From contig CP104101.1 of the NCBI GenBank assembly GCA_025163595.1, positions 62,001 through 126,000 on the forward strand: a stretch of 64,000 nt of DNA. The letters are read 5' to 3'. The stretch is from Phaeobacter sp. G2 (GTDB lineage Bacteria > Pseudomonadota > Alphaproteobacteria > Rhodobacterales > Rhodobacteraceae). The first letter of the stretch is position 1; each line of letters starts with the position of its first letter. The notes under the pieces are model-generated. The model saw only the letters and a program-made list of their open reading frames with translations. It ran no database searches and was not told the DNA's origin. Shown here piece by piece: positions 1 through 64,000 of the stretch. The position numbers and the translations under genes were made by a program.

Positions 1-37
1 CGCACCTGCGCAACCTGCCGCCATGCCTGCCGAATAA
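1..37 (+). CDS. 3' end of an upstream gene (possibly the alkane hydroxylase)
   Basis: One frame reads an Ala/Pro-rich tail (APAQPAAMPAE) and stops with TAA at 35-37, followed by a perfect hairpin. This looks like the disordered C-terminus of a protein whose body lies left of the window. The next genes are rubredoxin, aldehyde dehydrogenase, alcohol dehydrogenase and acyl-CoA ligase, so an AlkB-type alkane monooxygenase is the obvious candidate, but that is inference: the 11 visible residues have no diagnostic motif. Confidence 0.4.
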   Translation, partial: APAQPAAMPAE

Positions 38-66
38 AACCCTCGCATGGCGCCTCAGACTAAGGA

Positions 67-87
67 GTTGGCCCCGATGGGGCCAAC
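67..87 (+). terminator. Perfect 9-bp hairpin before the rubredoxin gene
   Basis: GTTGGCCCC, a GAT loop and GGGGCCAAC form an uninterrupted 9-bp stem 30 bases after the preceding stop codon. No T tract follows, so it may be a weak or Rho-assisted terminator, or an mRNA-stability or processing hairpin within the operon. From its end to the rubredoxin start (88-210) I see only a strong ribosome binding site (GGGAGG) and no promoter I would defend. Confidence 0.5.
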
Positions 88-210
88 ACTGACCTGACAA
101 ACAGCCCCTTGCTCTCACTCGATGACGGGGCCGCAGACACAACCGACAGAAAATCTGGAACGACGCATGTGCTTGCCTGTCAACGCACGTGTGTAAGGGA
201 GGAATGAACA

Positions 211-681
211 ATGGCTAAATATCAATGCCCGGATTGCGGTTACACCTACGATGAAATCCAGGGCCACCCGCATGAGGGGTTCCCGCCGGGAACGCCGTGG
301 TCACAAGTGCCCGAAGACTTTTCGTGCCCCGATTGCGCGGTCCGCGACAAAGAGGACTTTGTGCTGATCGGCGAAGCCGCAGCGCTAGCACCAACCCCGG
401 CACCGACACTCGCTCCGGCCCCGGCACCCGAACCCGTGGCGGTTGACGCTCCTGCCGCCGCACCGCAAGCGCCTGCTCCGGTGGCACAGGCGGCCCCCGC
501 CGCCGGAACCACCTACCGGAAATGGCTTTGCATAACATGCGGTCATATCTACGACGAAGCCCTTGGCGACGAACACGAAGGTTTCCCGCCGGGAACTCTG
601 TTCAGTCAGATCCCCGATGATTGGTGCTGTCCGGACTGTGGCGCCACGAAAGAGGACTATGTCCTCTACGAAGAGAAGTAG
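211..681 (+). CDS. alkG: Two-domain rubredoxin (AlkG type)
   Basis: Small iron protein that passes electrons from rubredoxin reductase to an alkane hydroxylase in the cytoplasm. Two complete rubredoxin domains are visible. Domain 1 (about 1-52) has iron ligands Cys6, Cys9, Cys39 and Cys42; domain 2 (about 103-156) has Cys107, Cys110, Cys140 and Cys143. A ~45-residue Ala/Pro-rich linker joins them, as in the two-domain AlkG of Pseudomonas putida GPo1 (family knowledge). A GGGAGG ribosome binding site precedes the ATG. The gene is first in a same-strand run with ALDH, alcohol dehydrogenase and acyl-CoA ligase genes, which supports a role in alkane oxidation. No hydroxylase or rubredoxin reductase gene is in the window. 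Confidence 0.92.
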
Positions 682-691
682 GAGCGTGAAC

Positions 692-2137
692 ATGAATCAG
701 GTTGCATCATTTCACGCAAAAACAGCCAGTGCCGATGACATCCGAGCGGCGTTTGACACCCAGATTCGGGCACAACTTGCCCGGCGTGCCAGTTTTGACC
801 GCAAGGCACGCATTGCACAGCTGGACCGCCTAGCAGAGGCCGTCAAACGGAACGAGGACAAAATCATCGCGGCTTGCGCCGCTGATTTTCGCAAACCCGC
901 CGAAGAAGTGAAACTGACCGAGATCTTCCCTGTGCTTCAGGAAATCCGGCACACCAAACACCATTTGAAGTCGTGGATGCGCCCCAAACGGGCGCGCGCC
1001 ACTTTGGGGGTGTTTGGCACCAAGGCACGGGTTCGCCCCGAGGCCAAGGGTGTGTGCCTGATCATCGCGCCCTGGAACTATCCAGTGAATCTTTCGCTCG
1101 GGCCGCTGGTTTCGGCAATCGCGGCCGGCAACAGTGCCATCATCAAGCCGTCAGAAATGACGCCAAATGCGTCCCGTGTCATCATCGACATCGTGGAAGA
1201 GGCGTTCACACCGGATCTGGTCAGGGTCATCGAAGGCGACGCCACGGTTTCCCAAGAGCTACTGTCGCTTCCGTTTGACCACATTTTCTTCACGGGCAGC
1301 CCGGCAATCGGCAAGGTCGTGATGGAGGCGGCGGCAAAAAACCTGACATCGGTCACTCTGGAACTTGGTGGTAAGTCGCCCACAATCGTCGGGCCCAACG
1401 CCAATATCAAGAAGGCCGCGCGCAACATCGTCTGGGGTAAGTTCGCAAACAACGGTCAGACCTGTATCGCACCGGATCATGTGTATGTACATCGCGATGT
1501 TTCGACTGCGTTCAAGGCTGCGCTTCAGGCCGAGATCGGCCGGGTCTATGGAAAGACGCCCGAGGCTCAAAAAGCAACGCCCGACTATTGCCGGATTGTG
1601 AACGAACGTCACTTTGACAGGGTTCGCAACCTGATCGAGGATGCCCGTGCCAAAGGCGCAAGCATCCTTCAGGGCGGGCAGACAGACGCGGCCCAGAATT
1701 TCGTTGCCCCGACGCTGATCTCCGAGGTTTCGGACGATATGGAAATCACTCACGAAGAACTGTTTGGGCCGATCTTGCCGATCATCGAATATGTCGATCT
1801 GGATAAAGTTATCGACAAGATCAACGCAAACCCCAAGCCGCTTGCCCTGTATATCTTCGACAAAAGCAAGGGCTTCGCTGATCAGATCATCACGCGCACC
1901 TCTTCGGGCGCGGTGGGCGTAAACCTTACAGTGGTGCATTTCCTGCACCCGAACCTTCCATTTGGCGGCGTCAACAACTCCGGCATTGGGTCGGCCCATG
2001 GCGAACACGGCTTCAAGGCCTTTTCCCATGAAAAAGCCGTTCTGGAGGAAAAGCATTCGATCACGCATATGCTTTTCCCGCCTTACACGGGCTTTGTACG
2101 CCGTCTTATCAACATCGTGGTCCGGGTGCTTGGATAA
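692..2137 (+). CDS. alkH: Class 3-type aldehyde dehydrogenase (AlkH-like)
   Basis: Oxidises fatty aldehydes to fatty acids with NAD(P), the third step of terminal alkane oxidation. The 481-residue protein carries the ELGGKS motif with the general-base Glu near 224 and the catalytic Cys near 258 in the NGQTC motif. The length and a hydrophobic C-terminal tail (about 455-481) fit class 3 or fatty aldehyde dehydrogenases, which can sit on membranes. I chose the ATG 10 bases after the rubredoxin stop because a GGAG site precedes it; the frame is open further upstream, but that extension overlaps the rubredoxin gene and lacks ALDH-like sequence. It is co-transcribed with its neighbours by spacing. 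Confidence 0.9.
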
Positions 2138-2168
2138 CAGCCGCCCGTAACCAATAGGGAGAGAAGAA

Positions 2169-3797
2169 ATGTACGACTATATCATCGTCGGCGCCGGATC
2201 CGCTGGTTGCGTTCTGGCCAACCGGCTGTCGGCAAACCCGGCAAAACGCGTCGCGCTTATCGAAGCAGGCCCAAAGGACAAGAGCCCCCTGATCCACATG
2301 CCATTGGGGATCGCCTTGCTGGCCAACAGCAAAAAGCTGAACTGGGCATTCGACACCGAACCGCAAGAGCACCTGAATGGCCGCAAACTGTTCTGGCCAC
2401 GCGGCAAGACGCTGGGCGGGTCGTCGTCCATCAACGCCATGGTCTATATTCGTGGCCACAAGGCCGATTACGACTACTGGGCGTCCGAGGCAGGCACGGA
2501 TGTCTGGGGCTGGGACCGCATGACCGACCTGTTCAAGCGCATCGAAGACAACCATCGGTTCGGTGCAACCGAAACCCACGGTAGGGGCGGCGAGCTCTCC
2601 GTGAGTGAGCTGAAAACCGTGAACCCTCTGAGCCGTGATTTCGTACAGGCTGGGCGCGAACTGCAGATCCCCCACAACGGCGATTTCAACAGCGCCGAAC
2701 AAGAGGGCCTGGGCATGTATCAGGTCACGCAAAAGGATGGTCGGCGTTGGAGCTCGGCGCAAGCTTTCCTGCGCGGGGCTGAGGCCCGGTCCAACCTTGA
2801 GATTTTCACCGACGCCCGCGTGACCCGCGTTGTCATGGAGGAAAAGACGGCAACCGGTGTCACCTTACAGCAAAGTGGCGAATATCGCCAACTGCGTCTC
2901 AATGCCGGCGGCGAAGTGATCCTGTCCGGCGGGGCCGTGAATTCGCCTCAACTCCTCCTTCTGTCGGGTATCGGGGATGCCCAAGAAATTAAACGGCATG
3001 GTCTAGCCGTCGTTCACGACCTTCCCGAGGTTGGCAAGAACATGGCCGACCACCTCGATGTAACGATTATGCATGCTGCTAGCTCACGGCGCCCGATCGG
3101 TGTCGCGCCCAGCTTTCTGCCGCGTGGCATTGGTGGTTTGTTTTCCTACATCTTCAGACGTAAAGGGTTTCTCACGTCAAATGTTGCGGAAAGCGGTGGG
3201 TTCATTAAGTCGTCCCCTGAACGCGATAGGCCGAATGTTCAGTTTCACTTCCTGCCCACATATCTGAAAGATCATGGCCGCAAGATCGCTTTTGGTTATG
3301 GCTATACGCTTCACATCTGCGATCTTTTGCCCAAGAGCCGCGGCTATATCGGCCTCAAAAGCCCGGATCCGATGGACGATCCTCTGATTCAGCCGAATTA
3401 TCTTAGCGATCCGGAAGATATGGGAACGATGATTGCAGCCTTCAAAGCTGGGCGCAGGATACTCGAAGCGCCGGCAATGTCTGCGCACAGCAAATACGAA
3501 GTGCACCCCGGTAAATCTGTACAGACCGACGATGAGATCGCGGCATTCATTCGGGAAAGCGCAGAAACAATCTATCATCCGGTTGGTACATGCCGAATGG
3601 GTGCGGACAAGGATTCTGTGGTCGACCCCGAGCTTAAGGTTCGCGGTGTATCTGGGCTGCGAGTGGTGGACGCATCCATCATGCCAAGCCTTGTCGCTGG
3701 AAACACCAACGCCCCGACCATGGTCATCGCTGAGAATGCGGCCGAGATCATTCTGGGGCAGGTGCGTATTTTTGACAGGAGCCGGTCTGTTGCCTAA
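2169..3797 (+). CDS. alkJ: GMC-family FAD-dependent alcohol dehydrogenase (AlkJ-like)
   Basis: Oxidises medium-chain primary alcohols to aldehydes, passing electrons to the quinone pool in AlkJ-type enzymes. The N-terminus has the FAD-binding GAGSAG motif (about 8-13). The two GMC signatures are visible ([12 protein letters not shown] near 85 and [15 protein letters not shown] near 257). The conserved C-terminal block with HPVGTCRMG (about 474-482) supplies the catalytic His. The 542-residue length is typical. AGGGAGAG precedes the ATG. Choline dehydrogenase is the nearest alternative in this superfamily, but the alk context between ALDH and acyl-CoA ligase makes the alcohol dehydrogenase role more likely. 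Confidence 0.87.
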
Positions 3798-3866
3798 AAA
3801 ATCTTACGAAAATCATGAAAAAACAGCCAGTTGCCAAGGATGCGATGGGGTTTGTTGTAAGAAACT

Positions 3867-3889
3867 GCAAGCCGCGACTAGCGGCTTGC
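3867..3889 (+). terminator. Perfect 9-bp hairpin in the alkJ-alkK gap
   Basis: GCAAGCCGC, loop GACTA and GCGGCTTGC lie in the 150-base gap between the alcohol dehydrogenase and acyl-CoA ligase genes. No T run follows. It could end some transcripts, giving graded expression, or protect an mRNA 3' end. The rest of the gap is A-rich and featureless. Confidence 0.45.
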
Positions 3890-3947
3890 GAGCCTACCAG
3901 ACCGACCAAATAGCCGCTCCTAAACACAAATCCGGAAAGGAAGCTAA

Positions 3948-5570
3948 ATGCGCGGACAAATGATGGCGATGCCCCTCACAATACACTCACTCATTGATCA
4001 CGGCGCTCGCTATCATGGCAACACCGAGATTGTGTCGGTGGAAACAGATGGCACAAAGACAAAGACGAACTGGAAAGGGATTTCGGATAGAGCCCGTCAG
4101 CTCGGCTCCGCGCTGACAAAGCTGGGGCTCTTCCAAGGGGATCGCGTGGCGACGATCGCGTGGAACAACGCGCGGCATCTGGAATGCTACTTCGGCATTT
4201 CCTGCGGTGGAATGGTGTGCCACACGATCAATCCACGCCTCTTCCCCGAACAGCTTGTCTATATCATCAACCACGCGGAAGACCGGGTCATCTTTTTTGA
4301 CAAGACGTTCCTGCCGATCATCGAAGGGATCAGGGAAAACCTGACGACGGTCGACACCTTCGTTCTCATGTCCGCGCGTGACGAAAAGGCAGCCAGCAAG
4401 ATCCCCGGACTTATATTCTACGAGGACTTCCTGGCCACGGGGGACGAAAACGCCGATTGGGTGGATGTCGACGAGAATGACGCCTCCAGCCTTTGCTATA
4501 CCTCCGGCACCACGGGTAATCCCAAGGGCGTTCTTTATTCGCACCGCTCTACGGTGTTGCATTCCTTGGGCGCGGCCCTTCCCGATACGCTGAATATTTC
4601 AGCGCGCGAAGTGATGATGCCGGTGGTTCCGATGTTCCACGTTAATGCCTGGGGCATCCCCTATGCCGCCGCGATGGTCGGCGCAAAACTGGTCCTGCCC
4701 GGTCCGGGGCTTGACGGTGACAGCCTCGCACGGCTGATCGACGACGAAGGCGTGACGGTCGCGCTTGGTGTTCCTACAATCTGGCAGGGGCTTCTCGCAT
4801 CGCTCGACAAACTCGGCTCCAAAGCCGAGACCCTCACACGGACGGTGGTCGGCGGATCGGCCTGCCCGCCTTCGATGATCGCCGAATTCCGCGACAAATA
4901 TGGCACCGAAGTCGTGCACGCTTGGGGCATGACCGAAACCTCGCCTCTCGGGACCGCGAATGCCTTGCTGGAACGCCATGCGGGCATGACCAAGGAAGAA
5001 CAGGCCAAAGTGCGCGAAAGCCAGGGCCGCCCGCCCTATGGCGTGGAACTCAAGATCGTCGACGATGAAGGCAGTACACTTCCCGAGGATGGGGCGGCGC
5101 AAGGCAATCTTCGCATTCGCGGCCATTGGGTCGTAGACAGCTATTTCGGTGCGGAACCGGGTACGACTTTGGAATCCGATGGATGGTTTGAAACCGGCGA
5201 TGTGGCCTCGATTGATGCCGATGGGTTCATGACGATTCGAGACCGCTCCAAGGACATCATCAAATCGGGCGGGGAATGGATTTCCACCGTCGAACTTGAA
5301 GGAATCGCGGTCGCTCATCCCGGTATTGCAGATGCCGCCGCAATTGCGGCGAAGCATGTAAAATGGGACGAACGGCCGGTCCTTGTCGCTGTCAAGGCAC
5401 CAGGGGCAAAAGTGTCAGAGAAGGATGTGATTTCCTTCTTCTCCGACAAAGTCGCCAAATGGCAGATCCCGGATGCGGTCGTTTTTGTGGATGAACTTCC
5501 ACGAAACGCAACTGGCAAAGTGCTGAAGAACAAGCTGCGGGAAGCATATGGAGACGTGCTTCTGGCGTAG
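3948..5570 (+). CDS. alkK: Medium/long-chain fatty acyl-CoA synthetase (AlkK-like)
   Basis: Activates the fatty acid from alkane oxidation to acyl-CoA using ATP, feeding beta-oxidation. This is an AMP-forming ANL enzyme of 540 residues with the P-loop-like [11 protein letters not shown] motif at about 184-194. It has the adenine-binding WGMTETSP motif, GDVASID in the hinge region and the C-terminal catalytic Lys in NATGKVLK near 526. GGAAAGGAAG precedes the chosen ATG; two in-frame ATGs follow within six codons, so the exact start is uncertain. Sequence pattern and position match alkK of alk operons. Confidence 0.9.
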
Positions 5571-5663
5571 CCTGAAAACAGGCAGGCGGATTTGCAGATC
5601 GCATGTTCCGCCTCCTTGAGACCGAGCAAAATGCGCGGAAGAACGACTAAAAGGGAGGAATAA

Positions 5664-6349
5664 ATGAAACAATCTAATGTAAAATCCAAGGGGCCTTTTG
5701 CCTCGAAGTTTGTGTTAATCACGATGCTTGGTTGCTTTTCGTCGTTCAGCGTCGCAAATGCGGAACCGCTTTACTCCAAAGGCGACTGGCTTTTTGGCCT
5801 GAATGCGGCGAAAGTATTCACGAACGAAACGTTGGATTCAATCAGCGCGGGCGGTGCGCCAATACCGGGGTCTGGTATCGATATCTCCGATGACACCACA
5901 CTGAGTTTCGATGTTTCTTATTTCTTGAATTCATCTTTGGCATTGAATTTTTTTGTGGTTTTCCTGCAACCGCCGATCTTACAGGAACCGGCAGCTTGGG
6001 GGGGATGACCGTCGGAGAGACAAAATACGGCCCTGCCATCTTGTCGCTTCAATATCACTTTCCGACTAATTCATCCGTTAGCCCTTATGTTGGTGCCGGT
6101 ATCGCTCGAATCTTGTTTCTGGAAGAACAAGGGGATGCACTTGCGGACTTCGACTTGAAAGACGCTTGGGCGCCTGCTCTCCAAGTTGGAATGCGCTATC
6201 AAATGAGCGATAATTGGTTTGCTAATGCCGATATACGTTACACGCCATTCGAAACAGATATCTCTGGGACACTCGGCGGGGCACCGGTCAGAGGCAAGGT
6301 TTCGGTGGACCCAACAATCTTGAATATCGGTGTTGCCTACCGGTTCTAG
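5664..6349 (+). pseudogene. alkL: Frameshifted OmpW/AlkL-family outer-membrane channel
   Basis: AlkL/OmpW proteins are eight-stranded outer-membrane barrels that let hydrophobic molecules enter; AlkL aids alkane uptake. The first frame gives a start after a strong GGGAGG site, a signal peptide ending near VANAEP and the first strands. It fails after about residue 98. The second frame resumes at once with GFPATADLTGTG and runs to a typical barrel end, with the final residue Phe (GVAYRF). Together they give about 228 residues, the normal family length. The break falls at a run of seven T (5948-5954); one more T would restore one frame. It is either a recent inactivation, a slippage-controlled gene or a sequence error. 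Confidence 0.85.
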
Positions 6350-6363
6350 GGTCTCGTTTCTGA

Positions 6364-6412
6364 CGGAAGTAACCCGGAGCGCGCGTGTCGCGCCTCGGAA
6401 CATTTACTTCCG
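6364..6412 (+). terminator. Long hairpin after alkL
   Basis: CGGAAGTAA (6364-6372) pairs perfectly with TTACTTCCG (6404-6412). The enclosed bases form a second GC-rich stem (CCGGAGCGCG against CGCGCCTCGG, 8 of 10 paired). It lies 15 bases after the alkL stop and likely ends the alk transcript or separates it from the beta-oxidation genes. Only a short TTCTTG stretch follows. Confidence 0.6.
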
Positions 6413-6492
6413 AACTTCTTGAAAAATGATTTCTGTACTGGGCAACGGACCAACGCGGTCTTCTTGATGCAGAACGAAGCAACGGTGAAAAA

Positions 6493-7680
6493 ATGAAAGA
6501 TATCGTAGTATTGGACGGTGCGCGAACAGCCATCGGAACCTTTGGAGGGGCTCTTGCCAACACGTCGCCTATCGAGCTTGGGGAGATCGTGGCGAAGGAG
6601 GCGATTGCTCGCTCTGGCATTGATGGCAGGCAAATTGAAAATGTGGTGTTTGGTCATGTTATTAATACTGAGCCGCGTGATATGTATCTTAGCCGCGCGG
6701 TCGCAATTGGGTCCGGAGTGCCAGAAGAAGCGCCCGCAATGAACGTAAACCGGCTCTGCGGTTCTGGGCTTCAAGCCATCGTGTCTGCGGCGCAGTCGTT
6801 GATTCAGGGAGATGCGGCCATAGCACTTGCCGGTGGCAGCGAAAGCATGAGCCGCTCGCCGTATATCATGCCGGCCATCCGCTGGGGGCAAAAAATGGGC
6901 GACACTGGTGCAACCGACATGATGCTCGGCGCACTCAATTGTCCGTTTGGCACAGGGCATATGGGGGTCACGGCGGAAAATGTTGCCTTAGAATATGCAA
7001 TTACCCGCGAGGCTCAAGACGAGTTTGCACTGCAAAGTCAGGAGCGCGCCCTGAACGCGATCAATAACGGGTATTTCAAATCCCAGATTGTTCCCGTCGA
7101 GGTGAAGGGCAAACGCAACATGGTGTCTTTTGATACTGATGAACATCCTAAGGCAAGTACACTGGAATCGCTTGGAAACCTGCGCCCAGCCTTCCAGAAG
7201 GATGGTACAGTCACGGCGGGAAATGCTTCGGGCCTAAATGACGGGGCCGCCGCAGTTGTATTAGCGACTGCAGATACTGCAGCCAGAGCGAGATTGAAAC
7301 CGCGAGCAAGGCTGCTCGGCTATCATATAGCAGGCGTGCGTCCGGACATCATGGGGATTGGGCCAATTCCAGCGGTATCAGGTCTTCTAAAGAGAACAGG
7401 ACTGACAATTTCAGATTTTGATGTGATCGAGTCGAATGAGGCTTTCGCGGCGCAAGCTCTAGCTGTGAGCAAGACTCTTGGTTTGGACAATAACAAGGTG
7501 AATCCCAATGGTGGCGCAATAGCACTTGGACACCCGATCGGGGCATCGGGGGTTATAATCTTTCTAAAGGCGCTCTACGAGCTAGAGCGTACAGGTTTGA
7601 AACGGGCTCTGGCAACCATGTGCATTGGTGGTGGGCAGGGCATCGCGGTTGCTCTGGAAGCTATCAGGCCTTCGACGTAA
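6493..7680 (+). CDS. Acetyl-CoA acyltransferase (thiolase)
   Basis: Thiolytic cleavage of 3-ketoacyl-CoA (beta-oxidation) or condensation of acetyl-CoA. All thiolase catalytic elements are present: nucleophile Cys89 in NRLCGSGLQ, His347 in ALGHPIGASG and Cys377 in CIGGGQG. The 395-residue length is standard. The ribosome binding site is weak (GGTGA). The gene is visibly less GC-rich than its neighbours. It heads the beta-oxidation part of the region, followed 3 bases later by a dehydrogenase remnant, so a thiolase/3-hydroxyacyl-CoA dehydrogenase pair probably once existed here. Chain-length preference cannot be read. Confidence 0.92.
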   Translation: MKDIVVLDGARTAIGTFGGALANTSPIELGEIVAKEAIARSGIDGRQIENVVFGHVINTEPRDMYLSRAVAIGSGVPEEAPAMNVNRLCGSGLQAIVSAAQSLIQGDAAIALAGGSESMSRSPYIMPAIRWGQKMGDTGATDMMLGALNCPFGTGHMGVTAENVALEYAITREAQDEFALQSQERALNAINNGYFKSQIVPVEVKGKRNMVSFDTDEHPKASTLESLGNLRPAFQKDGTVTAGNASGLNDGAAAVVLATADTAARARLKPRARLLGYHIAGVRPDIMGIGPIPAVSGLLKRTGLTISDFDVIESNEAFAAQALAVSKTLGLDNNKVNPNGGAIALGHPIGASGVIIFLKALYELERTGLKRALATMCIGGGQGIAVALEAIRPST

Positions 7681-7682
7681 AC

Positions 7683-7946
7683 GTGCCGCTTTTGAACACG
7701 CTTGTCGATGGCTACAGGGTTGTTCTGGCCGCGCCGATCACCCAGCTCAGTCAGCTGATGGGATCGAACTTGATCATCGGCCCCGGACTCTCCATGGGCG
7801 TGCTTAACGACGGGCTCGCCTACAGCAAATACCGACCCTGTCCGCTATTGGTGAAATACGTCGAAGTCGGCTGGCTCGGACAAAGGACCAAACTCGGATT
7901 TTACGATTTTCGCGGCGAGGACACGATTCCCGTTCCAACCCGCTGA
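7683..7946 (+). pseudogene. 3' remnant of a 3-hydroxybutyryl-CoA dehydrogenase gene
   Basis: One frame carries the typical C-terminus of 3-hydroxybutyryl/3-hydroxyacyl-CoA dehydrogenases: [17 protein letters not shown], then [17 protein letters not shown], ending PVPTR. The NAD-binding Rossmann half and the catalytic His region are missing. The segment joins directly onto the thiolase stop with no start codon or ribosome binding site of its own. It is about 85 residues against about 290 for the intact family. A second, complete hydroxyacyl-CoA dehydrogenase is encoded downstream in the HAD-ECH fusion. Confidence 0.8.
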
Positions 7947-7969
7947 CCCTTGAAGAAAGGAATAGACCC

Positions 7970-8269
7970 ATGAAGGTGCTCGTTCCCGTCAAACGGGTGA
8001 TTGATTACAACGTTAAGGTCAAGGTTAAGGCGGACGGCACGGGTGTCGATCTTGCCAATGTGAAGATGTCGATGAACCCGTTCGACGAGATTTCTGTCGA
8101 AGAGGCGATCCGTATGAAAGAAGCCGGTGTGGCTTCCGAGGTGGTGATCGTGTCCATAGGTGAAAAGAAAACCACCGACACTATTCGCAACGCTTTGGCC
8201 ATGGGCGCGGACTTCGGCCTCGTCGCAGATCTGTTTGATGTTGTCCCGGAATTGACTGAGAAACTGTGA
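7970..8269 (+). pseudogene. In-frame etfB-etfA deletion chimera
   Basis: Residues 1-82 are the N-terminal third of the electron transfer flavoprotein beta subunit: [17 protein letters not shown], then [11 protein letters not shown], then NALAMGAD. The last ~18 residues ([18 protein letters not shown]) match the C-terminus of the alpha subunit. An internal deletion has therefore fused etfB to the end of etfA, keeping frame and stop. The junction lies at GCGGAC (about 8207-8212), a plausible short homology for the deletion. The FAD-binding domains are gone, so it cannot work as ETF. A good AAGGAA site remains, so a 99-residue peptide could still be made. Confidence 0.85.
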
Positions 8270-8287
8270 TAAAAAGGAATTGAGGCA

Positions 8288-10075
8288 ATGACCTATGTTG
8301 CGCCAACAGAAGAAATGATGTTCGTCCTTGAAGAACTTTGCGGGCTGGACGAAATTTCGCAACTACCCGGGCTTGAGGAAGCCAGTCCCGACATAGTGGG
8401 AGCGATCCTCGAAGAGGCGGGGAAATTTGCAGGCGATGTGCTCGGACCGCTCAACGCTGCGGGCGATCAGGCTGGGCTCGGTTTTGCCATGGGGCAGGTG
8501 ACGACACCGGAAGGCTGGCGTGTCGCCTATGACACGCTGGTCGAGATGGGTTGGAACGCGCCCACGGCGGCGCCGGATCACGGAGGAATGGGCCTGCCGG
8601 AGGTGGTGAACGCCGCCATTATCGAAATGTTCAATGGCGCGAACACGGCGTTTCAGCTCTGTCCGCTTTTGACCCAGGGCGCGATTGAGGCGATCAACGG
8701 CTATGCCTCCGATGATCTCAAAACGCTCTACCTGCCGAAACTCGTGACCGGGGAATGGACCGGGACGATGAACTTGACTGAACCGCAGGCCGGGTCTGAT
8801 CTGGCCGCTATCCGCACGAAAGCGGTGCCGGAGGGGGATCACTACCGGATCAGCGGGCAGAAAATTTTCATTACCTATGGCGAACATGACCTGGAGGAAA
8901 ACATCATCCATCTCGTGCTCGCGCGCCTGCCAGATGCGCCCGCAGGCGTCAAAGGAATTTCGCTTTTCATTGTGCCGAAATTTATTCCCGATGCCGAGGG
9001 CACTCCGGGGTTGCGCAATGACCTGCGTTGTGTGTCGATTGAACATAAACTGGGCATTCACGCCAGTCCGACCTGCACCATGTCTTATGGCGATGAGGGC
9101 GGTGCCATCGGCTATCTGGTGGGTGAGCCCAACAAAGGGCTTCAGTACATGTTCACCATGATGAATAACGCGCGTTTGGGCGTGGGCCTGCAAGGTGTCG
9201 GTATTTCCGAGGCGGCCACGCAACATGCGGTGCGCTACGCGATGGACCGTGTGCAGGGCGGCACGCCCGAGGGCGCGGAAGCGGCCATTATGGGACACCC
9301 GGATATTCGCCGGATGCTGGGCCTGATGAAAGCGCGGACTGAAGCGGCAAGGGCTTTGGCATTTCGCGCGGCGCGGTCTCTGGATTTTGCGCATCGCGCA
9401 GAGGAAGACAAGACTCGTGCGCACCATCAGCGGCGCGTAGATCTTTTGATTCCGGTGGTGAAAGCCTGGTCAACGGAACTATCGGTGCATGTGGCATCTT
9501 TGGGCGTCCAAATCCATGGTGGCATGGGCTATATTGAGGAAACGGGCGCTGCGCAGCACCTGCGGGATGCGCGGATCACCACGATATACGAGGGCACGAC
9601 CGGCATTCAGGCGCTCGACCTAGTGGGCCGCAAGATCAAACGCGACAACGGCACCGCCGCGCGCGAGCTGATCGCCGAGATGAATGCGACCGCCGAGGGG
9701 CTGAAGACGCAGAGCGGCGGGGACGCCGATTGGTCCGGACTGAGCGCGATGGTCGAAGAGGCTGCCGGAATCGTCGGCGATCTGACCGACTGGCTAGTGG
9801 CGCAAAACGGTACGGAGCCCCTGTCGGCAGCTGTCAATATCCTTGAGGCTTTTGGGATTTGCCTCGGCGCCTGGGTGATGGGCGATGCCGCAATTTCGGC
9901 GTCCAAGCGTCTTGCAGAAGGGCGCAACACGACCCATGCAAAGGCCAAGCTGAGCATGGTGCGGTTCTATGCCTCAAATGTCTTCCCCATGGCGGCGGCA
10001 CTTCATGCGATTTCCAAGACTGGCAATGGCGCGACGCTTGCGCTGACGGCGGCGGATTTCGACCTCGCGATCTGA
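8288..10075 (+). CDS. Long-form acyl-CoA dehydrogenase (FadE/DmdC-like, 595 aa)
   Basis: Introduces the trans-2 double bond into acyl-CoA using FAD. At 595 residues it has the standard N-terminal, middle and C-terminal acyl-CoA dehydrogenase domains (substrate and flavin motifs LTEPQAGSD near 163 and QIHGGMGYIEETG near 409). An extra C-terminal domain (about 465-595) is typical of the DmdC-like subgroup. The catalytic Glu is at about 435 in TTIYEGTTGIQ, the MCAD position. Its ribosome binding site and start follow the etf scar by 18 bases, so the gene probably once formed an etfBA-fadE unit. Saturated fatty acyl-CoA from alkanes is the likely substrate. Confidence 0.9.
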   Translation: MTYVAPTEEMMFVLEELCGLDEISQLPGLEEASPDIVGAILEEAGKFAGDVLGPLNAAGDQAGLGFAMGQVTTPEGWRVAYDTLVEMGWNAPTAAPDHGGMGLPEVVNAAIIEMFNGANTAFQLCPLLTQGAIEAINGYASDDLKTLYLPKLVTGEWTGTMNLTEPQAGSDLAAIRTKAVPEGDHYRISGQKIFITYGEHDLEENIIHLVLARLPDAPAGVKGISLFIVPKFIPDAEGTPGLRNDLRCVSIEHKLGIHASPTCTMSYGDEGGAIGYLVGEPNKGLQYMFTMMNNARLGVGLQGVGISEAATQHAVRYAMDRVQGGTPEGAEAAIMGHPDIRRMLGLMKARTEAARALAFRAARSLDFAHRAEEDKTRAHHQRRVDLLIPVVKAWSTELSVHVASLGVQIHGGMGYIEETGAAQHLRDARITTIYEGTTGIQALDLVGRKIKRDNGTAARELIAEMNATAEGLKTQSGGDADWSGLSAMVEEAAGIVGDLTDWLVAQNGTEPLSAAVNILEAFGICLGAWVMGDAAISASKRLAEGRNTTHAKAKLSMVRFYASNVFPMAAALHAISKTGNGATLALTAADFDLAI

Positions 10076-10133
10076 GGTCCTTCGGCGCGGGTATCTTCGC
10101 CCACGCCAACACATAGTGAAGTCTGGAGATATC

Positions 10134-12386
10134 ATGAGCACGATCAAGACGGCCTTCGGGGTCGAGGATTTGGGATGCCGGCGCGTAGCGGTGATCGGCG
10201 CGGGAAATATGGGCGGCGGGATCGCAGCGCAGTTTGCCAATGCGGGGATTGCCGTCGATCTGCTGGATCGGGCGGGGCCGGATGGGGTGCGAGATGCGCC
10301 CGCTGAACGAGGCCTTGCGCAACAGATCGCGCGACAGGCGTTCATGGGGGAGGCGCCCGTCAGCCTGGTGCGGGTCGGCAATACCGAGGACCATCTGGAA
10401 CGTGTGGCGGAGGCGGATTGGATCGTCGAAGCCATCCTTGAAGACCTCGACCTAAAACGTGCACTTTACGAACGGATCGAGCCTTTGCGCAAACCCGATG
10501 CGATTGTCTCCTCCAACACCTCGACCATTCTGCGCGGACGGCTGATCGAAGGGCGCGGTGCGGCGTTTCAGGATCATTTCTTGATCAGCCATTTCTTCAA
10601 CCCGCCCCGGCGCATGGCACTATTGGAACTGATCGGATCTGAGGACCGGGTGGCGTTCGACCGCGCTGCCGAGATTGGGCGAAAGGCGCTTGGCAAAACC
10701 GTGATCGAATGCCGCGACACGCCGGGTTTCATCGCCAACCGACTGGGCTGTACCTGGCTTTCGGTGGCGGTGGTCGAGGCGTTGCGGCTTGGGCTGACGG
10801 TCGAGGAGGCAGATGCGGTGCACATGGCCTTTGGCGTGCCGCGCACGGGCGTCTTCGGCCTGCTGGATTTGGTCGGGCTTGATGTCGTCAAACCCATCTG
10901 GGGCTCGTTGATGGCGGCGCTGCCCCGGACGGACGCGATCAATGCGTTCGATCTGCCGGGGCAGGGGGTAATTACGGATCTTGTTTCTGCCGGGCGGTTC
11001 GGGCGCAAAAGCCGTGCCGGGTTTTACCGTAAGTCCGAGAGCGGTGCGTTGGAGGCGCTTGACCTGAACTCCGGCGTGTATCGTGCGCATAGCGGGTTCG
11101 CGCAGAAAGACCTGCCGGGGGCGGGGCGCGATCTCGATCTTTTGTTGAATAATGACACGGCCTCTGGGGCCTATGCGCGGGCGGTTCTGGCGCAGGTGGT
11201 GGACTATGCTTTGATCCACGCGGGTGAGATTGCGCCCTCGCTCAAGGAGACGGATCTCGGGATGGAGTTGGGCTATGCTTGGCGCGCGGGACCGGTAGCG
11301 TTGTGGCGGGAGCTGAGCCCTGAAACGCAGGCGCGTCTGCGGGCGCAGATGCCCGAAGGCGTGCCGTTCGAGGCGCTGGCGACTCCGGTCGTGCGGAGTG
11401 GCGAGGCGGACCGGCTGAGCCGGGCACAGGCCGCAGGCCAAGCACTGGCCCAAAATTCCTCTGCAGCGCTTTGGGATCTGGGCGATGATGTGATCTGCTT
11501 GGATATTCGGAGCAAAATGCACGCCCTTGCCCCCGCGGTCTTCGACATTCTCGAAGAGGGGGTGAGCCGCTTGAACGGCGCTGCGCGCGGGATGGTTGTC
11601 GGCAATCACAATCCGCGGGTGTTCTCCGCAGGTGCCGATCTGTCAAAGGTGGTGGCGTGGATCGAGGGCGGAAAATGGGCGGCGATCGAGGCCTTCATCA
11701 CGCGCGGGCAAATGGTTCTCGCCGCCCTGCGGACGGCCCACACGCCCAGCGTCGCCGCGATGCACGGGCTGGCGCTTGGCGGTGGGTGCGAGTTGGCGAT
11801 GCATTGCACGGGCACAGTGGCCCATGCCGAGACGCGGATCGGTCTGCCCGAACATCTTGTCGGTCTGGTGCCGGGCTGGGGCGGATGTCGGCGACTGTTG
11901 GACCGAGCCCGCGCCACAGCATCGCACGAGGCGGATTTGTCGGACCGGATCACGAGGGCCTTTCACGCGGCCACACTTGAGGCCCCCGCTGGGTCGGCGC
12001 GTGAGGCGGGGGATTTGGCTTTGTTGGATCCGTCTCAACCGGTGGTCATGCGTGACGACGATGTCTTTGCCGCAGCCCTTGCGCATCTCGACACATTGGA
12101 GCCGAGGCAGGGCGCGCAAGAGGTGGTGACATTGCGTCTGGATCGGCAGGCGGTTCTGAGCGGGTTGTTGTCGGAGCGCGAAACTGCCCGAGACGATGGG
12201 CGGATTACGCCGAACGCTTTTGCGCTTCAGTCGCGCATTGCCGAGATTTTCGCCGCAGGAGGGGCAGGGACGTCGGAGGCCGATCTGGCTGCTCTTGAGA
12301 GCGAGGTGTTCATGGCGCTGGTCGCGACGCCTGAAACGCTTGCGCGGATTGGCCACATGCTTCGGACCGGCAAACCGCTCCATTAA
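10134..12386 (+). CDS. 3-hydroxyacyl-CoA dehydrogenase/enoyl-CoA hydratase fusion (FadN-type domain order)
   Basis: Bifunctional beta-oxidation enzyme of 750 residues. The N-terminal half is a hydroxyacyl-CoA dehydrogenase with the NAD motif GAGNMGGG (about 20-27), the SSNTST region and two C-terminal helical domains. The C-terminal part (from about 450) is a crotonase domain with GLALGGGCELAMHC, which supplies the first catalytic Glu, and LPEHLVGLVPGWGG, which supplies the second. Order is dehydrogenase then hydratase, as in FadN and opposite to FadB. I prefer the ATG preceded by GGAG over an upstream GTG. It ends a few bases before an IS30-type element, which it seems to have escaped. Confidence 0.9.
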   Translation: MSTIKTAFGVEDLGCRRVAVIGAGNMGGGIAAQFANAGIAVDLLDRAGPDGVRDAPAERGLAQQIARQAFMGEAPVSLVRVGNTEDHLERVAEADWIVEAILEDLDLKRALYERIEPLRKPDAIVSSNTSTILRGRLIEGRGAAFQDHFLISHFFNPPRRMALLELIGSEDRVAFDRAAEIGRKALGKTVIECRDTPGFIANRLGCTWLSVAVVEALRLGLTVEEADAVHMAFGVPRTGVFGLLDLVGLDVVKPIWGSLMAALPRTDAINAFDLPGQGVITDLVSAGRFGRKSRAGFYRKSESGALEALDLNSGVYRAHSGFAQKDLPGAGRDLDLLLNNDTASGAYARAVLAQVVDYALIHAGEIAPSLKETDLGMELGYAWRAGPVALWRELSPETQARLRAQMPEGVPFEALATPVVRSGEADRLSRAQAAGQALAQNSSAALWDLGDDVICLDIRSKMHALAPAVFDILEEGVSRLNGAARGMVVGNHNPRVFSAGADLSKVVAWIEGGKWAAIEAFITRGQMVLAALRTAHTPSVAAMHGLALGGGCELAMHCTGTVAHAETRIGLPEHLVGLVPGWGGCRRLLDRARATASHEADLSDRITRAFHAATLEAPAGSAREAGDLALLDPSQPVVMRDDDVFAAALAHLDTLEPRQGAQEVVTLRLDRQAVLSGLLSERETARDDGRITPNAFALQSRIAEIFAAGGAGTSEADLAALESEVFMALVATPETLARIGHMLRTGKPLH

Positions 12387-12419
12387 ATGATGGCTCAAGG
12401 GTCGTTGCGACGGTTTCCG

Positions 12420-13142
12420 CTATCTCAGTTTCATCAGTTCTTCCCTGAATGCTTCAGTTGGTGTGCGCCATCCCAGACACTTTCTGGGCGTGCCGTTCAA
12501 GCGGGCAAAAATCGACTTCATATCTCGATTTGAGAGCGCGGCGACAGGCGCATCTCTTGGTAAGTAGCGCCGAGCACGCTTGTTCAGGTTTTCGACGGAA
12601 CCCTTTTGCCACGGGGCTTGAGGATCACAGAACCATGCCTCGGTTCCGATTCCAGGTTTCAGCTTGCGCCGTTTCCAAACTCAATACCTCTATCAAAGGT
12701 GATCGATTTACGGGCTGTTTGGAGCAGGGGTTCCATCACAGTCATTAGCTTGTCCATCAGATGCGTTGTGCTGCGGTCGTTGTTACGGAACAGGACGGCG
12801 AAGCGGGTCTTCCGCTCAACGAGCGAGGCGACGTTCATCTTACCCTGAGCACGCTCGAAAATCATCAAATCGCCTTCCCATTCGCCAAAAGTCTCACGAG
12901 TATCAACGTAGTCGGGTCGTTCATGGATGGACCGATCTGGCGGGAAAACAAGGCCACGGGACCTGCGTGAATGGTGCGGTCTCCGTTTCTTGCGCCGGTT
13001 TGGTAGGTATCGGGCCAGCTCTTTGGATTGGCCGTCTGGACTGTAGACATAAGCATAAATTGTCTCGTAGCTCACACGAACTGTCTGGCCTTCAAAGTGC
13101 AATCGACCCGCGATCTGTTCGGGAGACCAACCTTCTTTGAGC
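12420..13142 (-). pseudogene. IS30 transposase, C-terminal part (frameshifted)
   Basis: The downstream half begins at LKEGWSPEQIAGRL and runs through the IS30 DDE core: ETFGEWEGDLM, then ITFDRGIEF. Near 12655 the frame is lost and the protein would stop at GNGAS. The neighbouring frame continues with WFCDPQAPWQKGSVENLNK and ends in a normal C-terminus at TAG (12420-12422). The gene is thus broken twice, by the IS66-type insertion and by a frameshift inside the catalytic region. Upstream codons in the same open frame (above 13142) belong to the IS66-type element. Confidence 0.85.
13135..13142. repeat. Left target-site duplication of the IS66-type element
   Basis: CTTTGAGC here is repeated exactly at 17085-17092. 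Eight bases is the expected duplication for IS66. Removing one copy and the insert rejoins the IS30 frame as KQLKEGWS. Confidence 0.93.
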
Positions 13143-13878
13143 GTAACCGGCCGGTAAGGACCGCAGCTTAGGCGACGGCCTTTGCCTCTTTGGATTGTGG
13201 CACCCAGTTCCACGGCAGGAGCTCGTCGAGGCGATTGATCTTGTGATCTCCGATGCGGGCAAGGATGTCTGCCAGGTAGGCTTCGGGGTCGTGGCCGCTG
13301 AGCTTCGCGCTTTCGATGATCGTCATGGCTTTCGCGAGGGTTTCACCCCCGGCATCGGCCCCGGCGAAGAGCCAATTCTTCCGACCAATCACCACGGGCT
13401 TGATCGCACGCTCGGCCGGGTTGTTGTCGATGGCCACGCGGCCGTCCTCCAGGAAGAGCGTGAAGGAGGGCCAGCGGCGGAGCGCGTAGCGGAAGGCTTT
13501 GGCCAGTGCGCTCTTGCCGGAGACCCGGCCGAGCTGGGCCTCCGACCACGCCTTGAAGTCCTCCGCCAGCGGGCGCGTGCGGGTCTGCCTAACGCGTCGC
13601 CGCTCTTCGGCGGAGCAGCCGGTGATCTCGCGTTCGATGTCGTAAAGCGCGCCGATACGGTCCAGCGCCTCCCGGGCGATCTCCGACTTGGTGCCGGTCC
13701 AGACATCGTGGAAGTCCCGGCGCAGGTGTGCCCAGCAGGCGGCCTCCCGGATGCGCACCGCGCCGGTAGCATCGGGCTCATAGAGCGCCTTGAAGCCCGT
13801 ATAGGCGTCCGCCTGAAGGATGCCGCTGAACTCGGCCAAATGGCGGTGCGGATGCGCACTCTTCCGGTCCGGTGAGAA

Positions 13879-13885
13879 GAAGTAG
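13879..13885. repeat. Direct repeat at the left edge of the IS5-type insert
   Basis: GAAGTAG here recurs at 15380-15386 on the far side of the insert. Taking the terminal inverted repeats as the element ends leaves GAAGTA as the probable 6-bp target duplication; the final G may belong to the element. Confidence 0.7.
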
Positions 13886-15379
13886 TTCACCCTGAACAAG
13901 TCCCAACGCATTGATTTTGTTTTATGAAGCGGCGTTTTCAGTATTCTGGAACTGCAGGATTTGGTAGGTTTCGGGCGAGAAGCCTGCAATTTCGGATCAA
14001 CGTATGAAGCCCAAATCCCGCGCCCCTGAACAGGACGACCTGTTGCGCCCACGCCTGACGGACATGATCGACATGCGCCACGAGCTGGTGAAGCTGGCCG
14101 CCCTGATCGACTGGGAGTTCTTCGAGGATGAGTGGGCGGGGTTCTTCACGTCGCACACCGGCCGCCCGGCGACGTCGCCGCGACTGGTGGCGGGGTTGCT
14201 CTATTTGCAGCATGCCTACCGGCTCTCGGACGAGGCGGTGGTGGCGCGGTGGGTGGAGAACCCCTATTACCAGCACTTCTGTGGCGAGACGTTCTTCCAG
14301 CATTGCTTCCCGCTCGATCCTTCGTCGCTGACGCGGTGGCGCAAGCGGATCGGGGAAGAGGGCGTCGAATGGCTTCTGACCAAGACGATCGAGGCGGGCC
14401 GTGAAGCTGGAGTGATCTCCGAGCGGAGTGTCGAGGCGGTGATCGTGGACACGACGGTGATGGAGAAGGCGATCGCGCATCCCACGGACGCGCGGCTCTG
14501 CGAGAAGGCGCGCCGGCGCCTGGTGGCGCTCGCGCAGGAGGCAGGCCTGTCCCTGCGCCAGAGCTACGCGCGGCTTGCGCCGCGGCTGTCGGGCCAGGTC
14601 GGGCGCTACGCGCATGCGCGCCAGTTCAAGCGGATGCGCAAGGCCCTGCGGCGGCTGAAGGGCTATACCGGGCGCGTCCTGCGCGACATCCAGCGCCAGT
14701 TGGGCCGTGTGGCCGACGCCGGTTTGCGGGAGCGGATCGAGGCGGAGATTGCCTTGTCGGGCCGGCTCTTGCGGCAGAAGCCGAAGGACAAGGGCAAGCT
14801 CTACGCACTGCACGAGCCCGAGGTGGACTGCATCTCCAAGGGCAAGGCGCGGGTCCGTTACGAGTTCGGCACTAAGGTGTCGGTGGCAACCACGCACCGG
14901 GAGGGCTTCGTCGTCGGCATGCGGTCGATGCCCGGCAACCCCTATGACGGGCACACCCTTCGCGAGGCGCTGGAGCAGGTGGAGATCCTGACCGAGACCC
15001 GGCCCAGGAGGGCCTTCGTCGACCGCGGCTACCGCGGCCACGGTGTGCAGACGACCGAGGCGTTCATCTCGGGCCAGCGCCGCGGGATGACGCCGGCGCT
15101 CCGGCGCGACCTGCGCCGGCGCAGCGCAATCGAACCTGTGATCGGGCACATGAAGACCGACGGCCGCCTTGCCCGCTGCGCTCTCAAGGGCACGCTCGGA
15201 GACGCGCTCCACGCTGTGCTCTGCGGCTGCGGGCACAACATCCGCATGATCCTGGCCCATCTGAGGGCTCTCGTGGCCGAAATCCTCGCCGCTCTCATCG
15301 CCGCGATCGGTGCGATCATCGCTCTACCGCGGCCGAAATGCGGCATCAGAGCCGCAGCTGCGTGATGTTCAGGGGCGAC
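13885..15379 (+). mobile_element. IS5-type element inserted in tnpC
   Basis: A 1.5-kb element with one transposase gene on the strand opposite to its host. The terminal inverted repeats GTTCACCCTGAACA (13885-13898) and TGTTCAGGGGCGAC (15366-15379, read inward as GTCGCCCCTGAACA) match at 11 of 14 positions. It is flanked by GAAGTA repeats. This is the innermost and youngest of the three nested elements and looks intact. Confidence 0.85.
14004..15365 (+). CDS. IS5-family transposase (453 aa)
   Basis: DDE transposase with an N-terminal domain of the IS5/IS1182 type (SRLSDEAVVARW-like region, here YRLSDEAVVARWVENPYY near 73). The catalytic residues appear in VIVDTTVMEK (first Asp, about 149), AFVDRGYRGH (second Asp, about 338) and SAIEPVIGHMK (Glu, about 373). 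The frame is complete from ATG to TGA, which lies just inside the right terminal repeat. No frameshift is seen, so the element could be active. Confidence 0.9.
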   Translation: MKPKSRAPEQDDLLRPRLTDMIDMRHELVKLAALIDWEFFEDEWAGFFTSHTGRPATSPRLVAGLLYLQHAYRLSDEAVVARWVENPYYQHFCGETFFQHCFPLDPSSLTRWRKRIGEEGVEWLLTKTIEAGREAGVISERSVEAVIVDTTVMEKAIAHPTDARLCEKARRRLVALAQEAGLSLRQSYARLAPRLSGQVGRYAHARQFKRMRKALRRLKGYTGRVLRDIQRQLGRVADAGLRERIEAEIALSGRLLRQKPKDKGKLYALHEPEVDCISKGKARVRYEFGTKVSVATTHREGFVVGMRSMPGNPYDGHTLREALEQVEILTETRPRRAFVDRGYRGHGVQTTEAFISGQRRGMTPALRRDLRRRSAIEPVIGHMKTDGRLARCALKGTLGDALHAVLCGCGHNIRMILAHLRALVAEILAALIAAIGAIIALPRPKCGIRAAAA

Positions 15380-15386
15380 GAAGTAG
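15380..15386. repeat. Direct repeat at the right edge of the IS5-type insert
   Basis: GAAGTAG, identical to 13879-13885. Joining the flanks at this repeat restores the TnpC reading frame across PPGIAYFFSPDRK. Confidence 0.7.
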
Positions 15387-16273
15387 GCGATGCCGGGCGG
15401 CGCAGTCCCGCCCCAGGGCCGGTCATCCCGGAGGTAGGTCCAGATCCGGCCCTCCTTCACGCCCTTGCCCAGGCCTTCGAGCCGCCTGGCCCGATCGAGC
15501 ACCCGCACGCCCTGGCCGCACCAGTCGACGAGCGTCGAGGCCGGGATCTCCGCCCCCATGCGAGCGAAGATCTCGTTCTGTCGATACAGGGGCAGATGGT
15601 CGTCGAACTTGGAGACGAGGATGTGCGCCAGTAGACCGGGTCCCGCCATGCTGCGCGGGATCGGCCGCGAAGGCGCCGGGGTCTGGGTGATCTTCTCGCA
15701 TCGTCGGCAGGACTTCTTCGGGCGCGCCGTCTCGATCACCTTCAGCCGCGCGCTGATCAGCTCGAGGATCTCGCTCATGTCTTCACCGACGAGCCGCAGT
15801 TCGCCCCCGCAGTCGGGGCAGGCATCACCGGGGTCGAGCACGATGCGCTCGCGGGGCGTTGCCTCCGAGACCTTCGGTTTTCGCCGCATGGAAGAAGGTT
15901 CCGCGACTGCGGGCTCTGCCTTCGGCTCCTCCTCGGGCTCCCGGGCGGCGGAAGCCGCGACCTCCAGCGCCTCGAGGGCCAGCTCGAGTTGTTCGATCTC
16001 GCGTTCGATCTTCTCCGAGCTTGCACCGAACTTCTGGCGCTGGAGCTTGGCGATCCGGATCTGGAGCGCCTGGACGAGGGCTTCGTGCGCCTTCAGGACG
16101 GCCGTAAGCCGTGTCGTCTCCGCCCGCATGGCCGCGTTCTCGGCCTCGAGCGCGGCGATCATTGCGCGCAACTTGGCAGGATCGTCAGGCGGAAGGGAGG
16201 CGGCTTCGGACATGCGGGACCTTACCATCCCGTGCGGTCCATAACCAGTAAAACAAGGGGGTTGAGAGAAGTA

Positions 16274-16621
16274 TCAGCTCACCCGGGCCGGAGGCGCACC
16301 CCAGTCCGGACGGCGCCAGTCGATGCCTTCCCAGAGCATCGCCAGCTGCGCCGAGGTCAGCCTCACGGCGCCGTCTCCGGCGGCGGGCCACGGGAAGCGG
16401 CCTCGCTCCAGGACCTTGTAGTAGAGGCAGAACCCCTGACCATCCCAGTAGAGAAGCTTCAGCCGGTCTCCCCGGCGCCCACGGAACGCGAAGACCGCGC
16501 CGCTCGCCGGGTTTTGGCGCAGAACGTCCTGGGCGAGCGCGGCCAAACCGGCGATCCCCTTGCGCATGTCGGTGGGCGCGCAGGCCAAGTAGACCCGAAC
16601 CCCCGTTCCCGGTCCGATCAT
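16274..16621 (-). CDS. tnpB: IS66 TnpB accessory protein
   Basis: A 115-residue IS66 Orf2-family protein, needed for transposition but of unclear biochemical role. Diagnostic sequence is present: VYLACAPTDMRKGIAGL near 9-25, FAFRGRRGDRLKLLYWD near 44-60, and WEGIDWRRP near the end. Its ATG overlaps the tnpA stop by four bases (ATGA), implying translational coupling. Confidence 0.93.
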   Translation of the reverse strand: MIGPGTGVRVYLACAPTDMRKGIAGLAALAQDVLRQNPASGAVFAFRGRRGDRLKLLYWDGQGFCLYYKVLERGRFPWPAAGDGAVRLTSAQLAMLWEGIDWRRPDWGAPPARVS

Positions 16622-16986
16622 GCCGCTTCCACCGCCCGGATCAATCGGGTCAGCACCTCTCCATCCATGCCGCTGTCGAACCTCAGGCAGCGGCCGTTGC
16701 TCAGCCGCAGTTCGACAGGGCCAGACCGTGACGGCGCGGATGCGCTTCCCGGCGCCTGAGCCCCGCTGAAATCCACCGGCAAGAAAACGGCCCCGCGATC
16801 CCGCGACCATAGGCCCTTCTTCTTCATATCGCGCCGCCAGCCGTAGATCTGGGAGCGCGTGATCTCGTGGCGCTGCGCGATCTGCGTCACCGACGCACCG
16901 CCGACGCCGACCTCCGACAGGATCTCGAGCTTCTCGTCTTCGCTCCACCGCCGGCGCCGCTCAACGCCCAGAACCTCGCCCAGCAT
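16618..16986 (-). CDS. tnpA: IS66 TnpA protein
   Basis: A 122-residue IS66 Orf1 protein, first gene of the element. The N-terminal helix-turn-helix (about 12-55, WSEDEKLEILSEV then QIAQRHEITRSQIYGWRR) is of the IS3/IS911 OrfA type and probably binds the element ends. It is translationally coupled to tnpB. The gene seems intact even though the element's tnpC is broken. Confidence 0.93.
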   Translation of the reverse strand: MLGEVLGVERRRRWSEDEKLEILSEVGVGGASVTQIAQRHEITRSQIYGWRRDMKKKGLWSRDRGAVFLPVDFSGAQAPGSASAPSRSGPVELRLSNGRCLRFDSGMDGEVLTRLIRAVEAA

Positions 16987-17084
16987 GGCTCCTCCGAATA
17001 AGACACGTCGTTAAGGACGTCGTTATGCACGTGTCTTAGCTCAGAACCCCGCCGTCAGGCAGACGGTGTCAATCAGGTGGTTAC

Positions 17085-17092
17085 CTTTGAGC
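17085..17092. repeat. Right target-site duplication of the IS66-type element
   Basis: CTTTGAGC, identical to 13135-13142. Confidence 0.93.
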
Positions 17093-17361
17093 TGTTTGAT
17101 CACAGCCTTTCGCAGGCCGACAAGGCGCACCAATTTGCGACGGCGCGCACGCCTTTGAACCGCAGCGCGTTGAGCAACAACACCATAGTATCCGTTCAAT
17201 TCCGGCAGGTCTTCGTCGGCATAGCCGTTGCGCTTGATGTCACGATGAATCGTCGAAACATGCCTGCCGATCTGCGCTGCTATCTCTCGTACAGGTATCT
17301 TAGCATTCAACATATCTTCAATCGTGCGCCGTTCACGCAGGTTTAGCTCTGTATGGACCAT
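17085..17361 (-). pseudogene. IS30 transposase, N-terminal part
   Basis: Begins MVHTELNLRERRTIEDML after a GGAG site and contains the IS30 N-terminal helix-turn-helix (IPVREIAAQIGRHVSTIHRD, about 24-43). The IS30 frame ends at VIKQLK, where the IS66-type element interrupts it; the last residues of the open frame (GNHLIDTVCLTAGF) come from that element. The matching remainder is at 12420-13142. Confidence 0.88.
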
Positions 17362-17569
17362 CTTTCATTCTCCTTGCTTTCCAGCAAGATAGGGGAAATT
17401 TCGCAACCCAGTTTAGAATGTGCCCCGCTACACAGAGCTTGTTGCAACCATCCAGAAATGTCACCGGCTGCGCAAAACAGAAACGTCACCAAGAGGCGTG
17501 ACGTAAGCAAGGCTTAGCAGCCCGTAGACCCCAAATATCGGAGGGCAGAAAAGCCTTGCGGGGCTCAGG

Positions 17570-17842
17570 TCATAAACCGAGCTTTCGCCGCTCTTTCTTA
17601 TTGTAGAATGCTTTGATGCCGTCTTCGCGCAGGATCTCTTCAAAGGCGCGCCAGGCGAGGCCATCACCGAAAAAGGGCGGGTTATCGGAAACCGTCAACG
17701 TGCCGAACTGGTTCTCCACGGACAGGATCCAGCCGGGATCGATGCTGGTCCGGTAGATCTCAACATCGAAATGATGCCCGTCGATGACGACGGATTGCGT
17801 GTAATCGGAGAAGATGATTTCTGGATCGTCGTCGGCAGTCAT
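17570..17842 (-). CDS. Small conserved-looking passenger protein of the ISNCY element
   Basis: A 90-residue acidic protein (starts MTADDDPEIIFSDYTQSV) lying 17 bases after the transposase stop and inside the element. It has alternating hydrophobic and charged residues that suggest beta strands, an IDPGWILSVEN segment and a basic KKERRKLGL tail. No known domain is recognised. Its position within the terminal repeats implies that it travels with the element; it might regulate transposition or act independently. The frame is open further upstream, but that extension overlaps the transposase. Confidence 0.65.
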   Translation of the reverse strand: MTADDDPEIIFSDYTQSVVIDGHHFDVEIYRTSIDPGWILSVENQFGTLTVSDNPPFFGDGLAWRAFEEILREDGIKAFYNKKERRKLGL

Positions 17843-17858
17843 GCCTGCATTCTTGGGC

Positions 17859-19211
17859 CTATTCAGCCACGTGCACAATCTTCTTCTTGGCCCGCGACCC
17901 TGACGGTCGACCTGGTCTCCGGCCATTCGGTTTATAACCCATCTTCTCTGAATTGGTCCGCACCTTGGGCTTGGGTGGGGCGGCCTCCTGCATCTCTTTG
18001 ATGTGTTCGAGGACAGCGCTCAGGCGTTTGTTGCTGGTGATAGCCGCATGGGTCACGCGCTGATCCATGTCGAAGATTTTGTAGGGCAGGGAACGGCCTT
18101 TCCAGCGCACCTCAAACCGGCCATCCACGAAGGCGTAGGTGTCTACATACTTGCCGACCAGGCCGCGTGTGATCTCGCTTTCCTCGAGCATGATCCGCTT
18201 GCGGTCATAGGAAAATGTAAGCTGCTTTCCGACGTATCGGTTCTCACGCCAGCACAGCACTTCCGCCAAACGATCCGGTTCCACATTCAGCGCCCGGTGC
18301 AGGTTGTCCGGTTTGGCCGGGGCCTTGGCAAACTTGGCGTTGAAGCGGGCCTTGAAGCCTTCCCGAAAGGCGTTTCCGGCCTCCATATTCGAAACACCTG
18401 CCAGTCTCAGCTCTTTGACAAGCCGGTCCTGAAGCGTGCGGTTGGCGCGTTCCACGCGGCCCTTCGCCTGGCTTGAGTTGGCGCACAAAATCTCAATGTT
18501 CAGCTCACTCAAAGCGCGCCCGAACTGGGTGATCCGCGCGCCGCCCTTGGCGTCTTCCTTGGCCACGCGAAACACCGTGTGCTTGCCACTGTAAAATGCA
18601 ACCGGCCTCCCATGGGTATGCAGGTAGCTCTCAAGCGCTTCGAAGTAACTGAAGGTGCTCTCGGATTTGACAAACCGCAGGTCCATCAACGTGCTGGTGG
18701 CATCGTCGATGAACACGAGCAGGGTGCAGGGACCGCCCCGATCCTCGAACCAGCGGTGATCGGAGCCGTCAATTTGTATGAGCTCGCCAAAGCATTCTCT
18801 GCGCAATCTCGGCTGATGAAATGTACGACGCTGTTTGCGCGAAAGCCAAAGACCGTCTTCCTGCATCCACTTGCGAACCGTCTCGCGCGACACCTTGAAC
18901 CCATGATGCTCGGCCAGCATCTCCGCTGCCAGGGTCGGCCCAAAGTCGGGATAGTTCTCTTTGATCAGCGACAGCGCGTAATCCCGTTTGGCTTTGTGGA
19001 TGCGATTGTTCGGGGGTTTGCCACGTGCCTTGTGACGGATCGCCGCCGCGCCATCCTGACGATACAGCTTCAACAGCCGGAAGATCTGCCGACGCGTCAG
19101 TGCCAGCATGTTCGCCGCATTGTCGACGCTCAACCGACAGTCATCGACCTGTGCCAAAACCTCAACGCGGTTCAACTCGCGCTCGCTCATCATCACCCAT
19201 CCCATGCCCAT
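17859..19211 (-). CDS. ISNCY-family (IS1202 group) transposase
   Basis: A 450-residue DDE transposase. Winged-helix domains at the N-terminus (about 10-130) include RLSVDNAANMLALTRRQIFR. The catalytic core shows ELIQIDGSDHRWF (first Asp, about 148), VFIDDATST (second Asp) and KGRVERANRTLQDRL (Glu). A Lys/Arg-rich tail ends the protein. The frame is complete and starts just inside the right inverted repeat after GAGGGAG; an ATG two codons later is equally possible. It may be functional. Confidence 0.88.
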   Translation of the reverse strand: MGMGWVMMSERELNRVEVLAQVDDCRLSVDNAANMLALTRRQIFRLLKLYRQDGAAAIRHKARGKPPNNRIHKAKRDYALSLIKENYPDFGPTLAAEMLAEHHGFKVSRETVRKWMQEDGLWLSRKQRRTFHQPRLRRECFGELIQIDGSDHRWFEDRGGPCTLLVFIDDATSTLMDLRFVKSESTFSYFEALESYLHTHGRPVAFYSGKHTVFRVAKEDAKGGARITQFGRALSELNIEILCANSSQAKGRVERANRTLQDRLVKELRLAGVSNMEAGNAFREGFKARFNAKFAKAPAKPDNLHRALNVEPDRLAEVLCWRENRYVGKQLTFSYDRKRIMLEESEITRGLVGKYVDTYAFVDGRFEVRWKGRSLPYKIFDMDQRVTHAAITSNKRLSAVLEHIKEMQEAAPPKPKVRTNSEKMGYKPNGRRPGRPSGSRAKKKIVHVAE

Positions 19212-19322
19212 TCTCCCTCAGTATATGAACGGAGAGTGACATTCCTGAATTGCTCATGGGTTACATTTTAGCTTTGCGGCTAAACACATTCATCCGGTAA
19301 TAGTAGTTATGTTAAGTAACTT

Positions 19323-20069
19323 TCAAGATATTTCCATCCTGTGCCACTCGCGATTCTGAGAGAAGCTTTTCAAGATGTGCCGCAACATTTCGTTCGGCGG
19401 CCATCGCAATATGCGGATCGGATTTCTTGTAAACAAAGCGGCAGTGTTTTTGACTGTATCAGGGGTGTCCGCCAGGTGTTCAAGGATCTCCGCTTCCCGA
19501 CGCATCCGGTTGGCGAGCAGCTTTTTTGCATAGGGTTGCGGATGCGGGAGAACCGGACCGTGTCCCGGCAGGCAAATCTTGTCATCACGTTCTATCAGAC
19601 GCTTAAGGTGAGCACAGTAATCATGCATGTTGCCGTCGGGCGGGCTCACGATTGAGCTGTTCCAACTCATGATATGATCGCCTGTAAACAAAACCCTGTC
19701 CGGTCGCGCAAAGCAAAGGTGATCGCTGACATGGCCCGGTGTGTGCAGGACGGTAAGACCAGCGATTACCTCGCCGTCCTCTAGGAACGCGTCAGGTTGA
19801 AAGGCGTCGTCCGGAAATGCCTGCGACACATAAACGGGCAGACCGGTTCGCTCGCGCAATATCGGGGCTGCGCCGAAGTGATCAGAATGGTGATGAGTGA
19901 CGAGAATACCGGCTGGATTGGGTCCCAAACTGTCGATAATCGCGTCGAGATGAAGGCTGTCTTCCACCCGACCGGAGTCGATAATGAACCGGCCCTCGGA
20001 TGTATCGACGATATAGGTATTCGTACCATGATAGGTCATCTCTCCGGGATTGTTGGTCACGTCCGTCAA
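19323..20069 (-). CDS. MBL-fold metallo-hydrolase
   Basis: Metallo-beta-lactamase-fold hydrolase of about 248 residues. The metal-binding motif THHHSDHFG (about 58-66) is present, followed by HTPGHVSDHL, FTGDHIM and LPGHGP, giving the usual dinuclear site ligands. Family members of this type (with NNPG and TYHGTNTYIV at the N-terminus) resemble LACTB2/YflN-like hydrolases; the substrate is unknown. The apparent start is TTG, right after an in-frame stop, and relatives usually have 10-20 more residues before NNPG. The 5' end may therefore be truncated in this insertion-rich stretch. It is the only non-transposon gene between the two catabolic blocks. Confidence 0.75.
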   Translation of the reverse strand: MTDVTNNPGEMTYHGTNTYIVDTSEGRFIIDSGRVEDSLHLDAIIDSLGPNPAGILVTHHHSDHFGAAPILRERTGLPVYVSQAFPDDAFQPDAFLEDGEVIAGLTVLHTPGHVSDHLCFARPDRVLFTGDHIMSWNSSIVSPPDGNMHDYCAHLKRLIERDDKICLPGHGPVLPHPQPYAKKLLANRMRREAEILEHLADTPDTVKNTAALFTRNPIRILRWPPNEMLRHILKSFSQNREWHRMEIS

Positions 20070-20306
20070 GTTTCTCTAATCGCCTTGGTCAAGTGCTGAT
20101 CGGTCTGCGTTTAGTCCTGCGCGCCGGGCTCTGAGATTCTCTCCGCGGTCACCGCGTGGGGCCGCATATTTGCGTTCAGGGTTGGAAGGATCGAAATGGT
20201 GTGCGCGGTCGGCACCGCAGTTGATGGAGCGATCTCTTCCTCGCCGCGCGTCCCGGCTGGACGCATGTCTACACGCGATGGAACAGCGCCGGTTTCAGCG
20301 GCTCTG

Positions 20307-21327
20307 TCACGAGGGTATTGCCTCCTGGTAGGGCGTGTTGGTGGTCCACATGACATGCAGGATGACTGCGAGCTTCCTCGCGAGCGCCACCTTGGCTTTC
20401 CGCGGGCCAGTTCTCCCGGCAATCGCCTTGGCCCAGTCACGGAGACGGTGGCCTCCTATGGCACGGCAGAAGATCGCGTTTGCTGCCTCGTACAGGCATT
20501 TTCGCGTAAATGTGTCTCCCCACTTCGAAACGCAGCCGTTCCGGCTGATTTCACCGGATTCGTATCGCCTCGGTGTCAGTCCCAGATAGGCCCCTACGCT
20601 AGAGGATTTTCGGAAGCGTGAGGCATCATCGAAGGCCGCGACCACCGCCATTGCCGTGATGGCCCCGACACCCGGAGCCGTCATCAAGAGACGAACGGTC
20701 TCGTGGGTCTTGGCAACGGCCCGGATGCGGCTGTCCAAAGCCGCGATCTGGGCAATGATGTCTCGCCTTGCCTGCATGAGGGCCGCGAAGACAGGAACGA
20801 GTTCGGGCGCGACCGACAATTCCTTGTCGAGAATTTCCTCGGCGCGACGCTTGAACCCGCCCACCCGTTTGCCGAACATCACGCCGAACGTCCTCAGGAG
20901 CCCGCGAATCTCGTTCTCCAGCCGAACGCGCATGCCGACGAGCGCTTCGCGCGCCGTTAACATGGCCCGGTTGACATAGGCATCGTGGCTCTTGATCTGC
21001 ACGGCCTTGAACCAGCCCGTTCGTACAATCTGGGCAAGCCCTCGGGCATCATGCCGGTCCGTCTTGTTCGGCATCATCTTCAGCACGCCGTGCATCCAGG
21101 CAAACGATCGGGAGGTCCCGTTCAGTCAAGGCGTTCCAGAGCCAGACAGCAAGCGGACCGGTTTCCATCCCGATCCGTTCAAGGTTGTCGAACCGGTCAC
21201 GCAGCCAACGGACGATGGCGTCGGGGCACGTCGGCACCTTCGCTTCGCCCAGGATCATGCCGTCCCCGTCAACCACGCAAATCGCTGTCTCGTCCTGCGA
21301 CACATCCAACGCTGCAAATACACCCAT
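20307..21327 (-). pseudogene. IS110-family transposase, frameshifted
   Basis: The first frame (21327 down to about 21090) gives the DEDD N-terminus: ALDVSQDETAICVVDGDG, a Glu-containing METGPLAVWLW, then VCLDAR. The second frame (from about 21095) continues at HGVLKMMPNKTDRHDARGLA and runs through the transposase_20 domain (TAPGVGAITAMAVVAAFDD, near the middle) to the end. The join lacks a few residues (DARHAHGV expected), consistent with a short deletion between GCACGG copies. About 340 residues in total, normal for IS110. IS110 elements lack inverted repeats, so the ends are not marked. Confidence 0.85.
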
Positions 21328-21424
21328 TCCAAATCCTCCGTTTCCTGGCTTCAGCAGCTGCCAAAGCGTCCGGTGTTTCTCTCGATACGATATGAGGTAG
21401 ACCGGTCTGGCGATTACGCTAAAT

Positions 21425-22766
21425 GGTGTAATTTCCCGGATGGCCTGAGGGCATGATCAGGCGGCTTTCGTGGTTATGCTGAGAATGGGGTCCATCTCCT
21501 CCTTGTCGATTTGGGCGAAAGCCTCGACCATCATGTAGCGGCTCGAGGTCTGCCAGTCGTCGTTGGCTTCGAACAGGACGGCTCCGATCAGGCGCATGAT
21601 GGAGGCCTCGTTCGGAAAGATCCCGACGACATCGGCACGGCGCTTCACTTCCTTGTTCAGGCGCTCGATCGGGTTCGTGCTGTGAAGCTTCGTCCGATGC
21701 TGCCGGGGGAAGGACATGTAGGCGAGCACGTCATGCTCGCTGGCGTCCATGAGGTCGGCGAGCTTGGGCCAGCGGGTGCGCAGCTGTTCCGCGACCTTGT
21801 GCCAGATCTCGCCAGCATGGGTGCGGTCGGGTTGATCGAATGCCTGGCGGATCACGGCGGCGACGACGGTATGCTGACCCTTCGACACATGGGCGAGAGC
21901 ATTGCGCATCCAGTGAACGCGGTACCTCTGCCAGGTGGCTTCGAACACCCGCGAGATCGCAGTCCTCAAGCCAGTGTGCGCATCGCTGATCACCAGCCTG
22001 ACTCCGCCGAGGCCCCGGGCCTTCAGGGACCTCAGGAACTCGGTCCAGAAGGTCTCGGCCTCAGAGGGACCGATACCCAGGCCGATGATCTCGCGGCGGC
22101 CTTCAGTGTTCGCGGCGACGGAGATTATGGCCGCGACCGGCACGATGCGCCCGCCTTGGCGGACCTTCAGGTAAGTCGCGTCGAGCCAGACGTAGGGCCA
22201 GTCGCCGGCGAGCGGCCGGTTCAGTAACTCGCCAACGCGCTCGTCGATGTCCTTGCAGAGCTTCGACACCGTGCTCTTCGAGATGCCGGAGAGGCCCATG
22301 GCCTGCACCAGCTCGTCCACGCGGCGGGTCGAGACGCCCCCGATCCACGCCTCTTGGATGACGGCCACCAGCGCTTGCTCCGAGGTCTTGCGGGCCTCGA
22401 GGAAGCCCGGGAAATAGCTGCCCTGCCGCAGCTTCGGCACCCGCAAGTTCAGTGTGCCCAAACGGGTATCGAGCGCGCGCTCTCGATACCCGTTTCTCCA
22501 TGTCGTGCGTTCACCGCTGCGTTCGTGTCGCCCTGCGCCGATCGGGCCGTCAACATCGGCCTCCATGATCAGTTGCAGCACCGCCTCGGCGATGGTGCGA
22601 AGGAAATCGCCCTGGTCATGCTTGGCCAGAAGCTCGGACATGTCCATGTTGGTCTTGGTCATCGGGGTCTCCGTGTGAACCGTGGTTGAAGTCGCCAAAC
22701 TCCACCTCGATCATACACCTCGGTGACCACCCGGGATTACACCGTCGACGGCGCTGAAATTACACC
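21425..22766 (-). mobile_element. IS256-family element
   Basis: An intact IS256-type transposase gene flanked by inverted repeats: GGTGTAATTTC at 21425-21435 and GAAATTACACC at 22756-22766. A second, closely similar repeat (GGTGTAATCCC read inward) ends at about 22743, so the right end could be 23 bases further in. No clear 8-9 bp target duplication was found. Confidence 0.75.
21457..22662 (-). CDS. IS256-family (mutator) transposase
   Basis: A 401-residue transposase of the IS256/MULE class. The catalytic residues are in WPYVWLDATYLKVR (first Asp, about 165), LVISDAHTGLRTA (second Asp, about 231) and STNPIERLNKEVKRR (Glu, about 337), with the conserved RVHWMRNALAHV in between. The ATG preceded by GGAG was chosen; an upstream GTG-type start would add 12 residues. 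The reading frame is complete, so the copy may be active. Confidence 0.93.
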   Translation of the reverse strand: MTKTNMDMSELLAKHDQGDFLRTIAEAVLQLIMEADVDGPIGAGRHERSGERTTWRNGYRERALDTRLGTLNLRVPKLRQGSYFPGFLEARKTSEQALVAVIQEAWIGGVSTRRVDELVQAMGLSGISKSTVSKLCKDIDERVGELLNRPLAGDWPYVWLDATYLKVRQGGRIVPVAAIISVAANTEGRREIIGLGIGPSEAETFWTEFLRSLKARGLGGVRLVISDAHTGLRTAISRVFEATWQRYRVHWMRNALAHVSKGQHTVVAAVIRQAFDQPDRTHAGEIWHKVAEQLRTRWPKLADLMDASEHDVLAYMSFPRQHRTKLHSTNPIERLNKEVKRRADVVGIFPNEASIMRLIGAVLFEANDDWQTSSRYMMVEAFAQIDKEEMDPILSITTKAA

Positions 22767-22970
22767 ACGTGCGCGGACACTACCGGATTGTTCGCGACAA
22801 TCCTCTGGATGCCCTCTGCCACCTGTATACATTGCGCGCGAGGCGGTTCCGGCTCTGTGAAAAACATGCTTTTGTGTCATTGAATTCAAAAACCTTTTGA
22901 CAGTGCAAAACCCGGAAGACGCGACGCCGTCTTTTGCTTTTGTATAGCGATAAAAGGCTGGGTCTGGCGT

Positions 22971-22996
22971 CCAGCGCCGTGTTTCACCGGCGCTGG
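22971..22996 (-). terminator. Hairpin downstream of bioY
   Basis: CCAGCGCCG and CGGCGCTGG form a perfect 9-bp stem with an 8-base loop, 24 bases beyond the bioY stop on the minus strand. No T run follows in that direction, so it may be Rho-assisted or only an mRNA 3' barrier. I see nothing else between it and the IS256 element. Confidence 0.5.
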
Positions 22997-23019
22997 AACA
23001 ATGCAGAGAAGCCCGGCAG

Positions 23020-23586
23020 TCAATCACGGCCCCAATTTTGGAAGCCTGTATACAGAGCCACAGCGATCGCCGCTTTTGTCAGATCCCCAAGAAGGAACGG
23101 GTAAAGTCCTGCGCTCAGCAAATTTTCGCCATAGCCGATAAAGCTACCCAACCAGACTAGCCCGGCGCAATACATCAGTATCGACCCAAAAAGGACCGCG
23201 ACAGATGCCCTGAAGGCAGGCCGAAGTCCTTCCAGTGCTTGAACAATCCATCCAGCAGCCGCCGCTGCAAGTGCGAAGCCTACCAGGTATCCGCCTGTGG
23301 GACCCGCAATATACGCCAGTCCGGCCGGCGCCGGAGGCGTGCCTGCGAAGACCGGCAGGCCAAGCAGACCTTCGAAAAGGTATGTCACAACAACAAGACT
23401 ACTACGCACCGGCCCCAGGAAAAGACCCAGACCCAAGACAACCAGGGTCTGTGTAGACATAGGTACGGGGTAGAACGGCACCACGATTTTGGCGGATAGT
23501 GTCAGAAGAATTGTGCCGACGAGTATTATCGAGATCTCTTGGATAAGTTTTGCGAGTGTTTGGCTTTGACTGGTTTCCAGATTCAT
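23020..23586 (-). CDS. bioY: BioY biotin transporter (S component)
   Basis: Integral membrane biotin-binding protein of 188 residues with about six hydrophobic segments. The BioY signature stretches are clear: KIVVPFYPVPMSTQTLVVL near 33-51, and GLPVFAGTPPAPAGLAYIAG followed by PTGGYLVGF near 75-103. It can import biotin alone or with the ECF module BioMN (family knowledge). It starts 48 bases after the acyl-CoA dehydrogenase gene on the same strand with an AAGGA site, and no terminator lies between. It is therefore probably the last gene of the carboxylase operon, supplying the cofactor its BCCP needs. I saw no BioR-type operator upstream. Confidence 0.93.
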   Translation of the reverse strand: MNLETSQSQTLAKLIQEISIILVGTILLTLSAKIVVPFYPVPMSTQTLVVLGLGLFLGPVRSSLVVVTYLFEGLLGLPVFAGTPPAPAGLAYIAGPTGGYLVGFALAAAAAGWIVQALEGLRPAFRASVAVLFGSILMYCAGLVWLGSFIGYGENLLSAGLYPFLLGDLTKAAIAVALYTGFQNWGRD

Positions 23587-23634
23587 CTTTTTCGTCCTTG
23601 TTTCTGTAGATTGTTACTTTTTGGGATAGTAAGC

Positions 23635-24801
23635 TCACATGCGCTTGGCGACTTCTTCCAACATGACTTCGCTCGCCCCGCCGCCGATGGCCTGCACACG
23701 GGCATCGCGTGACATGCGTTCCACCGGTGTTTCGCGCATATAACCCATGCCGCCGTGAAACTGGACGCAGTCATAAAGCACGCTGTTCACCAGTTCGCCG
23801 CAATAGGCTTTGACCATCGAGACCTCTTTAACGCAGTCACCGCCCGCGGCATCCAGACCGGCGGCGTGATAGACCAGCTGACGTCCTGCAGCGATCCGCG
23901 TCTGACAGTCGGCCAGCCGTTGGCGCACGGCCTGCTTGTCCCACAGAACGCCGCCAAAGGCCCTGCGCTGCTTGACATAATCCACGGTCATGTCCAGCGC
24001 GGTTTGCGCTTCGGCACAGGCCATCGCACCCAGCACAATGCGTTCGTTCTGGAAGTTCTTCATTACCGAATAGAAACCGCGGTTGACCTCGCCCAAGACG
24101 TTTTCGGCCGGGATGCGGACATCTTCGAAGATCAGTTCGGCAGTGTCCGAGCACAGCCAGCCGGTCTTGTTCAACGCCCGTCCGACCGAAAAGCCCGGCG
24201 TGCCTTTTTCGACCGCAAATATGGTGATCCCGCGCGACCCCTTGGCATCGGGATCGGTCTTGGCACCGACAATGTAGAGATCGCCATGCACGCCGTTGGT
24301 GATGAACATCTTGGTGCCGTTCAGCACCCAATCCGACCCGTCCCGCACCGCGCGGGAGCGCATGCCCGCCACGTCCGAGCCCGCGCCCGGTTCGGTCACA
24401 GCAACGGCGGTGATCATTTCGCCCGAGACGATCGACGGCATCCAGCGCGCCTTCTGTTCGGGCGTGCCGGCGTTTTCCAGATGCGGCGAGGCCATGTCGG
24501 TGTGGACCAGAACCGTGGCCGAGAACCCGCCGAAAGTGGATCGCCCGACCTCTTCGGCCAAAACCACGCTGGACATCACGTCCAGCCCCGCGCCGCCATA
24601 CTGTTCGTCATAGCGCATCCCCAGCACGCCGAGATCACCCATCCGGCGCAGCACGTCGCGGGGTACCTTGCCCTCCTCTTCCCAGGGCTCGGCCTTGGCG
24701 GTCACCTCGGTTTCGATGAACCGGCGCAGCTGGTTGCGGATCATCTGGAGGTCTTCGTTGAACAGGCCGGAGGCCGCGGTGATGTTGTCTTGTTTGGTCA
24801 T
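23635..24801 (-). CDS. Acyl-CoA dehydrogenase of the citronellyl/isovaleryl type
   Basis: FAD enzyme of 388 residues that likely desaturates a branched acyl-CoA before carboxylation. It has AVTEPGAGSDVAGM (substrate and flavin loop) and QFHGGMGYMRETP. The usual MCAD Glu is absent (QAIGGGASEV), and the Glu253 of NERIVLG sits at the isovaleryl/long-chain position. Its ATG overlaps the end of the biotin carboxylase gene by four bases. The order carboxyltransferase, hydratase, biotin carboxylase, acyl-CoA dehydrogenase is that of liu/atu clusters; AtuD (citronellyl-CoA dehydrogenase) is the closest functional analogue I can suggest, without proof. Confidence 0.85.
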   Translation of the reverse strand: MTKQDNITAASGLFNEDLQMIRNQLRRFIETEVTAKAEPWEEEGKVPRDVLRRMGDLGVLGMRYDEQYGGAGLDVMSSVVLAEEVGRSTFGGFSATVLVHTDMASPHLENAGTPEQKARWMPSIVSGEMITAVAVTEPGAGSDVAGMRSRAVRDGSDWVLNGTKMFITNGVHGDLYIVGAKTDPDAKGSRGITIFAVEKGTPGFSVGRALNKTGWLCSDTAELIFEDVRIPAENVLGEVNRGFYSVMKNFQNERIVLGAMACAEAQTALDMTVDYVKQRRAFGGVLWDKQAVRQRLADCQTRIAAGRQLVYHAAGLDAAGGDCVKEVSMVKAYCGELVNSVLYDCVQFHGGMGYMRETPVERMSRDARVQAIGGGASEVMLEEVAKRM

Positions 24802-26801
24802 GTGTTTTCCTCTGGATCGAGCTTGATAAGTGGGGCGTGCCCGGCAACCGTGTCGCCCGGTGCACAATAGATTTCCGTCACCACGCCCGCGACCGGCGCG
24901 GGCAGGCTTTGCAACAGCTTCATGGCCTCAAGCACCACCAGTGTGTCACCGGCTTTGACGCGGTCGCCGAGTGCGACGCGCACCTCGGCCACGGCGCCGG
25001 GCATGGGTGCGGACAACAGGTCAGCGACGCCAGACCCGCCGGTGGCACGTTGCAGATGCTGGTCTTCCAGCGTACGCAGGTCTGTCGCGGTCATTCCAGC
25101 AGGGGTTTGCAGGTGCACTCGCCAGTGACTCGGCGCGCGCACGACGTAAGCGATGCGCGAAAATGGAACCCCGTCGAAGCGTCCGCTCAGACGGCATTCG
25201 GCTAAAGCGGCGCTCTCGACCGTTATGGCCTGGCCGTCCGGCTGTACGGCTGTCAACACCGACCCGGAGCCGTTTACGCGGATCTGGTCGTCTTTGGTCG
25301 TCGCCCAATAGGATGCTGCACCGGGCCACCCCGCAGGGGCCGTGAGCCGCCATGACCCCAGGCTTTCCCAGGGCGACGCGCCCGCCGGGGCGAGATGCAG
25401 ATGCAGCGCCATCGCGGCAAGGGCCATGTCCCGGGGATCAGCGGACGGTTCACTCCAGCCGCCTGAGAACATCTCGGGCAGGCCCGAGGTATGGTGCCGG
25501 AACGCCGCAAAATCCGGGTGTGTCAGCAACGCGCGCTGATAGGCCAGGTTCAGACCGACGCCACCGACTGCAAAGGCATCCATTGCGACAACCGCCTGAC
25601 GGATCGCACCGGCCCGGTCCGGCGCGTGGACGATCAGCTTGGCAATCATCGAATCGTAATGGTGGCTGACGACCGAGCCTGCCTCGACCCCGGTATCGAG
25701 CCGCACGCCGGCGGGCGGAGCCCAAAGGCTGATCTCGCCCGTTTCGGGGCGGAAATTCTCGTCCGGGTTTTCGGCGGCGATGCGGATTTCAATGGCGTGC
25801 CCGTCAAACTGCACATCGCCTTGCGTCAGCGCCAGCGGCTCGCCCCGCGCGATGCGCAACTGCCATTCGACCAGATCGATGCCGGTGATCGCCTCGGTCA
25901 CGGGGTGTTCCACCTGCAACCGGGTATTCATTTCCAGAAAGTAGTATTCACCGCGCCCGGGGTCATAGAGGTATTCCACCGTCCCGGCGGAGCGATAGCC
26001 GATCGCCTGCGCCAACCGCACCGCTGCCGCACGCATGCGGTCGCGCACAGCCTCGGGAAGATCGGCGGCGGGGGCTTCTTCGATCAGCTTTTGGTGGTTG
26101 CGTTGCAGCGAACAATCGCGGTCGCCCAGATGCAGCACGGTGCCGTGAGTGTCGCCCAGAACCTGCACTTCGACGTGGCGGGCACGGGGCGCATAGCGTT
26201 CGAGGAACACCGCCGGATCGCCGAAGGCGCTCTGCGCTTCGGCCCGGGCAGATGCAATCGCTTCGGGTGCGTCGCCCAGATCGGAGACAAGCCGCATCCC
26301 GCGTCCGCCGCCGCCGGCGCTGGCCTTGACCAGAAAGGGGGTGCCAAGCGCCTCGGCCTCTTGCAGCAGGCGCGCGTCGGACTGATCCTCGCCGCGATAG
26401 CCGGGCAGGACGGGCACGCCTGCGGCTTCGGCGGCAGCCTTGGCCTCGATCTTGGAGCCCATCCGCGCGATAGCGTCGGGTTCCGGCCCGATGAACACAA
26501 GGCCCGCCGCCTCGACCGCCGCCGCGAAACCGGCATTCTCAGACAGAAAACCATAGCCCGGGTGCACCGCACCCGCGCCCGTCGCCCGCGCAGCCTCAAG
26601 GATGGCCTCGACGTTCAAATAACTGTCCGACGGGGCGGCCCCACCGATGCAGACGGCATGATCGGCCTCGGCCACGAAGGGCGCGTCGCGGTCCGCGTCC
26701 GAAAACACCGCTACGCTTTCCAGCCCCAGTTTGCGGCACCCGCGCTGGATGCGCCGGGCAATCTCGCCCCGGTTGGCGATCAGAACGCGGGTGAAGCTCA
26801 T
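24798..26801 (-). CDS. Acyl-CoA carboxylase alpha subunit (biotin carboxylase + BCCP), module A
   Basis: A 667-residue fused subunit that carboxylates biotin with ATP and bicarbonate. The biotin carboxylase domain (1 to about 445) has VLIANRGEIA at the start, the GGGGRGMR glycine loop, and EMNTRLQVEHPVTE with catalytic residues. A linker/BT-type domain follows, then the biotinyl domain (about 595-667) with the modified Lys628 in EAMKLL (most relatives have EAMKM). The start was set at the ATGA overlap with the hydratase gene. It pairs with the carboxyltransferase gene two genes upstream. Methylcrotonyl- or geranyl-CoA carboxylase type; the substrate is not decided. Confidence 0.92.
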   Translation of the reverse strand: MSFTRVLIANRGEIARRIQRGCRKLGLESVAVFSDADRDAPFVAEADHAVCIGGAAPSDSYLNVEAILEAARATGAGAVHPGYGFLSENAGFAAAVEAAGLVFIGPEPDAIARMGSKIEAKAAAEAAGVPVLPGYRGEDQSDARLLQEAEALGTPFLVKASAGGGGRGMRLVSDLGDAPEAIASARAEAQSAFGDPAVFLERYAPRARHVEVQVLGDTHGTVLHLGDRDCSLQRNHQKLIEEAPAADLPEAVRDRMRAAAVRLAQAIGYRSAGTVEYLYDPGRGEYYFLEMNTRLQVEHPVTEAITGIDLVEWQLRIARGEPLALTQGDVQFDGHAIEIRIAAENPDENFRPETGEISLWAPPAGVRLDTGVEAGSVVSHHYDSMIAKLIVHAPDRAGAIRQAVVAMDAFAVGGVGLNLAYQRALLTHPDFAAFRHHTSGLPEMFSGGWSEPSADPRDMALAAMALHLHLAPAGASPWESLGSWRLTAPAGWPGAASYWATTKDDQIRVNGSGSVLTAVQPDGQAITVESAALAECRLSGRFDGVPFSRIAYVVRAPSHWRVHLQTPAGMTATDLRTLEDQHLQRATGGSGVADLLSAPMPGAVAEVRVALGDRVKAGDTLVVLEAMKLLQSLPAPVAGVVTEIYCAPGDTVAGHAPLIKLDPEENT

Positions 26802-27592
26802 TTCACCCGCCATGACGGAACGCCCTTGTTGATGAAGCTGTTGATGCCTTCGATACCTTCCTCCGTCTCCCACGCATCGGCCAGCCGGTCGGCGGTGTAG
26901 ATCATGTTGGTCTCCAGATCGTGGGACGCGACATAGGCGATCAGCGCCTTGGTATCGGCCACGGCACCCGGCGCGGCCTGAAGGTGATCATGCACCACCC
27001 GGTTCACCGTGGCGTCCAAGTCGCCCGACGCGACAACTTCGGTCAACAGACCGATCCGCTCGGCGCGGGCGGTGTCGAACAACGCCCCCGACAGCATGGT
27101 CTCACGCGAATGCACCTTGCCGATGCGGGCCACCACATAAGGCGATATATTCGCGGGCAGAAGGCCCAGCTTGACCTCGGTCAGACCGAAGCGCGCGCCT
27201 TCGGCGCCGATGGTGTAGTCGCAGACGGAAATCATGCCGACACCGCCACCGTAGGCCGGGCCGTTGATCCGCCCGATCAAGGGTTTGGGCAGCGTGTCGA
27301 GACGGCGCAACAACCGCGCCAGCGTGGCGCTCTGGTCTACCCGTTCGGCACGGGACTTTTCGATGTTTGACGAGAACCAGTTGAAATCGCCGCCCGCGCA
27401 GAAGCTCTTGCCCGCGCCGGTCAGGACCACAATACGCACATCGTCATCTGCAGCCAGCTTTTCGGCGGCATCGTATAGCTCTGCGATCAATTCGCCATTC
27501 AGCGCATTGTGTTTGTCGGGGCGGTTGAGCGTCAGCGTGGCGACGCCGCGCGCATCAGTTTCGACAAGGATCGTGTTGTAGGTATTGTTCAA
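26798..27592 (-). CDS. Enoyl-CoA hydratase, methylglutaconyl-CoA hydratase-like
   Basis: Crotonase-fold enzyme of 264 residues between the two carboxylase subunit genes, the place occupied by LiuC (3-methylglutaconyl-CoA hydratase) and AtuE (isohexenylglutaconyl-CoA hydratase). The oxyanion-hole segments are seen in SFCAGGDF (about 63-70) and GPAYGGGVG. The first crotonase Glu is replaced by Gly while the second is kept in LTEVKLGLLPA. Predicted to hydrate the glutaconyl-CoA made by the carboxylase. Ten bases separate it from the carboxyltransferase gene. Confidence 0.85.
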   Translation of the reverse strand: MNNTYNTILVETDARGVATLTLNRPDKHNALNGELIAELYDAAEKLAADDDVRIVVLTGAGKSFCAGGDFNWFSSNIEKSRAERVDQSATLARLLRRLDTLPKPLIGRINGPAYGGGVGMISVCDYTIGAEGARFGLTEVKLGLLPANISPYVVARIGKVHSRETMLSGALFDTARAERIGLLTEVVASGDLDATVNRVVHDHLQAAPGAVADTKALIAYVASHDLETNMIYTADRLADAWETEEGIEGINSFINKGVPSWRVK

Positions 27593-27601
27593 CTTGAAGC
27601 C

Positions 27602-29200
27602 TCACATTCTGAATACAGGCGTATGGCGACCGGCTTCGGGCACCGATGTCACGATGGCCAGGCACAGGCCAAGGATATCGCGGGTTTGCGCGGGTTCGAT
27701 CAGCCCGTCATCCCAAAGCCGCGAGGTGGCATAATAGGGATCGGACTGTTCACCATACTGGGCCCGAACCTGCTCCTCGATCAGCTTCATGTCGGCCTCC
27801 ATCTTGCCCGGGTCGCCCCCTTTCTGGCGGCGCAGTTCCAGCATCACATTTGTAGCGATGTCGGCAGACATGGTGGCCAGTTCCGCCGTGGGCCAGGCAA
27901 AGAGAAAATTCGGGGCGAAACCACGTCCGCACATGCCGTAGTTGCCTGCCCCGTATGAGCCGCCCAAGAGGACCGACAGGCGCGGCACCTTGGCAACCGA
28001 CATGGCATAGACCAGCTTGGCACTGTCTTTGGCAATGCCGCCGCGCTCGGCTTCGGTGCCGACCATGAAGCCCGAGATGTTGTGGAGGAACAAAAGCGGG
28101 ATGTTGCGTTGATCGCACATCGACACGAATTGCGCGCCCTTGAGCGAACTGTCGGACACAAGCGCCCCATTATTTGCGAGAATGCCCACTCGATAGCCGT
28201 GAATCCGCGCGGTGCCGCAGACCAGCGTCTCACCCCATCCGGGCTTGAATTCGCGGAATTCGCCGGCGTCGATCATGCGCAGTAGAACCTCGCGCATGTC
28301 ATAGGGCTGTTTGCGATCGGCGCTGATGACGCCAAGCAGTTCCTCTGGGTTGCGCGCCGGCGGCGCGCAGGTTGCATCGGGACCCATCGGGCGCGACAGG
28401 CCCAGTTCGGATACGATGTCGCGCATCAGAGCAAGCGCATGATACTCGTCCTCGGCCAGATGGTCAGACACACCGGAGACGCGCGAATGCATCTCGGCCC
28501 CCCCCAATGTTTCTCCATCAACCTCTTCGTTGATCGCCACCTTGACGATCGAGGGGCCGCCCAGATGGATGCGTGCGTTGCCGCGTACCATGATGACTTC
28601 GTCCGACAGGGCCGGGATATAGGCCCCACCGGCCGTGCAGCCTCCAAAGACCGCCGCGATCTGCGGCAGGCCGCTCGCGGACATGTTGGTTTGACGATAA
28701 AAGGAATTGCCGAAATGGCGGGCATCGGGGAAAACCCGGTCCTGCTCTGGCAGATAGGCACCGCCGCAATCCACCAGATAGAGGCAGGGCAGCCGGTTCT
28801 CGGCTGCGATTTCCTGGGCGCGGATGTGTTTCTGCACGGTTTCGTGATAGAAAGACCCACCCTTCACTGTCGCATCGTTGGCGATCACAACGCAGGGAAG
28901 CCCGTGGACGATCCCGATACCGGTCACGATTCCCGCACCGGGCACCTCGCCCCCGTATTGACCGTAGGCGGCAAGCGACGACAGCTCAAGAAACGCAGTG
29001 CCCGTATCTACCAGCAGGTCGATCCGTTCGCGAACCAACAGCTTGCTGCGCTTGCGATGCCGCGCGACCATGTCGGGGCGGCCGCCAGCCGTTGCTTCGG
29101 CGATCCGCGCGCGCAGCGTTTCGACGCGCTCGCTTTGTGCGGCGTGGTTGCGGGTGTAGGTCTCTGATGCGGTCAGCACCGCTGTTTCAAGACGTGCCAT
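27602..29200 (-). CDS. Acyl-CoA carboxylase beta subunit (carboxyltransferase), module A
   Basis: A 532-residue carboxyltransferase of the methylcrotonyl/geranyl-CoA carboxylase type; it moves CO2 from biotin to the gamma carbon of an enoyl-CoA. Both crotonase-like halves are present, with oxyanion-hole glycine motifs GGCTAGGAYIPALSDE and GGSYGAGNYGMCGRGF. The start MARLETAV was chosen because it lies directly after the tetR stop; the frame's upstream extension overlaps tetR. It is the first structural gene of the operon headed by tetR. Confidence 0.93.
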   Translation of the reverse strand: MARLETAVLTASETYTRNHAAQSERVETLRARIAEATAGGRPDMVARHRKRSKLLVRERIDLLVDTGTAFLELSSLAAYGQYGGEVPGAGIVTGIGIVHGLPCVVIANDATVKGGSFYHETVQKHIRAQEIAAENRLPCLYLVDCGGAYLPEQDRVFPDARHFGNSFYRQTNMSASGLPQIAAVFGGCTAGGAYIPALSDEVIMVRGNARIHLGGPSIVKVAINEEVDGETLGGAEMHSRVSGVSDHLAEDEYHALALMRDIVSELGLSRPMGPDATCAPPARNPEELLGVISADRKQPYDMREVLLRMIDAGEFREFKPGWGETLVCGTARIHGYRVGILANNGALVSDSSLKGAQFVSMCDQRNIPLLFLHNISGFMVGTEAERGGIAKDSAKLVYAMSVAKVPRLSVLLGGSYGAGNYGMCGRGFAPNFLFAWPTAELATMSADIATNVMLELRRQKGGDPGKMEADMKLIEEQVRAQYGEQSDPYYATSRLWDDGLIEPAQTRDILGLCLAIVTSVPEAGRHTPVFRM

Positions 29201-29204
29201 GAAG

Positions 29205-29834
29205 TCAGGTATCCTGTCTTTGGAGTATCCCGTTGAGGAACACATCGGCATAGGTGCGTGACAACGCATCGGCGCTACCGCGGTCCGGGTCGAACCAATC
29301 GAGCGTGGCGTTCAATGTACCGATCAGCATCAGGCGCAGGCGACGGATATCGACGTCTTGCTTCAGCGTGCCATCTTTCTTAAGCTGGGACAGAAGACTG
29401 TCCCACTCAGCCTCATAGGTCCTGCGCGTGGGCAAGTTGGCATCCCGGACGGATTGCGGCACCTGCCCGAAAATACGCACATTCGCCGATGTATAATCGC
29501 TCACATCAAGAAGCGCGCGCAAATGCGCCCGGATCGCAGAGCGCAGGATCGTTTCGCCATCGGTATCGGCTGGCAGGTCGGTGATGGCGTCTCTCATACT
29601 CGCGTGAACGACCCGAATCCCTGCATCAAGAACGGCCGCGACGATCTCGTCCTTGGAACCGAAATGATAGTATATGCTACCCGCCTTGATCCCGGCGGCC
29701 TCGGCAATTTTTCGGAGCGAAACGGACCCGTAGCCTTGTTCGCGGAAAAGCCGCGCGGCAATGTCCAGCACCCCGTCCCGTCCAACCGCGCTGCGCGATG
29801 TCTCGTTGACTTTGATTGCCGTGTTTTGTGCCAT
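29205..29834 (-). CDS. TetR-family repressor of the carboxylase operon
   Basis: A 209-residue TetR regulator. The N-terminal helix-turn-helix (about 20-66) includes SLRKIAEAAGIKAGSIYYHF. The ligand domain contains the SDYTSANVR motif shared with both halves of the double TetR at 44366-45688, so these regulators are one subfamily. It is the first gene of its operon, with a CTAAC-N4-GTTAG palindrome 25-45 bases ahead of its start, so autoregulation by an acyl-CoA-type ligand is likely (inference). LiuR/AtuR-like control of terpene or leucine genes is the closest known theme. Confidence 0.9.
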   Translation of the reverse strand: MAQNTAIKVNETSRSAVGRDGVLDIAARLFREQGYGSVSLRKIAEAAGIKAGSIYYHFGSKDEIVAAVLDAGIRVVHASMRDAITDLPADTDGETILRSAIRAHLRALLDVSDYTSANVRIFGQVPQSVRDANLPTRRTYEAEWDSLLSQLKKDGTLKQDVDIRRLRLMLIGTLNATLDWFDPDRGSADALSRTYADVFLNGILQRQDT

Positions 29835-29858
29835 AGACTTTCGTATCGCCCCAACGCC

Positions 29859-29878
29859 TAACTAACGCCTGTTAGGTT
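29859..29878. promoter_or_regulatory. TetR-type operator 1 (tetR-carboxylase operon)
   Basis: Contains CTAAC GCCT GTTAG, arms and 4-base spacing as in operators 5 and 6. It lies 25 bases before the tetR start codon, where a repressor would block transcription. The outer bases differ from the other sites. Confidence 0.65.
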
Positions 29879-29978
29879 AATAGCCCAAGTGAGTAAATCG
29901 TCGTGATCGTGCCAGACTAGAGTCTGCGGAAAATTCCGCATTGGCGACCGCCAAGAGGCCGCCCAGACATTAATGTGC

Positions 29979-30009
29979 TTGCCCGGGCCCGATGACGGGG
30001 TCCGGGCAA
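29979..30009 (-). terminator. 12-bp hairpin after the SDR gene
   Basis: TTGCCCGGGCCC (29979-29990) pairs with GGGTCCGGGCAA (29998-30009) through one G-T wobble, loop GATGACG. It starts six bases past the SDR stop on the minus strand. No T run follows. Confidence 0.6.
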
Positions 30010-30014
30010 ATGCC

Positions 30015-30845
30015 TTAGATCACGAAACCGCCACCGCAGATGATGTGTTGGCCTGAAATGAAGTTCGATTCCGGCGCACAGAACAGATAGACAGCACCGG
30101 CAGCTTCTTCCGGAGTGCCGACCCGGCCCAGCGGGATCATGTGCTCCATCTGGGACAGGAGATCGGGATTCACGCCGACCTTGATCTCTTTTTCCTCGAC
30201 CTGGATCGTGCTGTCTCCGTCGGCGCTGCCCTCGGTCAGGCGGGTGCGGATCGGGCCGAAAGCCACGGCATTGACGTTGACCTTGTAGCGGCCCCATTCC
30301 TTGGCCATCGTCCGGGTGACACCCAGAATGCCGGCCTTGGCGGCGGAATAGTTGATCTGGCCAGCATTGCCGCCGGTCCCTGCGATGGACGAGATGTTGA
30401 CCACCTTGCGGAACACTTCCTGTCCGGCGGCGGCCTCTTCCTTGGCCTTGGCGCTGATCACCGGCTGCGCGGCGCGCAGGATCCTGAAGGGGGCCGTCAG
30501 GTGAACGTCGATGATCGCCTGCCATTGTTCGTCGGTCATTTTCTGAACGACGCTGTCCCAAGTATAGCCCGCATTGTTCACGATGATGTCCAGCCCGCCA
30601 AAGCTGTCCATGCCGGTCTTGATGAACCGTTCGGCAAAACCGTCTTCGGTGACGCTGCCGGCACAGACCACGGCCTCGGCTCCCGTTGCGCGTACCGCCT
30701 CGGCGGTTTCATTGGCCGGATCCGCATCCAGATCGTTGATCACCAGCCGGGCCCCTTCCGAGGCCAGTTTGAGAGCGATTTCGCGGCCAATGCCCCGGCC
30801 CGAGCCCGAGACCAGCGCCACGCGCCCGTCGAGTTTTCCAGTCAT
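30015..30845 (-). CDS. SDR-family dehydrogenase (FabG-like, AtuB/AtuG analogue)
   Basis: Short-chain dehydrogenase of 276 residues with NAD(P) motif GSGRGIG (about 14-20), VNNAG, and the catalytic Ser-Tyr-Lys in NISSIAG and INYSAAKAG. A 14-residue Ala/Glu-rich insert (near KAKEEAAAGQEVF) precedes the catalytic Ser. It is 24 bases downstream of the SCP-x-type thiolase gene, so the pair may oxidise a 3-hydroxyacyl-CoA and then cleave the ketoacyl-CoA. Several SDRs in the region have overlapping possible roles. Confidence 0.85.
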   Translation of the reverse strand: MTGKLDGRVALVSGSGRGIGREIALKLASEGARLVINDLDADPANETAEAVRATGAEAVVCAGSVTEDGFAERFIKTGMDSFGGLDIIVNNAGYTWDSVVQKMTDEQWQAIIDVHLTAPFRILRAAQPVISAKAKEEAAAGQEVFRKVVNISSIAGTGGNAGQINYSAAKAGILGVTRTMAKEWGRYKVNVNAVAFGPIRTRLTEGSADGDSTIQVEEKEIKVGVNPDLLSQMEHMIPLGRVGTPEEAAGAVYLFCAPESNFISGQHIICGGGFVI

Positions 30846-30869
30846 ATTGATTCCTCCCGAAAGTCGCTA

Positions 30870-32054
30870 TCAGGCTTTTTCATAAAGCGTGGTGACGCAG
30901 GCCCCGCCGAGGCCCAGATTGTGCTGAAGCGCCAGACGTGCGCCATCAACCTGGCGCGCATCTGCCTGGCCGCGAAGCTGCTGAACGAGCTCGGTACATT
31001 GCGCTAGGCCGGTCGCCCCAAGCGGATGGCCTTTGGACAATAGACCGCCCGACGGGTTGGTCACGTATTTTCCGCCGTAGGTGTTGTCGCCATCATCAAC
31101 GAATTTCGCCGCTTCGCCGCGACCGCAAAGGCCAAGCGCCTCATAGGTGATCAGCTCGTTGTGGGCGAAACAGTCGTGCAGTTCGACCACATCCACGTCC
31201 TCGGGCCCGATGCCCGCGTCCTCGTAAACCTGATCGGCGGCGCGCTTGGCCATCGAAAAGCCGACCACTTCGCGCATGTCATGGGCTTCGAAAGTTTCCG
31301 GGCCGTCCGTCGTCATGGCCTGCGCCGCGATCCGAACCGAACTGTCCAGTCCGTGCTTGTCGGCGAATTCCTTGGAACAAATGATCGCGGCGGCCGCGCC
31401 ACAGGTTGGCGGACAGGCCATGAGCTTGGTCATGATGCCGGGCCAGACGACCTGGGTGGCCATGACGTCTTCCGCCGTCACCTCCTGCCGGAACAGGGCA
31501 ACCGGATTCTTCGCAGCATGTCGGCTGGCCTTGGCGCGGATTTTTGCGAAGGTTTCCAGGGGGGTGCCGAACTCGTCCATATGCGCCTTGCCCGCACCGC
31601 CGAAGTACCGCAGCGCCAGCGGGATCTCGGCACTGCCAACCAGTTCGTCGGTTTCTCTGTCGAATGCCGCAAAGGGGCTGACCCGGTCATGGAACATCGC
31701 ACCGATTGCGCCGGGCTGCATCTGTTCGAACCCTAGTGCCAGAGCACATTCGACCGCGCCGCTTTCAACTGCCTGCCTGGCCAGGAACAGGGCGGACGAT
31801 CCGGTCGAGCAGTTGTTGTTCACATTCAGAACCGGGATGCCTGTCATTCCGACATGGTACAGGGCGCGCTGACCGCAGGTGCTGTCGCCATAGACATAGC
31901 CAACATAGGCCTGTTGGACTTTATCATAATCCAACCCCGCGTCAGCCAGAGCGGACCGGGTCGCAGCGGTCGCCATCACATCGTAGCTTTCGGATTTTCC
32001 CGGCTTCTGGAACGGGACCATCCCAACGCCTGCAACATAGGCTTTGTCTGTCAT
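30870..32054 (-). CDS. SCP-x-type thiolase (lipid-transfer protein family)
   Basis: A 394-residue thiolase of the sterol-carrier-protein-x class, which cleaves 3-ketoacyl-CoAs with alpha-methyl branches or side chains of sterols. The nucleophile Cys sits in NVNNNCSTGSSA (about 85); DVVELHDCFAHNE and LLSKGHPLGATG supply the His residues. The ATG after GGGAGAGAG was chosen over an upstream TTG. An enzyme tolerant of methyl branches fits the isoprenoid reading of this cluster. It is first in a two-gene operon with the SDR, under operators 2 and 3. Confidence 0.9.
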   Translation of the reverse strand: MTDKAYVAGVGMVPFQKPGKSESYDVMATAATRSALADAGLDYDKVQQAYVGYVYGDSTCGQRALYHVGMTGIPVLNVNNNCSTGSSALFLARQAVESGAVECALALGFEQMQPGAIGAMFHDRVSPFAAFDRETDELVGSAEIPLALRYFGGAGKAHMDEFGTPLETFAKIRAKASRHAAKNPVALFRQEVTAEDVMATQVVWPGIMTKLMACPPTCGAAAAIICSKEFADKHGLDSSVRIAAQAMTTDGPETFEAHDMREVVGFSMAKRAADQVYEDAGIGPEDVDVVELHDCFAHNELITYEALGLCGRGEAAKFVDDGDNTYGGKYVTNPSGGLLSKGHPLGATGLAQCTELVQQLRGQADARQVDGARLALQHNLGLGGACVTTLYEKA

Positions 32055-32106
32055 TTCTCTCTCTCCCAAGTTCGGTCAGGCCACCCTAATCGGTCCGCCA
32101 GTCTAT

Positions 32107-32126
32107 TTTCTACCATTTGTTAGATT
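32107..32126. promoter_or_regulatory. TetR-type operator 2
   Basis: TTTCTACCATTTGTTAGATT; read on the minus strand it is AATCTAACAAATGGTAGAAA, one mismatch from the TCTAACAAATGTTAGA core. It lies 53 bases before the thiolase start in an AT-rich divergent promoter region. A further half site (ATTCTAAC) follows at 32131-32138. Confidence 0.65.
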
Positions 32127-32188
32127 TTTAATTCTAACCTTGGGAAGTGTCAATATCGCCAAGCTGTGACGTAGGGAGCTTGCGCTAT

Positions 32189-32208
32189 TTTCTAACTTGT
32201 GTTTGATT
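32189..32208. promoter_or_regulatory. TetR-type operator 3 (degenerate right arm)
   Basis: TTTCTAACTTGTGTTTGATT. The left arm is perfect, the right arm is GTTTGA instead of GTTAGA. It is almost identical to operator 4 (one difference), including flanking CTAT and GATTT, and lies 99 bases before the plus-strand hexapeptide-repeat gene. Confidence 0.55.
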
Positions 32209-32307
32209 TCGGGCCACACGCCCTGATCGGCGGCACAATTGAGGGATTCTGGTCCCGGCGCAACCGCCGACAAGCGTTTAGCACTCAGCTTACGAAAGGT
32301 GGTCGGA

Positions 32308-32919
32308 ATGGCATACTGTTATGAGTTCAAGGGTTTTATACCCGTCGTGCCCGAGGATACATATGTCCACCCTCAGGCCGTTCTGATCGGGAATGTCATC
32401 CTGGGTCATGGATGCTACATCGGCCCCGGGGCAAGCTTGCGGGGCGATTTCGGCAGGATCGTGATCGGGGATGGAGCCAATGTTCAGGACAATTGCATCA
32501 TCCATTCCTTTCCCGGCCGCGACGCCGTGGTGGAAAGCGACGGCCACATCGGCCATGGCGCGATCCTGCACGGTTGCACGGTGGGCCGGAACGCTCTGGT
32601 CGGAATGAATTCCGTCATTATGGATGGTGTAGAGCTTGGGGCGGAATCGATTGTCGGCGCGCAGGCGTTTGTGCGTGGCGAAACCGTGATTCCGTCGCGT
32701 TCGATGGTGGTGGGATCGCCGGCAAAGGTGATCCGCGAGGTCAGCGAGAAAGAAATCGCGTGGAAAACGCGCGGCACCGCGGAATACCAGCAACTTGCGC
32801 GCGATTGTCTGGCCGGATTGACGCCGGTCGAGCCGCTGAAGGCGGTCGAGGCAGACCGGCCCGGCATGGCGGCCTCTGACGTCGTTTCGATTCAGGAGGC
32901 GCGGCAGACATCGTCCTGA
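32308..32919 (+). CDS. Gamma-carbonic-anhydrase/PaaY-like hexapeptide protein
   Basis: A 203-residue left-handed beta-helix protein with isoleucine-rich hexapeptide repeats ([10 protein letters not shown], then [11 protein letters not shown], then AILHGCTVG). The SLRGDFG motif and His residues in IIHSF and [10 protein letters not shown] match the zinc site of gamma-carbonic anhydrases. PaaY, a relative, is a thioesterase that clears dead-end CoA thioesters in phenylacetate breakdown; CaiE is another. Here it is transcribed away from the thiolase operon and faces a carboxylase operon. Either bicarbonate supply or CoA-ester clearing is possible. GGTGG precedes the chosen ATG. Confidence 0.85.
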
Positions 32920-32947
32920 CCTGTCCGGGAACCGGACCGGTCAGGAC
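32913..32947. terminator. Bidirectional terminator hairpin between convergent genes
   Basis: GTCCTGACC (32913-32921) pairs with GGTCAGGAC (32939-32947). Inside it GTCCGG pairs with CCGGAC around a GAA loop, giving 15 bp with one mismatch. It covers the stop of the hexapeptide gene and faces the end of the carboxyltransferase gene, so it may serve both strands. Confidence 0.7.
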
Positions 32948-33030
32948 TACTTCAGCTTTCGAAAGCGCCAGTTGGAAGCGCCTTGATGCGGAACGGCACT
33001 CCCCGACCCGGTGTGCCGTCCCTCAAGCCT

Positions 33031-34638
33031 TTACAGCCGGAAGATCCCGTAGTGTGGTTCCTCGATCGGTGCATTGAGCGAGGCGGAAATCGACATGCCA
33101 AGCGCGTTGCGTGTGTCCGCCGGATCGAGGATGCCGTCGTCCCACAATTCCGAGGTCGAGGTATAAGCCTCGACATCGCGCTTGTATTTTTCCAGCACCG
33201 GTTCGCGGATCGCGGCGATTTCTTCTTCGGTCAATTCCTTGCCTTCGCGCTGAAGCTGCCGGATCTTGACGTCAGCCATAGTATTGGCGGCCTGATCCGC
33301 ACCCATCACGCCGATCTCGGCCTGGGGCCACATGAATAACGTGCGCGCATCCCAGGCCCGCCCGCACATGCCGTAATTGCCTGCCCCGTAAGAGGCATTG
33401 GCGATCACGGTGAACTTCGGCACGACCGAGCCACCCTGTGCCATCAGCATCTTGGCGCCGTCCTTGGCGATGCCGCGTTCTTCGTATTCGCGGCCCACCA
33501 TATAGCCGGTGATGTTCTGGAAGAAGACCAGAGGCGTGCGGTTCTGATTGCACAGCTGCATGAAATGCGCGGCCTTGAGCGAGCTGTCGTTGAACAGCAC
33601 CCCGTTGTTGGCGAGGATGCCGACCTTGTAGCCCCAGATGTGAGCGTAACCGCAAATCATCGTGGTGCCGTAGTCGGGCTGGTATTCGTGGAAGCGCGAC
33701 CCGTCTACGATCCGGGCCAGAACCTCGCGCATGTCGAATTGGGTTTTCCGGTCCTTGGGAATGATCCCGTAAAGCTCCTTCGGGTCGTAGTAAGGTTCTT
33801 CATAGGACGCAGTTTCGATGATCGTTTTCGGTGTGCGTTTCCATTGGCTGACAATCTCGCGCGCCAGTGAAAAGGCGTGCTGTTCGGTCGCGGCACGATA
33901 ATCGCCGGTGCCCGAAACCGAGGTATGCATAACCGCCCCACCAAGTTCCTGAACACCGACCTCTTCGCCGGTGGCCGCCTTGACCAGCGGGGGACCGCCA
34001 AGGAAAATCGCCCCAGTGCCTTCGATGATGATGTTGTAATCGCTCAGCGTAGGTACATAGGCACCGCCTGCGGTGCAATGCCCGCCGACCACAGCAATCT
34101 GCGGGATATTGGCCTGACTCAGCTTGACCTGGTTGCGAAACACCCGCCCGCCCAGATAGCGGTCGGGAAAGACGCCATGTTGCAGCGGCAGGAAACCGCC
34201 GGCGCTGTCGCAGATATGGACGACCGGCAACCGGTTCTCCAGCGCGACATCCAGAAGGCGCACGACCTTTTTCACGGTATGCGGATACCAGGCACCGCCC
34301 TTGACGCTGGCGTCATTGGCATGAATAGCGACCTCGCGGCCCTGCACGATGCCAATGCCCGTAACCACGGCGGCACCCGGCACTGTTCCGTCATATTCGC
34401 GACAGGCTGCGAGGGTGGAGAATTCCAGAAACGGTGTGCCGGGGTCCAGCAGCAGTTTTAGCCGTTCGCGCACGCCCAGCTTGTTTTGCCGCTCAAGGCG
34501 GTCAATGTCGCGTTGCGGGCGTTCGAAACGCGCCGCGTGCTGGCGGGCGTGAAATTCCTTCAGCCGCTCGGACATGGCGGCATAATTTGCCTTGTAGTCG
34601 GCGGCGTTGGTATCGATCAGACTTTCAATCCTGCGCAT
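33031..34638 (-). CDS. Acyl-CoA carboxylase beta subunit (carboxyltransferase), module B
   Basis: A 535-residue carboxyltransferase. Glycine-rich oxyanion motifs are present: GGHCTAGGAYVPTLSD and NASYGAGNYGMCGRAW. It differs clearly from module A, with an internal LEFSTLAACREYDG and a TASYEEPYYDPKELYG segment, so a different substrate is likely. It is the last gene of the hydratase, atuA, biotin carboxylase, BCCP, carboxyltransferase operon. GGAGGAG precedes the chosen ATG; a GTG two codons earlier overlaps the BCCP stop. The AtuA partner suggests a geranyl-CoA-like substrate (inference). Confidence 0.92.
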   Translation of the reverse strand: MRRIESLIDTNAADYKANYAAMSERLKEFHARQHAARFERPQRDIDRLERQNKLGVRERLKLLLDPGTPFLEFSTLAACREYDGTVPGAAVVTGIGIVQGREVAIHANDASVKGGAWYPHTVKKVVRLLDVALENRLPVVHICDSAGGFLPLQHGVFPDRYLGGRVFRNQVKLSQANIPQIAVVGGHCTAGGAYVPTLSDYNIIIEGTGAIFLGGPPLVKAATGEEVGVQELGGAVMHTSVSGTGDYRAATEQHAFSLAREIVSQWKRTPKTIIETASYEEPYYDPKELYGIIPKDRKTQFDMREVLARIVDGSRFHEYQPDYGTTMICGYAHIWGYKVGILANNGVLFNDSSLKAAHFMQLCNQNRTPLVFFQNITGYMVGREYEERGIAKDGAKMLMAQGGSVVPKFTVIANASYGAGNYGMCGRAWDARTLFMWPQAEIGVMGADQAANTMADVKIRQLQREGKELTEEEIAAIREPVLEKYKRDVEAYTSTSELWDDGILDPADTRNALGMSISASLNAPIEEPHYGIFRL

Positions 34639-34640
34639 TC

Positions 34641-35144
34641 TCACTCCTCCTCCGGGGCCAATTGGGCCAGGATATCTTTCAGCCCAAAACTGTCGCCTTC
34701 GGCGAATGGCATTTCGGCAACGACCCCGTCGCGTGGCGCCGTCAGTGTGGTTTCCAGCTTCATGCTTTCGATAACCAAAAGCGGCTGGCCTTCTTCAACT
34801 GTATCGCCGGGTTTGACCGCGACCGACACCACGACTCCGGGCATAGGCGCGACCAACCGATCATCGCTTGTGCCACCATCGCTTCCAGCCAGGCGCTCGG
34901 CGGGATCAACCCGCCCGACTTCGTAGGTGCGGCCGTTCATGTGCACAAAAGTTGCTTCCGGCCCCACGGCCAGTCGCAATTCGCGGACAACACCCTTAGC
35001 CCGCAACGTATAACCGCCCGGCAGGCCAGTCGGGTCCAATTGGCAGGCAACAGTACCATTGGGGGTATTAAGTACGAACCGGCTGCCATCATGGCCCAAC
35101 CAACATTCAGTCTCTTCTCCGTCGATCTGAAAAATCCGTTGCAT
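34641..35144 (-). CDS. Separate biotin carboxyl carrier protein, module B
   Basis: A 167-residue protein. The last ~75 residues form a biotinyl domain (RLVAPMPGVVVSVAVKPGD, then ESMKLE with biotin on Lys129). The first ~90 residues look like the BT/linker part that in relatives sits between the biotin carboxylase and BCCP domains. Its ATG overlaps the biotin carboxylase stop by one base (TGATG), so the two genes look like one alpha subunit gene split in two. Geranyl- and methylcrotonyl-CoA carboxylases normally have these parts fused. Confidence 0.92.
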   Translation of the reverse strand: MQRIFQIDGEETECWLGHDGSRFVLNTPNGTVACQLDPTGLPGGYTLRAKGVVRELRLAVGPEATFVHMNGRTYEVGRVDPAERLAGSDGGTSDDRLVAPMPGVVVSVAVKPGDTVEEGQPLLVIESMKLETTLTAPRDGVVAEMPFAEGDSFGLKDILAQLAPEEE

Positions 35145-36613
35145 CAGTTTCTCCACCCGCCCATCTTGCGGTGCATTTCCGGTATTTGCATTACGTCGCT
35201 CACCAGCCGTTCGTCTGACAGGGCCGCCGCCGCCATCAGCAGGTCAGAGATATCTTCCCCCGGTGCAGTCAGCGTTTCGGATTGTTCAGCTAGGAAGCCG
35301 GTTGAAACATCGCCCGAGGCAAAATCTGGATGTGCAAGGATTGCATCTAGGTATCCGGTGTTGGTCGTCACCCCGAGAACCACATAGTTTTGCACCGCTT
35401 GCCGCGCACGGGCGATGGCCTCCACGCGGTCGCGGCCATGCACGATCAGCTTAGACAGCATCGGGTCGAAATCGGTGGTCACCTTGCCGCCGTCCAGAAT
35501 GCCGCTGTCCACGCGCACGCCGGGGCCGGAGGGTTCATCCAGCAGCAGGAGATCCCCGATCGAGGGGCGGAAATCGGCCGTCGCGTCCTCGGCACAGATG
35601 CGTAGTTCGATTGAATGGCCAGTCTGGGGAATATTCGCCTGCGTCGCGCTCAGCCCCTCGCCTGCAGCGATGCGCAGTTGCTCGGCGACCAGATCGAAGC
35701 CAGTCACCAGTTCGGTCACCGGATGTTCGACCTGAAGGCGGGTGTTCATTTCGAGGAAGTAAAAGGCCCCGTCCTGCGCATAAATGAATTCGACGGTCCC
35801 TGCCCCGCGGTATTTGACGGCGCGGGCAATCCCCGCAGCGGTTTCACATATCTCGTCCCGCTGTTCTGGGGTCAGCGCCGGTGACGGCGTTTCCTCGATA
35901 ATCTTCTGGAACCGGCGCTGGATCGAGCATTCGCGTTCCCAGAAATGGACCACGTTGCCCTGCCCGTCACCCATCACCTGCACCTCGATATGGCGCGGAC
36001 GTTCGATATAGCATTCGACGAACAGACGACCGTCGCCGAAATACCGCTGGCCTTCGCGGCGCGCGGTTTCGATTTCGGTCTCCAACGTGCTATCCTCGCG
36101 CACGACGCGCATGCCCTTGCCGCCGCCTCCGGCCGAGGGTTTGATGAGTAGCGGATAGCCAACGGCGCGGGCGCGTTCGACAAACGTCGCCGGATCGTCA
36201 TCCTCGATGGCCGAAGGCGCCACCGGAAAGCCGCGCTCTTCAACAAAGGCGCGCGCACGGATCTTGTCGCCCATCAGGTCGATGGTCTCGGACGTCGGGC
36301 CGACAAATGTCACACCGGCCTCTTCCAGCGCCGCGACGAAGGCCGCATTCTCGGACAAAAAGCCATAGCCGGGATGCACCGCATCAGCGCCGATCTTTTT
36401 TGCGGCATCGACGATCTGCGGAATATCGAGATAGGCGGCCACAGGCGTCGGGCCGTCGATCATCACAATCTCGTCTGCGATCAGATGGGCCGGCCCCTCT
36501 TGTTCAGCGACGTGGCGCAACACAGCCGTCGCAAGGCCGCGGGCCTTGGCAGTACGCAAAACGCGCGCCGCGATTTCACCCCGATTGGCGACCAGGAGTT
36601 TTGAAATGGTCAT
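35144..36613 (-). CDS. Biotin carboxylase subunit, module B
   Basis: A 489-residue stand-alone biotin carboxylase with LLVANRGEIAARVLRTAK at the start. The ATP-grasp glycine loop (SAGGGGKGMRVV, about 165) and EMNTRLQVEHPVTE (about 293) are present. It ends near residue 489 instead of running into a biotinyl domain; the carrier domain is encoded by the overlapping next gene. It stands 12 bases after atuA in the same operon. Confidence 0.93.
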   Translation of the reverse strand: MTISKLLVANRGEIAARVLRTAKARGLATAVLRHVAEQEGPAHLIADEIVMIDGPTPVAAYLDIPQIVDAAKKIGADAVHPGYGFLSENAAFVAALEEAGVTFVGPTSETIDLMGDKIRARAFVEERGFPVAPSAIEDDDPATFVERARAVGYPLLIKPSAGGGGKGMRVVREDSTLETEIETARREGQRYFGDGRLFVECYIERPRHIEVQVMGDGQGNVVHFWERECSIQRRFQKIIEETPSPALTPEQRDEICETAAGIARAVKYRGAGTVEFIYAQDGAFYFLEMNTRLQVEHPVTELVTGFDLVAEQLRIAAGEGLSATQANIPQTGHSIELRICAEDATADFRPSIGDLLLLDEPSGPGVRVDSGILDGGKVTTDFDPMLSKLIVHGRDRVEAIARARQAVQNYVVLGVTTNTGYLDAILAHPDFASGDVSTGFLAEQSETLTAPGEDISDLLMAAAALSDERLVSDVMQIPEMHRKMGGWRN

Positions 36614-36625
36614 GGTATTGTCCTT

Positions 36626-38425
36626 TTAGTTCCGGTCCGAGGCGTTCAGCCCGTCGCGCGCGGCCAGATCGACCGGCACAGGAATTTCAATATCAAGCAG
36701 CATCTGCGCAAACCCTTTGCCTTGCGGATCGATGCGGACCGAGGCGATGCCGCCCCCGCCCAGCGATTCATGCAGCAGGAAGTTCAGCGCATGGCTTCCG
36801 GGCAAATCAAAGCGTTCGACCGCGCCGTCACACAGGTGGGCGAAATAGGCTTTCACCGTGTCTTCGGTCAGGGCCGACCGGATATAGGGCAGATACTCCG
36901 GCTTGCGCGCAAGGATGCCGATGTTGGCGATATCGCCCTTGTCGCCCGAACGGCCCCACGCCAGGTCGACGAGGCGCACCTTGACCGCGTCCGGACCGGG
37001 CGCGCGGCTATCTGTGGGCGGCGCGGCAGGCGGATCAAGTTGCACAGGTTTGGTGGCCACTGTGACGGGCACATCCTTGCCATCAACCTCAACCGCGACG
37101 GGGGTGTCGGCCTTGTCCTGAAGGAAGGAGAACAGACGGACCACCGGCTGTACCTTTGGCCGTCCGGCGAAGAACCCGGTCAGACCCTGCGCGGTCGAAA
37201 TCGCCATGGGTGCGATTTCTCCGGCAAAGATGTTCAGCGCGGCGCGATCATCATGGACCGCGCCGATCTTGAGCACCACTTCGCGCGTCAGGGCGCGGGC
37301 GTTGGCGCCATAGGCGGCCTCGGCGCCCAGCACTTCGACGCTAACCTGCCGGAAATCGCCCATGTTGCGGTCGCGGAAAATTCGGCGGCAGCGGGTCAGG
37401 ATCGCCTCGGCCACGCGCTCGGCCTTGGCGGGGGCATCAATCGCGGCCAGTGTCAGGGTAGAGACCGCGCGCCAGCCATCGGCATGGGTCGCCGACACCT
37501 TGTAGCTGTCGGTGCGCCCGAGACCCTTGCCGCCCTTGACCAACACCCGATCGGGTCCGACCTGTTCAAGGGTAACCCCGGACCAGTCGCAGGTCACGTC
37601 GGGCAACAGGTAAGCGCGCGGATCACCGATTTCATAGAGCATCTGCTCTCCGACCGATCCCGGCACGACCAGCCCGCCGGTGTCAGGCGTCTTGGTCATG
37701 ACGAAACTGCCGTCTTCCGACACCTCGACGATGGGCATCCCCATATTGTCCCACCCCGGCACGTCCTGCCAGTCGGTAAAGTTGCCGCCCGTTCCCTGGG
37801 GGCCGCATTCGATCAGGTGGCCGGCCAGTGATCCCTGGCTGAGCTTGTCCCAGTCGTCATCGCCCCAGCCGTATTCGTGCATCAGGGGGCCAAGCGCGAC
37901 CGCGCTGTCGGCGCAGCGCCCCGTGATTACGATGTCGGCCCCGGCATCCAGCGCGGCCGCGATGGGGCGGGCACCCAGATAGGCGTTCATGCTCCAGATG
38001 TCGCCCGGAAACGCGACATCCGAGAACATCTCCGTCTGGCCGGCGGCGCGGATGTCGTCGGCCCGCGCCGACAAATCATCGCCCAGCACGACTCCGATGG
38101 ACAAATCGATCCCGACCTCGGCGGCGGCTTTGGCAAGCGCATCGCGGCAGCCGCGCGGGTTCACGCCCCCGGCATTGGTAACGACCTTGATGCCCTGACG
38201 TTTGATTTCAGGCAGCCACGGAACCAGCGCCTTGACGAAATCCGGCGCATAACCCGCCTCGGGCGTCTTTGCGCGGGCACGCGCCATCAGCGACATTGTC
38301 ACCTCGGCCAGATAGTCGAACACCAGATAGTTGATCTCGCCCTTGGAGACCAGTTGACCGATCGCTTCAGGCGTGTCGCCCCAGAATCCCGATGCGCATC
38401 CGATGCGCAGTTTTCGATCTGACAT
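36626..38425 (-). CDS. atuA: AtuA-family protein (acyclic terpene utilization)
   Basis: A 599-residue AtuA-family (DUF1446) protein. The N-terminal part has the conserved RIGCASGFWGD (about 6-16) and VVTNAGGVNPRGC, then DIVITGRCADSAV. The C-terminal domain carries DLAWGRSGDKGDIANIGI, the hallmark of the family. In Pseudomonas, atuA is essential for growth on citronellol and geraniol, but its reaction is unresolved (established knowledge). It lies between a hydratase gene and the split carboxylase, which strongly links module B to branched isoprenoid acyl-CoA. Predicted cytoplasmic. Confidence 0.92.
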   Translation of the reverse strand: MSDRKLRIGCASGFWGDTPEAIGQLVSKGEINYLVFDYLAEVTMSLMARARAKTPEAGYAPDFVKALVPWLPEIKRQGIKVVTNAGGVNPRGCRDALAKAAAEVGIDLSIGVVLGDDLSARADDIRAAGQTEMFSDVAFPGDIWSMNAYLGARPIAAALDAGADIVITGRCADSAVALGPLMHEYGWGDDDWDKLSQGSLAGHLIECGPQGTGGNFTDWQDVPGWDNMGMPIVEVSEDGSFVMTKTPDTGGLVVPGSVGEQMLYEIGDPRAYLLPDVTCDWSGVTLEQVGPDRVLVKGGKGLGRTDSYKVSATHADGWRAVSTLTLAAIDAPAKAERVAEAILTRCRRIFRDRNMGDFRQVSVEVLGAEAAYGANARALTREVVLKIGAVHDDRAALNIFAGEIAPMAISTAQGLTGFFAGRPKVQPVVRLFSFLQDKADTPVAVEVDGKDVPVTVATKPVQLDPPAAPPTDSRAPGPDAVKVRLVDLAWGRSGDKGDIANIGILARKPEYLPYIRSALTEDTVKAYFAHLCDGAVERFDLPGSHALNFLLHESLGGGGIASVRIDPQGKGFAQMLLDIEIPVPVDLAARDGLNASDRN

Positions 38426-38446
38426 ATGCTTCTCCTCCCCGCTTGT

Positions 38447-39232
38447 TTAGCGGCCTGTCCATTCAGGTTTGCGCTTCGCAATGAAGGCATCAAAGCCTTC
38501 GCGCGCGTCTTCGGTCTGTGCTACTCGCGGTAAAAGTGTTTCTGCAAACCGCATTTGCTGCGGATAGGTCATGTCCTCCATCGCGTGACAGGCGTATTTT
38601 CCCAGCCGGATCGCGCTCGGCGACTGCGCAGCAATCTGGGCAACCAGTTCTGCAACCTTGTCGTCCAACCCTGCGGCATCGGTCACATAGTTGACCAGAT
38701 TGAATTGCAGGGCTTCCTCGGCCGTCAGAGGAACGCCGGTGATGAACATCTCCATCAGCCTCCGCCGAGGCAAAACACGCATCATCGGTGGTACGATCGT
38801 CATGGGAAACAAACCCACCTTCACTTCCGGCGTTCCGATGCGGGCGTGGTCCGCCATCACAGCCAGATCGCAGGCACAGATAATGCCCGCCCCTGCCCCC
38901 ATCGCGACGCCGTTGACACGCGCGATCGTCGGCTTTCGGCAGGCCTGTATCGTTTCGAACAACCTTCCGGCGAAATGATCAGGATCGGCCGGATCCTGAA
39001 CGAACGGACCACCGTCCGCACCCGCCTTGATGTCGCCGCCGGCGCAGAAGGCGCGATCTCCCTCGCCGGTCAGAACGATCACACGGCAATCGCTGTCCTT
39101 CTCGGCAGCATATATGGCGGCCATGATCCCGTCTGCGACTTCACGGTTTAGGGCATTTCGATTCTCAGGACGTCGAATCGTGATACGAACTTCGTCGCCA
39201 CGCATCTGCGATTGAACAACGCTCTCACCCAT
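38447..39232 (-). CDS. Enoyl-CoA hydratase, AtuE-like
   Basis: A 261-residue crotonase-fold protein, first gene of the atuA-carboxylase operon. The oxyanion-hole segments are AFCAGGDIKAG (about 61-71) and GVAMGAGAGI. The second catalytic Glu is in GTPEVKVGLFP, while the first is replaced by Gly, as in methylglutaconyl-CoA hydratase-like proteins. It ends in the usual KRKPEWTGR tail. Likely hydrates the product of the module B carboxylase. It diverges from the acyl-CoA dehydrogenase operon across operator 4. Confidence 0.87.
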   Translation of the reverse strand: MGESVVQSQMRGDEVRITIRRPENRNALNREVADGIMAAIYAAEKDSDCRVIVLTGEGDRAFCAGGDIKAGADGGPFVQDPADPDHFAGRLFETIQACRKPTIARVNGVAMGAGAGIICACDLAVMADHARIGTPEVKVGLFPMTIVPPMMRVLPRRRLMEMFITGVPLTAEEALQFNLVNYVTDAAGLDDKVAELVAQIAAQSPSAIRLGKYACHAMEDMTYPQQMRFAETLLPRVAQTEDAREGFDAFIAKRKPEWTGR

Positions 39233-39307
39233 TTCCGAAGCTCCCCCAAAATAGTTTGTGCGCCGTGCCTTCTAACGTCAGGTCGCAAAAAGCTTGGCTT
39301 GATCTAT

Positions 39308-39327
39308 TTTCTAACATGTGTTTGATT
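39308..39327. promoter_or_regulatory. TetR-type operator 4 (degenerate right arm)
   Basis: TTTCTAACATGTGTTTGATT, one base different from operator 3. It lies between the divergent hydratase (39232) and acyl-CoA dehydrogenase (39367) starts, 40 bases ahead of the latter, so it could control both operons. Confidence 0.6.
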
Positions 39328-39366
39328 TTGGTCAACACCACAAACGACATTTCTCGGGAGGATGAT

Positions 39367-40581
39367 ATGACGACTCAAAGTGAGGCTATCGCGGCTGACC
39401 TGGAAGCCATCAGGGCAAACTATTCGTTGACCGACGAGCAACGCCAGATTGTCGATCACGTGGATCGTGTGTCGCGCGAGGTACTGCACCCGTTGCAGGC
39501 GCGCATGGACGAGGAAGAATGGTGGCCCGAAGACCTGTTCAAGCAAATGGGTGAGCTGGGCCTGCTGGGAATCACCGCTCCCGAGGAGCTGGGCGGATCG
39601 GGACAAGATGAATTCACCCAGGCGCTGGTGTCCGAGGTGATCTCGAAATGGAACCCGGCTGTGGGGTTGTCGCATGGCGCGCATGACAACCTGTGCCTGA
39701 ACAACCTGCTGCGCAACGGGTCCGAAGAGCAGGTAAAGAAATACGTACCGGGCCTTTGCTCGGGCGAGCTTGTCGGTGCTCTGGGTCTGACCGAACCGGG
39801 TGCGGGATCCGATGCGCTTGGGTCCATGGCGACCACCGCGCGCCGCGACGGCGACGAATACATCATCAACGGCTCGAAGATCTATATCACTAACGGACCG
39901 ATTGCCGATGTGATCCTGCTTTACGCCAAAACCGACAAGTCGAAGGGCGCCAAGGGCATTTCTGCTTTCATCATCGAGACGGACAATCCCGGTTTCAAGG
40001 TGGCGCAAAAGCTTGACAAGATGGGCTTTCGCGGTTCGCCAACCGGAGAACTGGTGTTTGAGGATTGCCGCGTACCCGCGTCCGCCATGGTTGGACAGGA
40101 AAACACCGGCGTTTCGGTGGTAATGAGCGGGCTGGATCTGGAGCGTGCCATGGTTGCCTCAGTCTGCGTTGGCATGGCCGAACGCGCGCTGGAACTTGGG
40201 CTGGAATACGCCAAGATTCGCGAACAATTCGGCAAGCCGATTGCAAGTTTCCAAATGATGCAGTCGAAATTGGCCGAGATCTACACCGAGGTCGAAACCG
40301 CGCGTGCCTTCAGTTATCGTGCGCTGGCCGCCTGTACCGGCCTGCCAAAAGGGGCCGGGGGCCGCGGCGAAATCCACAAATTGACAGCGGCGGCCTGTCT
40401 TTACGCCGGCGAGGCATTCAACAAGGCGGTGACCGAAGCCTGCCATATCCATGGTGGCTCTGGCTACATGCAGGACACCGAGATCAACCGGCTGTTCCGC
40501 GCCAACAAGCTGCTGGAAATCGGCGCGGGCACAAGCGAAGTCCGCAAGATCATCATTGCCGAAGAACTTTTGCGCGCCTGA
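39367..40581 (+). CDS. Acyl-CoA dehydrogenase (isovaleryl-type), tandem copy 1
   Basis: A 404-residue FAD enzyme with LTEPGAGSDALGS (about 139) and IHGGSGYMQDTE near the end. The MCAD Glu is replaced in EIGAGTSEVR. Glu259 in SGLDLERAMV sits at the isovaleryl-CoA dehydrogenase position. The start with GGGAGG six bases upstream was chosen; the open frame reaches back through the operator region. It is first in a six-gene operon (two dehydrogenases, SDR, hydratase, two thioesterases). Likely acts on a branched or cyclic acyl-CoA. Confidence 0.92.
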   Translation: MTTQSEAIAADLEAIRANYSLTDEQRQIVDHVDRVSREVLHPLQARMDEEEWWPEDLFKQMGELGLLGITAPEELGGSGQDEFTQALVSEVISKWNPAVGLSHGAHDNLCLNNLLRNGSEEQVKKYVPGLCSGELVGALGLTEPGAGSDALGSMATTARRDGDEYIINGSKIYITNGPIADVILLYAKTDKSKGAKGISAFIIETDNPGFKVAQKLDKMGFRGSPTGELVFEDCRVPASAMVGQENTGVSVVMSGLDLERAMVASVCVGMAERALELGLEYAKIREQFGKPIASFQMMQSKLAEIYTEVETARAFSYRALAACTGLPKGAGGRGEIHKLTAAACLYAGEAFNKAVTEACHIHGGSGYMQDTEINRLFRANKLLEIGAGTSEVRKIIIAEELLRA

Positions 40582-40594
40582 GGGAGACGAGACA

Positions 40595-41794
40595 ATGAAC
40601 AAGCAACTGCGCAACGACATCGCTCTGCCGACACATTTCATGACGGACGAACAGCAGGCGCTGGCCGATCAGGCCGGCAAGTTCTTCATGTCAGAATTCC
40701 ACCATCTGAACGCCGAAATGGACGATACTGATGATCTGCCGTCTTCGGTTTTCCCCAAGCTGGGCGAAATGGGCTACCTGGGACTGAACGTGCCGCCGGA
40801 ATTCGGCGGCGCTGGGTTGGATTTCACCTCGGCCTGCATCATCACCGAACAGCTGTCGCGGTCCTCTGCGGCCATCGGACTGACCCATGTGGCGCATGAC
40901 AATTTGTGCGTCAACAACATCTATCGCAACGCCAATGACGAGTTGCGCCGAAAATACCTGCCAGGTCTGTGCGACGGCACGCTGATCGGCGCCCTGGGCC
41001 TGACCGAACCCGGCGCGGGGTCTGATGCGCTTGGCTCGATGCGGACCACGGCCAAAAAGGATGGCGACGACTACATCCTGAACGGCGCCAAGATCTACAT
41101 CACCAATGGGCCGATTGCCGATCTGGTGCTGGTCTATGCCAAGACATCGCCCGAAAAAGGGGCCAAGGGCATTTCCGCCTTTATCGTGGAAACCGACACG
41201 CCCGGTTTCAAGGTGGCGCAGAAGCTCAACAAGATGGGATTCCGCGGCTCGCCGACGGGCGAACTGGTATTCGAAGATTGCCGTGTTCCGGCCAGAAACA
41301 TGGTCGGCAAGCTGGATGGCGGGGTTGCCGTTACCATGTCCGGACTTGATCTGGAACGTGCCATCGTCTGTTTCAACGCTCTGGGCATTGCGCAGCGGGC
41401 GCTGGATATTTCCATCGATTACGCCAAGACACGCCAGCAATTCGGCAAACCGATCGCCAGTTTTCAGATGGTTCAGGCGATGCTGGCCGACATGTATACG
41501 CAGATCGAGGCCGCGCGCAGCCTGTCCTTGCGCACCGCTGCCATGTGTGAAGGCCTCGAAGAGGGCGAAGGCGGGCGCGGCGAAATCCACAAGCTCACCG
41601 CTGCGGCGATCTACAAGGCCGCTGAGGCGACATCCTTCGTGCTGGACAAAGCTGTCCAGATTCACGGCGGCTCGGGTTACATGCGTGATACAGAAGTGAA
41701 CCGGCTGTACCGGACCGGTCGCGTGCTTGAGGTCGGCGCAGGCACCCAGGAGGTTCGCAAACTCATCATCTCTGGCGAATTGCTGAAGAACTAG
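40595..41794 (+). CDS. Acyl-CoA dehydrogenase (isovaleryl-type), tandem copy 2
   Basis: A 399-residue paralogue of the preceding gene, sharing long identical runs (LTEPGAGSDALGSM, KMGFRGSPTGELVFEDCRVP) but differing in the N-terminus and the substrate-lining residues. Catalytic Glu254 is in SGLDLERAIV and EVGAGTQEVR replaces the MCAD Glu site. It follows copy 1 by 13 bases with GGGAGA upstream. The pair may act as a heteromer or on successive intermediates; nothing in the sequence decides. Confidence 0.92.
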   Translation: MNKQLRNDIALPTHFMTDEQQALADQAGKFFMSEFHHLNAEMDDTDDLPSSVFPKLGEMGYLGLNVPPEFGGAGLDFTSACIITEQLSRSSAAIGLTHVAHDNLCVNNIYRNANDELRRKYLPGLCDGTLIGALGLTEPGAGSDALGSMRTTAKKDGDDYILNGAKIYITNGPIADLVLVYAKTSPEKGAKGISAFIVETDTPGFKVAQKLNKMGFRGSPTGELVFEDCRVPARNMVGKLDGGVAVTMSGLDLERAIVCFNALGIAQRALDISIDYAKTRQQFGKPIASFQMVQAMLADMYTQIEAARSLSLRTAAMCEGLEEGEGGRGEIHKLTAAAIYKAAEATSFVLDKAVQIHGGSGYMRDTEVNRLYRTGRVLEVGAGTQEVRKLIISGELLKN

Positions 41795-41803
41795 GGGCGG
41801 AAC

Positions 41804-42658
41804 ATGAACGAAGCGAAATCAAGGCGTTACGCGTCGGATCTCATGGCGGGCCAGGTTGCCCTGGTCACGGGGTCCGGATCTGGAATGGGCCGGGCGACGG
41901 CGATCGAAATGGCCGCTTGCGGGGCCAGGCTTCCGCTGTTCGCGCGCCGCGAAGAACCGCTGGAAGAGACCGCCGAAATGATCCGGGCGGCGGGGGGCGA
42001 GGCCTTTGTCGTGCCCGGAGACACCCGCGACGAAGACAGTATCGAAGCTGCGATGGGGCGGATCAAGGAGCACTATGGGCAGTTGGATGTTTTGGTGAAC
42101 AATGCCGGCGGCCAGTATATCGCGGCCGCCCGCGATATCACCAACAAGGGCTTCGAAGCCGTGATCCGCAACAACCTGATCGGGTCTTGGCAGATGACCC
42201 GGGCAGCGGCGGATCACTTCATGTACGACAATGGTGGATCGGTTGTGTTTGTCACCGCCATCTCGGCGCGCACCGCGCTTACCGGCTTTACACACACCGT
42301 CGCCGCCCGCGCCGGTGTGACGGGCATGATGAAAACGCTGGCCGCCGAATGGGGCGAATACGGCATCCGGCTGAACTGTGTCGCGCCGGGCACGATCAAG
42401 ACCGATGCGCTTGGCCGCTATCCGATTCCGCCGGAACAGTGGAAAAAGCTGAACCGCTCGGTGCTAAACCGGATGGGGGCGGCCGAGGACATCTCAGGCA
42501 CGATCATTTTCCTGGCCTCGAAACTTGGCGGTTTCATCACCGGAGAAGACATTTATGTAGACGGCGGTGAGACCTTGCATATGGGTCATGACGCGCGGGA
42601 CATGATCAACCCCGCGATGTTCGAGAAACGCGAACGGGGAGATGGCAAGAATGAGTAA
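41804..42658 (+). CDS. PECR-like SDR (predicted enoyl-CoA or dienoyl-CoA reductase)
   Basis: A 284-residue SDR with NAD(P) motif GSGSGMG (about 23-29). NNAGGQYIAAARDI closely resembles human peroxisomal trans-2-enoyl-CoA reductase (NNGGGQF there, from memory). The classical catalytic Tyr and Lys are missing: the YxxxK site reads TVAAR, as in PECR's HSGAARAGV. So a ketoreductase role is unlikely and reduction of a carbon-carbon double bond is more likely. It is coupled to the flanking genes (9-base gap upstream, 8-base overlap downstream). Confidence 0.82.
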   Translation: MNEAKSRRYASDLMAGQVALVTGSGSGMGRATAIEMAACGARLPLFARREEPLEETAEMIRAAGGEAFVVPGDTRDEDSIEAAMGRIKEHYGQLDVLVNNAGGQYIAAARDITNKGFEAVIRNNLIGSWQMTRAAADHFMYDNGGSVVFVTAISARTALTGFTHTVAARAGVTGMMKTLAAEWGEYGIRLNCVAPGTIKTDALGRYPIPPEQWKKLNRSVLNRMGAAEDISGTIIFLASKLGGFITGEDIYVDGGETLHMGHDARDMINPAMFEKRERGDGKNE

Positions 42659-43454
42659 ACACCCAGTCCTTCTGGAGATGTCCGACAGGATCGCCACGGT
42701 TACGCTGAACGATCCCGAGCGGCGCAACCCGGTCACCGGAAACGACATGATCGCTGCTCTTCTGGAGACCTTCGCCAAGGTGCAGGCAGACCCGCAGGTC
42801 AGCGTCATGATCCTGACCGGCGCCGACCCGGCCTTTTGTGCCGGCGGCGACATCAAGGAAATGAACGATTCCGACAGCGTGTTCCGCAAGGAGCCGCTGG
42901 CGGCGGCGCAGAGCTATGTTGATGGGGTGCAGCGGCTGCCGCTTGCGCTCTACAACATGGATATTCCGACCATCGCCGCAGTCAACGGCCCGGCGGTGGG
43001 CGCGGGGTGCGACCTGACCATGATGTGCGACATGCGCATCGCGTCCGAAAAAGCAAGGTTCGGCGAGGTGTTTCTGAATCTCGGAATCATTCCGGGCGAT
43101 GCGGGCAGCTGGTTCCTGTTGCGTCGTCTGGGCCACCAGAAGGCCGCCGATCTGACCTTCTCAGGGCGCATGGTCGAGGCCAAGGAAGCGCTGGAGCTTG
43201 GCATGGTGCTTGAGCTGGTGCCTCATGAAAAATTGATGGCACGGGCTCGCGAACGGGCCGCCGTCATCGCAGCGAAACCACCGCGTGCGGTGCGCGTCGC
43301 CAAGCGTCTGATGCGCAATGCCGAACGGATGGATCTACCGGATTTCCTGAATTCTGCGGCGGCCTATCAGGCGCTCATGCATCAGACCGAAGACCATCAC
43401 GAGGCGGTTGCTGCGTTCATCGAGAAACGAAAACCCAACTTCACAGGGCGCTAA
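42651..43454 (+). CDS. Enoyl-CoA hydratase/isomerase family protein
   Basis: A 267-residue crotonase-fold protein. Oxyanion-hole segments AFCAGGDIKEM (about 64-74) and GPAVGAGCDLTMMCD are present. Asp replaces the first catalytic Glu and the second Glu site is also changed (GEVFLNLGIIPG), so a hydration mechanism is not assured; isomerase or another reaction is possible. Its start overlaps the SDR stop; GGGGAG precedes the chosen ATG. Its tail is the typical EKRKPNFTGR. Confidence 0.85.
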   Translation: MSKHPVLLEMSDRIATVTLNDPERRNPVTGNDMIAALLETFAKVQADPQVSVMILTGADPAFCAGGDIKEMNDSDSVFRKEPLAAAQSYVDGVQRLPLALYNMDIPTIAAVNGPAVGAGCDLTMMCDMRIASEKARFGEVFLNLGIIPGDAGSWFLLRRLGHQKAADLTFSGRMVEAKEALELGMVLELVPHEKLMARARERAAVIAAKPPRAVRVAKRLMRNAERMDLPDFLNSAAAYQALMHQTEDHHEAVAAFIEKRKPNFTGR

Positions 43455-43466
43455 TGGAAGAATTGC

Positions 43467-43949
43467 ATGTCTGATATCTCCAAAAAGAAAATGGAGCAAA
43501 TCGCGCAGATGTGGAATGCGCGCGGCAAGGGTCTGATTACGCATATGGCGCTTGAGATCGAAGAGGTCTCGACCGAAGGCGTTCGCGTTCGGATGCCGTT
43601 CAATCCGGACTTTTGCGCCGATGCGGAACAAACGCTGCTCCATGGTGGTATCCTGACGGCGCTTCTGGACAGTGTCTTTGGATTGGCTAACTTTGTCGCC
43701 ATCGAAGGCGTCAGTACCATGGCCACTCTTGATCTGAGAGTTGATTACCTGCGCCCTGCTCGTTCGCGCGCGGATGTCATCGTTCAAGCGCATTGTTTTC
43801 GCCAGACCCGCCACATCGCCTTCAATTCCGGCAGCGTCTGGTTCGAGGGCCATGATAATGCTGAAATCGCCCGTGGAACCGCCTCGTTTGCATTGACGCG
43901 TGGGGAAACCAGCCTGTTTGAAGCGATGACCAAAGGAAAAGCCTCGTGA
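43467..43949 (+). CDS. Hotdog-fold thioesterase 1 (PaaI-like)
   Basis: A 160-residue hotdog-fold protein of the PaaI/acyl-CoA thioesterase type. LLHGGILTALLDSVFG (about 57-72) is the central helix with its conserved HGG, and TLDLRVDYLRPAR is the following strand block. It probably hydrolyses a CoA ester to free CoA or release an acid. It is fifth in the operon and overlaps the next thioesterase gene by one base. Confidence 0.88.
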   Translation: MSDISKKKMEQIAQMWNARGKGLITHMALEIEEVSTEGVRVRMPFNPDFCADAEQTLLHGGILTALLDSVFGLANFVAIEGVSTMATLDLRVDYLRPARSRADVIVQAHCFRQTRHIAFNSGSVWFEGHDNAEIARGTASFALTRGETSLFEAMTKGKAS

Positions 43950-44350
43950 TGGATTTGCAAACTGTCAATGCCCACGTATCCCGGGTGCCGTTTTTCCGAT
44001 TTCTCAACTTTGAGGTCCAAAGCTTGGATAGCCTCCATGCCGAAGCGGAAATGACCTTTGATGACCGCCATATCGGGAACCCGATCATGGAGTACTACCA
44101 TGGCGGCATAATCGCGAGTTTTATGGAGGCCACTGCCGCCGTCGCGGTACAGCCCGATTTCGCCGACGTTCCGGCCAAGCCGATCAACCTGACCGTCGAT
44201 TACCTCAGACCCGGTGTGAAGGGACCGCTTTTTGCGCGCGCAAACGTCACGCGCAAGGGCAAGCGGATGGCAAGCGTCAGCGTGCTCAGCTGGCAGACGG
44301 ATCGGGAAAAGGCGGTTGCCGAAGGGCTGTATCACTTCCTTCTGGTCTGA
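43949..44350 (+). CDS. Hotdog-fold thioesterase 2 (PaaI-like)
   Basis: A 133-residue hotdog protein. EYYHGGIIASFMEATAA (about 49-65) and PINLTVDYLRPG show the PaaI signature. TGATG joins it to the previous gene; AAGGA lies nine bases upstream. Two adjacent single-domain hotdog genes could encode a heteromeric thioesterase. It is the last gene of its operon and converges with the double TetR gene 15 bases away. Confidence 0.87.
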   Translation: MDLQTVNAHVSRVPFFRFLNFEVQSLDSLHAEAEMTFDDRHIGNPIMEYYHGGIIASFMEATAAVAVQPDFADVPAKPINLTVDYLRPGVKGPLFARANVTRKGKRMASVSVLSWQTDREKAVAEGLYHFLLV

Positions 44351-44365
44351 CCACTGCGACTGCTT

Positions 44366-45688
44366 TCAGGTCGTGCCTTGTCCTGTGGACGGGGCGGTTT
44401 CCCGGTTGCAAATTCCTTCCAGCAGAAGCTTGATGAGCATACCGGAGAACTCAGGCAGTGAGAGATACCCTTCCACTCCTGCCTTGTTCGGGTCGAACCA
44501 CTCTACCGTCCAGTTCAAGGCACCCAACATCACCTGGCGCAAAGGAACGATCTTGATATCCGACCTTATGGCACCGTCTTGCTGCGCTTCGCGAAGGATC
44601 ATGTCCCAAAGTCGTCCGTAGTCGTGGCGAATGCCTCGGTGCCTTTCCCGAAAGTGGTTGGGCAGCATCCCATAACTTCTGATGTTCGCTGAGGTGAACT
44701 CGCTTGCCTTAAAGAGAAAATCGAGATGCGTCCAGATTGCGGTTGCTATTCTGGTGTGATGATCGCATGGGGAATCGAACTTCTGAACGGCTGCACTGAC
44801 ACCGGATAGCAGATCGCTTAACCCTTCGTTGAGTACCTCGTCCACGATCGCTTCCTTGGATTTGAAATGGTAGTAGACGCTACCCGCCTTCATGTCCGAT
44901 TCGTCAGCGATCTTCCGCAGCGTTGTCGCCTTGTAGCCATTGTCCCTCAGAACGCGCGCCGCCACTCGCAGGATCTCTGCGCGGGTCTTCGCGGCCTTGC
45001 CGTTGGTATCAGGGATATTGACGGGAGCGGCGGGGGTCAGCTTCAGACCTTCTGTTTCAGCTCTGCGATCCAAACACATACCGTCAAGTATCAGCTTGCT
45101 CATACGTTCAGCGAGGATGTGCACCGGATACTTTTCGACATCGTACCATTCCACGGTCCAGTTCATGGCACTCAGGATGAACTGGCGGATCACAGTAATG
45201 GATATGTCTCGTCGAAGGTGACCGTTACGTTTTGCTTCTTTCAGGAAATTGCCCCAGGCTGCTGCATAAGAGGCACGCAGATCACGGTGGGGAGCGCGTG
45301 TTTCATCCGACAACATCGGATAGTTCCGGATATTGGCCGAGGTGAAATCGCTCTCAGTCAACAGGTAGGTCAGGTGGGTTTCGATCAGCAATGCGAAAGT
45401 CCTGCGGAAATCCTCCGGATTCTTCTTTGCAACCCGAACGATTTGACTGACCGTTTCGTAGAGCTGACGCACACCAAGTTCCAGAACCTCGGTGAGAATC
45501 TGATCCTTGGATTGAAAATGGTAGTATATGCTGCCGGCCTCAACGCCCGCTTCCTGCGCGATATCGCGCATCGTCGTCGCGTGATAACCTTCATACCGAA
45601 AAAGTCGAGCGGCCGCCGAAAGGATCGCTTCGCGGGTTCTCTCCGACTTGCTCAGATCATCGTCTGCTCTCTTGGCTGCGTCTGTCAT
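44366..45688 (-). CDS. Double TetR regulator: two complete TetR units in one chain
   Basis: A 440-residue protein made of two full TetR repressors. Unit 1 (about 17-205) has the helix-turn-helix around TMRDIAQEAGVEAGSIYYHF and ligand-domain motif SDFTSANIR; unit 2 (about 233-440) has TLRKIADESDMKAGSVYYHF and SEFTSANIR. Both units end with the same NWTVEWYD or NWTVEWFD block, so they arose by duplication. An Ala/Pro-containing linker (about 206-232) joins them. Normal TetR proteins are about 200 residues and dimerise; here one chain could act as its own dimer. The start is uncertain: ATGs lie at 45688, 45697 and 45733, none with a strong ribosome site. Operator 5 lies 52 bases upstream. Confidence 0.9.
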   Translation of the reverse strand: MTDAAKRADDDLSKSERTREAILSAAARLFRYEGYHATTMRDIAQEAGVEAGSIYYHFQSKDQILTEVLELGVRQLYETVSQIVRVAKKNPEDFRRTFALLIETHLTYLLTESDFTSANIRNYPMLSDETRAPHRDLRASYAAAWGNFLKEAKRNGHLRRDISITVIRQFILSAMNWTVEWYDVEKYPVHILAERMSKLILDGMCLDRRAETEGLKLTPAAPVNIPDTNGKAAKTRAEILRVAARVLRDNGYKATTLRKIADESDMKAGSVYYHFKSKEAIVDEVLNEGLSDLLSGVSAAVQKFDSPCDHHTRIATAIWTHLDFLFKASEFTSANIRSYGMLPNHFRERHRGIRHDYGRLWDMILREAQQDGAIRSDIKIVPLRQVMLGALNWTVEWFDPNKAGVEGYLSLPEFSGMLIKLLLEGICNRETAPSTGQGTT

Positions 45689-45740
45689 CTGTACCATTCC
45701 ATGTCGATACTTGCCGGTGGTGAGGTTGTCCATTGCAATA

Positions 45741-45760
45741 ATTCTAACAAATGTTAGAAT
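45741..45760. promoter_or_regulatory. TetR-type operator 5, perfect palindrome
   Basis: ATTCTAACAAATGTTAGAAT: 9-bp arms match perfectly around a 2-base centre. It sits between the divergent double TetR and BadH-like genes, so it probably controls both. This is the best copy of the operator family. Confidence 0.85.
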
Positions 45761-45823
45761 ATGAAGGAGAACGTACCGAATCAAGTTCTCTACGAAGGTC
45801 TATTGGAGAAGGAGGACCTCCTT

Positions 45824-46585
45824 ATGCGAGGGTTGAGTGGGAAACGGGTCATCGTGACCGGCGGCGGCAGCGGCATTGGTCGCGCGGTTTGCGGACGGTT
45901 CGGCGAAGAAGGTGCCGAAGTCGCCGTTTTCGATCTGAACAAGGATGGGGCGGAAGAAACTGTCCGACTGATCACCGAGGCTGGCGGAAAGGCGCAGGCC
46001 TTCAAGGTAGATATCACCGACCACGCCCAGGTCGACAAGGCGGTGGCCGAATTCGAGGCCGGAGGCCCGATCGATGCGCTGGTGAACAACGCCGGCTGGG
46101 ACGTGATTAAACCGTTCCTCGATACAGATGTCGATCTCTGGAAAAAGGTCATCGACATCAATCTATACGGTCCGCTGAACATGCACCACGCGGTGCTTCC
46201 GGGCATGGTGAAGAACGGTGGTGGCCGCGTTGTCAATATCGCGTCCGACGCTGGTCGCGTCGGGTCATCGGGCGAGGCTGTCTATTCGGCCTGCAAGGGC
46301 GGCATCATATCGTTCACCAAGACTGTAGCGCGCGAACTTGCACGCAAAGGTATTCAATTGAACGCCGTCGCCCCCGGCCCGACCGATACGCCGCTGTTCG
46401 CACAGGTTGCCCAGGGCGAAGCTGGTGAAAAAATTGCCGAAGGTCTCAAGCGGGCAATTCCGATGAAGCGCCTGGCGCAGCCGACAGATTACCCTGGCAT
46501 CATCTGCTTCCTGTCGTCGGATGACGCCGGATTCATCACCGGCCAGGTGATATCGGTTTCGGGCGGCTTGTCCATGCACGGTTAA
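45824..46585 (+). CDS. badH: BadH-like 2-hydroxycyclohexanecarboxyl-CoA dehydrogenase (SDR)
   Basis: A 253-residue SDR with GGGSGIG (about 12-18), the catalytic Ser in NIASDAGRVGSSGEAVY and YxxxK in YSACK. Long stretches recall Rhodopseudomonas BadH: VNNAGWDVIKPF, then NMHHAVLPGMV, then GFITGQVISVSGGLSMHG. BadH oxidises 2-hydroxycyclohexanecarboxyl-CoA to the 2-keto form in alicyclic-ring degradation (established). I chose the ATG preceded by AGAAGGAGG; an earlier in-frame ATG directly after operator 5 has no ribosome site. The Shine-Dalgarno sequence lies within a palindrome. Confidence 0.85.
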   Translation: MRGLSGKRVIVTGGGSGIGRAVCGRFGEEGAEVAVFDLNKDGAEETVRLITEAGGKAQAFKVDITDHAQVDKAVAEFEAGGPIDALVNNAGWDVIKPFLDTDVDLWKKVIDINLYGPLNMHHAVLPGMVKNGGGRVVNIASDAGRVGSSGEAVYSACKGGIISFTKTVARELARKGIQLNAVAPGPTDTPLFAQVAQGEAGEKIAEGLKRAIPMKRLAQPTDYPGIICFLSSDDAGFITGQVISVSGGLSMHG

Positions 46586-46590
46586 CCGCT

Positions 46591-46622
46591 GGTCGCAGCG
46601 CCTGTTACATGGCGCTGCGACC
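46591..46622 (+). repeat. Perfect 12-bp inverted repeat after the BadH-like gene
   Basis: GGTCGCAGCGCC (46591-46602), loop TGTTACAT, GGCGCTGCGACC (46611-46622). It begins six bases after the stop codon. It is followed by AT-rich bases and then by a classic terminator, so it may be part of the transcript end. Confidence 0.75.
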
Positions 46623-46654
46623 AAGCCGTGACAAGATATTTTACCTCCCCGACT

Positions 46655-46682
46655 GGCCGCGCTCACTGTGCGGTCTTTTTTT
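46655..46682 (+). terminator. Intrinsic terminator upstream of the acyl-CoA synthetase gene
   Basis: GGCCGC and GCGGTC form a 6-bp stem (one G-T wobble) around a 9-base loop, followed at once by seven T. It separates the BadH-like gene from the next unit. Confidence 0.75.
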
Positions 46683-46697
46683 GAAGAAAGGTGATGA

Positions 46698-48635
46698 ATG
46701 TTTCAGCCAGACTCTGACATTCAGCGTTCAAGCACGCTGACCGCTTTTCTGAAGGACTGGGGCATTGACAGTTACGAAGATCTCGCCCGCCGCACCAATG
46801 AGGACCCGGACTGGTTCTGGGGCCGGATCATCGACCACGTCGGCATTCGGATCGCGCGACCCTACACACGATTGCGGGACATCTCCGAAGGTTCAGAATC
46901 GGTCAGATGGGCCGTCGGAGGCACTTTGAATCTGACGGAAACCTGTCTTGACGCCCGAATTGCCGATGGCCTGGGCGAAAAAGTCGCGATCGACTGGATC
47001 GGCGAAGACGGAAGCCGCCGCCGCTGGACCTATTCCCAACTTGCCGCCGAAGCCGCCCGCGCCGCCTCGGCCCTTGACGCGCGCGGCGTAAAGCCCGGTC
47101 AGGCGGTGGGCATTTATATGCCGATGATCCCCGAAATCGAGGCCGCGCTGCTGGGTATTGCCCGACTGGGCGCGGTCGCGGTGCCGCTGTTTTCCGGCTT
47201 TGCGCCCCATGCCATCGTATCGCGCCTGAACGATGCCGGTGCCGTAGCGGTGCTGACAGCGGATGCCACACCCCGGCGAGGCAAGCCGGTCTGGATGGAG
47301 GCGGCGCTTGCCGAAGCCCTGACCGAGGTGCCTTCGGTGCACACCGTGGTCAGCCTGCGACGGTTCGGCGGCGCGGTGGCCGATCCGACCCGCGATCTCG
47401 ACTGGACCGAAACCGTGGGCCCCGCCAGTCCGGATTTCGCCGCTGTTCCCGTCAAGGCCGAAGATCCCTTCCTTATCGCCTATACATCGGGCACCACCGG
47501 GCGGCCCAAAGGCGTCGTGCATACCCATTTGGGGGTGCAGGCCAAGGCCACGGCTGATTTCCTGCTTTGTCTCGACATGAAACAGGATGACCGGCACCTG
47601 TGGATGACCGACATGGGATGGGTCATGGGACCGCTCACCCTTTTGTCGGTGCTGCTGTCGGGTTCAACGCTGGTGCTTGCTGAAGGCGCACCATCGATGC
47701 CCGGCGATTCGTTCAGACTTTTGCGCCTTGCGTCCGAGATGAAGGTCACGCATCTCGGCGTGGCGCCAACCCTGGTACGGCAGTTCATGACGCAGGAGCT
47801 CGAGCCGCTGACAGACTACGACCTGTCGCCCCTGCGCATTGTCGCCTCGACCGGGGAACCCTGGACCGAGGACGCCTGGCGCTGGCAACTGGATCATATC
47901 TGCCGCCGCCGCGCGGTGCCGCTGAACATCTCGGGCGGGACCGAGTTGTTCGGTGCTATTCTGACATCGACCGTGCTGCACGAAATCAAGCCCGGCGGAT
48001 TTTCCGCCCAGGCCCTGGGGGTCGGCGCGAAAGTGCTGCGCGAGGACGGCAGCGAAGCCGCGCCGGGCGAGGTGGGCGAACTGGTCGTTACCCAGCCGCC
48101 TCTGGGGCTGACCCCGGCCATTTGGGGCGACCGCGATCGCTACCTTGAAACCTACTGGTCCACCTTCCCCGGCCTCTGGCGGCACGGCGACTGGGTGCGC
48201 TACGATCCGGACGGGACATGGTTTATCCTGGGCCGGTCTGACGACACGCTGAACATCGCCGGTAAACGGATCGGCCCGCCCGAGATCGAGGCGGCCCTGA
48301 CCGAGAGCGGAGAGGTGGTGGATGCCGCCGCCATCGCGGCACCTGACGACATCAAGGGTGTGGCCGTCGTCTGCGTCTGCGTGGCGGCACCGGATGTGTC
48401 GCTGGACGCGGACCTCGTGGACCGGCTCAAGGATCGGGTCGGAGAGATCGTCTCGAAACCCTTCCGCCCGCGCGAGATCCACTTTGTCGAGGCGCTGCCA
48501 AAGACGCGTAGTATGAAAACCATGCGCCGGGTCGTGCGCGCCGCCTTCCTCGGCGAAGATCCAGGCGATCTGTCGTCGATCAGCAACCCTGAAACCATTC
48601 AACCCATCGCAGACCTGCAAAAGGAAAAGCCATGA
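46698..48635 (+). CDS. Acetyl-CoA synthetase-type acyl-CoA ligase (645 aa)
   Basis: An AMP-forming ligase of the Acs/acetoacetyl-CoA synthetase size class. P-loop YTSGTTGRPKG is at about 260-270, ISGGTELFGA the adenine-binding region, and the hinge is in WFILGRSDDTLNIAGKRIGP. The C-terminal catalytic Lys is in KTRSMKTMRR, where Met replaces the Gly usual in this motif. Substrate is likely a short branched acid; AtuH-like ligases of terpene clusters are possible partners. GAAAGG precedes the start. It follows a strong terminator and no TetR-type operator was seen, so its control may differ. Confidence 0.88.
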   Translation: MFQPDSDIQRSSTLTAFLKDWGIDSYEDLARRTNEDPDWFWGRIIDHVGIRIARPYTRLRDISEGSESVRWAVGGTLNLTETCLDARIADGLGEKVAIDWIGEDGSRRRWTYSQLAAEAARAASALDARGVKPGQAVGIYMPMIPEIEAALLGIARLGAVAVPLFSGFAPHAIVSRLNDAGAVAVLTADATPRRGKPVWMEAALAEALTEVPSVHTVVSLRRFGGAVADPTRDLDWTETVGPASPDFAAVPVKAEDPFLIAYTSGTTGRPKGVVHTHLGVQAKATADFLLCLDMKQDDRHLWMTDMGWVMGPLTLLSVLLSGSTLVLAEGAPSMPGDSFRLLRLASEMKVTHLGVAPTLVRQFMTQELEPLTDYDLSPLRIVASTGEPWTEDAWRWQLDHICRRRAVPLNISGGTELFGAILTSTVLHEIKPGGFSAQALGVGAKVLREDGSEAAPGEVGELVVTQPPLGLTPAIWGDRDRYLETYWSTFPGLWRHGDWVRYDPDGTWFILGRSDDTLNIAGKRIGPPEIEAALTESGEVVDAAAIAAPDDIKGVAVVCVCVAAPDVSLDADLVDRLKDRVGEIVSKPFRPREIHFVEALPKTRSMKTMRRVVRAAFLGEDPGDLSSISNPETIQPIADLQKEKP

Positions 48636-49486
48636 TCACTGTATTCGGAGCCACGGGCACCACCGGCGCGCCTCTTGTCGACACGCTTCTGGCAAAGGGC
48701 GCTACCGTGCGCGCTGTCACCAGTGACCCGGCAAAGGTTGGCACGCTCAAGGCCAAGGGATGCGAGGCGGTCGCCGCGGATTTCACCGATCCCGCCGCGC
48801 TGGCGCGGGCCTGTGACAGGGCAGAAAAGATATACCTGGTCACGCCTGCCCATCTGGACATGCGCCAATGGAAGGCGAACGTGATCGAGGCGGCCAAGGT
48901 CGCGGGGGTGCGCCATGTCGTTGTGGCCACCGGGCTGGGTGCGTCACCCAAGGCGGGGCTGACCTTTGGCAAATGGCATTCCGACACCCAGGAACTCTTG
49001 AAGCAAAGCGGCCTTGACTGGACCTTCGTTCAGCCGACCTATTTCATGCAGAACCTGCTCTGGCAGGCCGGCAGCATTGCGAAGAATGCGGTGTACTACG
49101 ATGATCTGGGCGGCCCCGTTGCCTGGATCGACGCCCGCGACATCGCGGATGTCGCCGCCGAGGCGCTGACCGCTCCGGGTTACGCAGGCAAGGGTCTTGG
49201 TCTGACCGGGCCCGAAGCGCTGACCGGAGATGATATCGCGGCCCTTCTGTCCGAGGTGACAGGGCGAAATGTCACCTGCGCGCCCCTGTCGGCCGAGGAT
49301 ACCAAGGCGTCCATGATCGCCGGCGGAATGCAGGACGAGGTCGCCGGGGCCATGGTCGAACTGGCGTCCATCGCGCCCAAGGGCTACCTTGCCGGTATCG
49401 AGACCACGGTCAGCGACGTGCTGGGGCGCCCTGCCCGCCGATTTGCTGATTTCGTTGCCCAGAACCGGGATGCTTTCGTCCAGTGA
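48632..49486 (+). CDS. NmrA-like NAD(P)-binding protein
   Basis: A 284-residue atypical SDR of the NmrA/HSCARG group with an N-terminal MITVFGATGTTGAPLVDTL Rossmann motif and conserved VVATGLGA and FVQPTYFMQNLLW segments. These proteins act as redox sensors or quinone/azo reductases (QOR2-like); the role here is unknown. Its ATG overlaps the ligase stop by four bases, so the two are translationally coupled. Confidence 0.85.
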   Translation: MITVFGATGTTGAPLVDTLLAKGATVRAVTSDPAKVGTLKAKGCEAVAADFTDPAALARACDRAEKIYLVTPAHLDMRQWKANVIEAAKVAGVRHVVVATGLGASPKAGLTFGKWHSDTQELLKQSGLDWTFVQPTYFMQNLLWQAGSIAKNAVYYDDLGGPVAWIDARDIADVAAEALTAPGYAGKGLGLTGPEALTGDDIAALLSEVTGRNVTCAPLSAEDTKASMIAGGMQDEVAGAMVELASIAPKGYLAGIETTVSDVLGRPARRFADFVAQNRDAFVQ

Positions 49487-49536
49487 CCTGACGGCGATTG
49501 TCGGGCTGACAGGCGTGGCCGGATAACGGGCGGCCG

Positions 49537-49558
49537 GGCGGGACTCTGCGTTCCCGCC
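49537..49558 (+). terminator. Hairpin between convergent genes
   Basis: GGCGGGA and TCCCGCC form a 7-bp stem around an 8-base loop between the NmrA-like gene and the opposing flavodoxin-like remnant. No T run; modest support. Confidence 0.4.
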
Positions 49559-49606
49559 TCGACCGCCCCAAGCCGCAGGGGCCGGTCACCGGTCCGTGGC
49601 CCTGGT

Positions 49607-50182
49607 TCAGCCCTGCCAGCGCAGTGTGACTTCGGCCAACCGCTTGCCATAGGCGCGCGCGGTGTCCAGATCGCCACCGGCCGGGAACTCTTCGGGCGCG
49701 CTGTCGGAGGGCGCGATTGCCAGAAGGCCGGAATAACCACCTGTCCAGTTCATCTTTTCCGGGCCGTCGGCCTTGGTATTCGGCGCCATCAGCCCGACGC
49801 CGCACCAGATCTGGCCATGCTGTTGCGACAGCGTGATGAAATACTGGATGGTCGAGAATTTGTCACCGTTGACTGTAGCCGAGGTGGTGAACCCACCGGC
49901 GATCTTGTCCTTCCAGTTCTGCGTGAACCAGGGCTTCGAGCTGGCATCGGCGAACTTCTTGAACTGCCACGCGGGGCCGCCCATGTAGGTCGGACTGCCA
50001 TAGACGATGGCGTCGGCAGCATCCAGCGCCGCCCAGCCGGCTTCGTCAAGTTACCCATTTTCGGGCAGTTTCAGAATCTTGGCTTCGGTGCCTTCAACAC
50101 TTCTGACCCCTTCGGCCACGGCGTTCGCTTGAACCTCCGTGTGCCCATACCCGCTGAAATAGACAATTGCGACACTCGTCAT
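49607..50182 (-). pseudogene. Flavodoxin-family (WrbA/FMN-reductase-like) gene with a nonsense codon
   Basis: The frame starts MTSVAIVYFSGYGHTE, the phosphate-binding loop of flavodoxin-like quinone reductases, and stops at TAA (50051-50053) after 43 residues. It continues in frame with LDEAGWAALDAADAIVYG, SPTYMGGPAWQFKKF and a normal C-terminus. A single base change explains the stop, since frame and length (191 residues) are otherwise intact. Internal re-initiation could make only the C-terminal 125 residues, which lack the FMN loop. The 229 bases upstream are AT-rich and probably hold its promoter; I see no operator there. Confidence 0.85.
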
Positions 50183-50411
50183 GTTTTCGGTCTCCTTCTC
50201 GGTTTGAAACGCAATGCTGACGGCTTGGGATTGACGGTTACAAAAAGAAAGCGGATAATTATTTTACACCAACGCGATGATCCGGACAATCATCGGCAGG
50301 GGAATTCCCATCTTCGGTGTAAGTCACCGGAATACATTAATATTATATCAGCACCGGACGGGCTCACGGGATGTTATGTTCATGACCTCACATCCATTGT
50401 GCGCCGGTGTA

Positions 50412-51950
50412 TCAACTGGTTTCGGCTTTCTCGTCCCCGATCCATGTTTCGAGCACATGCCGCTGAACCTTGCCGCTGGTCGATCTGGGAAAGTCCTCGA
50501 ACGCGATAAAGCGAAACTCGCGCGGCCGTTTGTAGCCTGCGAGGCTTTCGCGGCACAAATTCATCAGCGCCTCGGCATCCGGCCCGTCATTGCCGCAGGC
50601 GACAAAGGCCACCGGGCTTTCCCCCCATTTCGTGTCAAATGCCCGCACCACCGCAGCATCGACTACACCGGGGTGGGATAGAAGCACACGCTCGATTTCC
50701 GCAGGATAGACATTCTCGCCGCCGGTCTTTATCAAGTATTTGGCCCGGTCCACAAAGTCGACCGTGCCGTCCACATTGCGCCGGAAAAGGTCACCCATGT
50801 GGAAGAAGCCGTTGCGAAAGTCGCGGGCGTTGGTGTCGTCGGCGTTCCAGTACCCTGAAAACAACGTTGGGCCCCGCACTGCCATTTCGCCCGGCGTTCC
50901 ATCGGGGACTTCGCGGTCGTCAGGATCGACCAGCCGAACCTCGCAAAATGCGCTGATGCGCTTGGAAAGCCGGTGCGGGGTAACACCCGGCGCAATCAGA
51001 TCGGCGGTCCCCGGCGGCAGGCCGGTTTCGGTTGCCCCGAAGGAATTCAGATAGGGCGTGTCCAGAAGGCCCGTCAGTTCCGCGATTTGATGCGGCGGCA
51101 CCAGATCGGCCATTGCGCCGCAAACCTTGATGCCCTTCACCGGCAGAGGGTTGGCGCGCCGGTCTGCGATAAAGGCGTCCAGCGCACCCGGCATCATCAC
51201 GAACCAGCCGATCCTGTGGCGCGACAGCGCCTCGTTGATGACCGCAGGCTGCAAACCATCCACCATCACCACGGTCCCGCCCCGCAGGATTGTCGCCAGC
51301 GCATGATCGGTGGACGCCATGTGGAACATCGGTGCCCAGGCGATGAACCCGTCGCTGGGATCCAGCGCCAGTTGTGCCGCAAAAGCCATGGATCGGGCGA
51401 TATGCGCGCGGTGGCTGATGAGCGCCCCCTTGGGCAGGCCCGTGGTCCCCGAGGTGTAAAGGATCGTCAGACCGGCCTCTGGATCGTCTACCATGGTTCC
51501 GGTGCGCGGGTCCGGTTCGACCCCGGCAATGGCCGTGTCCAGGTCTGGCCCGACGGTCAGACAGGGTGTCGCCGCGACGGCCCGATAGGCTTCTGAAAGA
51601 TCCGGTTCGGCGACGGCGAGAACCGGCGCGACCAGATCGATGCAATGCCGCAGTTCATCGGGAGCAAGCCGCCAGTTCAGGCAAGCGACGATCGCGCCGA
51701 TTCCCGCCGCAGCCAGTTCGACCTCCAGGTATTCAGACCGGTTGTGCGACAGGATCGCGATCCTGTCGCCGGGTGCCACGCCTCTTGCCAGAAAGACGGC
51801 AGCCAGACGATCGACGCGCCCCAGCAATTCGCCGTAGGTCAGTTTCTTGCTGCCGTCCTCAATGGCCAAAGCCCCGGCGCAGTCCTGTGCGCGGGTTCGA
51901 AAGATCGAATACAGATCAGCGCGCCCTGCACGGATGACGTCGGTCAGCAT
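50412..51950 (-). CDS. AMP-forming acyl-CoA ligase (512 aa)
   Basis: An ANL-superfamily ligase. The P-loop is ILYTSGTTGLPKG (about 163-175), followed by SFGATETG (adenine region), GDLFRRN and the catalytic C-terminal Lys in RSTSGKVQRHVL. Related ligases activate cyclohexanecarboxylate, benzoate-like and fatty acids; the subgroup cannot be fixed by eye. It lies 27 bases downstream of the dienoyl-CoA reductase gene on the same strand and so falls under operator 6. It may activate the acid that enters the pathway. Confidence 0.87.
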   Translation of the reverse strand: MLTDVIRAGRADLYSIFRTRAQDCAGALAIEDGSKKLTYGELLGRVDRLAAVFLARGVAPGDRIAILSHNRSEYLEVELAAAGIGAIVACLNWRLAPDELRHCIDLVAPVLAVAEPDLSEAYRAVAATPCLTVGPDLDTAIAGVEPDPRTGTMVDDPEAGLTILYTSGTTGLPKGALISHRAHIARSMAFAAQLALDPSDGFIAWAPMFHMASTDHALATILRGGTVVMVDGLQPAVINEALSRHRIGWFVMMPGALDAFIADRRANPLPVKGIKVCGAMADLVPPHQIAELTGLLDTPYLNSFGATETGLPPGTADLIAPGVTPHRLSKRISAFCEVRLVDPDDREVPDGTPGEMAVRGPTLFSGYWNADDTNARDFRNGFFHMGDLFRRNVDGTVDFVDRAKYLIKTGGENVYPAEIERVLLSHPGVVDAAVVRAFDTKWGESPVAFVACGNDGPDAEALMNLCRESLAGYKRPREFRFIAFEDFPRSTSGKVQRHVLETWIGDEKAETS

Positions 51951-51977
51951 GGTTTCCTCCCTTGCCAGGGCTTCGGT

Positions 51978-54011
51978 TCAGAGACTTTGCGCCAGACGCA
52001 CCCCTTCATCAATGGCGCGCAGAGCATCAAGTTCGGCGGCCTCCTTTGCCCCGCCGATCATCGTAACCGTGACACCGCGGGCGGCAAGCTCCTCTGCCAG
52101 GGCGCGTTCCGGCTCCTGGCCGGTGCATAGCACAATCGTATCGGCCGAGATGATCATTGGGCTTTCGTCCGTGAGGATATGCAGCCCCGCGTCGTCGATG
52201 CGGTCATAGGTCACCCCGCCCATCGCCTCGACCCCGTGTTTGCGCAGCGCGTTGCGCAGAATCCACCCTGTTGAAACTCCAAGCCCCGCGCCCGGTTTTG
52301 CTGTCTTGCGCTGAAGCATAACGACTTTGCGTCGCGACGGTTTCGGTGCCAATGGATCGCCAGCCAGGGCGCCCGGGGTGGCAAACTCGGGGTCCACGCC
52401 CCATGTTTCGCAAAAGGCGTCTGTGTTGGCGGCCTCGGCGGGTTCGGTCACCAGGAATTCGGCCACATCATGGCCAATGCCACCGGCCCCCATCACCACG
52501 ACACGGTCGCCCGCCTCGCGGTCGCCGGACAGGATTTCCGCATAAGTCGCGACGCTGGGATGGTCGATACCCGGCAGGTCGGGAATACGCGGCGTGACCC
52601 CTGTGGCGATAACCACATGGTCGAAACCGTCAAGATCGTTCACGTCGGCCCGCTGCCCCAGCCGCTGTTTGGCCCCGTGCTTTCTCAGCTGACCGGCATA
52701 ATACCGCAGGGTTTCGTCGAATTCGTCCTTGCCCGGCGCCGCGCGGGCCAGATTCAGCTGGCCGCCCAGTTTGTTCTGCGCTTCGAACAGCGTGACATCG
52801 TGGCCCAGCCGCGCCGCCTCGGCCGCCGTGGCCAGGCCCGCCGCGCCGCCGCCAACCACAGCCACTTTCTGCGGCGCGTCAGTTGGCGTGTCCCGAAATT
52901 CGGTTTCACGCCCGGCGCGTGGGTTGACCAGACACCCGACAGGCCGGTCCGAAAAGATGAAATCCAGACAGGCCTGGTTGCAGGCGATGCAGGTGTTGAT
53001 TTCGTCCGCGCGGCCGTCGCGCGCCTTTTTCACGAAATGCGGGTCGGCCAGAAACGGGCGCGCCATCGAGATCATGTCTGCATCGCCAGAGGCAAGGATG
53101 TCTTCGGCAAGCTCGGGCGTATTGATTCGGTTCGAGGCGACCACCGGAATCGATACCGCCGCTTTCACGTTGGCCGCTGCCTTGCGCCAGGCGCCGCGCG
53201 GCACCGGATAGGCGATGGTCGGCACGCGCGCCTCGTGCCAGCCGATGCCGGTGTTCAGAATATCCGCGCCTGCCGCCTCGATCTTGCGCGCCAGTGCGGC
53301 GATTTCATCGGCGGGCGCGCCGCCCTCGACCAGATCGGCGGCGGAAATCCGGTAGATGACCAGAAAGTCGGGCCCGCAGCGTTCACGCACCGTGCGCACG
53401 ATCTCGACCGGGAATCGATGGCGCTTCTCGGCGCTTCCGCCCCAGTCGTCTTCGCGCTTGTTGGTGTGGGTAACGGTGAATTCGTTAATCAGGTATCCCT
53501 CGGACCCCATGATTTCGACGCCATCGAACCCGGCCGCCTGCGCGTTGGCGGCTGCCGCGGCGAAATCCTCGATGGTGCGGCGGATGTCAGCATCGGACAT
53601 TTCACGCGGGACGAAACGGTTGATCGGTGCACGGATCGGCGACGGGGCCACACAACCTTCGATTTTTGCATAGCGCCCGGCGTGGAGGAGTTGCGCGCAG
53701 ATCAGGCTGCCTTCGGCCTGCACCGCCTCGCAGATCGGGCGCAGGCTGCGCGCCTCTTCCGGGTCGTCGATTCGCGGACCTTCGGGATCGAATATGCCCT
53801 CGGCATTGGGGGAAAACCCGCCGGTGACCAGAATCGCCGCCTCCCCCCGCGCCCGCTCAGAATAAAAGGCGATCTGTTTGGCTATGCCGTCAGGCTCGGT
53901 TTCCAACCGCGTGTGCATCGACCCCATGATGACACGGTTTCGCAATGTATGCTGGCCTGCGCGGATCGGCGAGAGCATGGTCCCGAAGCTCTCCGTTGGC
54001 TTATTTTCCAT
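51978..54011 (-). CDS. 2,4-dienoyl-CoA reductase-type FMN/FeS/FAD oxidoreductase
   Basis: A 677-residue protein of the FadH/old yellow enzyme group. The TIM-barrel FMN domain covers about 1-340. A 4Fe-4S site follows (Cys-x2-Cys-x3-Cys in CIACNQAC, then a fourth Cys in VGCLVNP). FAD and NAD(P) domains show VAVVGGGAAGLATA and VVVMGAGGIGHDV. FadH reduces dienoyl-CoAs that arise from unsaturated chains. Isoprenoid chains have double bonds that would create such intermediates, which fits the cluster. GAGGAGG stands nine bases before the chosen ATG; an ATG three codons earlier is too close to it. Confidence 0.88.
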   Translation of the reverse strand: MENKPTESFGTMLSPIRAGQHTLRNRVIMGSMHTRLETEPDGIAKQIAFYSERARGEAAILVTGGFSPNAEGIFDPEGPRIDDPEEARSLRPICEAVQAEGSLICAQLLHAGRYAKIEGCVAPSPIRAPINRFVPREMSDADIRRTIEDFAAAAANAQAAGFDGVEIMGSEGYLINEFTVTHTNKREDDWGGSAEKRHRFPVEIVRTVRERCGPDFLVIYRISAADLVEGGAPADEIAALARKIEAAGADILNTGIGWHEARVPTIAYPVPRGAWRKAAANVKAAVSIPVVASNRINTPELAEDILASGDADMISMARPFLADPHFVKKARDGRADEINTCIACNQACLDFIFSDRPVGCLVNPRAGRETEFRDTPTDAPQKVAVVGGGAAGLATAAEAARLGHDVTLFEAQNKLGGQLNLARAAPGKDEFDETLRYYAGQLRKHGAKQRLGQRADVNDLDGFDHVVIATGVTPRIPDLPGIDHPSVATYAEILSGDREAGDRVVVMGAGGIGHDVAEFLVTEPAEAANTDAFCETWGVDPEFATPGALAGDPLAPKPSRRKVVMLQRKTAKPGAGLGVSTGWILRNALRKHGVEAMGGVTYDRIDDAGLHILTDESPMIISADTIVLCTGQEPERALAEELAARGVTVTMIGGAKEAAELDALRAIDEGVRLAQSL

Positions 54012-54046
54012 TGTGGGCATCCTCCTCAAAACTATGCTTGATCTGT

Positions 54047-54066
54047 ATTCTAACAAATGTTAGATT
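54047..54066. promoter_or_regulatory. TetR-type operator 6
   Basis: ATTCTAACAAATGTTAGATT, differing from operator 5 by one base near the right end. It lies between the divergent dienoyl-CoA reductase (54011) and AliB-like (54105) start codons, close enough to both to block either promoter. Confidence 0.82.
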
Positions 54067-54104
54067 TTTGGAAAGATAAATTTCGGTCATTGGGAGGAGC
54101 ACCG

Positions 54105-55286
54105 ATGCATTTCCAGCCAACAGACGATCAGAAGGCTTTTCGCGAAACCGCGAAGCGCTTCGCAACTGAAAAGCTTGCGCCCACATATCAGGAGCGCGCA
54201 AGCGGCCATACCTTTGATCGTGCGCTGATCAAGGAGATGGGCGCACTCGGTCTGATCGGGGCCGATCTGCCGGAAGAATTCGGCGGACTGGGTGAAAGCT
54301 CTGTCGCGTCAGGGCTGATCGTCGAAGAGATCGCCTATGCTGATTTCAACGCAAGTTACGTGCAGCTTCTCGGCTCTCTCATGGGCGGAATGGTTGCCAA
54401 GCATGCCTCCCGCGACATCGCGGCGAAATGGGTGCCCAAGGTTGTTTCGGGTGATGCCGTCATTGGTCTGGGTCTGACAGAGCCGCGCGGCGGATCGGAC
54501 GCGGCGAACCTGATTCTGAAGGCCGAGAAATCCGGAAACGGTTGGCGGCTGAACGGTGAAAAGACATCCATGAGTTTTGCCAGTCAGGCCGATGCGGCGG
54601 TCGTCTTTGCCCGCACCGGCGATCCTAACGGTGGCTCACGCGGGGTCAGCGCCTTTTTTGTCGATCTGAACCAGGACGGCATCAAGCGCACGCATTTTGA
54701 CGACATCGGCACCAAGCCCGTCGGGCGTGGGTCGGTGTTCTTTGACGACGTCTTCGTGCCGGCCGAAAACATGATGGCCGAACAGGATCGCGCCTTCGGA
54801 ACGATCATGGCCGGGTTTGATTATTCGCGCGCACTGATCGGGCTGGAGTGCCTGGGTGCCGCGCAAGCGTCGGTGGATGAAACCTGGGCCTATGTCCAGG
54901 AACGCGAAGCCTTTGGTGCGCCGATTGTGCAGTATCAGGGCGTCAGTTTCCCGCTGGCCGAAGCCGAAACTCAACTGACCATGATGCGCCAGCTTTGCTA
55001 TTACACGCTGGACCTGCGCGACCGTGGTCTGCCGCATACGTCCGAGGCGGCCATGTGCAAATGGTACCTGCCCAAAACCGCCTGCGAGATCCTGCACCAG
55101 TGCCTGATCCTGCACGGACATTACGGCTATACCACCGACCTGCCTCACCACCAGCGCTATAACGATGTGCTTGGTCTGCAGATCGGTGACGGCACCGCGC
55201 AGATCCAGAAGCTGGTGATTGCCCGCGAGAAGGTCGGACGGATGGCGCTGCAATATGACAAGAAGGCGACGGGAGCTCAGAAATGA
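54105..55286 (+). CDS. aliB: AliB-like cyclohexanecarboxyl-CoA dehydrogenase
   Basis: A 393-residue acyl-CoA dehydrogenase. The sequence recalls AliB-type cyclohexanecarboxyl-CoA dehydrogenases: NASYVQLLGSLMGGMV, then LTEPRGGSDAANLILKAE, then GFDYSRALIGLECLGAAQ, then EAAMCKWYLPK. The usual catalytic Glu is replaced by Asp362 in QIGDGTAQIQ, and the isovaleryl position is not Glu. AliB inserts the first double bond into the ring of cyclohexanecarboxyl-CoA. GGGAGGAG precedes the ATG. It leads an operon that runs at least to the window end. Confidence 0.82.
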   Translation: MHFQPTDDQKAFRETAKRFATEKLAPTYQERASGHTFDRALIKEMGALGLIGADLPEEFGGLGESSVASGLIVEEIAYADFNASYVQLLGSLMGGMVAKHASRDIAAKWVPKVVSGDAVIGLGLTEPRGGSDAANLILKAEKSGNGWRLNGEKTSMSFASQADAAVVFARTGDPNGGSRGVSAFFVDLNQDGIKRTHFDDIGTKPVGRGSVFFDDVFVPAENMMAEQDRAFGTIMAGFDYSRALIGLECLGAAQASVDETWAYVQEREAFGAPIVQYQGVSFPLAEAETQLTMMRQLCYYTLDLRDRGLPHTSEAAMCKWYLPKTACEILHQCLILHGHYGYTTDLPHHQRYNDVLGLQIGDGTAQIQKLVIAREKVGRMALQYDKKATGAQK

Positions 55287-56062
55287 GCAATCCCATTATC
55301 GTCACGACCGAGGGCAACACCGGCATCATCGAGCTGGCCCGCCCCGAGAAATTCAATTGCCTGTCACTTGACGTGCATGAGCGCATATCTGCCGCGCGTT
55401 CGGAATTCGAGGCGAACCCGGATATCCGGGCGATCCTCATCCGGGCACAGGGCAAGAACTTTTGCACCGGTGCCGATCTGGTGGAAGTGAAAGGTAAATT
55501 GAACGATCCCGCCGCGCTGGATCACTTCATCGCCTTTGGCATGGAAAACCTGCGTGCGCTCGAAACCTCCTCCCTCCCTGTCGTGGTGGCAGTGCAGGGG
55601 TTGTGTCTGGCCGGCGGGATCGAACTGATGTTGGCTTGCGATGTGTGTTTCGCCGCCGAAACCGCTCAGTTTGGCGATCAGCATGCACAATTCGGACTGA
55701 TTCCCGGTTGGGGCGGCTCGCAGCGGCTAACGCGGTTGATGGGGCAGCGCCGGGCGCTCGACCTGATGTTCTCAGCCCGCTGGCTTGCGGCGGGCGCGGC
55801 CAAAGAGGCCGGTCTGGTCAACTATATCGTGCCGGATGCGGATCTGCATCAGGCCGCGTTGGAATACTGTCAGAAAATCACCACCCGCTCGCGTCCCGGT
55901 ATCGCCGAGATGAAGCGGCTGGCGCGGGAAGGCACGGACCTGGGCATCGACCAGCAAATGCGGCTGGAACGTGACGCCGCCGTGCGCGCGCTGCCCAGTG
56001 ATGACGTCGCCGAAGGGCTCGACGCGTTCGAGAACCGGCGCACCCCTGAATTCAAGGCCTGA
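55283..56062 (+). CDS. Enoyl-CoA hydratase family protein
   Basis: A 259-residue crotonase-fold protein with NFCTGADLVEV (about 59-69) and GLCLAGGIELMLACD. The first catalytic Glu is kept; the second site reads HAQFGLIPGWGG and has His in place of Glu. Neighbours (AliB-like dehydrogenase, CoA ligase) suggest hydration of a ring or branched enoyl-CoA, but the sequence does not look especially like BadK or BadI. It overlaps the dehydrogenase gene by four bases. Confidence 0.85.
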   Translation: MSNPIIVTTEGNTGIIELARPEKFNCLSLDVHERISAARSEFEANPDIRAILIRAQGKNFCTGADLVEVKGKLNDPAALDHFIAFGMENLRALETSSLPVVVAVQGLCLAGGIELMLACDVCFAAETAQFGDQHAQFGLIPGWGGSQRLTRLMGQRRALDLMFSARWLAAGAAKEAGLVNYIVPDADLHQAALEYCQKITTRSRPGIAEMKRLAREGTDLGIDQQMRLERDAAVRALPSDDVAEGLDAFENRRTPEFKA

Positions 56063-56071
56063 GGACGAAAC

Positions 56072-57232
56072 ATGGAATTCACTTTGAACGACGAACAGCG
56101 CCAGATTTACGAATACGGCGGTCAGTTGGCGCAGAAATACGACAATGCGTATTGGCTCGACCACGCCCGCAGGCATGAGTTCCCGCACGAGATGTTCAAA
56201 CAGATTGCTGACGATGGTTTTCTGGGCATCATGGTGCCCGAGGAATACGGCGGCGCCGGCCTTGGCATGACCGAAATGGCGTTGTTCATGGAGGGCACCG
56301 CCAATCACGGCATACCGCTTCTGATGATGGTGGTCGGGCCGACCATGTCGCTGGCCCATATCGCCAGCCACGGGAGCGAATTCCACAAGAAGGAGCTGCT
56401 GCCGGCTGCCTGCCGCGGTGATATCCAGTTCTGTTTCGCGATCACCGAACCGGGTGCCGGGTCGAACACGATGAAGGCCACCACGCTGGCTAAGCGTCGG
56501 GGCAACCGGTTCAGCCTGTCGGGCGAAAAGACCTTTATCACCGGCGCCGAGGTGTCGGACTATTGTCTGGTGGTGGCGCGCACCAAGCCGCACACAGAAG
56601 TCAGCCGCAAGACCGACGGCTTTACCCTGTTCGCCGTAGATCTGAAGAAAAAAGGCGTCGACAAGCAGCGGGTGAAGATCTCGATCCCCCTGCCCGAAGA
56701 ACAGTGGACCTTGTTTTTCGACGAGGTGGATCTGGGCCCCGAGGATGTGGTCGGCGAGGTGGACGAAGGGTTCTCGATCCTGTTCGACAGTCTCAACCCC
56801 GAACGCATCATCCTGGCCGCTTTGTGCTGCGGCATCGGCCGCTTCGCGCTGAACAAGGGCGTGGCCTATGCCTCCGAGCGCAATGTTTTCGGCCAACCCA
56901 TCGGTGCACACCAGGGCGTGCAGCACCCGATGGCCAAGGCGCACACAGCGGTCGAGATGGCCAGCCTGATGACCCGTCGCGCGGCCTGGGAATTCGACAA
57001 CAAGCTGCCCGCGGGGGCCTCGTCGAATATGGCCAAGTATGCCGCCGCCGAAGCTGGGATCGAAGCGGTGGACGCCGCGCTGCAGGCGCATGGCGGATCG
57101 GGTTTCACCGAGGATACGGGACTTTACGAGATGTATCCGCTGGTGCGCCTGTTGCGTACGGCACCCGTGAACCGCGAGCTGTGCCTCAGCTTCATCGGCG
57201 AAAAGGTCATGGGTCTGCCGCGGTCCTATTGA
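56072..57232 (+). CDS. Acyl-CoA dehydrogenase (386 aa)
   Basis: An FAD enzyme with ITEPGAGSNTMKATT (about 125) and AHGGSGFTEDTG. Glu244 in NPERIILAA occupies the isovaleryl/long-chain base position; the C-terminal site (LLRTAPVNREL) lacks the MCAD Glu. Length and pattern are like those of branched-chain or citronellyl-type dehydrogenases. It starts ten bases after the hydratase stop with GAGGA upstream. It may act on a later intermediate than the AliB-like enzyme. Confidence 0.88.
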   Translation: MEFTLNDEQRQIYEYGGQLAQKYDNAYWLDHARRHEFPHEMFKQIADDGFLGIMVPEEYGGAGLGMTEMALFMEGTANHGIPLLMMVVGPTMSLAHIASHGSEFHKKELLPAACRGDIQFCFAITEPGAGSNTMKATTLAKRRGNRFSLSGEKTFITGAEVSDYCLVVARTKPHTEVSRKTDGFTLFAVDLKKKGVDKQRVKISIPLPEEQWTLFFDEVDLGPEDVVGEVDEGFSILFDSLNPERIILAALCCGIGRFALNKGVAYASERNVFGQPIGAHQGVQHPMAKAHTAVEMASLMTRRAAWEFDNKLPAGASSNMAKYAAAEAGIEAVDAALQAHGGSGFTEDTGLYEMYPLVRLLRTAPVNRELCLSFIGEKVMGLPRSY

Positions 57233-57258
57233 TCGCCCGGTCCGGAACGGAGGACAAT

Positions 57259-58650
57259 ATGCAATTTGGAATGCGCTTCCGGCGGGAGGATGCCGCCGAT
57301 AAGGTAAACGATCGTTTCTGGCACGAAATCGAGGGCACGCCGCTTGACGAAGTGCGCCGCATTCAGGAAGAGCGACTGCGTGCGCAGATGGCCTATCTCA
57401 AGACGAACTCGACCTTCTATCAGGAAAAGTTAGCCGAAGCGGGCGTGGAGTTCGACGATATTCGCACCATCGAAGACCTGCAAAAGCTGCCCTATACTTA
57501 CAAGACCGAGATCCGCGAAAGCCTGGCCGCCGAGCCGCCGTTTGGCAAACACCGCGCCGCGCCGATGGCCGACATCATTCAGATGCAGGCCTCGTCGGGC
57601 ACCACCGGCAGCCCCTCATATGTTGCCCTTACCGAATCCGACGCCGAAATGTGGCACGAGATGACAGCGCGCTGCTTCTTTGCCAATGGCGTGCGCCCCG
57701 GCGACATGGTGTTGCACGCGTTTTCGCTGGCCAAGGGCTTTGTCGGCGGCATCCCCGTGATGCAGGGATTGCAGTACATGGGCACAATCGATGTGCCGGT
57801 GGGGGCGGATGGCGGTGCGGAGCGGCTGCTGCGCGCTTGCGCCGACACGCGTCCGCGCTGCATCGTCGGCGCGCCGAACTTCGTGCTGCACCTGGCGGAA
57901 AACGCGCCAGAGGTGCTGGGATGCAAGGCCAGTGAGCTGGGAGTGGAACAGGTGATCGTCGGAGGAGAGCCCGGTGGTGGCATCCCGGCAATTCGCGCCA
58001 AGATCGAAGCGGCCTGGGGTGCGAAATGCACCGAAATGCTGGGTGGCACCGATCTGGGTGTGACCTACTGGGCCGAATGCGACGCCCAGTCGGGGATGCA
58101 CATGGTCAACATGGACTATATCATCACTGAATTGCTCGACCCCGAGAGCGGCGACATCATCCCTTGGAAAAAAGGCGCCGAGGGCGAGATGATCTATACC
58201 GCGATTGGCCGTCAGGCGAGCCCGGTGGTGCGTTTCCGGTCCGGCGACTATATCGAGGTGATCGACACCGAATGTTCCTGCGGGCGTACCGGACCCAAGA
58301 TCCGCTGCACCGGCCGGACCGACGACATGCTGATCGTGCGCGGGGCCAATGTGTTCCCGTCGGCCATCAACAGCGTGATCACCGAGATGGTGCCGGACAC
58401 TAACGGCGTCATGCGCATCGTGGCCGATTTCGAAGGTCATACCACGCAGGGCGCGCTGAAAGTGATCGTCGAACGCGGACCCGACCGCGATACCGCGGAC
58501 GATGCTGCCCTCAAGAAGAAAATCGAACAGCGCCTGCGCGATGCCCTGGTCTTCAAGGCCGACGTTCACCTGGTCGCGCCCGACACTTTTGAAAAACCCG
58601 GCGCCGCCAAGGTTGCCTTTGTTCTGAGAGAATATCCCGACCTGCCATGA
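57259..58650 (+). CDS. PaaK-type (phenylacetate-CoA ligase-like) acyl-CoA ligase
   Basis: A 463-residue ANL ligase of the short PaaK class. The P-loop is QASSGTTGSPSY (about 112-123), followed by GCRGT-like EMLGGTDLGVTY and a CSCGRTGPKIRCTGRTDD block near 340-357, whose Cys residues suggest a metal site seen in some PaaK relatives. It lacks the long N-terminal domain of fatty acyl-CoA synthetases. PaaK-type enzymes activate aryl or alicyclic acetates, so a ring acid is a fair guess. GGAGGA precedes the start; it overlaps the carboxyltransferase gene by four bases. Confidence 0.85.
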   Translation: MQFGMRFRREDAADKVNDRFWHEIEGTPLDEVRRIQEERLRAQMAYLKTNSTFYQEKLAEAGVEFDDIRTIEDLQKLPYTYKTEIRESLAAEPPFGKHRAAPMADIIQMQASSGTTGSPSYVALTESDAEMWHEMTARCFFANGVRPGDMVLHAFSLAKGFVGGIPVMQGLQYMGTIDVPVGADGGAERLLRACADTRPRCIVGAPNFVLHLAENAPEVLGCKASELGVEQVIVGGEPGGGIPAIRAKIEAAWGAKCTEMLGGTDLGVTYWAECDAQSGMHMVNMDYIITELLDPESGDIIPWKKGAEGEMIYTAIGRQASPVVRFRSGDYIEVIDTECSCGRTGPKIRCTGRTDDMLIVRGANVFPSAINSVITEMVPDTNGVMRIVADFEGHTTQGALKVIVERGPDRDTADDAALKKKIEQRLRDALVFKADVHLVAPDTFEKPGAAKVAFVLREYPDLP

Positions 58651-60254
58651 CAAAAATGATATCCCTGCTCGATACCGGGTCAGATGACTTCCGGCAAAAC
58701 GATACACAGTATCGCGACAAAGTCGGCGAGCTGCATGCCCTTCGCTTGCAACAACGTGTCGGTGGCCCTGAAAAGGCCCGCGAACGGCACGTGTCGAAAG
58801 GCAAGATCCTGCCGCGCGAACGCGTCGAACGGCTGATCGATCCGGGCACCCCCTTTCTGGAAGTCGGGGAGCTTGCCGGGCTGAACAAATATGATGGTGT
58901 ACCGCCGGGGGCGGGCATCATCACTGGCATCGGCGTGATCGAGGGCCGCCAGTGCATGATCATCGCCAATGATGCCACCGTGAAGGGCGGCACCTATTTC
59001 GGCATGACCTGCCGCAAGCACGTGCGCGCCCAGAAGATCGCGTGGAAGAACCGCCTCCCGGTGATCACGCTGGTCGATTCCGGCGGCGCGTTTCTGCCGG
59101 ATCAGGAGAACATTTTCCCCGATGAGGGGCAGTTCGGATCGATCTTTCACCAGCAGATCGGCATGTCCGGTGACGGTGTGCCGCAGATCGCGGTGGTCAT
59201 GGGCCCCTGCACTGCGGGTGGTGCCTATATCCCGGCGCTCTGCGACGAGGTGGTGATCGTGCGCGGTCAGGGCTTTATGTATCTGGGCGGACCGGAACTG
59301 ACCTTTGCTGCCACCGGCGAAAAGGTGGATGCCGAAGAACTTGGCGGCGGCAAGATGCACTCGTCCGTGTCGGGTGTGACCGACCATCTTGCCGAGGATG
59401 ACGCCCACGCGCTGGCCATCACCCGCGAGATCGTCAGCCATCTGGGCGAAAAACCCCTGCCCCGCAAGACGCCCAAGACGCCGCGCGCGCCCGCCTATCC
59501 GGTCGAGGAAATCTACGGCATCGTCAGCCGCGACCCCAAGGTGCCAACCGACAACCGCGAGATTGTCGCACGGCTGGTGGATGACAGCGATTTCCACGAG
59601 TTCAAGCCGCTTTATGGTGACACGATCATGACCGGCTGGGGCCGGATCCACGGCCACGAAGTGGGCATTCTCGCCAATACCGGCGTGCTGTTCGTCGAGG
59701 CCGCGTTGAAGGCGACGCATTTCATCAACCTCTGCGTACAGCGCGACATTCCACTGCTGTTTCTGGCGGATGTGAACGGCTTCATGGTTGGCCGCGAGGT
59801 CGAACAGATGGGCATCGCCAAGGCGGGTGCCAAGATGATCACGGCCATGTCTTCGGCCCGGGTGCCAAAGTTTACCATCATCACCGGCGGCTCTTACGGG
59901 GCGGGATACCTGGCAATGCTGGGCCGCCCGTTCCAGCCGGACGCAATGTTCGCCTGGCCAACAGGACGGTCCGCGATCATGGGGCCGGAACAGGCCGCCA
60001 GCGTGCTGGCGCAGGTCCGCGCACAGATCAACGAACGCGAAGGCAAAAGCTGGACCCCCGAAGAGGAGGAAGCCTTCAAGGCGCCCATCCGCAAGGAATA
60101 CGAGGATTTTCAAGGTGCTTACAATTTTGCCTCTAACCTCTGGATCGACAGCGTGATCGAGCCTTGTGAAACCCGCGATGTCATGGCGCTCATGCTGGAT
60201 GTGACCTCGCGCAGACCCAAGGCCGAAACCAATTTCGGCGTGTTCAGGATGTGA
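58647..60254 (+). CDS. Acyl-CoA carboxylase beta subunit (carboxyltransferase), module C
   Basis: A 535-residue carboxyltransferase with GPCTAGGAYIPALCDE and GGSYGAGYLAMLGRPF oxyanion-hole motifs. The second motif differs from modules A and B (GAGNYGMCGR there), so its acyl pocket is probably different. Coupled to the PaaK-like ligase gene by ATGA and followed 10 bases later by the alpha subunit gene. The order carboxyltransferase, alpha subunit, HMG-CoA-lyase-like gene is that of leucine/isovalerate clusters. Confidence 0.92.
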   Translation: MTKMISLLDTGSDDFRQNDTQYRDKVGELHALRLQQRVGGPEKARERHVSKGKILPRERVERLIDPGTPFLEVGELAGLNKYDGVPPGAGIITGIGVIEGRQCMIIANDATVKGGTYFGMTCRKHVRAQKIAWKNRLPVITLVDSGGAFLPDQENIFPDEGQFGSIFHQQIGMSGDGVPQIAVVMGPCTAGGAYIPALCDEVVIVRGQGFMYLGGPELTFAATGEKVDAEELGGGKMHSSVSGVTDHLAEDDAHALAITREIVSHLGEKPLPRKTPKTPRAPAYPVEEIYGIVSRDPKVPTDNREIVARLVDDSDFHEFKPLYGDTIMTGWGRIHGHEVGILANTGVLFVEAALKATHFINLCVQRDIPLLFLADVNGFMVGREVEQMGIAKAGAKMITAMSSARVPKFTIITGGSYGAGYLAMLGRPFQPDAMFAWPTGRSAIMGPEQAASVLAQVRAQINEREGKSWTPEEEEAFKAPIRKEYEDFQGAYNFASNLWIDSVIEPCETRDVMALMLDVTSRRPKAETNFGVFRM

Positions 60255-60264
60255 GGAGCGAATC

Positions 60265-62271
60265 ATGAAAATCAAAACGCTTCTAATCGCCAATCGCGGC
60301 GAAATTGCCTGCCGGATCGCGCGCACCGCGCGGGCCAGCGGTATCACCCCTGTTGGCGTGCATTCCGAAGCCGACGCCAATGCCCTACATGTCCGCGAGA
60401 TCGGGCAATCAGTCTGCATCGGTGCCGGACCGGCGTCCGAGAGCTATCTGAAGATCGACGCGGTGATTGCCGCCGCGAAATCGGTCGGCGCGGATGCGAT
60501 CCATCCCGGTTATGGCTTTCTGGCCGAGAACTCTGATTTTGCCCGTGCGGTCGAGGCCGCCAGCATGGTCTTCATGGGGCCGACCCCGGACACGCTTGAC
60601 CGTTTCGGCGACAAGGCCAGCGCCAAAGAGGCTGCCGTGGCCGCCGGCGTCCCGGTTATTTCGGGTGCCGAAGGCGCGTGGTCCGATCCGCAAGAGATTG
60701 CCGATGAAGTCCGCGCAATGGGCCTGCCCGTTCTGCTCAAGGCCGTCGGCGGCGGTGGCGGGCGCGGCCAGCGGCTTGTCACCGATGAGGCCACCCTTGT
60801 GGAAGACATCGAAGGCGCCCTTCGCGAGGCGAAATCCACCTTTGGCTCCGAAGGGCTGTTGCTGGAACGTTTCCTGCCAGAAGCGCGCCATGTCGAAGTG
60901 CAGATCGCGGGTGATGGCAAGGGGCACGTGGTGCACCTGTTCGAACGTGACTGCACGCTTCAGCGCCGTCACCAGAAGGTTATCGAAGAGGCTCCGGCTT
61001 GGGGCTTGCCCCGTGCGCTGCTGGACGAGATCGCGCATGACGCGGTGCGCCTGGGTGAAACGCTTGACTATCGCGGCCTCGGCACGGTGGAGTTTCTGGT
61101 CGCGGGCGAGGATTACTTCTTTCTTGAGGTGAACCCCCGCATCCAGGTGGAACACCCCGTCACCGAGGCGATCACCGGCCTGGATCTGGTTGCTCTGCAC
61201 CTGCGCATTGCCGAAGGCGCAGGCCTTGGTCTGGTGCAGGATGATCTGGCGATCAATGGCCACGCGGTCGAGGCGCGGCTTTACGCCGAAGATCCGGCGA
61301 TGCAGTTCGCCCCCTCAACCGGCACCTTGACCACGCTCAGCCTGCCGGAAGGTTTGCGCATCGACAGCGGTGTCGAAGAAGGCGACGCAGTGACGCCCTT
61401 CTATGATCCGATGATCGCCAAACTGATTGTGCATGCACCCGACCGGGAAACCGCCTTGGCGCGGCTGGCGACAGCCTTGGACCACGTCGCGGTTGAGGGT
61501 GTGCAAACCAATCGCGCCTTCCTGACGGCGTTGGTGCGGAACCCGGAATTCGAACGGATGCAGGTTCACACGCGCTGGATCGACGGCAGGCTGGACGAAC
61601 TGACACAGGCAGCCCCCCTTGTCCGTCCCGATCTGTGGAAGGCGGCAGCCGCCATTCTCTTCGTGGCCAAGTCGCGTGGCGGTACTGATGCCAATCCCTG
61701 GACCAACCGTGACTCCTTTACCGGCTGGCGGCTTGGCCTGGGCGGTGATGCGATCGAAGCGGGGCCGAGTGTGACGCTCACCGATTCAGACGATGAATCC
61801 GAGGAATTGCGCATCGGACCTGTCAAACCGGGTGCCAAATACACCGTCCATTCGGAAAACGGCGAAGCGCTGACACTGTCCGCCCGTGAAATCACGCCGG
61901 GCCGCTGGCGCCTGAGTGAAGGCGACACCGTCCACCTGATCGAAGCACGTCTGAGCGCCGGCGTGATCGAACTGGACACGCCCGAAGGCCGCCTGGTCTT
62001 CCGTCCGGCCGCGCCCCTCGCCTTTGCTGGCGGTGATGCGGTGGCAGATCGCGCCGTGACCTCTCCGCTGACAGGGATGATTGTCGAAATCAAGGTCGCC
62101 GAAGGCCAGGCTGTCGCAGAGGGTGACGTGGTTGCGGTGATGGAATCGATGAAACTTGAAATCTCGATCCGGGCGGCTGCAGCCGGGATCGCCAGCAACA
62201 TTTCCGTCTCGAATGGGGACATGGTCGATCGCGGCCAGGTCATCGCCGAGATTCTACCGTCCGAGGAGTGA
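60265..62271 (+). CDS. Acyl-CoA carboxylase alpha subunit (biotin carboxylase + BCCP), module C
   Basis: A 668-residue fused subunit: biotin carboxylase domain with LLIANRGEIACRIARTA, the AVGGGGGRGQRLV glycine loop and EVNPRIQVEHPVTEA; a middle linker domain; and a biotinyl domain at the C-terminus with Lys630 in ESMKLE. In the EMNTR motif of relatives Val replaces Met and Pro replaces Thr. GAGGAGC precedes the ATG. It forms the third complete carboxylase of the window with the preceding gene. Confidence 0.92.
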   Translation: MKIKTLLIANRGEIACRIARTARASGITPVGVHSEADANALHVREIGQSVCIGAGPASESYLKIDAVIAAAKSVGADAIHPGYGFLAENSDFARAVEAASMVFMGPTPDTLDRFGDKASAKEAAVAAGVPVISGAEGAWSDPQEIADEVRAMGLPVLLKAVGGGGGRGQRLVTDEATLVEDIEGALREAKSTFGSEGLLLERFLPEARHVEVQIAGDGKGHVVHLFERDCTLQRRHQKVIEEAPAWGLPRALLDEIAHDAVRLGETLDYRGLGTVEFLVAGEDYFFLEVNPRIQVEHPVTEAITGLDLVALHLRIAEGAGLGLVQDDLAINGHAVEARLYAEDPAMQFAPSTGTLTTLSLPEGLRIDSGVEEGDAVTPFYDPMIAKLIVHAPDRETALARLATALDHVAVEGVQTNRAFLTALVRNPEFERMQVHTRWIDGRLDELTQAAPLVRPDLWKAAAAILFVAKSRGGTDANPWTNRDSFTGWRLGLGGDAIEAGPSVTLTDSDDESEELRIGPVKPGAKYTVHSENGEALTLSAREITPGRWRLSEGDTVHLIEARLSAGVIELDTPEGRLVFRPAAPLAFAGGDAVADRAVTSPLTGMIVEIKVAEGQAVAEGDVVAVMESMKLEISIRAAAAGIASNISVSNGDMVDRGQVIAEILPSEE

Positions 62272-62275
62272 TGAC

Positions 62276-63235
62276 ATGAGCGACTTTCCCAAATTCGTCG
62301 AATTTCGAGAAGAAGGCCCGCGTGAGGGATTTCAGATCGAAAAAAAGATCTATCCGATCGAAGAACGGATCGAACTGATCGACATGCTCAGCGAAACCGG
62401 TCTGAAGCGCATTCAGGTCGGTAGCTTTGTCAGCCCGAAATATGTGCCGCAGATGGCAGACACCGGGGAGTTGTTCCAGCGTATCAAGCGCAAGCCGGGC
62501 GTGAATTACACGTCGCTGTGGCTGAACGACAAAGGGTTTCGCAAGGCCCTGACGGCGCATGAGGTCGATATCGACCCGCGCCTGCTGTTCTATCCTTCCG
62601 AGGCATTTGCCCAATCGAACAACAATTGTTCGTCCGCAGACATGCGGGAAAAACAACGCGACTGGGTTCGTCTTTACAAGGAAGAGGGATATACGGTCGA
62701 CGCGGCCTATGTGATGACCGCCTTCGGCTGCAACCTCGAAGGCCCCATCCCGCAAGAACGCATTCTGGACGATTTCCGCTTCATTCTTCAGCTTTGCGAA
62801 GAAGAGGACATCCCCGTGCCAATCCTTGTGATCGCCGACACCATGGGCTGGGGAAACCCCGAGGCGGTCAAACGCATGATCGACGCCCTGCGCGAAATGG
62901 CGCCCGAGGCGCGCATCGGTATGCATATCCACGACACGCGGGGGCTTGGGATCGCCAATCTCCATGCCGCCCTGTCGATGGGTGTGGACATGTTCGAAAG
63001 CTCGGTCGCCGGTCTTGGCGGTTGTCCTTTCGCGGGCCACGGCCACGCCCGCGCCGCAGGAAATGTCTGCACTGAGGATGCGGTGTTCCTGTGTCACGAG
63101 CTCGGCATCGAAACCGGCATTGATCTGGACAAGCTGATCGCAGCGGCGGCCAAGGCGGAAGAGATCATCGGCGTACCGCTCATGGGCCGGGTCATGCATA
63201 CCGGCGGCCTGGACAAATATCGCAAGGCAAGCTGA
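62276..63235 (+). CDS. HMG-CoA lyase-like enzyme
   Basis: A 319-residue TIM-barrel lyase of the HMGL/DRE family, which retro-aldol cleaves 3-hydroxy-3-methylglutaryl-CoA or longer analogues. The metal site HIHDTRGLGIAN (about 222) and the catalytic-Cys segment SSVAGLGGCPFA (about 242-253) are present. Two oddities: the N-terminal PRDG motif reads PREG, replacing the metal-binding Asp by Glu, and after CPFA the sequence AGHGHARAAGN departs from the usual form. So substrate or reaction may differ from HMG-CoA lyase. It follows the carboxylase, as liuE follows liuD. Confidence 0.83.
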   Translation: MSDFPKFVEFREEGPREGFQIEKKIYPIEERIELIDMLSETGLKRIQVGSFVSPKYVPQMADTGELFQRIKRKPGVNYTSLWLNDKGFRKALTAHEVDIDPRLLFYPSEAFAQSNNNCSSADMREKQRDWVRLYKEEGYTVDAAYVMTAFGCNLEGPIPQERILDDFRFILQLCEEEDIPVPILVIADTMGWGNPEAVKRMIDALREMAPEARIGMHIHDTRGLGIANLHAALSMGVDMFESSVAGLGGCPFAGHGHARAAGNVCTEDAVFLCHELGIETGIDLDKLIAAAAKAEEIIGVPLMGRVMHTGGLDKYRKAS

Positions 63236-63246
63236 GGGAGATGAGA

Positions 63247-64000
63247 ATGTCAAAGGCACTTGATGGAAAGGTTGTTCTGGTCACCGGGGCCGGGGGCGGG
63301 ATCGGGTGTGACATCGCCTTGATGGCAGCCTCCGAAGGCGCTGCCGTTGTGGTCAATGATCTGGGCGCGTCACTGAAGGGCACCGGACAGACGGAAACTG
63401 CGGCGCAGAAAGTCGTTGAAGAAATCAAGGCCGCCGGGGGCGACGCCATTGCCGATGGCGGCAACGTCACCGACCCCGACGCCGCCCGCGCGATGATCGA
63501 GGCCGGTGTCAAGGAATTCGGCCGCATCGACGCGGTGGTGAACAACGCCGGCATCCTGCGTGACGGGTTCTTCCACAAGATGACATACGAGGATTTCGAC
63601 GCGGTGGTGAAGGTCCACCTGTACGGCGCCTTCAATACCAGCCGCGCGGCGGCCGATTATTTCCGCGAACAGGAGGGCGGTGCTTTGGTGCACATGACCT
63701 CGACCTCGGGGCTGATCGGCAATCTGGCGCAGGCGAACTATTCGGCCGCAAAGCTGGGCATCGCGGCCTTCTCGAAATCGGTCGCGCTCGACCTGAAACG
63801 TTGGAACGTGCGTTCGAACTGCATCGCGCCCTTCGCCTGGAGCCGGATGATCTCGTCTATCAAGACAGACACCCCGGAACAGGTGGCGCGTGTCGAGAAG
63901 ATCAAGGAAATGACACCGGCCAAGGTCGCGCCAATGGCCTGTTTTCTGATGAGCGACCGCGCGTCTGACGTTTCCGGTCAAATCTTTGCGGTTCGCAAAA
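63247..64000 (+). CDS. SDR dehydrogenase, MFE-2-like (runs off the window)
   Basis: An SDR with GAGGGIG (about 14-20) and VNDLGASLKGTG, the style of peroxisomal multifunctional enzyme 2 and related 3-hydroxyacyl-CoA dehydrogenases. VNNAGILRDG and YSAAK with the preceding Ser are intact. At least 251 residues are present; the 3' end lies outside. The second of two nearby ATGs is chosen, six bases after GAGGGAG. It probably oxidises a 3-hydroxyacyl-CoA after hydration. It may carry further domains beyond the window. Confidence 0.87.
   Translation, partial: MSKALDGKVVLVTGAGGGIGCDIALMAASEGAAVVVNDLGASLKGTGQTETAAQKVVEEIKAAGGDAIADGGNVTDPDAARAMIEAGVKEFGRIDAVVNNAGILRDGFFHKMTYEDFDAVVKVHLYGAFNTSRAAADYFREQEGGALVHMTSTSGLIGNLAQANYSAAKLGIAAFSKSVALDLKRWNVRSNCIAPFAWSRMISSIKTDTPEQVARVEKIKEMTPAKVAPMACFLMSDRASDVSGQIFAVRK

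Follow-up and report, generated by a model that had tools for sequence, protein, structure and literature searches.

On balance, the 64,000-nucleotide stretch analysed here (the window) probably holds the left two thirds of a mobile pathway, borne on a plasmid, that would degrade alkyl-branched cyclohexane carboxylic acids of terpenoid or naphthenic type. The ring would be opened by an EchA15-type hydrolase, a kind of enzyme with which this step seems not to have been linked before. Judged from sequence, the cluster is best read as a new variant of bad-ali.

Organization of the gene cluster

The replicon that carries the cluster, the 199-kb contig C2, looks like a plasmid. The original prediction had placed the cluster between 23,020 and 64,000; the left limit is correct, with transposase genes to its left (14.0–15.4 and 20.3–22.7 kb), but the right limit is not, as the run of genes continues past 64,000 to about 82.6 kb, with more CoA-ester genes beyond it. 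The grouping is not a chance one, since the same genes recur in the same order on plasmids of several genera and on Bradyrhizobium, Ferrovibrio and Roseovarius MAG contigs. All of the enzymes that had been named were recovered by NCBIfam and Pfam searches (BC3 by orthologue annotation and motif). Where no other basis is given below, genes were assigned by profile search.

The leftmost gene encodes a BioY-like biotin importer (23,020–23,586, minus strand), so called after its annotated orthologue on the Sagittula P11 plasmid; the window copy has no NCBIfam match at 1e-10. Operon A (TetR1-CT1-ECH1-BC1-ACAD1) is also on the minus strand and comprises the acyl-CoA dehydrogenase ACAD1 (23,635–24,801; 70% identity to ring-linked clusters in genomes G296 and G097), the biotin carboxylase BC1 with fused BCCP (24,798–26,813; biotin motif EAMKL), the crotonase ECH1 (26,798–27,592; PRK07468, 369 bits, above the cut-off of 350; gamma-carboxygeranoyl-CoA hydratase model, 218 against 426), the carboxyltransferase CT1 (27,602–29,200), and the regulator TetR1 (29,205–29,834). 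SDR1 (30,015–30,845) and an SCP-x type thiolase (30,870–32,054; PRK08256, 691 bits, above the cut-off of 436; motif NNNCSTG) follow on the same strand, and a PaaY-like hexapeptide protein (32,308–32,919; TIGR02287, 291 bits, cut-off 320) is encoded on the plus strand. A second minus-strand set consists of CT2 (33,031–34,638), the separate biotin carrier BCCP2 (34,641–35,144; biotin motif and profile search), the biotin carboxylase BC2 without BCCP (35,144–36,613), AtuA with its ferredoxin-like domain (36,626–38,425; domain search), and the crotonase ECH2 (38,447–39,232).

Further right, the plus strand carries ACAD2 (39,367–40,581), ACAD3 (40,595–41,794), and SDR2, ECH3 and two hotdog thioesterases (41,843–44,350), and the minus strand carries TetR2, one protein with two TetR units (44,366–45,733). 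These are followed on the plus strand by a BadH-like 2-hydroxycyclohexanecarboxyl-CoA dehydrogenase of the SDR type (45,761–46,585; TIGR03206, 366 bits, cut-off 431), an acetate/acetoacetate-CoA-ligase-like protein (46,698–48,635) and an NmrA-like SDR (48,632–49,486), and on the minus strand by an AMP-forming acyl-CoA ligase (50,412–51,950) and an OYE/FadH-type reductase (51,978–54,011), which scores below every cut-off listed and is annotated as 2,4-dienoyl-CoA reductase in Sagittula P11. The last plus-strand run encodes an AliB-like cyclohexanecarboxyl-CoA dehydrogenase (54,105–55,286; TIGR03207, 523 bits, cut-off 575), ECH4 (55,283–56,062; BadK-like by position, since relatives adjoin AliB, BadI and BadH), ACAD4 (56,072–57,232), a PaaK-like acyl-CoA ligase (57,259–58,650), CT3 (58,656–60,254), BC3 with fused BCCP (60,265–62,271; motif ESMKL and annotation of the Sagittula plasmid orthologue), an HMG-CoA-lyase-family enzyme (62,276–63,235; PRK05692, 266 bits, above the cut-off of 246), and SDR3 (63,247 to 64,161, beyond the window end).

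A candidate for the missing ring hydrolase

It had been noted that no BadI-type hydrolase was recognised in the window, and that ring opening must be encoded outside it or performed by an unrecognised enzyme; both appear to be true. A search of the host genome with the BadI model found no BadI: the 34 crotonase-like matches all fall below the cut-off (best 136 bits, cut-off 467.6). Right of 64 kb, where the original prediction had suggested looking, the best candidate is ECH6 (80,622–81,431, equal to L003:16622-17431, minus strand), 17 kb beyond the window and flanked by PaaK2 (79,398–80,594) and the PimC-like ACAD7 (81,471–82,622). ECH6 belongs to the EchA15 family (PRK07327, 425 bits, cut-off 292; EchA15 chains, 317 bits, best PDB match 3q1t), and its identity with BadI is only 29.5%. 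In the excerpted account of the EchA15 protein 3q1t, which lacks both hydratase glutamates, it is argued to be a likely beta-diketone hydrolase and not a hydratase (PMC3584854). The predicted catalytic set of that activity (His, Asp, His, Asp, Glu) corresponds to H39, D139, H141, D150 and E239 in ECH6, and all 32 family sequences compared, ECH6 among them, retain it.

ECH6 also occupies the BadI position beside BadH. Among 44 BadH loci outside the window, the partner within 6 kb is BadI at 24, ECH6 at seven (three from one genus), neither at 13, and both at none. In the BadH tree, the window clade (99/92) contains the window, G265p, G057, G342, and G123, the last three of which have ECH6 within 6 kb; the partner label requires three changes on this tree, compared with a mean of 6.7 after shuffling, and none of 500 shuffles was equally low. 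ECH6 is therefore proposed as the strongest candidate for the ring-opening role, with a predicted activity.

It is somewhat unlikely that ECH6 instead acts later in the pathway, as an atypical hydratase or isomerase, and that another host crotonase or hydrolase opens the ring. The 34 matches below the BadI cut-off would leave room for such an enzyme, and ECH6-family genes also occur without AliB, without an adjacent BadH, or along with BadI. For instance, in the class sample of 385 genomes ECH6 is present in 49, AliB in 38 and both in 22, showing that ECH6 is more widespread than the ring set. Similarly, BadH of at least 65% lies within the fetched stretch at three of 20 ECH6 loci, and 17 of 20 AliB genomes tested have a BadI match (four above cut-off), several of them alongside ECH6, including G057 (305 bits, another contig). 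However, the glutamates absent from 3q1t, the five residues kept in ECH6, and its position in the place of BadI all argue against this alternative, as does the restriction of class I CoA-transferase matches (IpdAB type) to the host contig C1. With ECH6 as the ring hydrolase, a broader proposal can be put forward tentatively: EchA15-family crotonases may be retro-Claisen hydrolases of 2-oxo-cycloalkanecarboxyl-CoAs, a second way of opening alicyclic rings that is unrelated to the first. In marine bacteria they would have displaced BadI in a plasmid-borne pathway joining ring opening and gamma-carboxylation, so that branched alicyclic acids, for example those of petroleum or aged marine organic matter, could support growth.

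Distribution and linkage

The AliB operon is found on 37 sequenced plasmids (at least 80% of its length, 77–90% DNA identity), many of which are near-identical Pseudosulfitobacter copies, and all 37 have the ECH6 operon as well, at a distance of about 5 to 86 kb along the shorter arc. Mobility typing of the 46 plasmid records matched gave 27 non-mobilizable, 14 conjugative, and 5 mobilizable plasmids. Each of the 35 named genomes with AliB of at least 83% has ECH6 of at least 82% (one cut by a contig end), on the same contig in 29; BadI occurs in six of these 35, always on a contig other than that of the close AliB. At the thresholds used, none of the four same-family genomes of the class sample has AliB, ECH6, or BadH, as expected of a mobile trait.

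The predicted union of ring enzymes with methyl-branch carboxylases recurs elsewhere. In G296 and G097, from another family of the class, operon A adjoins AliB, OYE, and BadI (AliB-ACAD-OYE-BadI-TetR1-CT1-ECH1-BC1-ACAD1). In a Cycloclasticus MAG, which has an ECH6 of 56% in addition to BadI, PaaK-CT3-BC3 comes after AliB-ECH4-BadI (AliB-ECH4-BadI-PaaY-ACAD7...PaaK-CT3-BC3). A 46-kb Bradyrhizobium MAG contig (G413:C241) has the order ACAD7-ECH6-PaaK2-TetR2-BadH-ACS-OYE-AliB-ECH4-ACAD4-PaaK-CT3-BC3-HMGCL...CT1-ECH1-BC1-ACAD1 with a Liv-type set; neither AtuA nor CT2 was seen on it. The earlier statement that alicyclic clusters lack methyl-branch carboxylases thus applies to characterised clusters, as far as the excerpted descriptions extend (PMC4109377, PMC9795900), but not to genomes.

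Operon A can live apart, since Pseudosulfitobacter plasmids of mostly 100–112 kb match it alone (5.6 kb of the 14.8-kb query), and Frigidibacter mobilis has ECH6 and pieces of operon A with no AliB-operon match. The solitary operon A, the several separate regulators in the region, and the 5 to 86 kb between the ECH6 and AliB operons would suit two or more independent islands, for alicyclic and branched-chain acids, that merely share a plasmid. This is unlikely, however, given that the modules are contiguous in the Bradyrhizobium MAG and close together in the Ferrovibrio, Roseovarius, and Cycloclasticus MAGs and G296/G097, and that 45 of the 49 ACAD1 genomes searched (covering 49 of 80 ACAD1 loci) have BadI or ECH6 of at least 82%. 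The view that the ring enzymes and gamma-carboxylases belong together is supported.

Ring enzymes

Both ring dehydrogenases score under their equivalog cut-offs, and "BadH-like" and "AliB-like" are therefore the right wording; no BadK-specific model matched ECH4 among the 25 models listed. Relatives of these proteins are found near BadI: AliB relatives (54–64% identity) adjoin it, BadH relatives (56–67%) do so at 24 loci, ECH4 relatives (50–59%) are grouped with AliB and BadI, and relatives of SDR3 adjoin BadH and BadI in G359 and G281. If no ring were involved, the substrate would be a saturated isoprenoid of pristane or phytanate type: the AliB- and BadH-like enzymes would act on its alpha-methyl-branched acyclic acyl-CoAs, SCP-x would cleave 2-methyl-3-oxoacyl-CoAs, and the carboxylases would clear beta-methyls. 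The sub-cut-off scores, the lack of BadI in the host genome, and an SCP-x thiolase with its Cys kept are consistent with such a route. It is distinctly unlikely, because relatives of the same AliB, ECH4, BadH, and OYE genes adjoin true BadI genes and a beta-diketone-hydrolase-like enzyme occupies the BadI place, whereas an acyclic chain should need no retro-Claisen hydrolase.

The three carboxylases

Two of the three biotin carboxylases have a fused BCCP and the third a separate one. There are three carboxyltransferases, all of which side with the gamma-carboxylating MCC/GCC lineage. Against structure chains, the best chain named MCC gives 585–597 bits, GCC 423–430, and the PCC-lineage 1vrg 270–291; 9tps (deposited as PCC beta, 571–596 bits) and AccD1 4q0g (up to 635) group by score with the MCC chains. 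The published pocket residue is Phe in CT1 and CT3 and Gly in the AtuA-linked CT2. The full GCC signature, which combines Gly at this selectivity position with the absence of a 3-residue insertion, was found in none of the three, as CT2 has the Gly but keeps the insertion length. AtuA and all three carboxylases of the original prediction are present, but the three are not alike.

The 4.1-Mb host contig C1 already has AtuA adjoining a GCC-type CT, which makes it unlikely that the plasmid set is there for simple acyclic terpenes. Operon A is arranged like a liu/atu operon, but it is highly improbable that these are just ordinary Liu/Atu genes for leucine/isovalerate and acyclic terpenes, as C1 also carries two MCC-type CTs beside its AtuA-linked one.

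Proposed pathway

From gene content, plasmid linkage, co-inheritance, the finding that BadI and ECH6 never both accompany BadH within 6 kb, and conserved residues, we infer the following reactions, their order, and the substrate class. The acid would be activated by one of the several CoA ligases in the region. As in bad-ali, AliB-like dehydrogenation, ECH4 hydration, and BadH-like oxidation would then yield 2-oxo-cyclohexanecarboxyl-CoA, which ECH6, with its beta-diketone hydrolase residues, would open in place of BadI. The branched dicarboxylyl-CoA would enter beta-oxidation through the PimC-like ACAD7, with the SCP-x thiolase acting on alpha-methyl ketoacyl-CoAs. At beta-alkyl blocks, ACAD1 may dehydrogenate, CT1/BC1 gamma-carboxylate, ECH1 hydrate, and the HMG-CoA-lyase-type enzyme cleave; the AtuA-linked CT2/BC2/BCCP2 (Gly pocket) and CT3/BC3 may serve other acyl sizes.

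EchA15-type proteins, currently annotated as enoyl-CoA hydratases, would thereby gain a testable function, one that would explain alicyclic ring opening in bacteria without BadI. The plasmid trait is one of many marine roseobacters and some samples with oil-suggesting names, and could govern the breakdown of branched ring acids, such as naphthenic acids, terpenoids, and possibly carboxyl-rich alicyclic matter.

Comparison with known systems

The cluster shares AtuA, gamma-carboxylating CT/BC pairs, a hydratase, and HMG-CoA lyase with the Atu/Liu pathways, but has the GCC Gly only in CT2, the MCC Phe in CT1 and CT3, and ring enzymes in addition.

The published systems are compared here as their excerpted descriptions present them. 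The mrc genes of Castellaniella defragrans 65Phen likewise place a BadH-like protein (MrcD), a dienoyl-CoA reductase (MrcC), and an acyl-CoA dehydrogenase (MrcB) on one island, but this monoterpene ring cleavage set includes a BadI-like hydrolase, MrcE, and its authors report atu genes to be absent from the genome (PMC4109377). The limonene ring cleavage (lrc) operon of Syntrophobacteraceae LiM6 is similar in that ring opening is proposed to be followed by cleavage of 3-hydroxy-3-alkylglutaryl-CoA by an HMG-CoA-superfamily enzyme; there, however, LrcA is the ring hydrolase, and the excerpt names no biotin carboxylase for the operon (PMC12583861).

EchA20, the HIEC-CoA hydrolase of steroid ring catabolism, is also a non-BadI crotonase-superfamily enzyme that opens the ring of a CoA ester, but it groups with MenB, whereas ECH6 belongs to the EchA15 family and has a different catalytic set; whether other EchAs act like EchA20 was left open by the authors (PMC5380842). 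ECH6 retains the predicted catalytic residues of EchA15 and the Anabaena beta-diketone hydrolase, ABDH (PDB 3q1t, 2j5s), although ABDH is CoA-independent according to the title of the cited structure paper and ECH6 would act on a CoA ester (PMC3584854).

With bad-ali, the cyclohexane carboxylate pathway of Rhodopseudomonas palustris and Aromatoleum sp. CIB, the cluster shares predicted AliB-like, BadK-like and BadH-like steps, a CoA ligase, and the dicarboxylyl-CoA beta-oxidation expected after ring opening (PMC9795900). In contrast to bad-ali, the cluster has an EchA15-type crotonase proposed in place of BadI, adds gamma-carboxylases, AtuA, HMG-CoA lyase, and a Liv-type transporter set, and is plasmid-borne.

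Location, extent and gene content of the cluster

The host genome comprises 4.96 Mb in 7 contigs, and the window occupies bases 62001-126000 of contig C2 (199,094 bases). ORFs left of the window are similar in size and arrangement to a VirB-type conjugation set, an assignment made by ORF size and by likeness to annotated sets on orthologous plasmids. These plasmids, namely pMaD1 and unnamed2 of Sagittula P11, belong to the conjugative type (MOBP/MPF_T), with the T4SS left of the cluster in both. Therefore, C2 is probably a plasmid.

The genes on which the original prediction based an isoprenoid and alicyclic acid catabolic cluster at 23020..64000 are real, but its edges were too narrow: from a BioY-like gene at 23,020 in the window, the run extends to 82,622 in extended window coordinates. 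In order, the window contains operon A (ACAD1, BC1, ECH1, CT1 and TetR1, where ACAD is an acyl-CoA dehydrogenase, BC a biotin carboxylase, ECH a crotonase and CT a carboxyltransferase), SDR1, an SCP-x thiolase and a PaaY-like gene. Next are CT2-BCCP2-BC2-AtuA-ECH2, then ACAD2-ACAD3-SDR2-ECH3 and two thioesterases, and after these a double TetR gene, BadH-like, ligase, NmrA, second ligase, OYE, AliB-like, ECH4, ACAD4, PaaK, CT3, BC3 and HMG-CoA lyase. Right of it are, in order, SDR3, a citryl-CoA-lyase-like gene, ACAD5, a MaoC-like gene, a Liv-type transporter with FadD, and SDR4; farther right follow CoA-transferase III, a crotonase, a thiolase and ACAD6, then PaaK2, ECH6 and the PimC-like ACAD7. 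MaoC, both Liv permeases, the binding protein and PaaK2 take their names from annotated orthologues on plasmids, since profile searches with these genes were empty at the limits used.

The double TetR protein (window 44366-45733) has two TetR-family units, and both pMaD1 and Sagittula P11 have a regulator of similar length in this position. The genes at window 692-12386 (aldehyde dehydrogenase, GMC oxidoreductase, AMP ligase, thiolase, acyl-CoA dehydrogenase and FadB-like) resemble a block for alcohol/fatty acid oxidation, which transposase genes at 14.0-22.7 kb separate from the cluster. At C2:145001-174007 (L089, L277) there is a second Liv-like set, accompanied by genes resembling those for CoA-transferase, thiolase and acyl-CoA dehydrogenase; its Liv proteins are ~33-49% identical to those of the first, and a 1016-aa ORF to its right may, by size alone, be an RND pump.

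A candidate ring-cleaving hydrolase

The original prediction recognised no BadI-type hydrolase in the window and directed the search right of 64 kb, where a strong candidate was found. ECH6 lies outside the window at 80,622-81,431 on the minus strand (L003:16622-17431), between PaaK2 (79,398-80,594) and ACAD7 (81,471-82,622). BadI elsewhere in the host genome was rejected as the ring opener, as no match was over or near the cut-off in any contig. Similarly, an IpdAB-type ring hydrolase was rejected, class I CoA-transferase matches being confined to contig C1.

ECH6 is a member of the PRK07327/EchA15 family. The accessible text of PMC3584854 argues from the 3q1t structure that this EchA15 protein is not an enoyl-CoA hydratase and that an Anabaena beta-diketone hydrolase is the better match; this published comparison of 3q1t and 2j5s supersedes a provisional likeness of ECH6 to 6-oxocamphor hydrolase. 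The five corresponding residues were paired by alignment, chain positions being shifted by 4 relative to the numbering of that paper, and are kept in all 32 distinct family sequences, ECH6 included. Literature searches, with subscription journals outside their coverage, listed no paper on EchA15 or PRK07327 by name, and nothing tying EchA15 to alicyclic ring opening except the structural prediction in the accessible text of PMC3584854. The plasmid cluster is not described in the titles and abstract openings listed, or in the passages matched in two Sulfitobacter papers.

Association of ECH6, BadI and the ring genes

Among 49 genomes searched, drawn from 80 named loci, AliB of at least 83% identity is present in 35, all of which carry ECH6 of at least 82% (one cut by a contig end), and the two are on one contig in 29. 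BadI occurs in six of the 35, never on the contig of that AliB. Of 12 genomes without close ECH6, eight have BadI and four have neither. Overall, BadI is present in 7 and absent from 30 genomes with close ECH6, compared with 8 and 4 without it (Fisher p = 0.0036, kinship not corrected for).

In the class sample, BadH gave 45 matches at E<=1e-78 in 43 of 385 genomes. Within 6 kb of the 44 loci outside the window, BadI was found at 24, ECH6 at 7 (three from one genus), both at none and neither at 13, at least two of which are at contig ends and one of which (G265p) has ECH6 25 kb off. In the tree, the BadH proteins of G265p, G057, G342 and G123 share a clade (99/92) with that of the window; ECH6 is within 6 kb of BadH in the last three genomes and 34 kb away in the host. 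In G057, ECH6 adjoins ECH4-AliB-BadH, and a BadI match of 305 bits, below the cut-off, is on a different contig; in genome G107, BadI was confirmed. Genome G265 has a separate AliB-BadH-BadI operon (G265:C1:1390079-1392768, L093) as well as a plasmid-type cluster on a 1.4-Mb contig. At the thresholds used, AliB, ECH6 and BadH were found in none of the four same-family genomes of the class sample.

Three observations count against ECH6 in the place of BadI: several genomes class-wide hold both BadI and ECH6 of ~60%, a Cycloclasticus MAG has BadI together with ECH6 of 56%, and, of 20 ECH6 loci retrieved, just 3 have BadH of at least 65% nearby. Because several genomes in which AliB and ECH6 co-occur also carry BadI, this class-wide co-occurrence is not taken as proof.

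Carboxylase specificity

CT1, CT2 and CT3 score 585-597 bits against the best chain named MCC, compared with 423-430 against GCC and 270-291 against 1vrg, which ranks highest among the clear PCC chains; their scores against 9tps (deposited as PCC beta) and AccD1 (4q0g) fall with the MCC group. According to the accessible text of PMC4673880, GCC has Gly where MCC has Phe. This position was located by aligning the proteins to 5ikl and 3u9r rather than by the numbering of PMC4673880. It is Phe in all 57 distinct CT1 sequences of at least 56% identity, Gly in 30 of 33 CT2 sequences (the others being one with Ala and two that are cut off) and Phe in all 7 CT3 sequences, each count including its own copy. 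Judged by its sequence, CT2 is not a plain GCC, since the insertion length of MCC is kept. Contig C1 encodes two more MCC-type CTs and one GCC-type CT adjoining a second AtuA; the latter pair, from C1:926936 onward (L005), AtuA first, belongs to a classical-looking Atu set.

Plasmid distribution and transfer

The 9.1-kb AliB operon is at least 80% covered in 37 of 46 matched plasmid records (H41-H77) at 77-90% identity, near-identical copies being frequent among the Pseudosulfitobacter records in this count. The genera are Sagittula, Roseibium, Paracoccus, Sulfitobacter, Pseudosulfitobacter, Roseovarius, Marinovum and Nitratireductor; the 46 records are typed as non-mobilizable (27), conjugative (14) or mobilizable (5). 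The ACAD7-ECH6-PaaK2 operon accompanies it on every one of the 37, at a distance of ~5 to 86 kb along the shorter arc. This operon is also present, with no AliB-operon match, in a record of Frigidibacter mobilis from oil-production water.

Among the best 80 of at least 219 ACAD1 relatives, named sources include Phaeobacter italicus and Mesobacterium pallidum (100%), many other roseobacters, Bradyrhizobium, Ferrovibrio, MAGs with oil-suggesting names and, at 93%, the gammaproteobacterium Marinobacter aromaticivorans. In strain D15-8P of the latter (L214), CT1 is 92% and ECH6 96% identical, while AliB is just 52% identical and adjoins BadI. These identities suggest that part of the cluster has moved between classes.

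One pathway or two

Ring and carboxylase genes are linked in several genomes. For instance, 46 kb of a Bradyrhizobium MAG hold the ring set, ECH6, CT3/BC3, HMG-CoA lyase and operon A, with no AtuA or CT2 there, and ring and carboxylase blocks are near each other in Ferrovibrio and Roseovarius MAGs. Similarly, in the Cycloclasticus MAG PaaK-CT3-BC3 comes after AliB-ECH4-BadI-ACAD7, and operon A adjoins BadI and AliB in genomes G296 and G097. This linkage favours one pathway. Against it, a 14.8-kb query spanning operon A and AtuA is matched by other Pseudosulfitobacter plasmids over its first 5.6 kb alone, from ACAD1 to CT1. The interpretation in the original prediction is correct in part: a pathway acting on both ring and branches is likely, and a strong candidate for the hydrolase that it missed lies outside the window.

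Among the matches listed, Pseudosulfitobacter plasmids H166-H188 have ACAD1-BC1-ECH1-CT1 alone at ~81% identity and represent a second plasmid type, mostly of 100-112 kb with one of 198 kb.

Proposed pathway and comparison with known systems

The gene content and the relatives with oil-suggesting names point to alkyl-branched cyclohexane carboxylic acids as the substrate class, which is the weakest part of the interpretation. The steps to the 2-oxo ester would be as in bad-ali chemistry, followed by hydrolysis by ECH6; after ring opening, beta-oxidation would proceed with gamma-carboxylation, established Atu/Liu chemistry, at beta-alkyl blocks. The order of steps takes bad-ali chemistry, as described in the accessible text of PMC9795900, as its template. 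A 4-alkyl ring acid would yield 3-alkylglutaryl-CoA, to be finished by an HMG-CoA-lyase-type enzyme, as proposed for limonene in the accessible text of PMC12583861. The Castellaniella mrc perillate/limonene island was considered as a precedent and rejected: the mrc genes have their ring logic in common with the cluster, whereas atu genes are missing from that genome according to its authors' accessible text.
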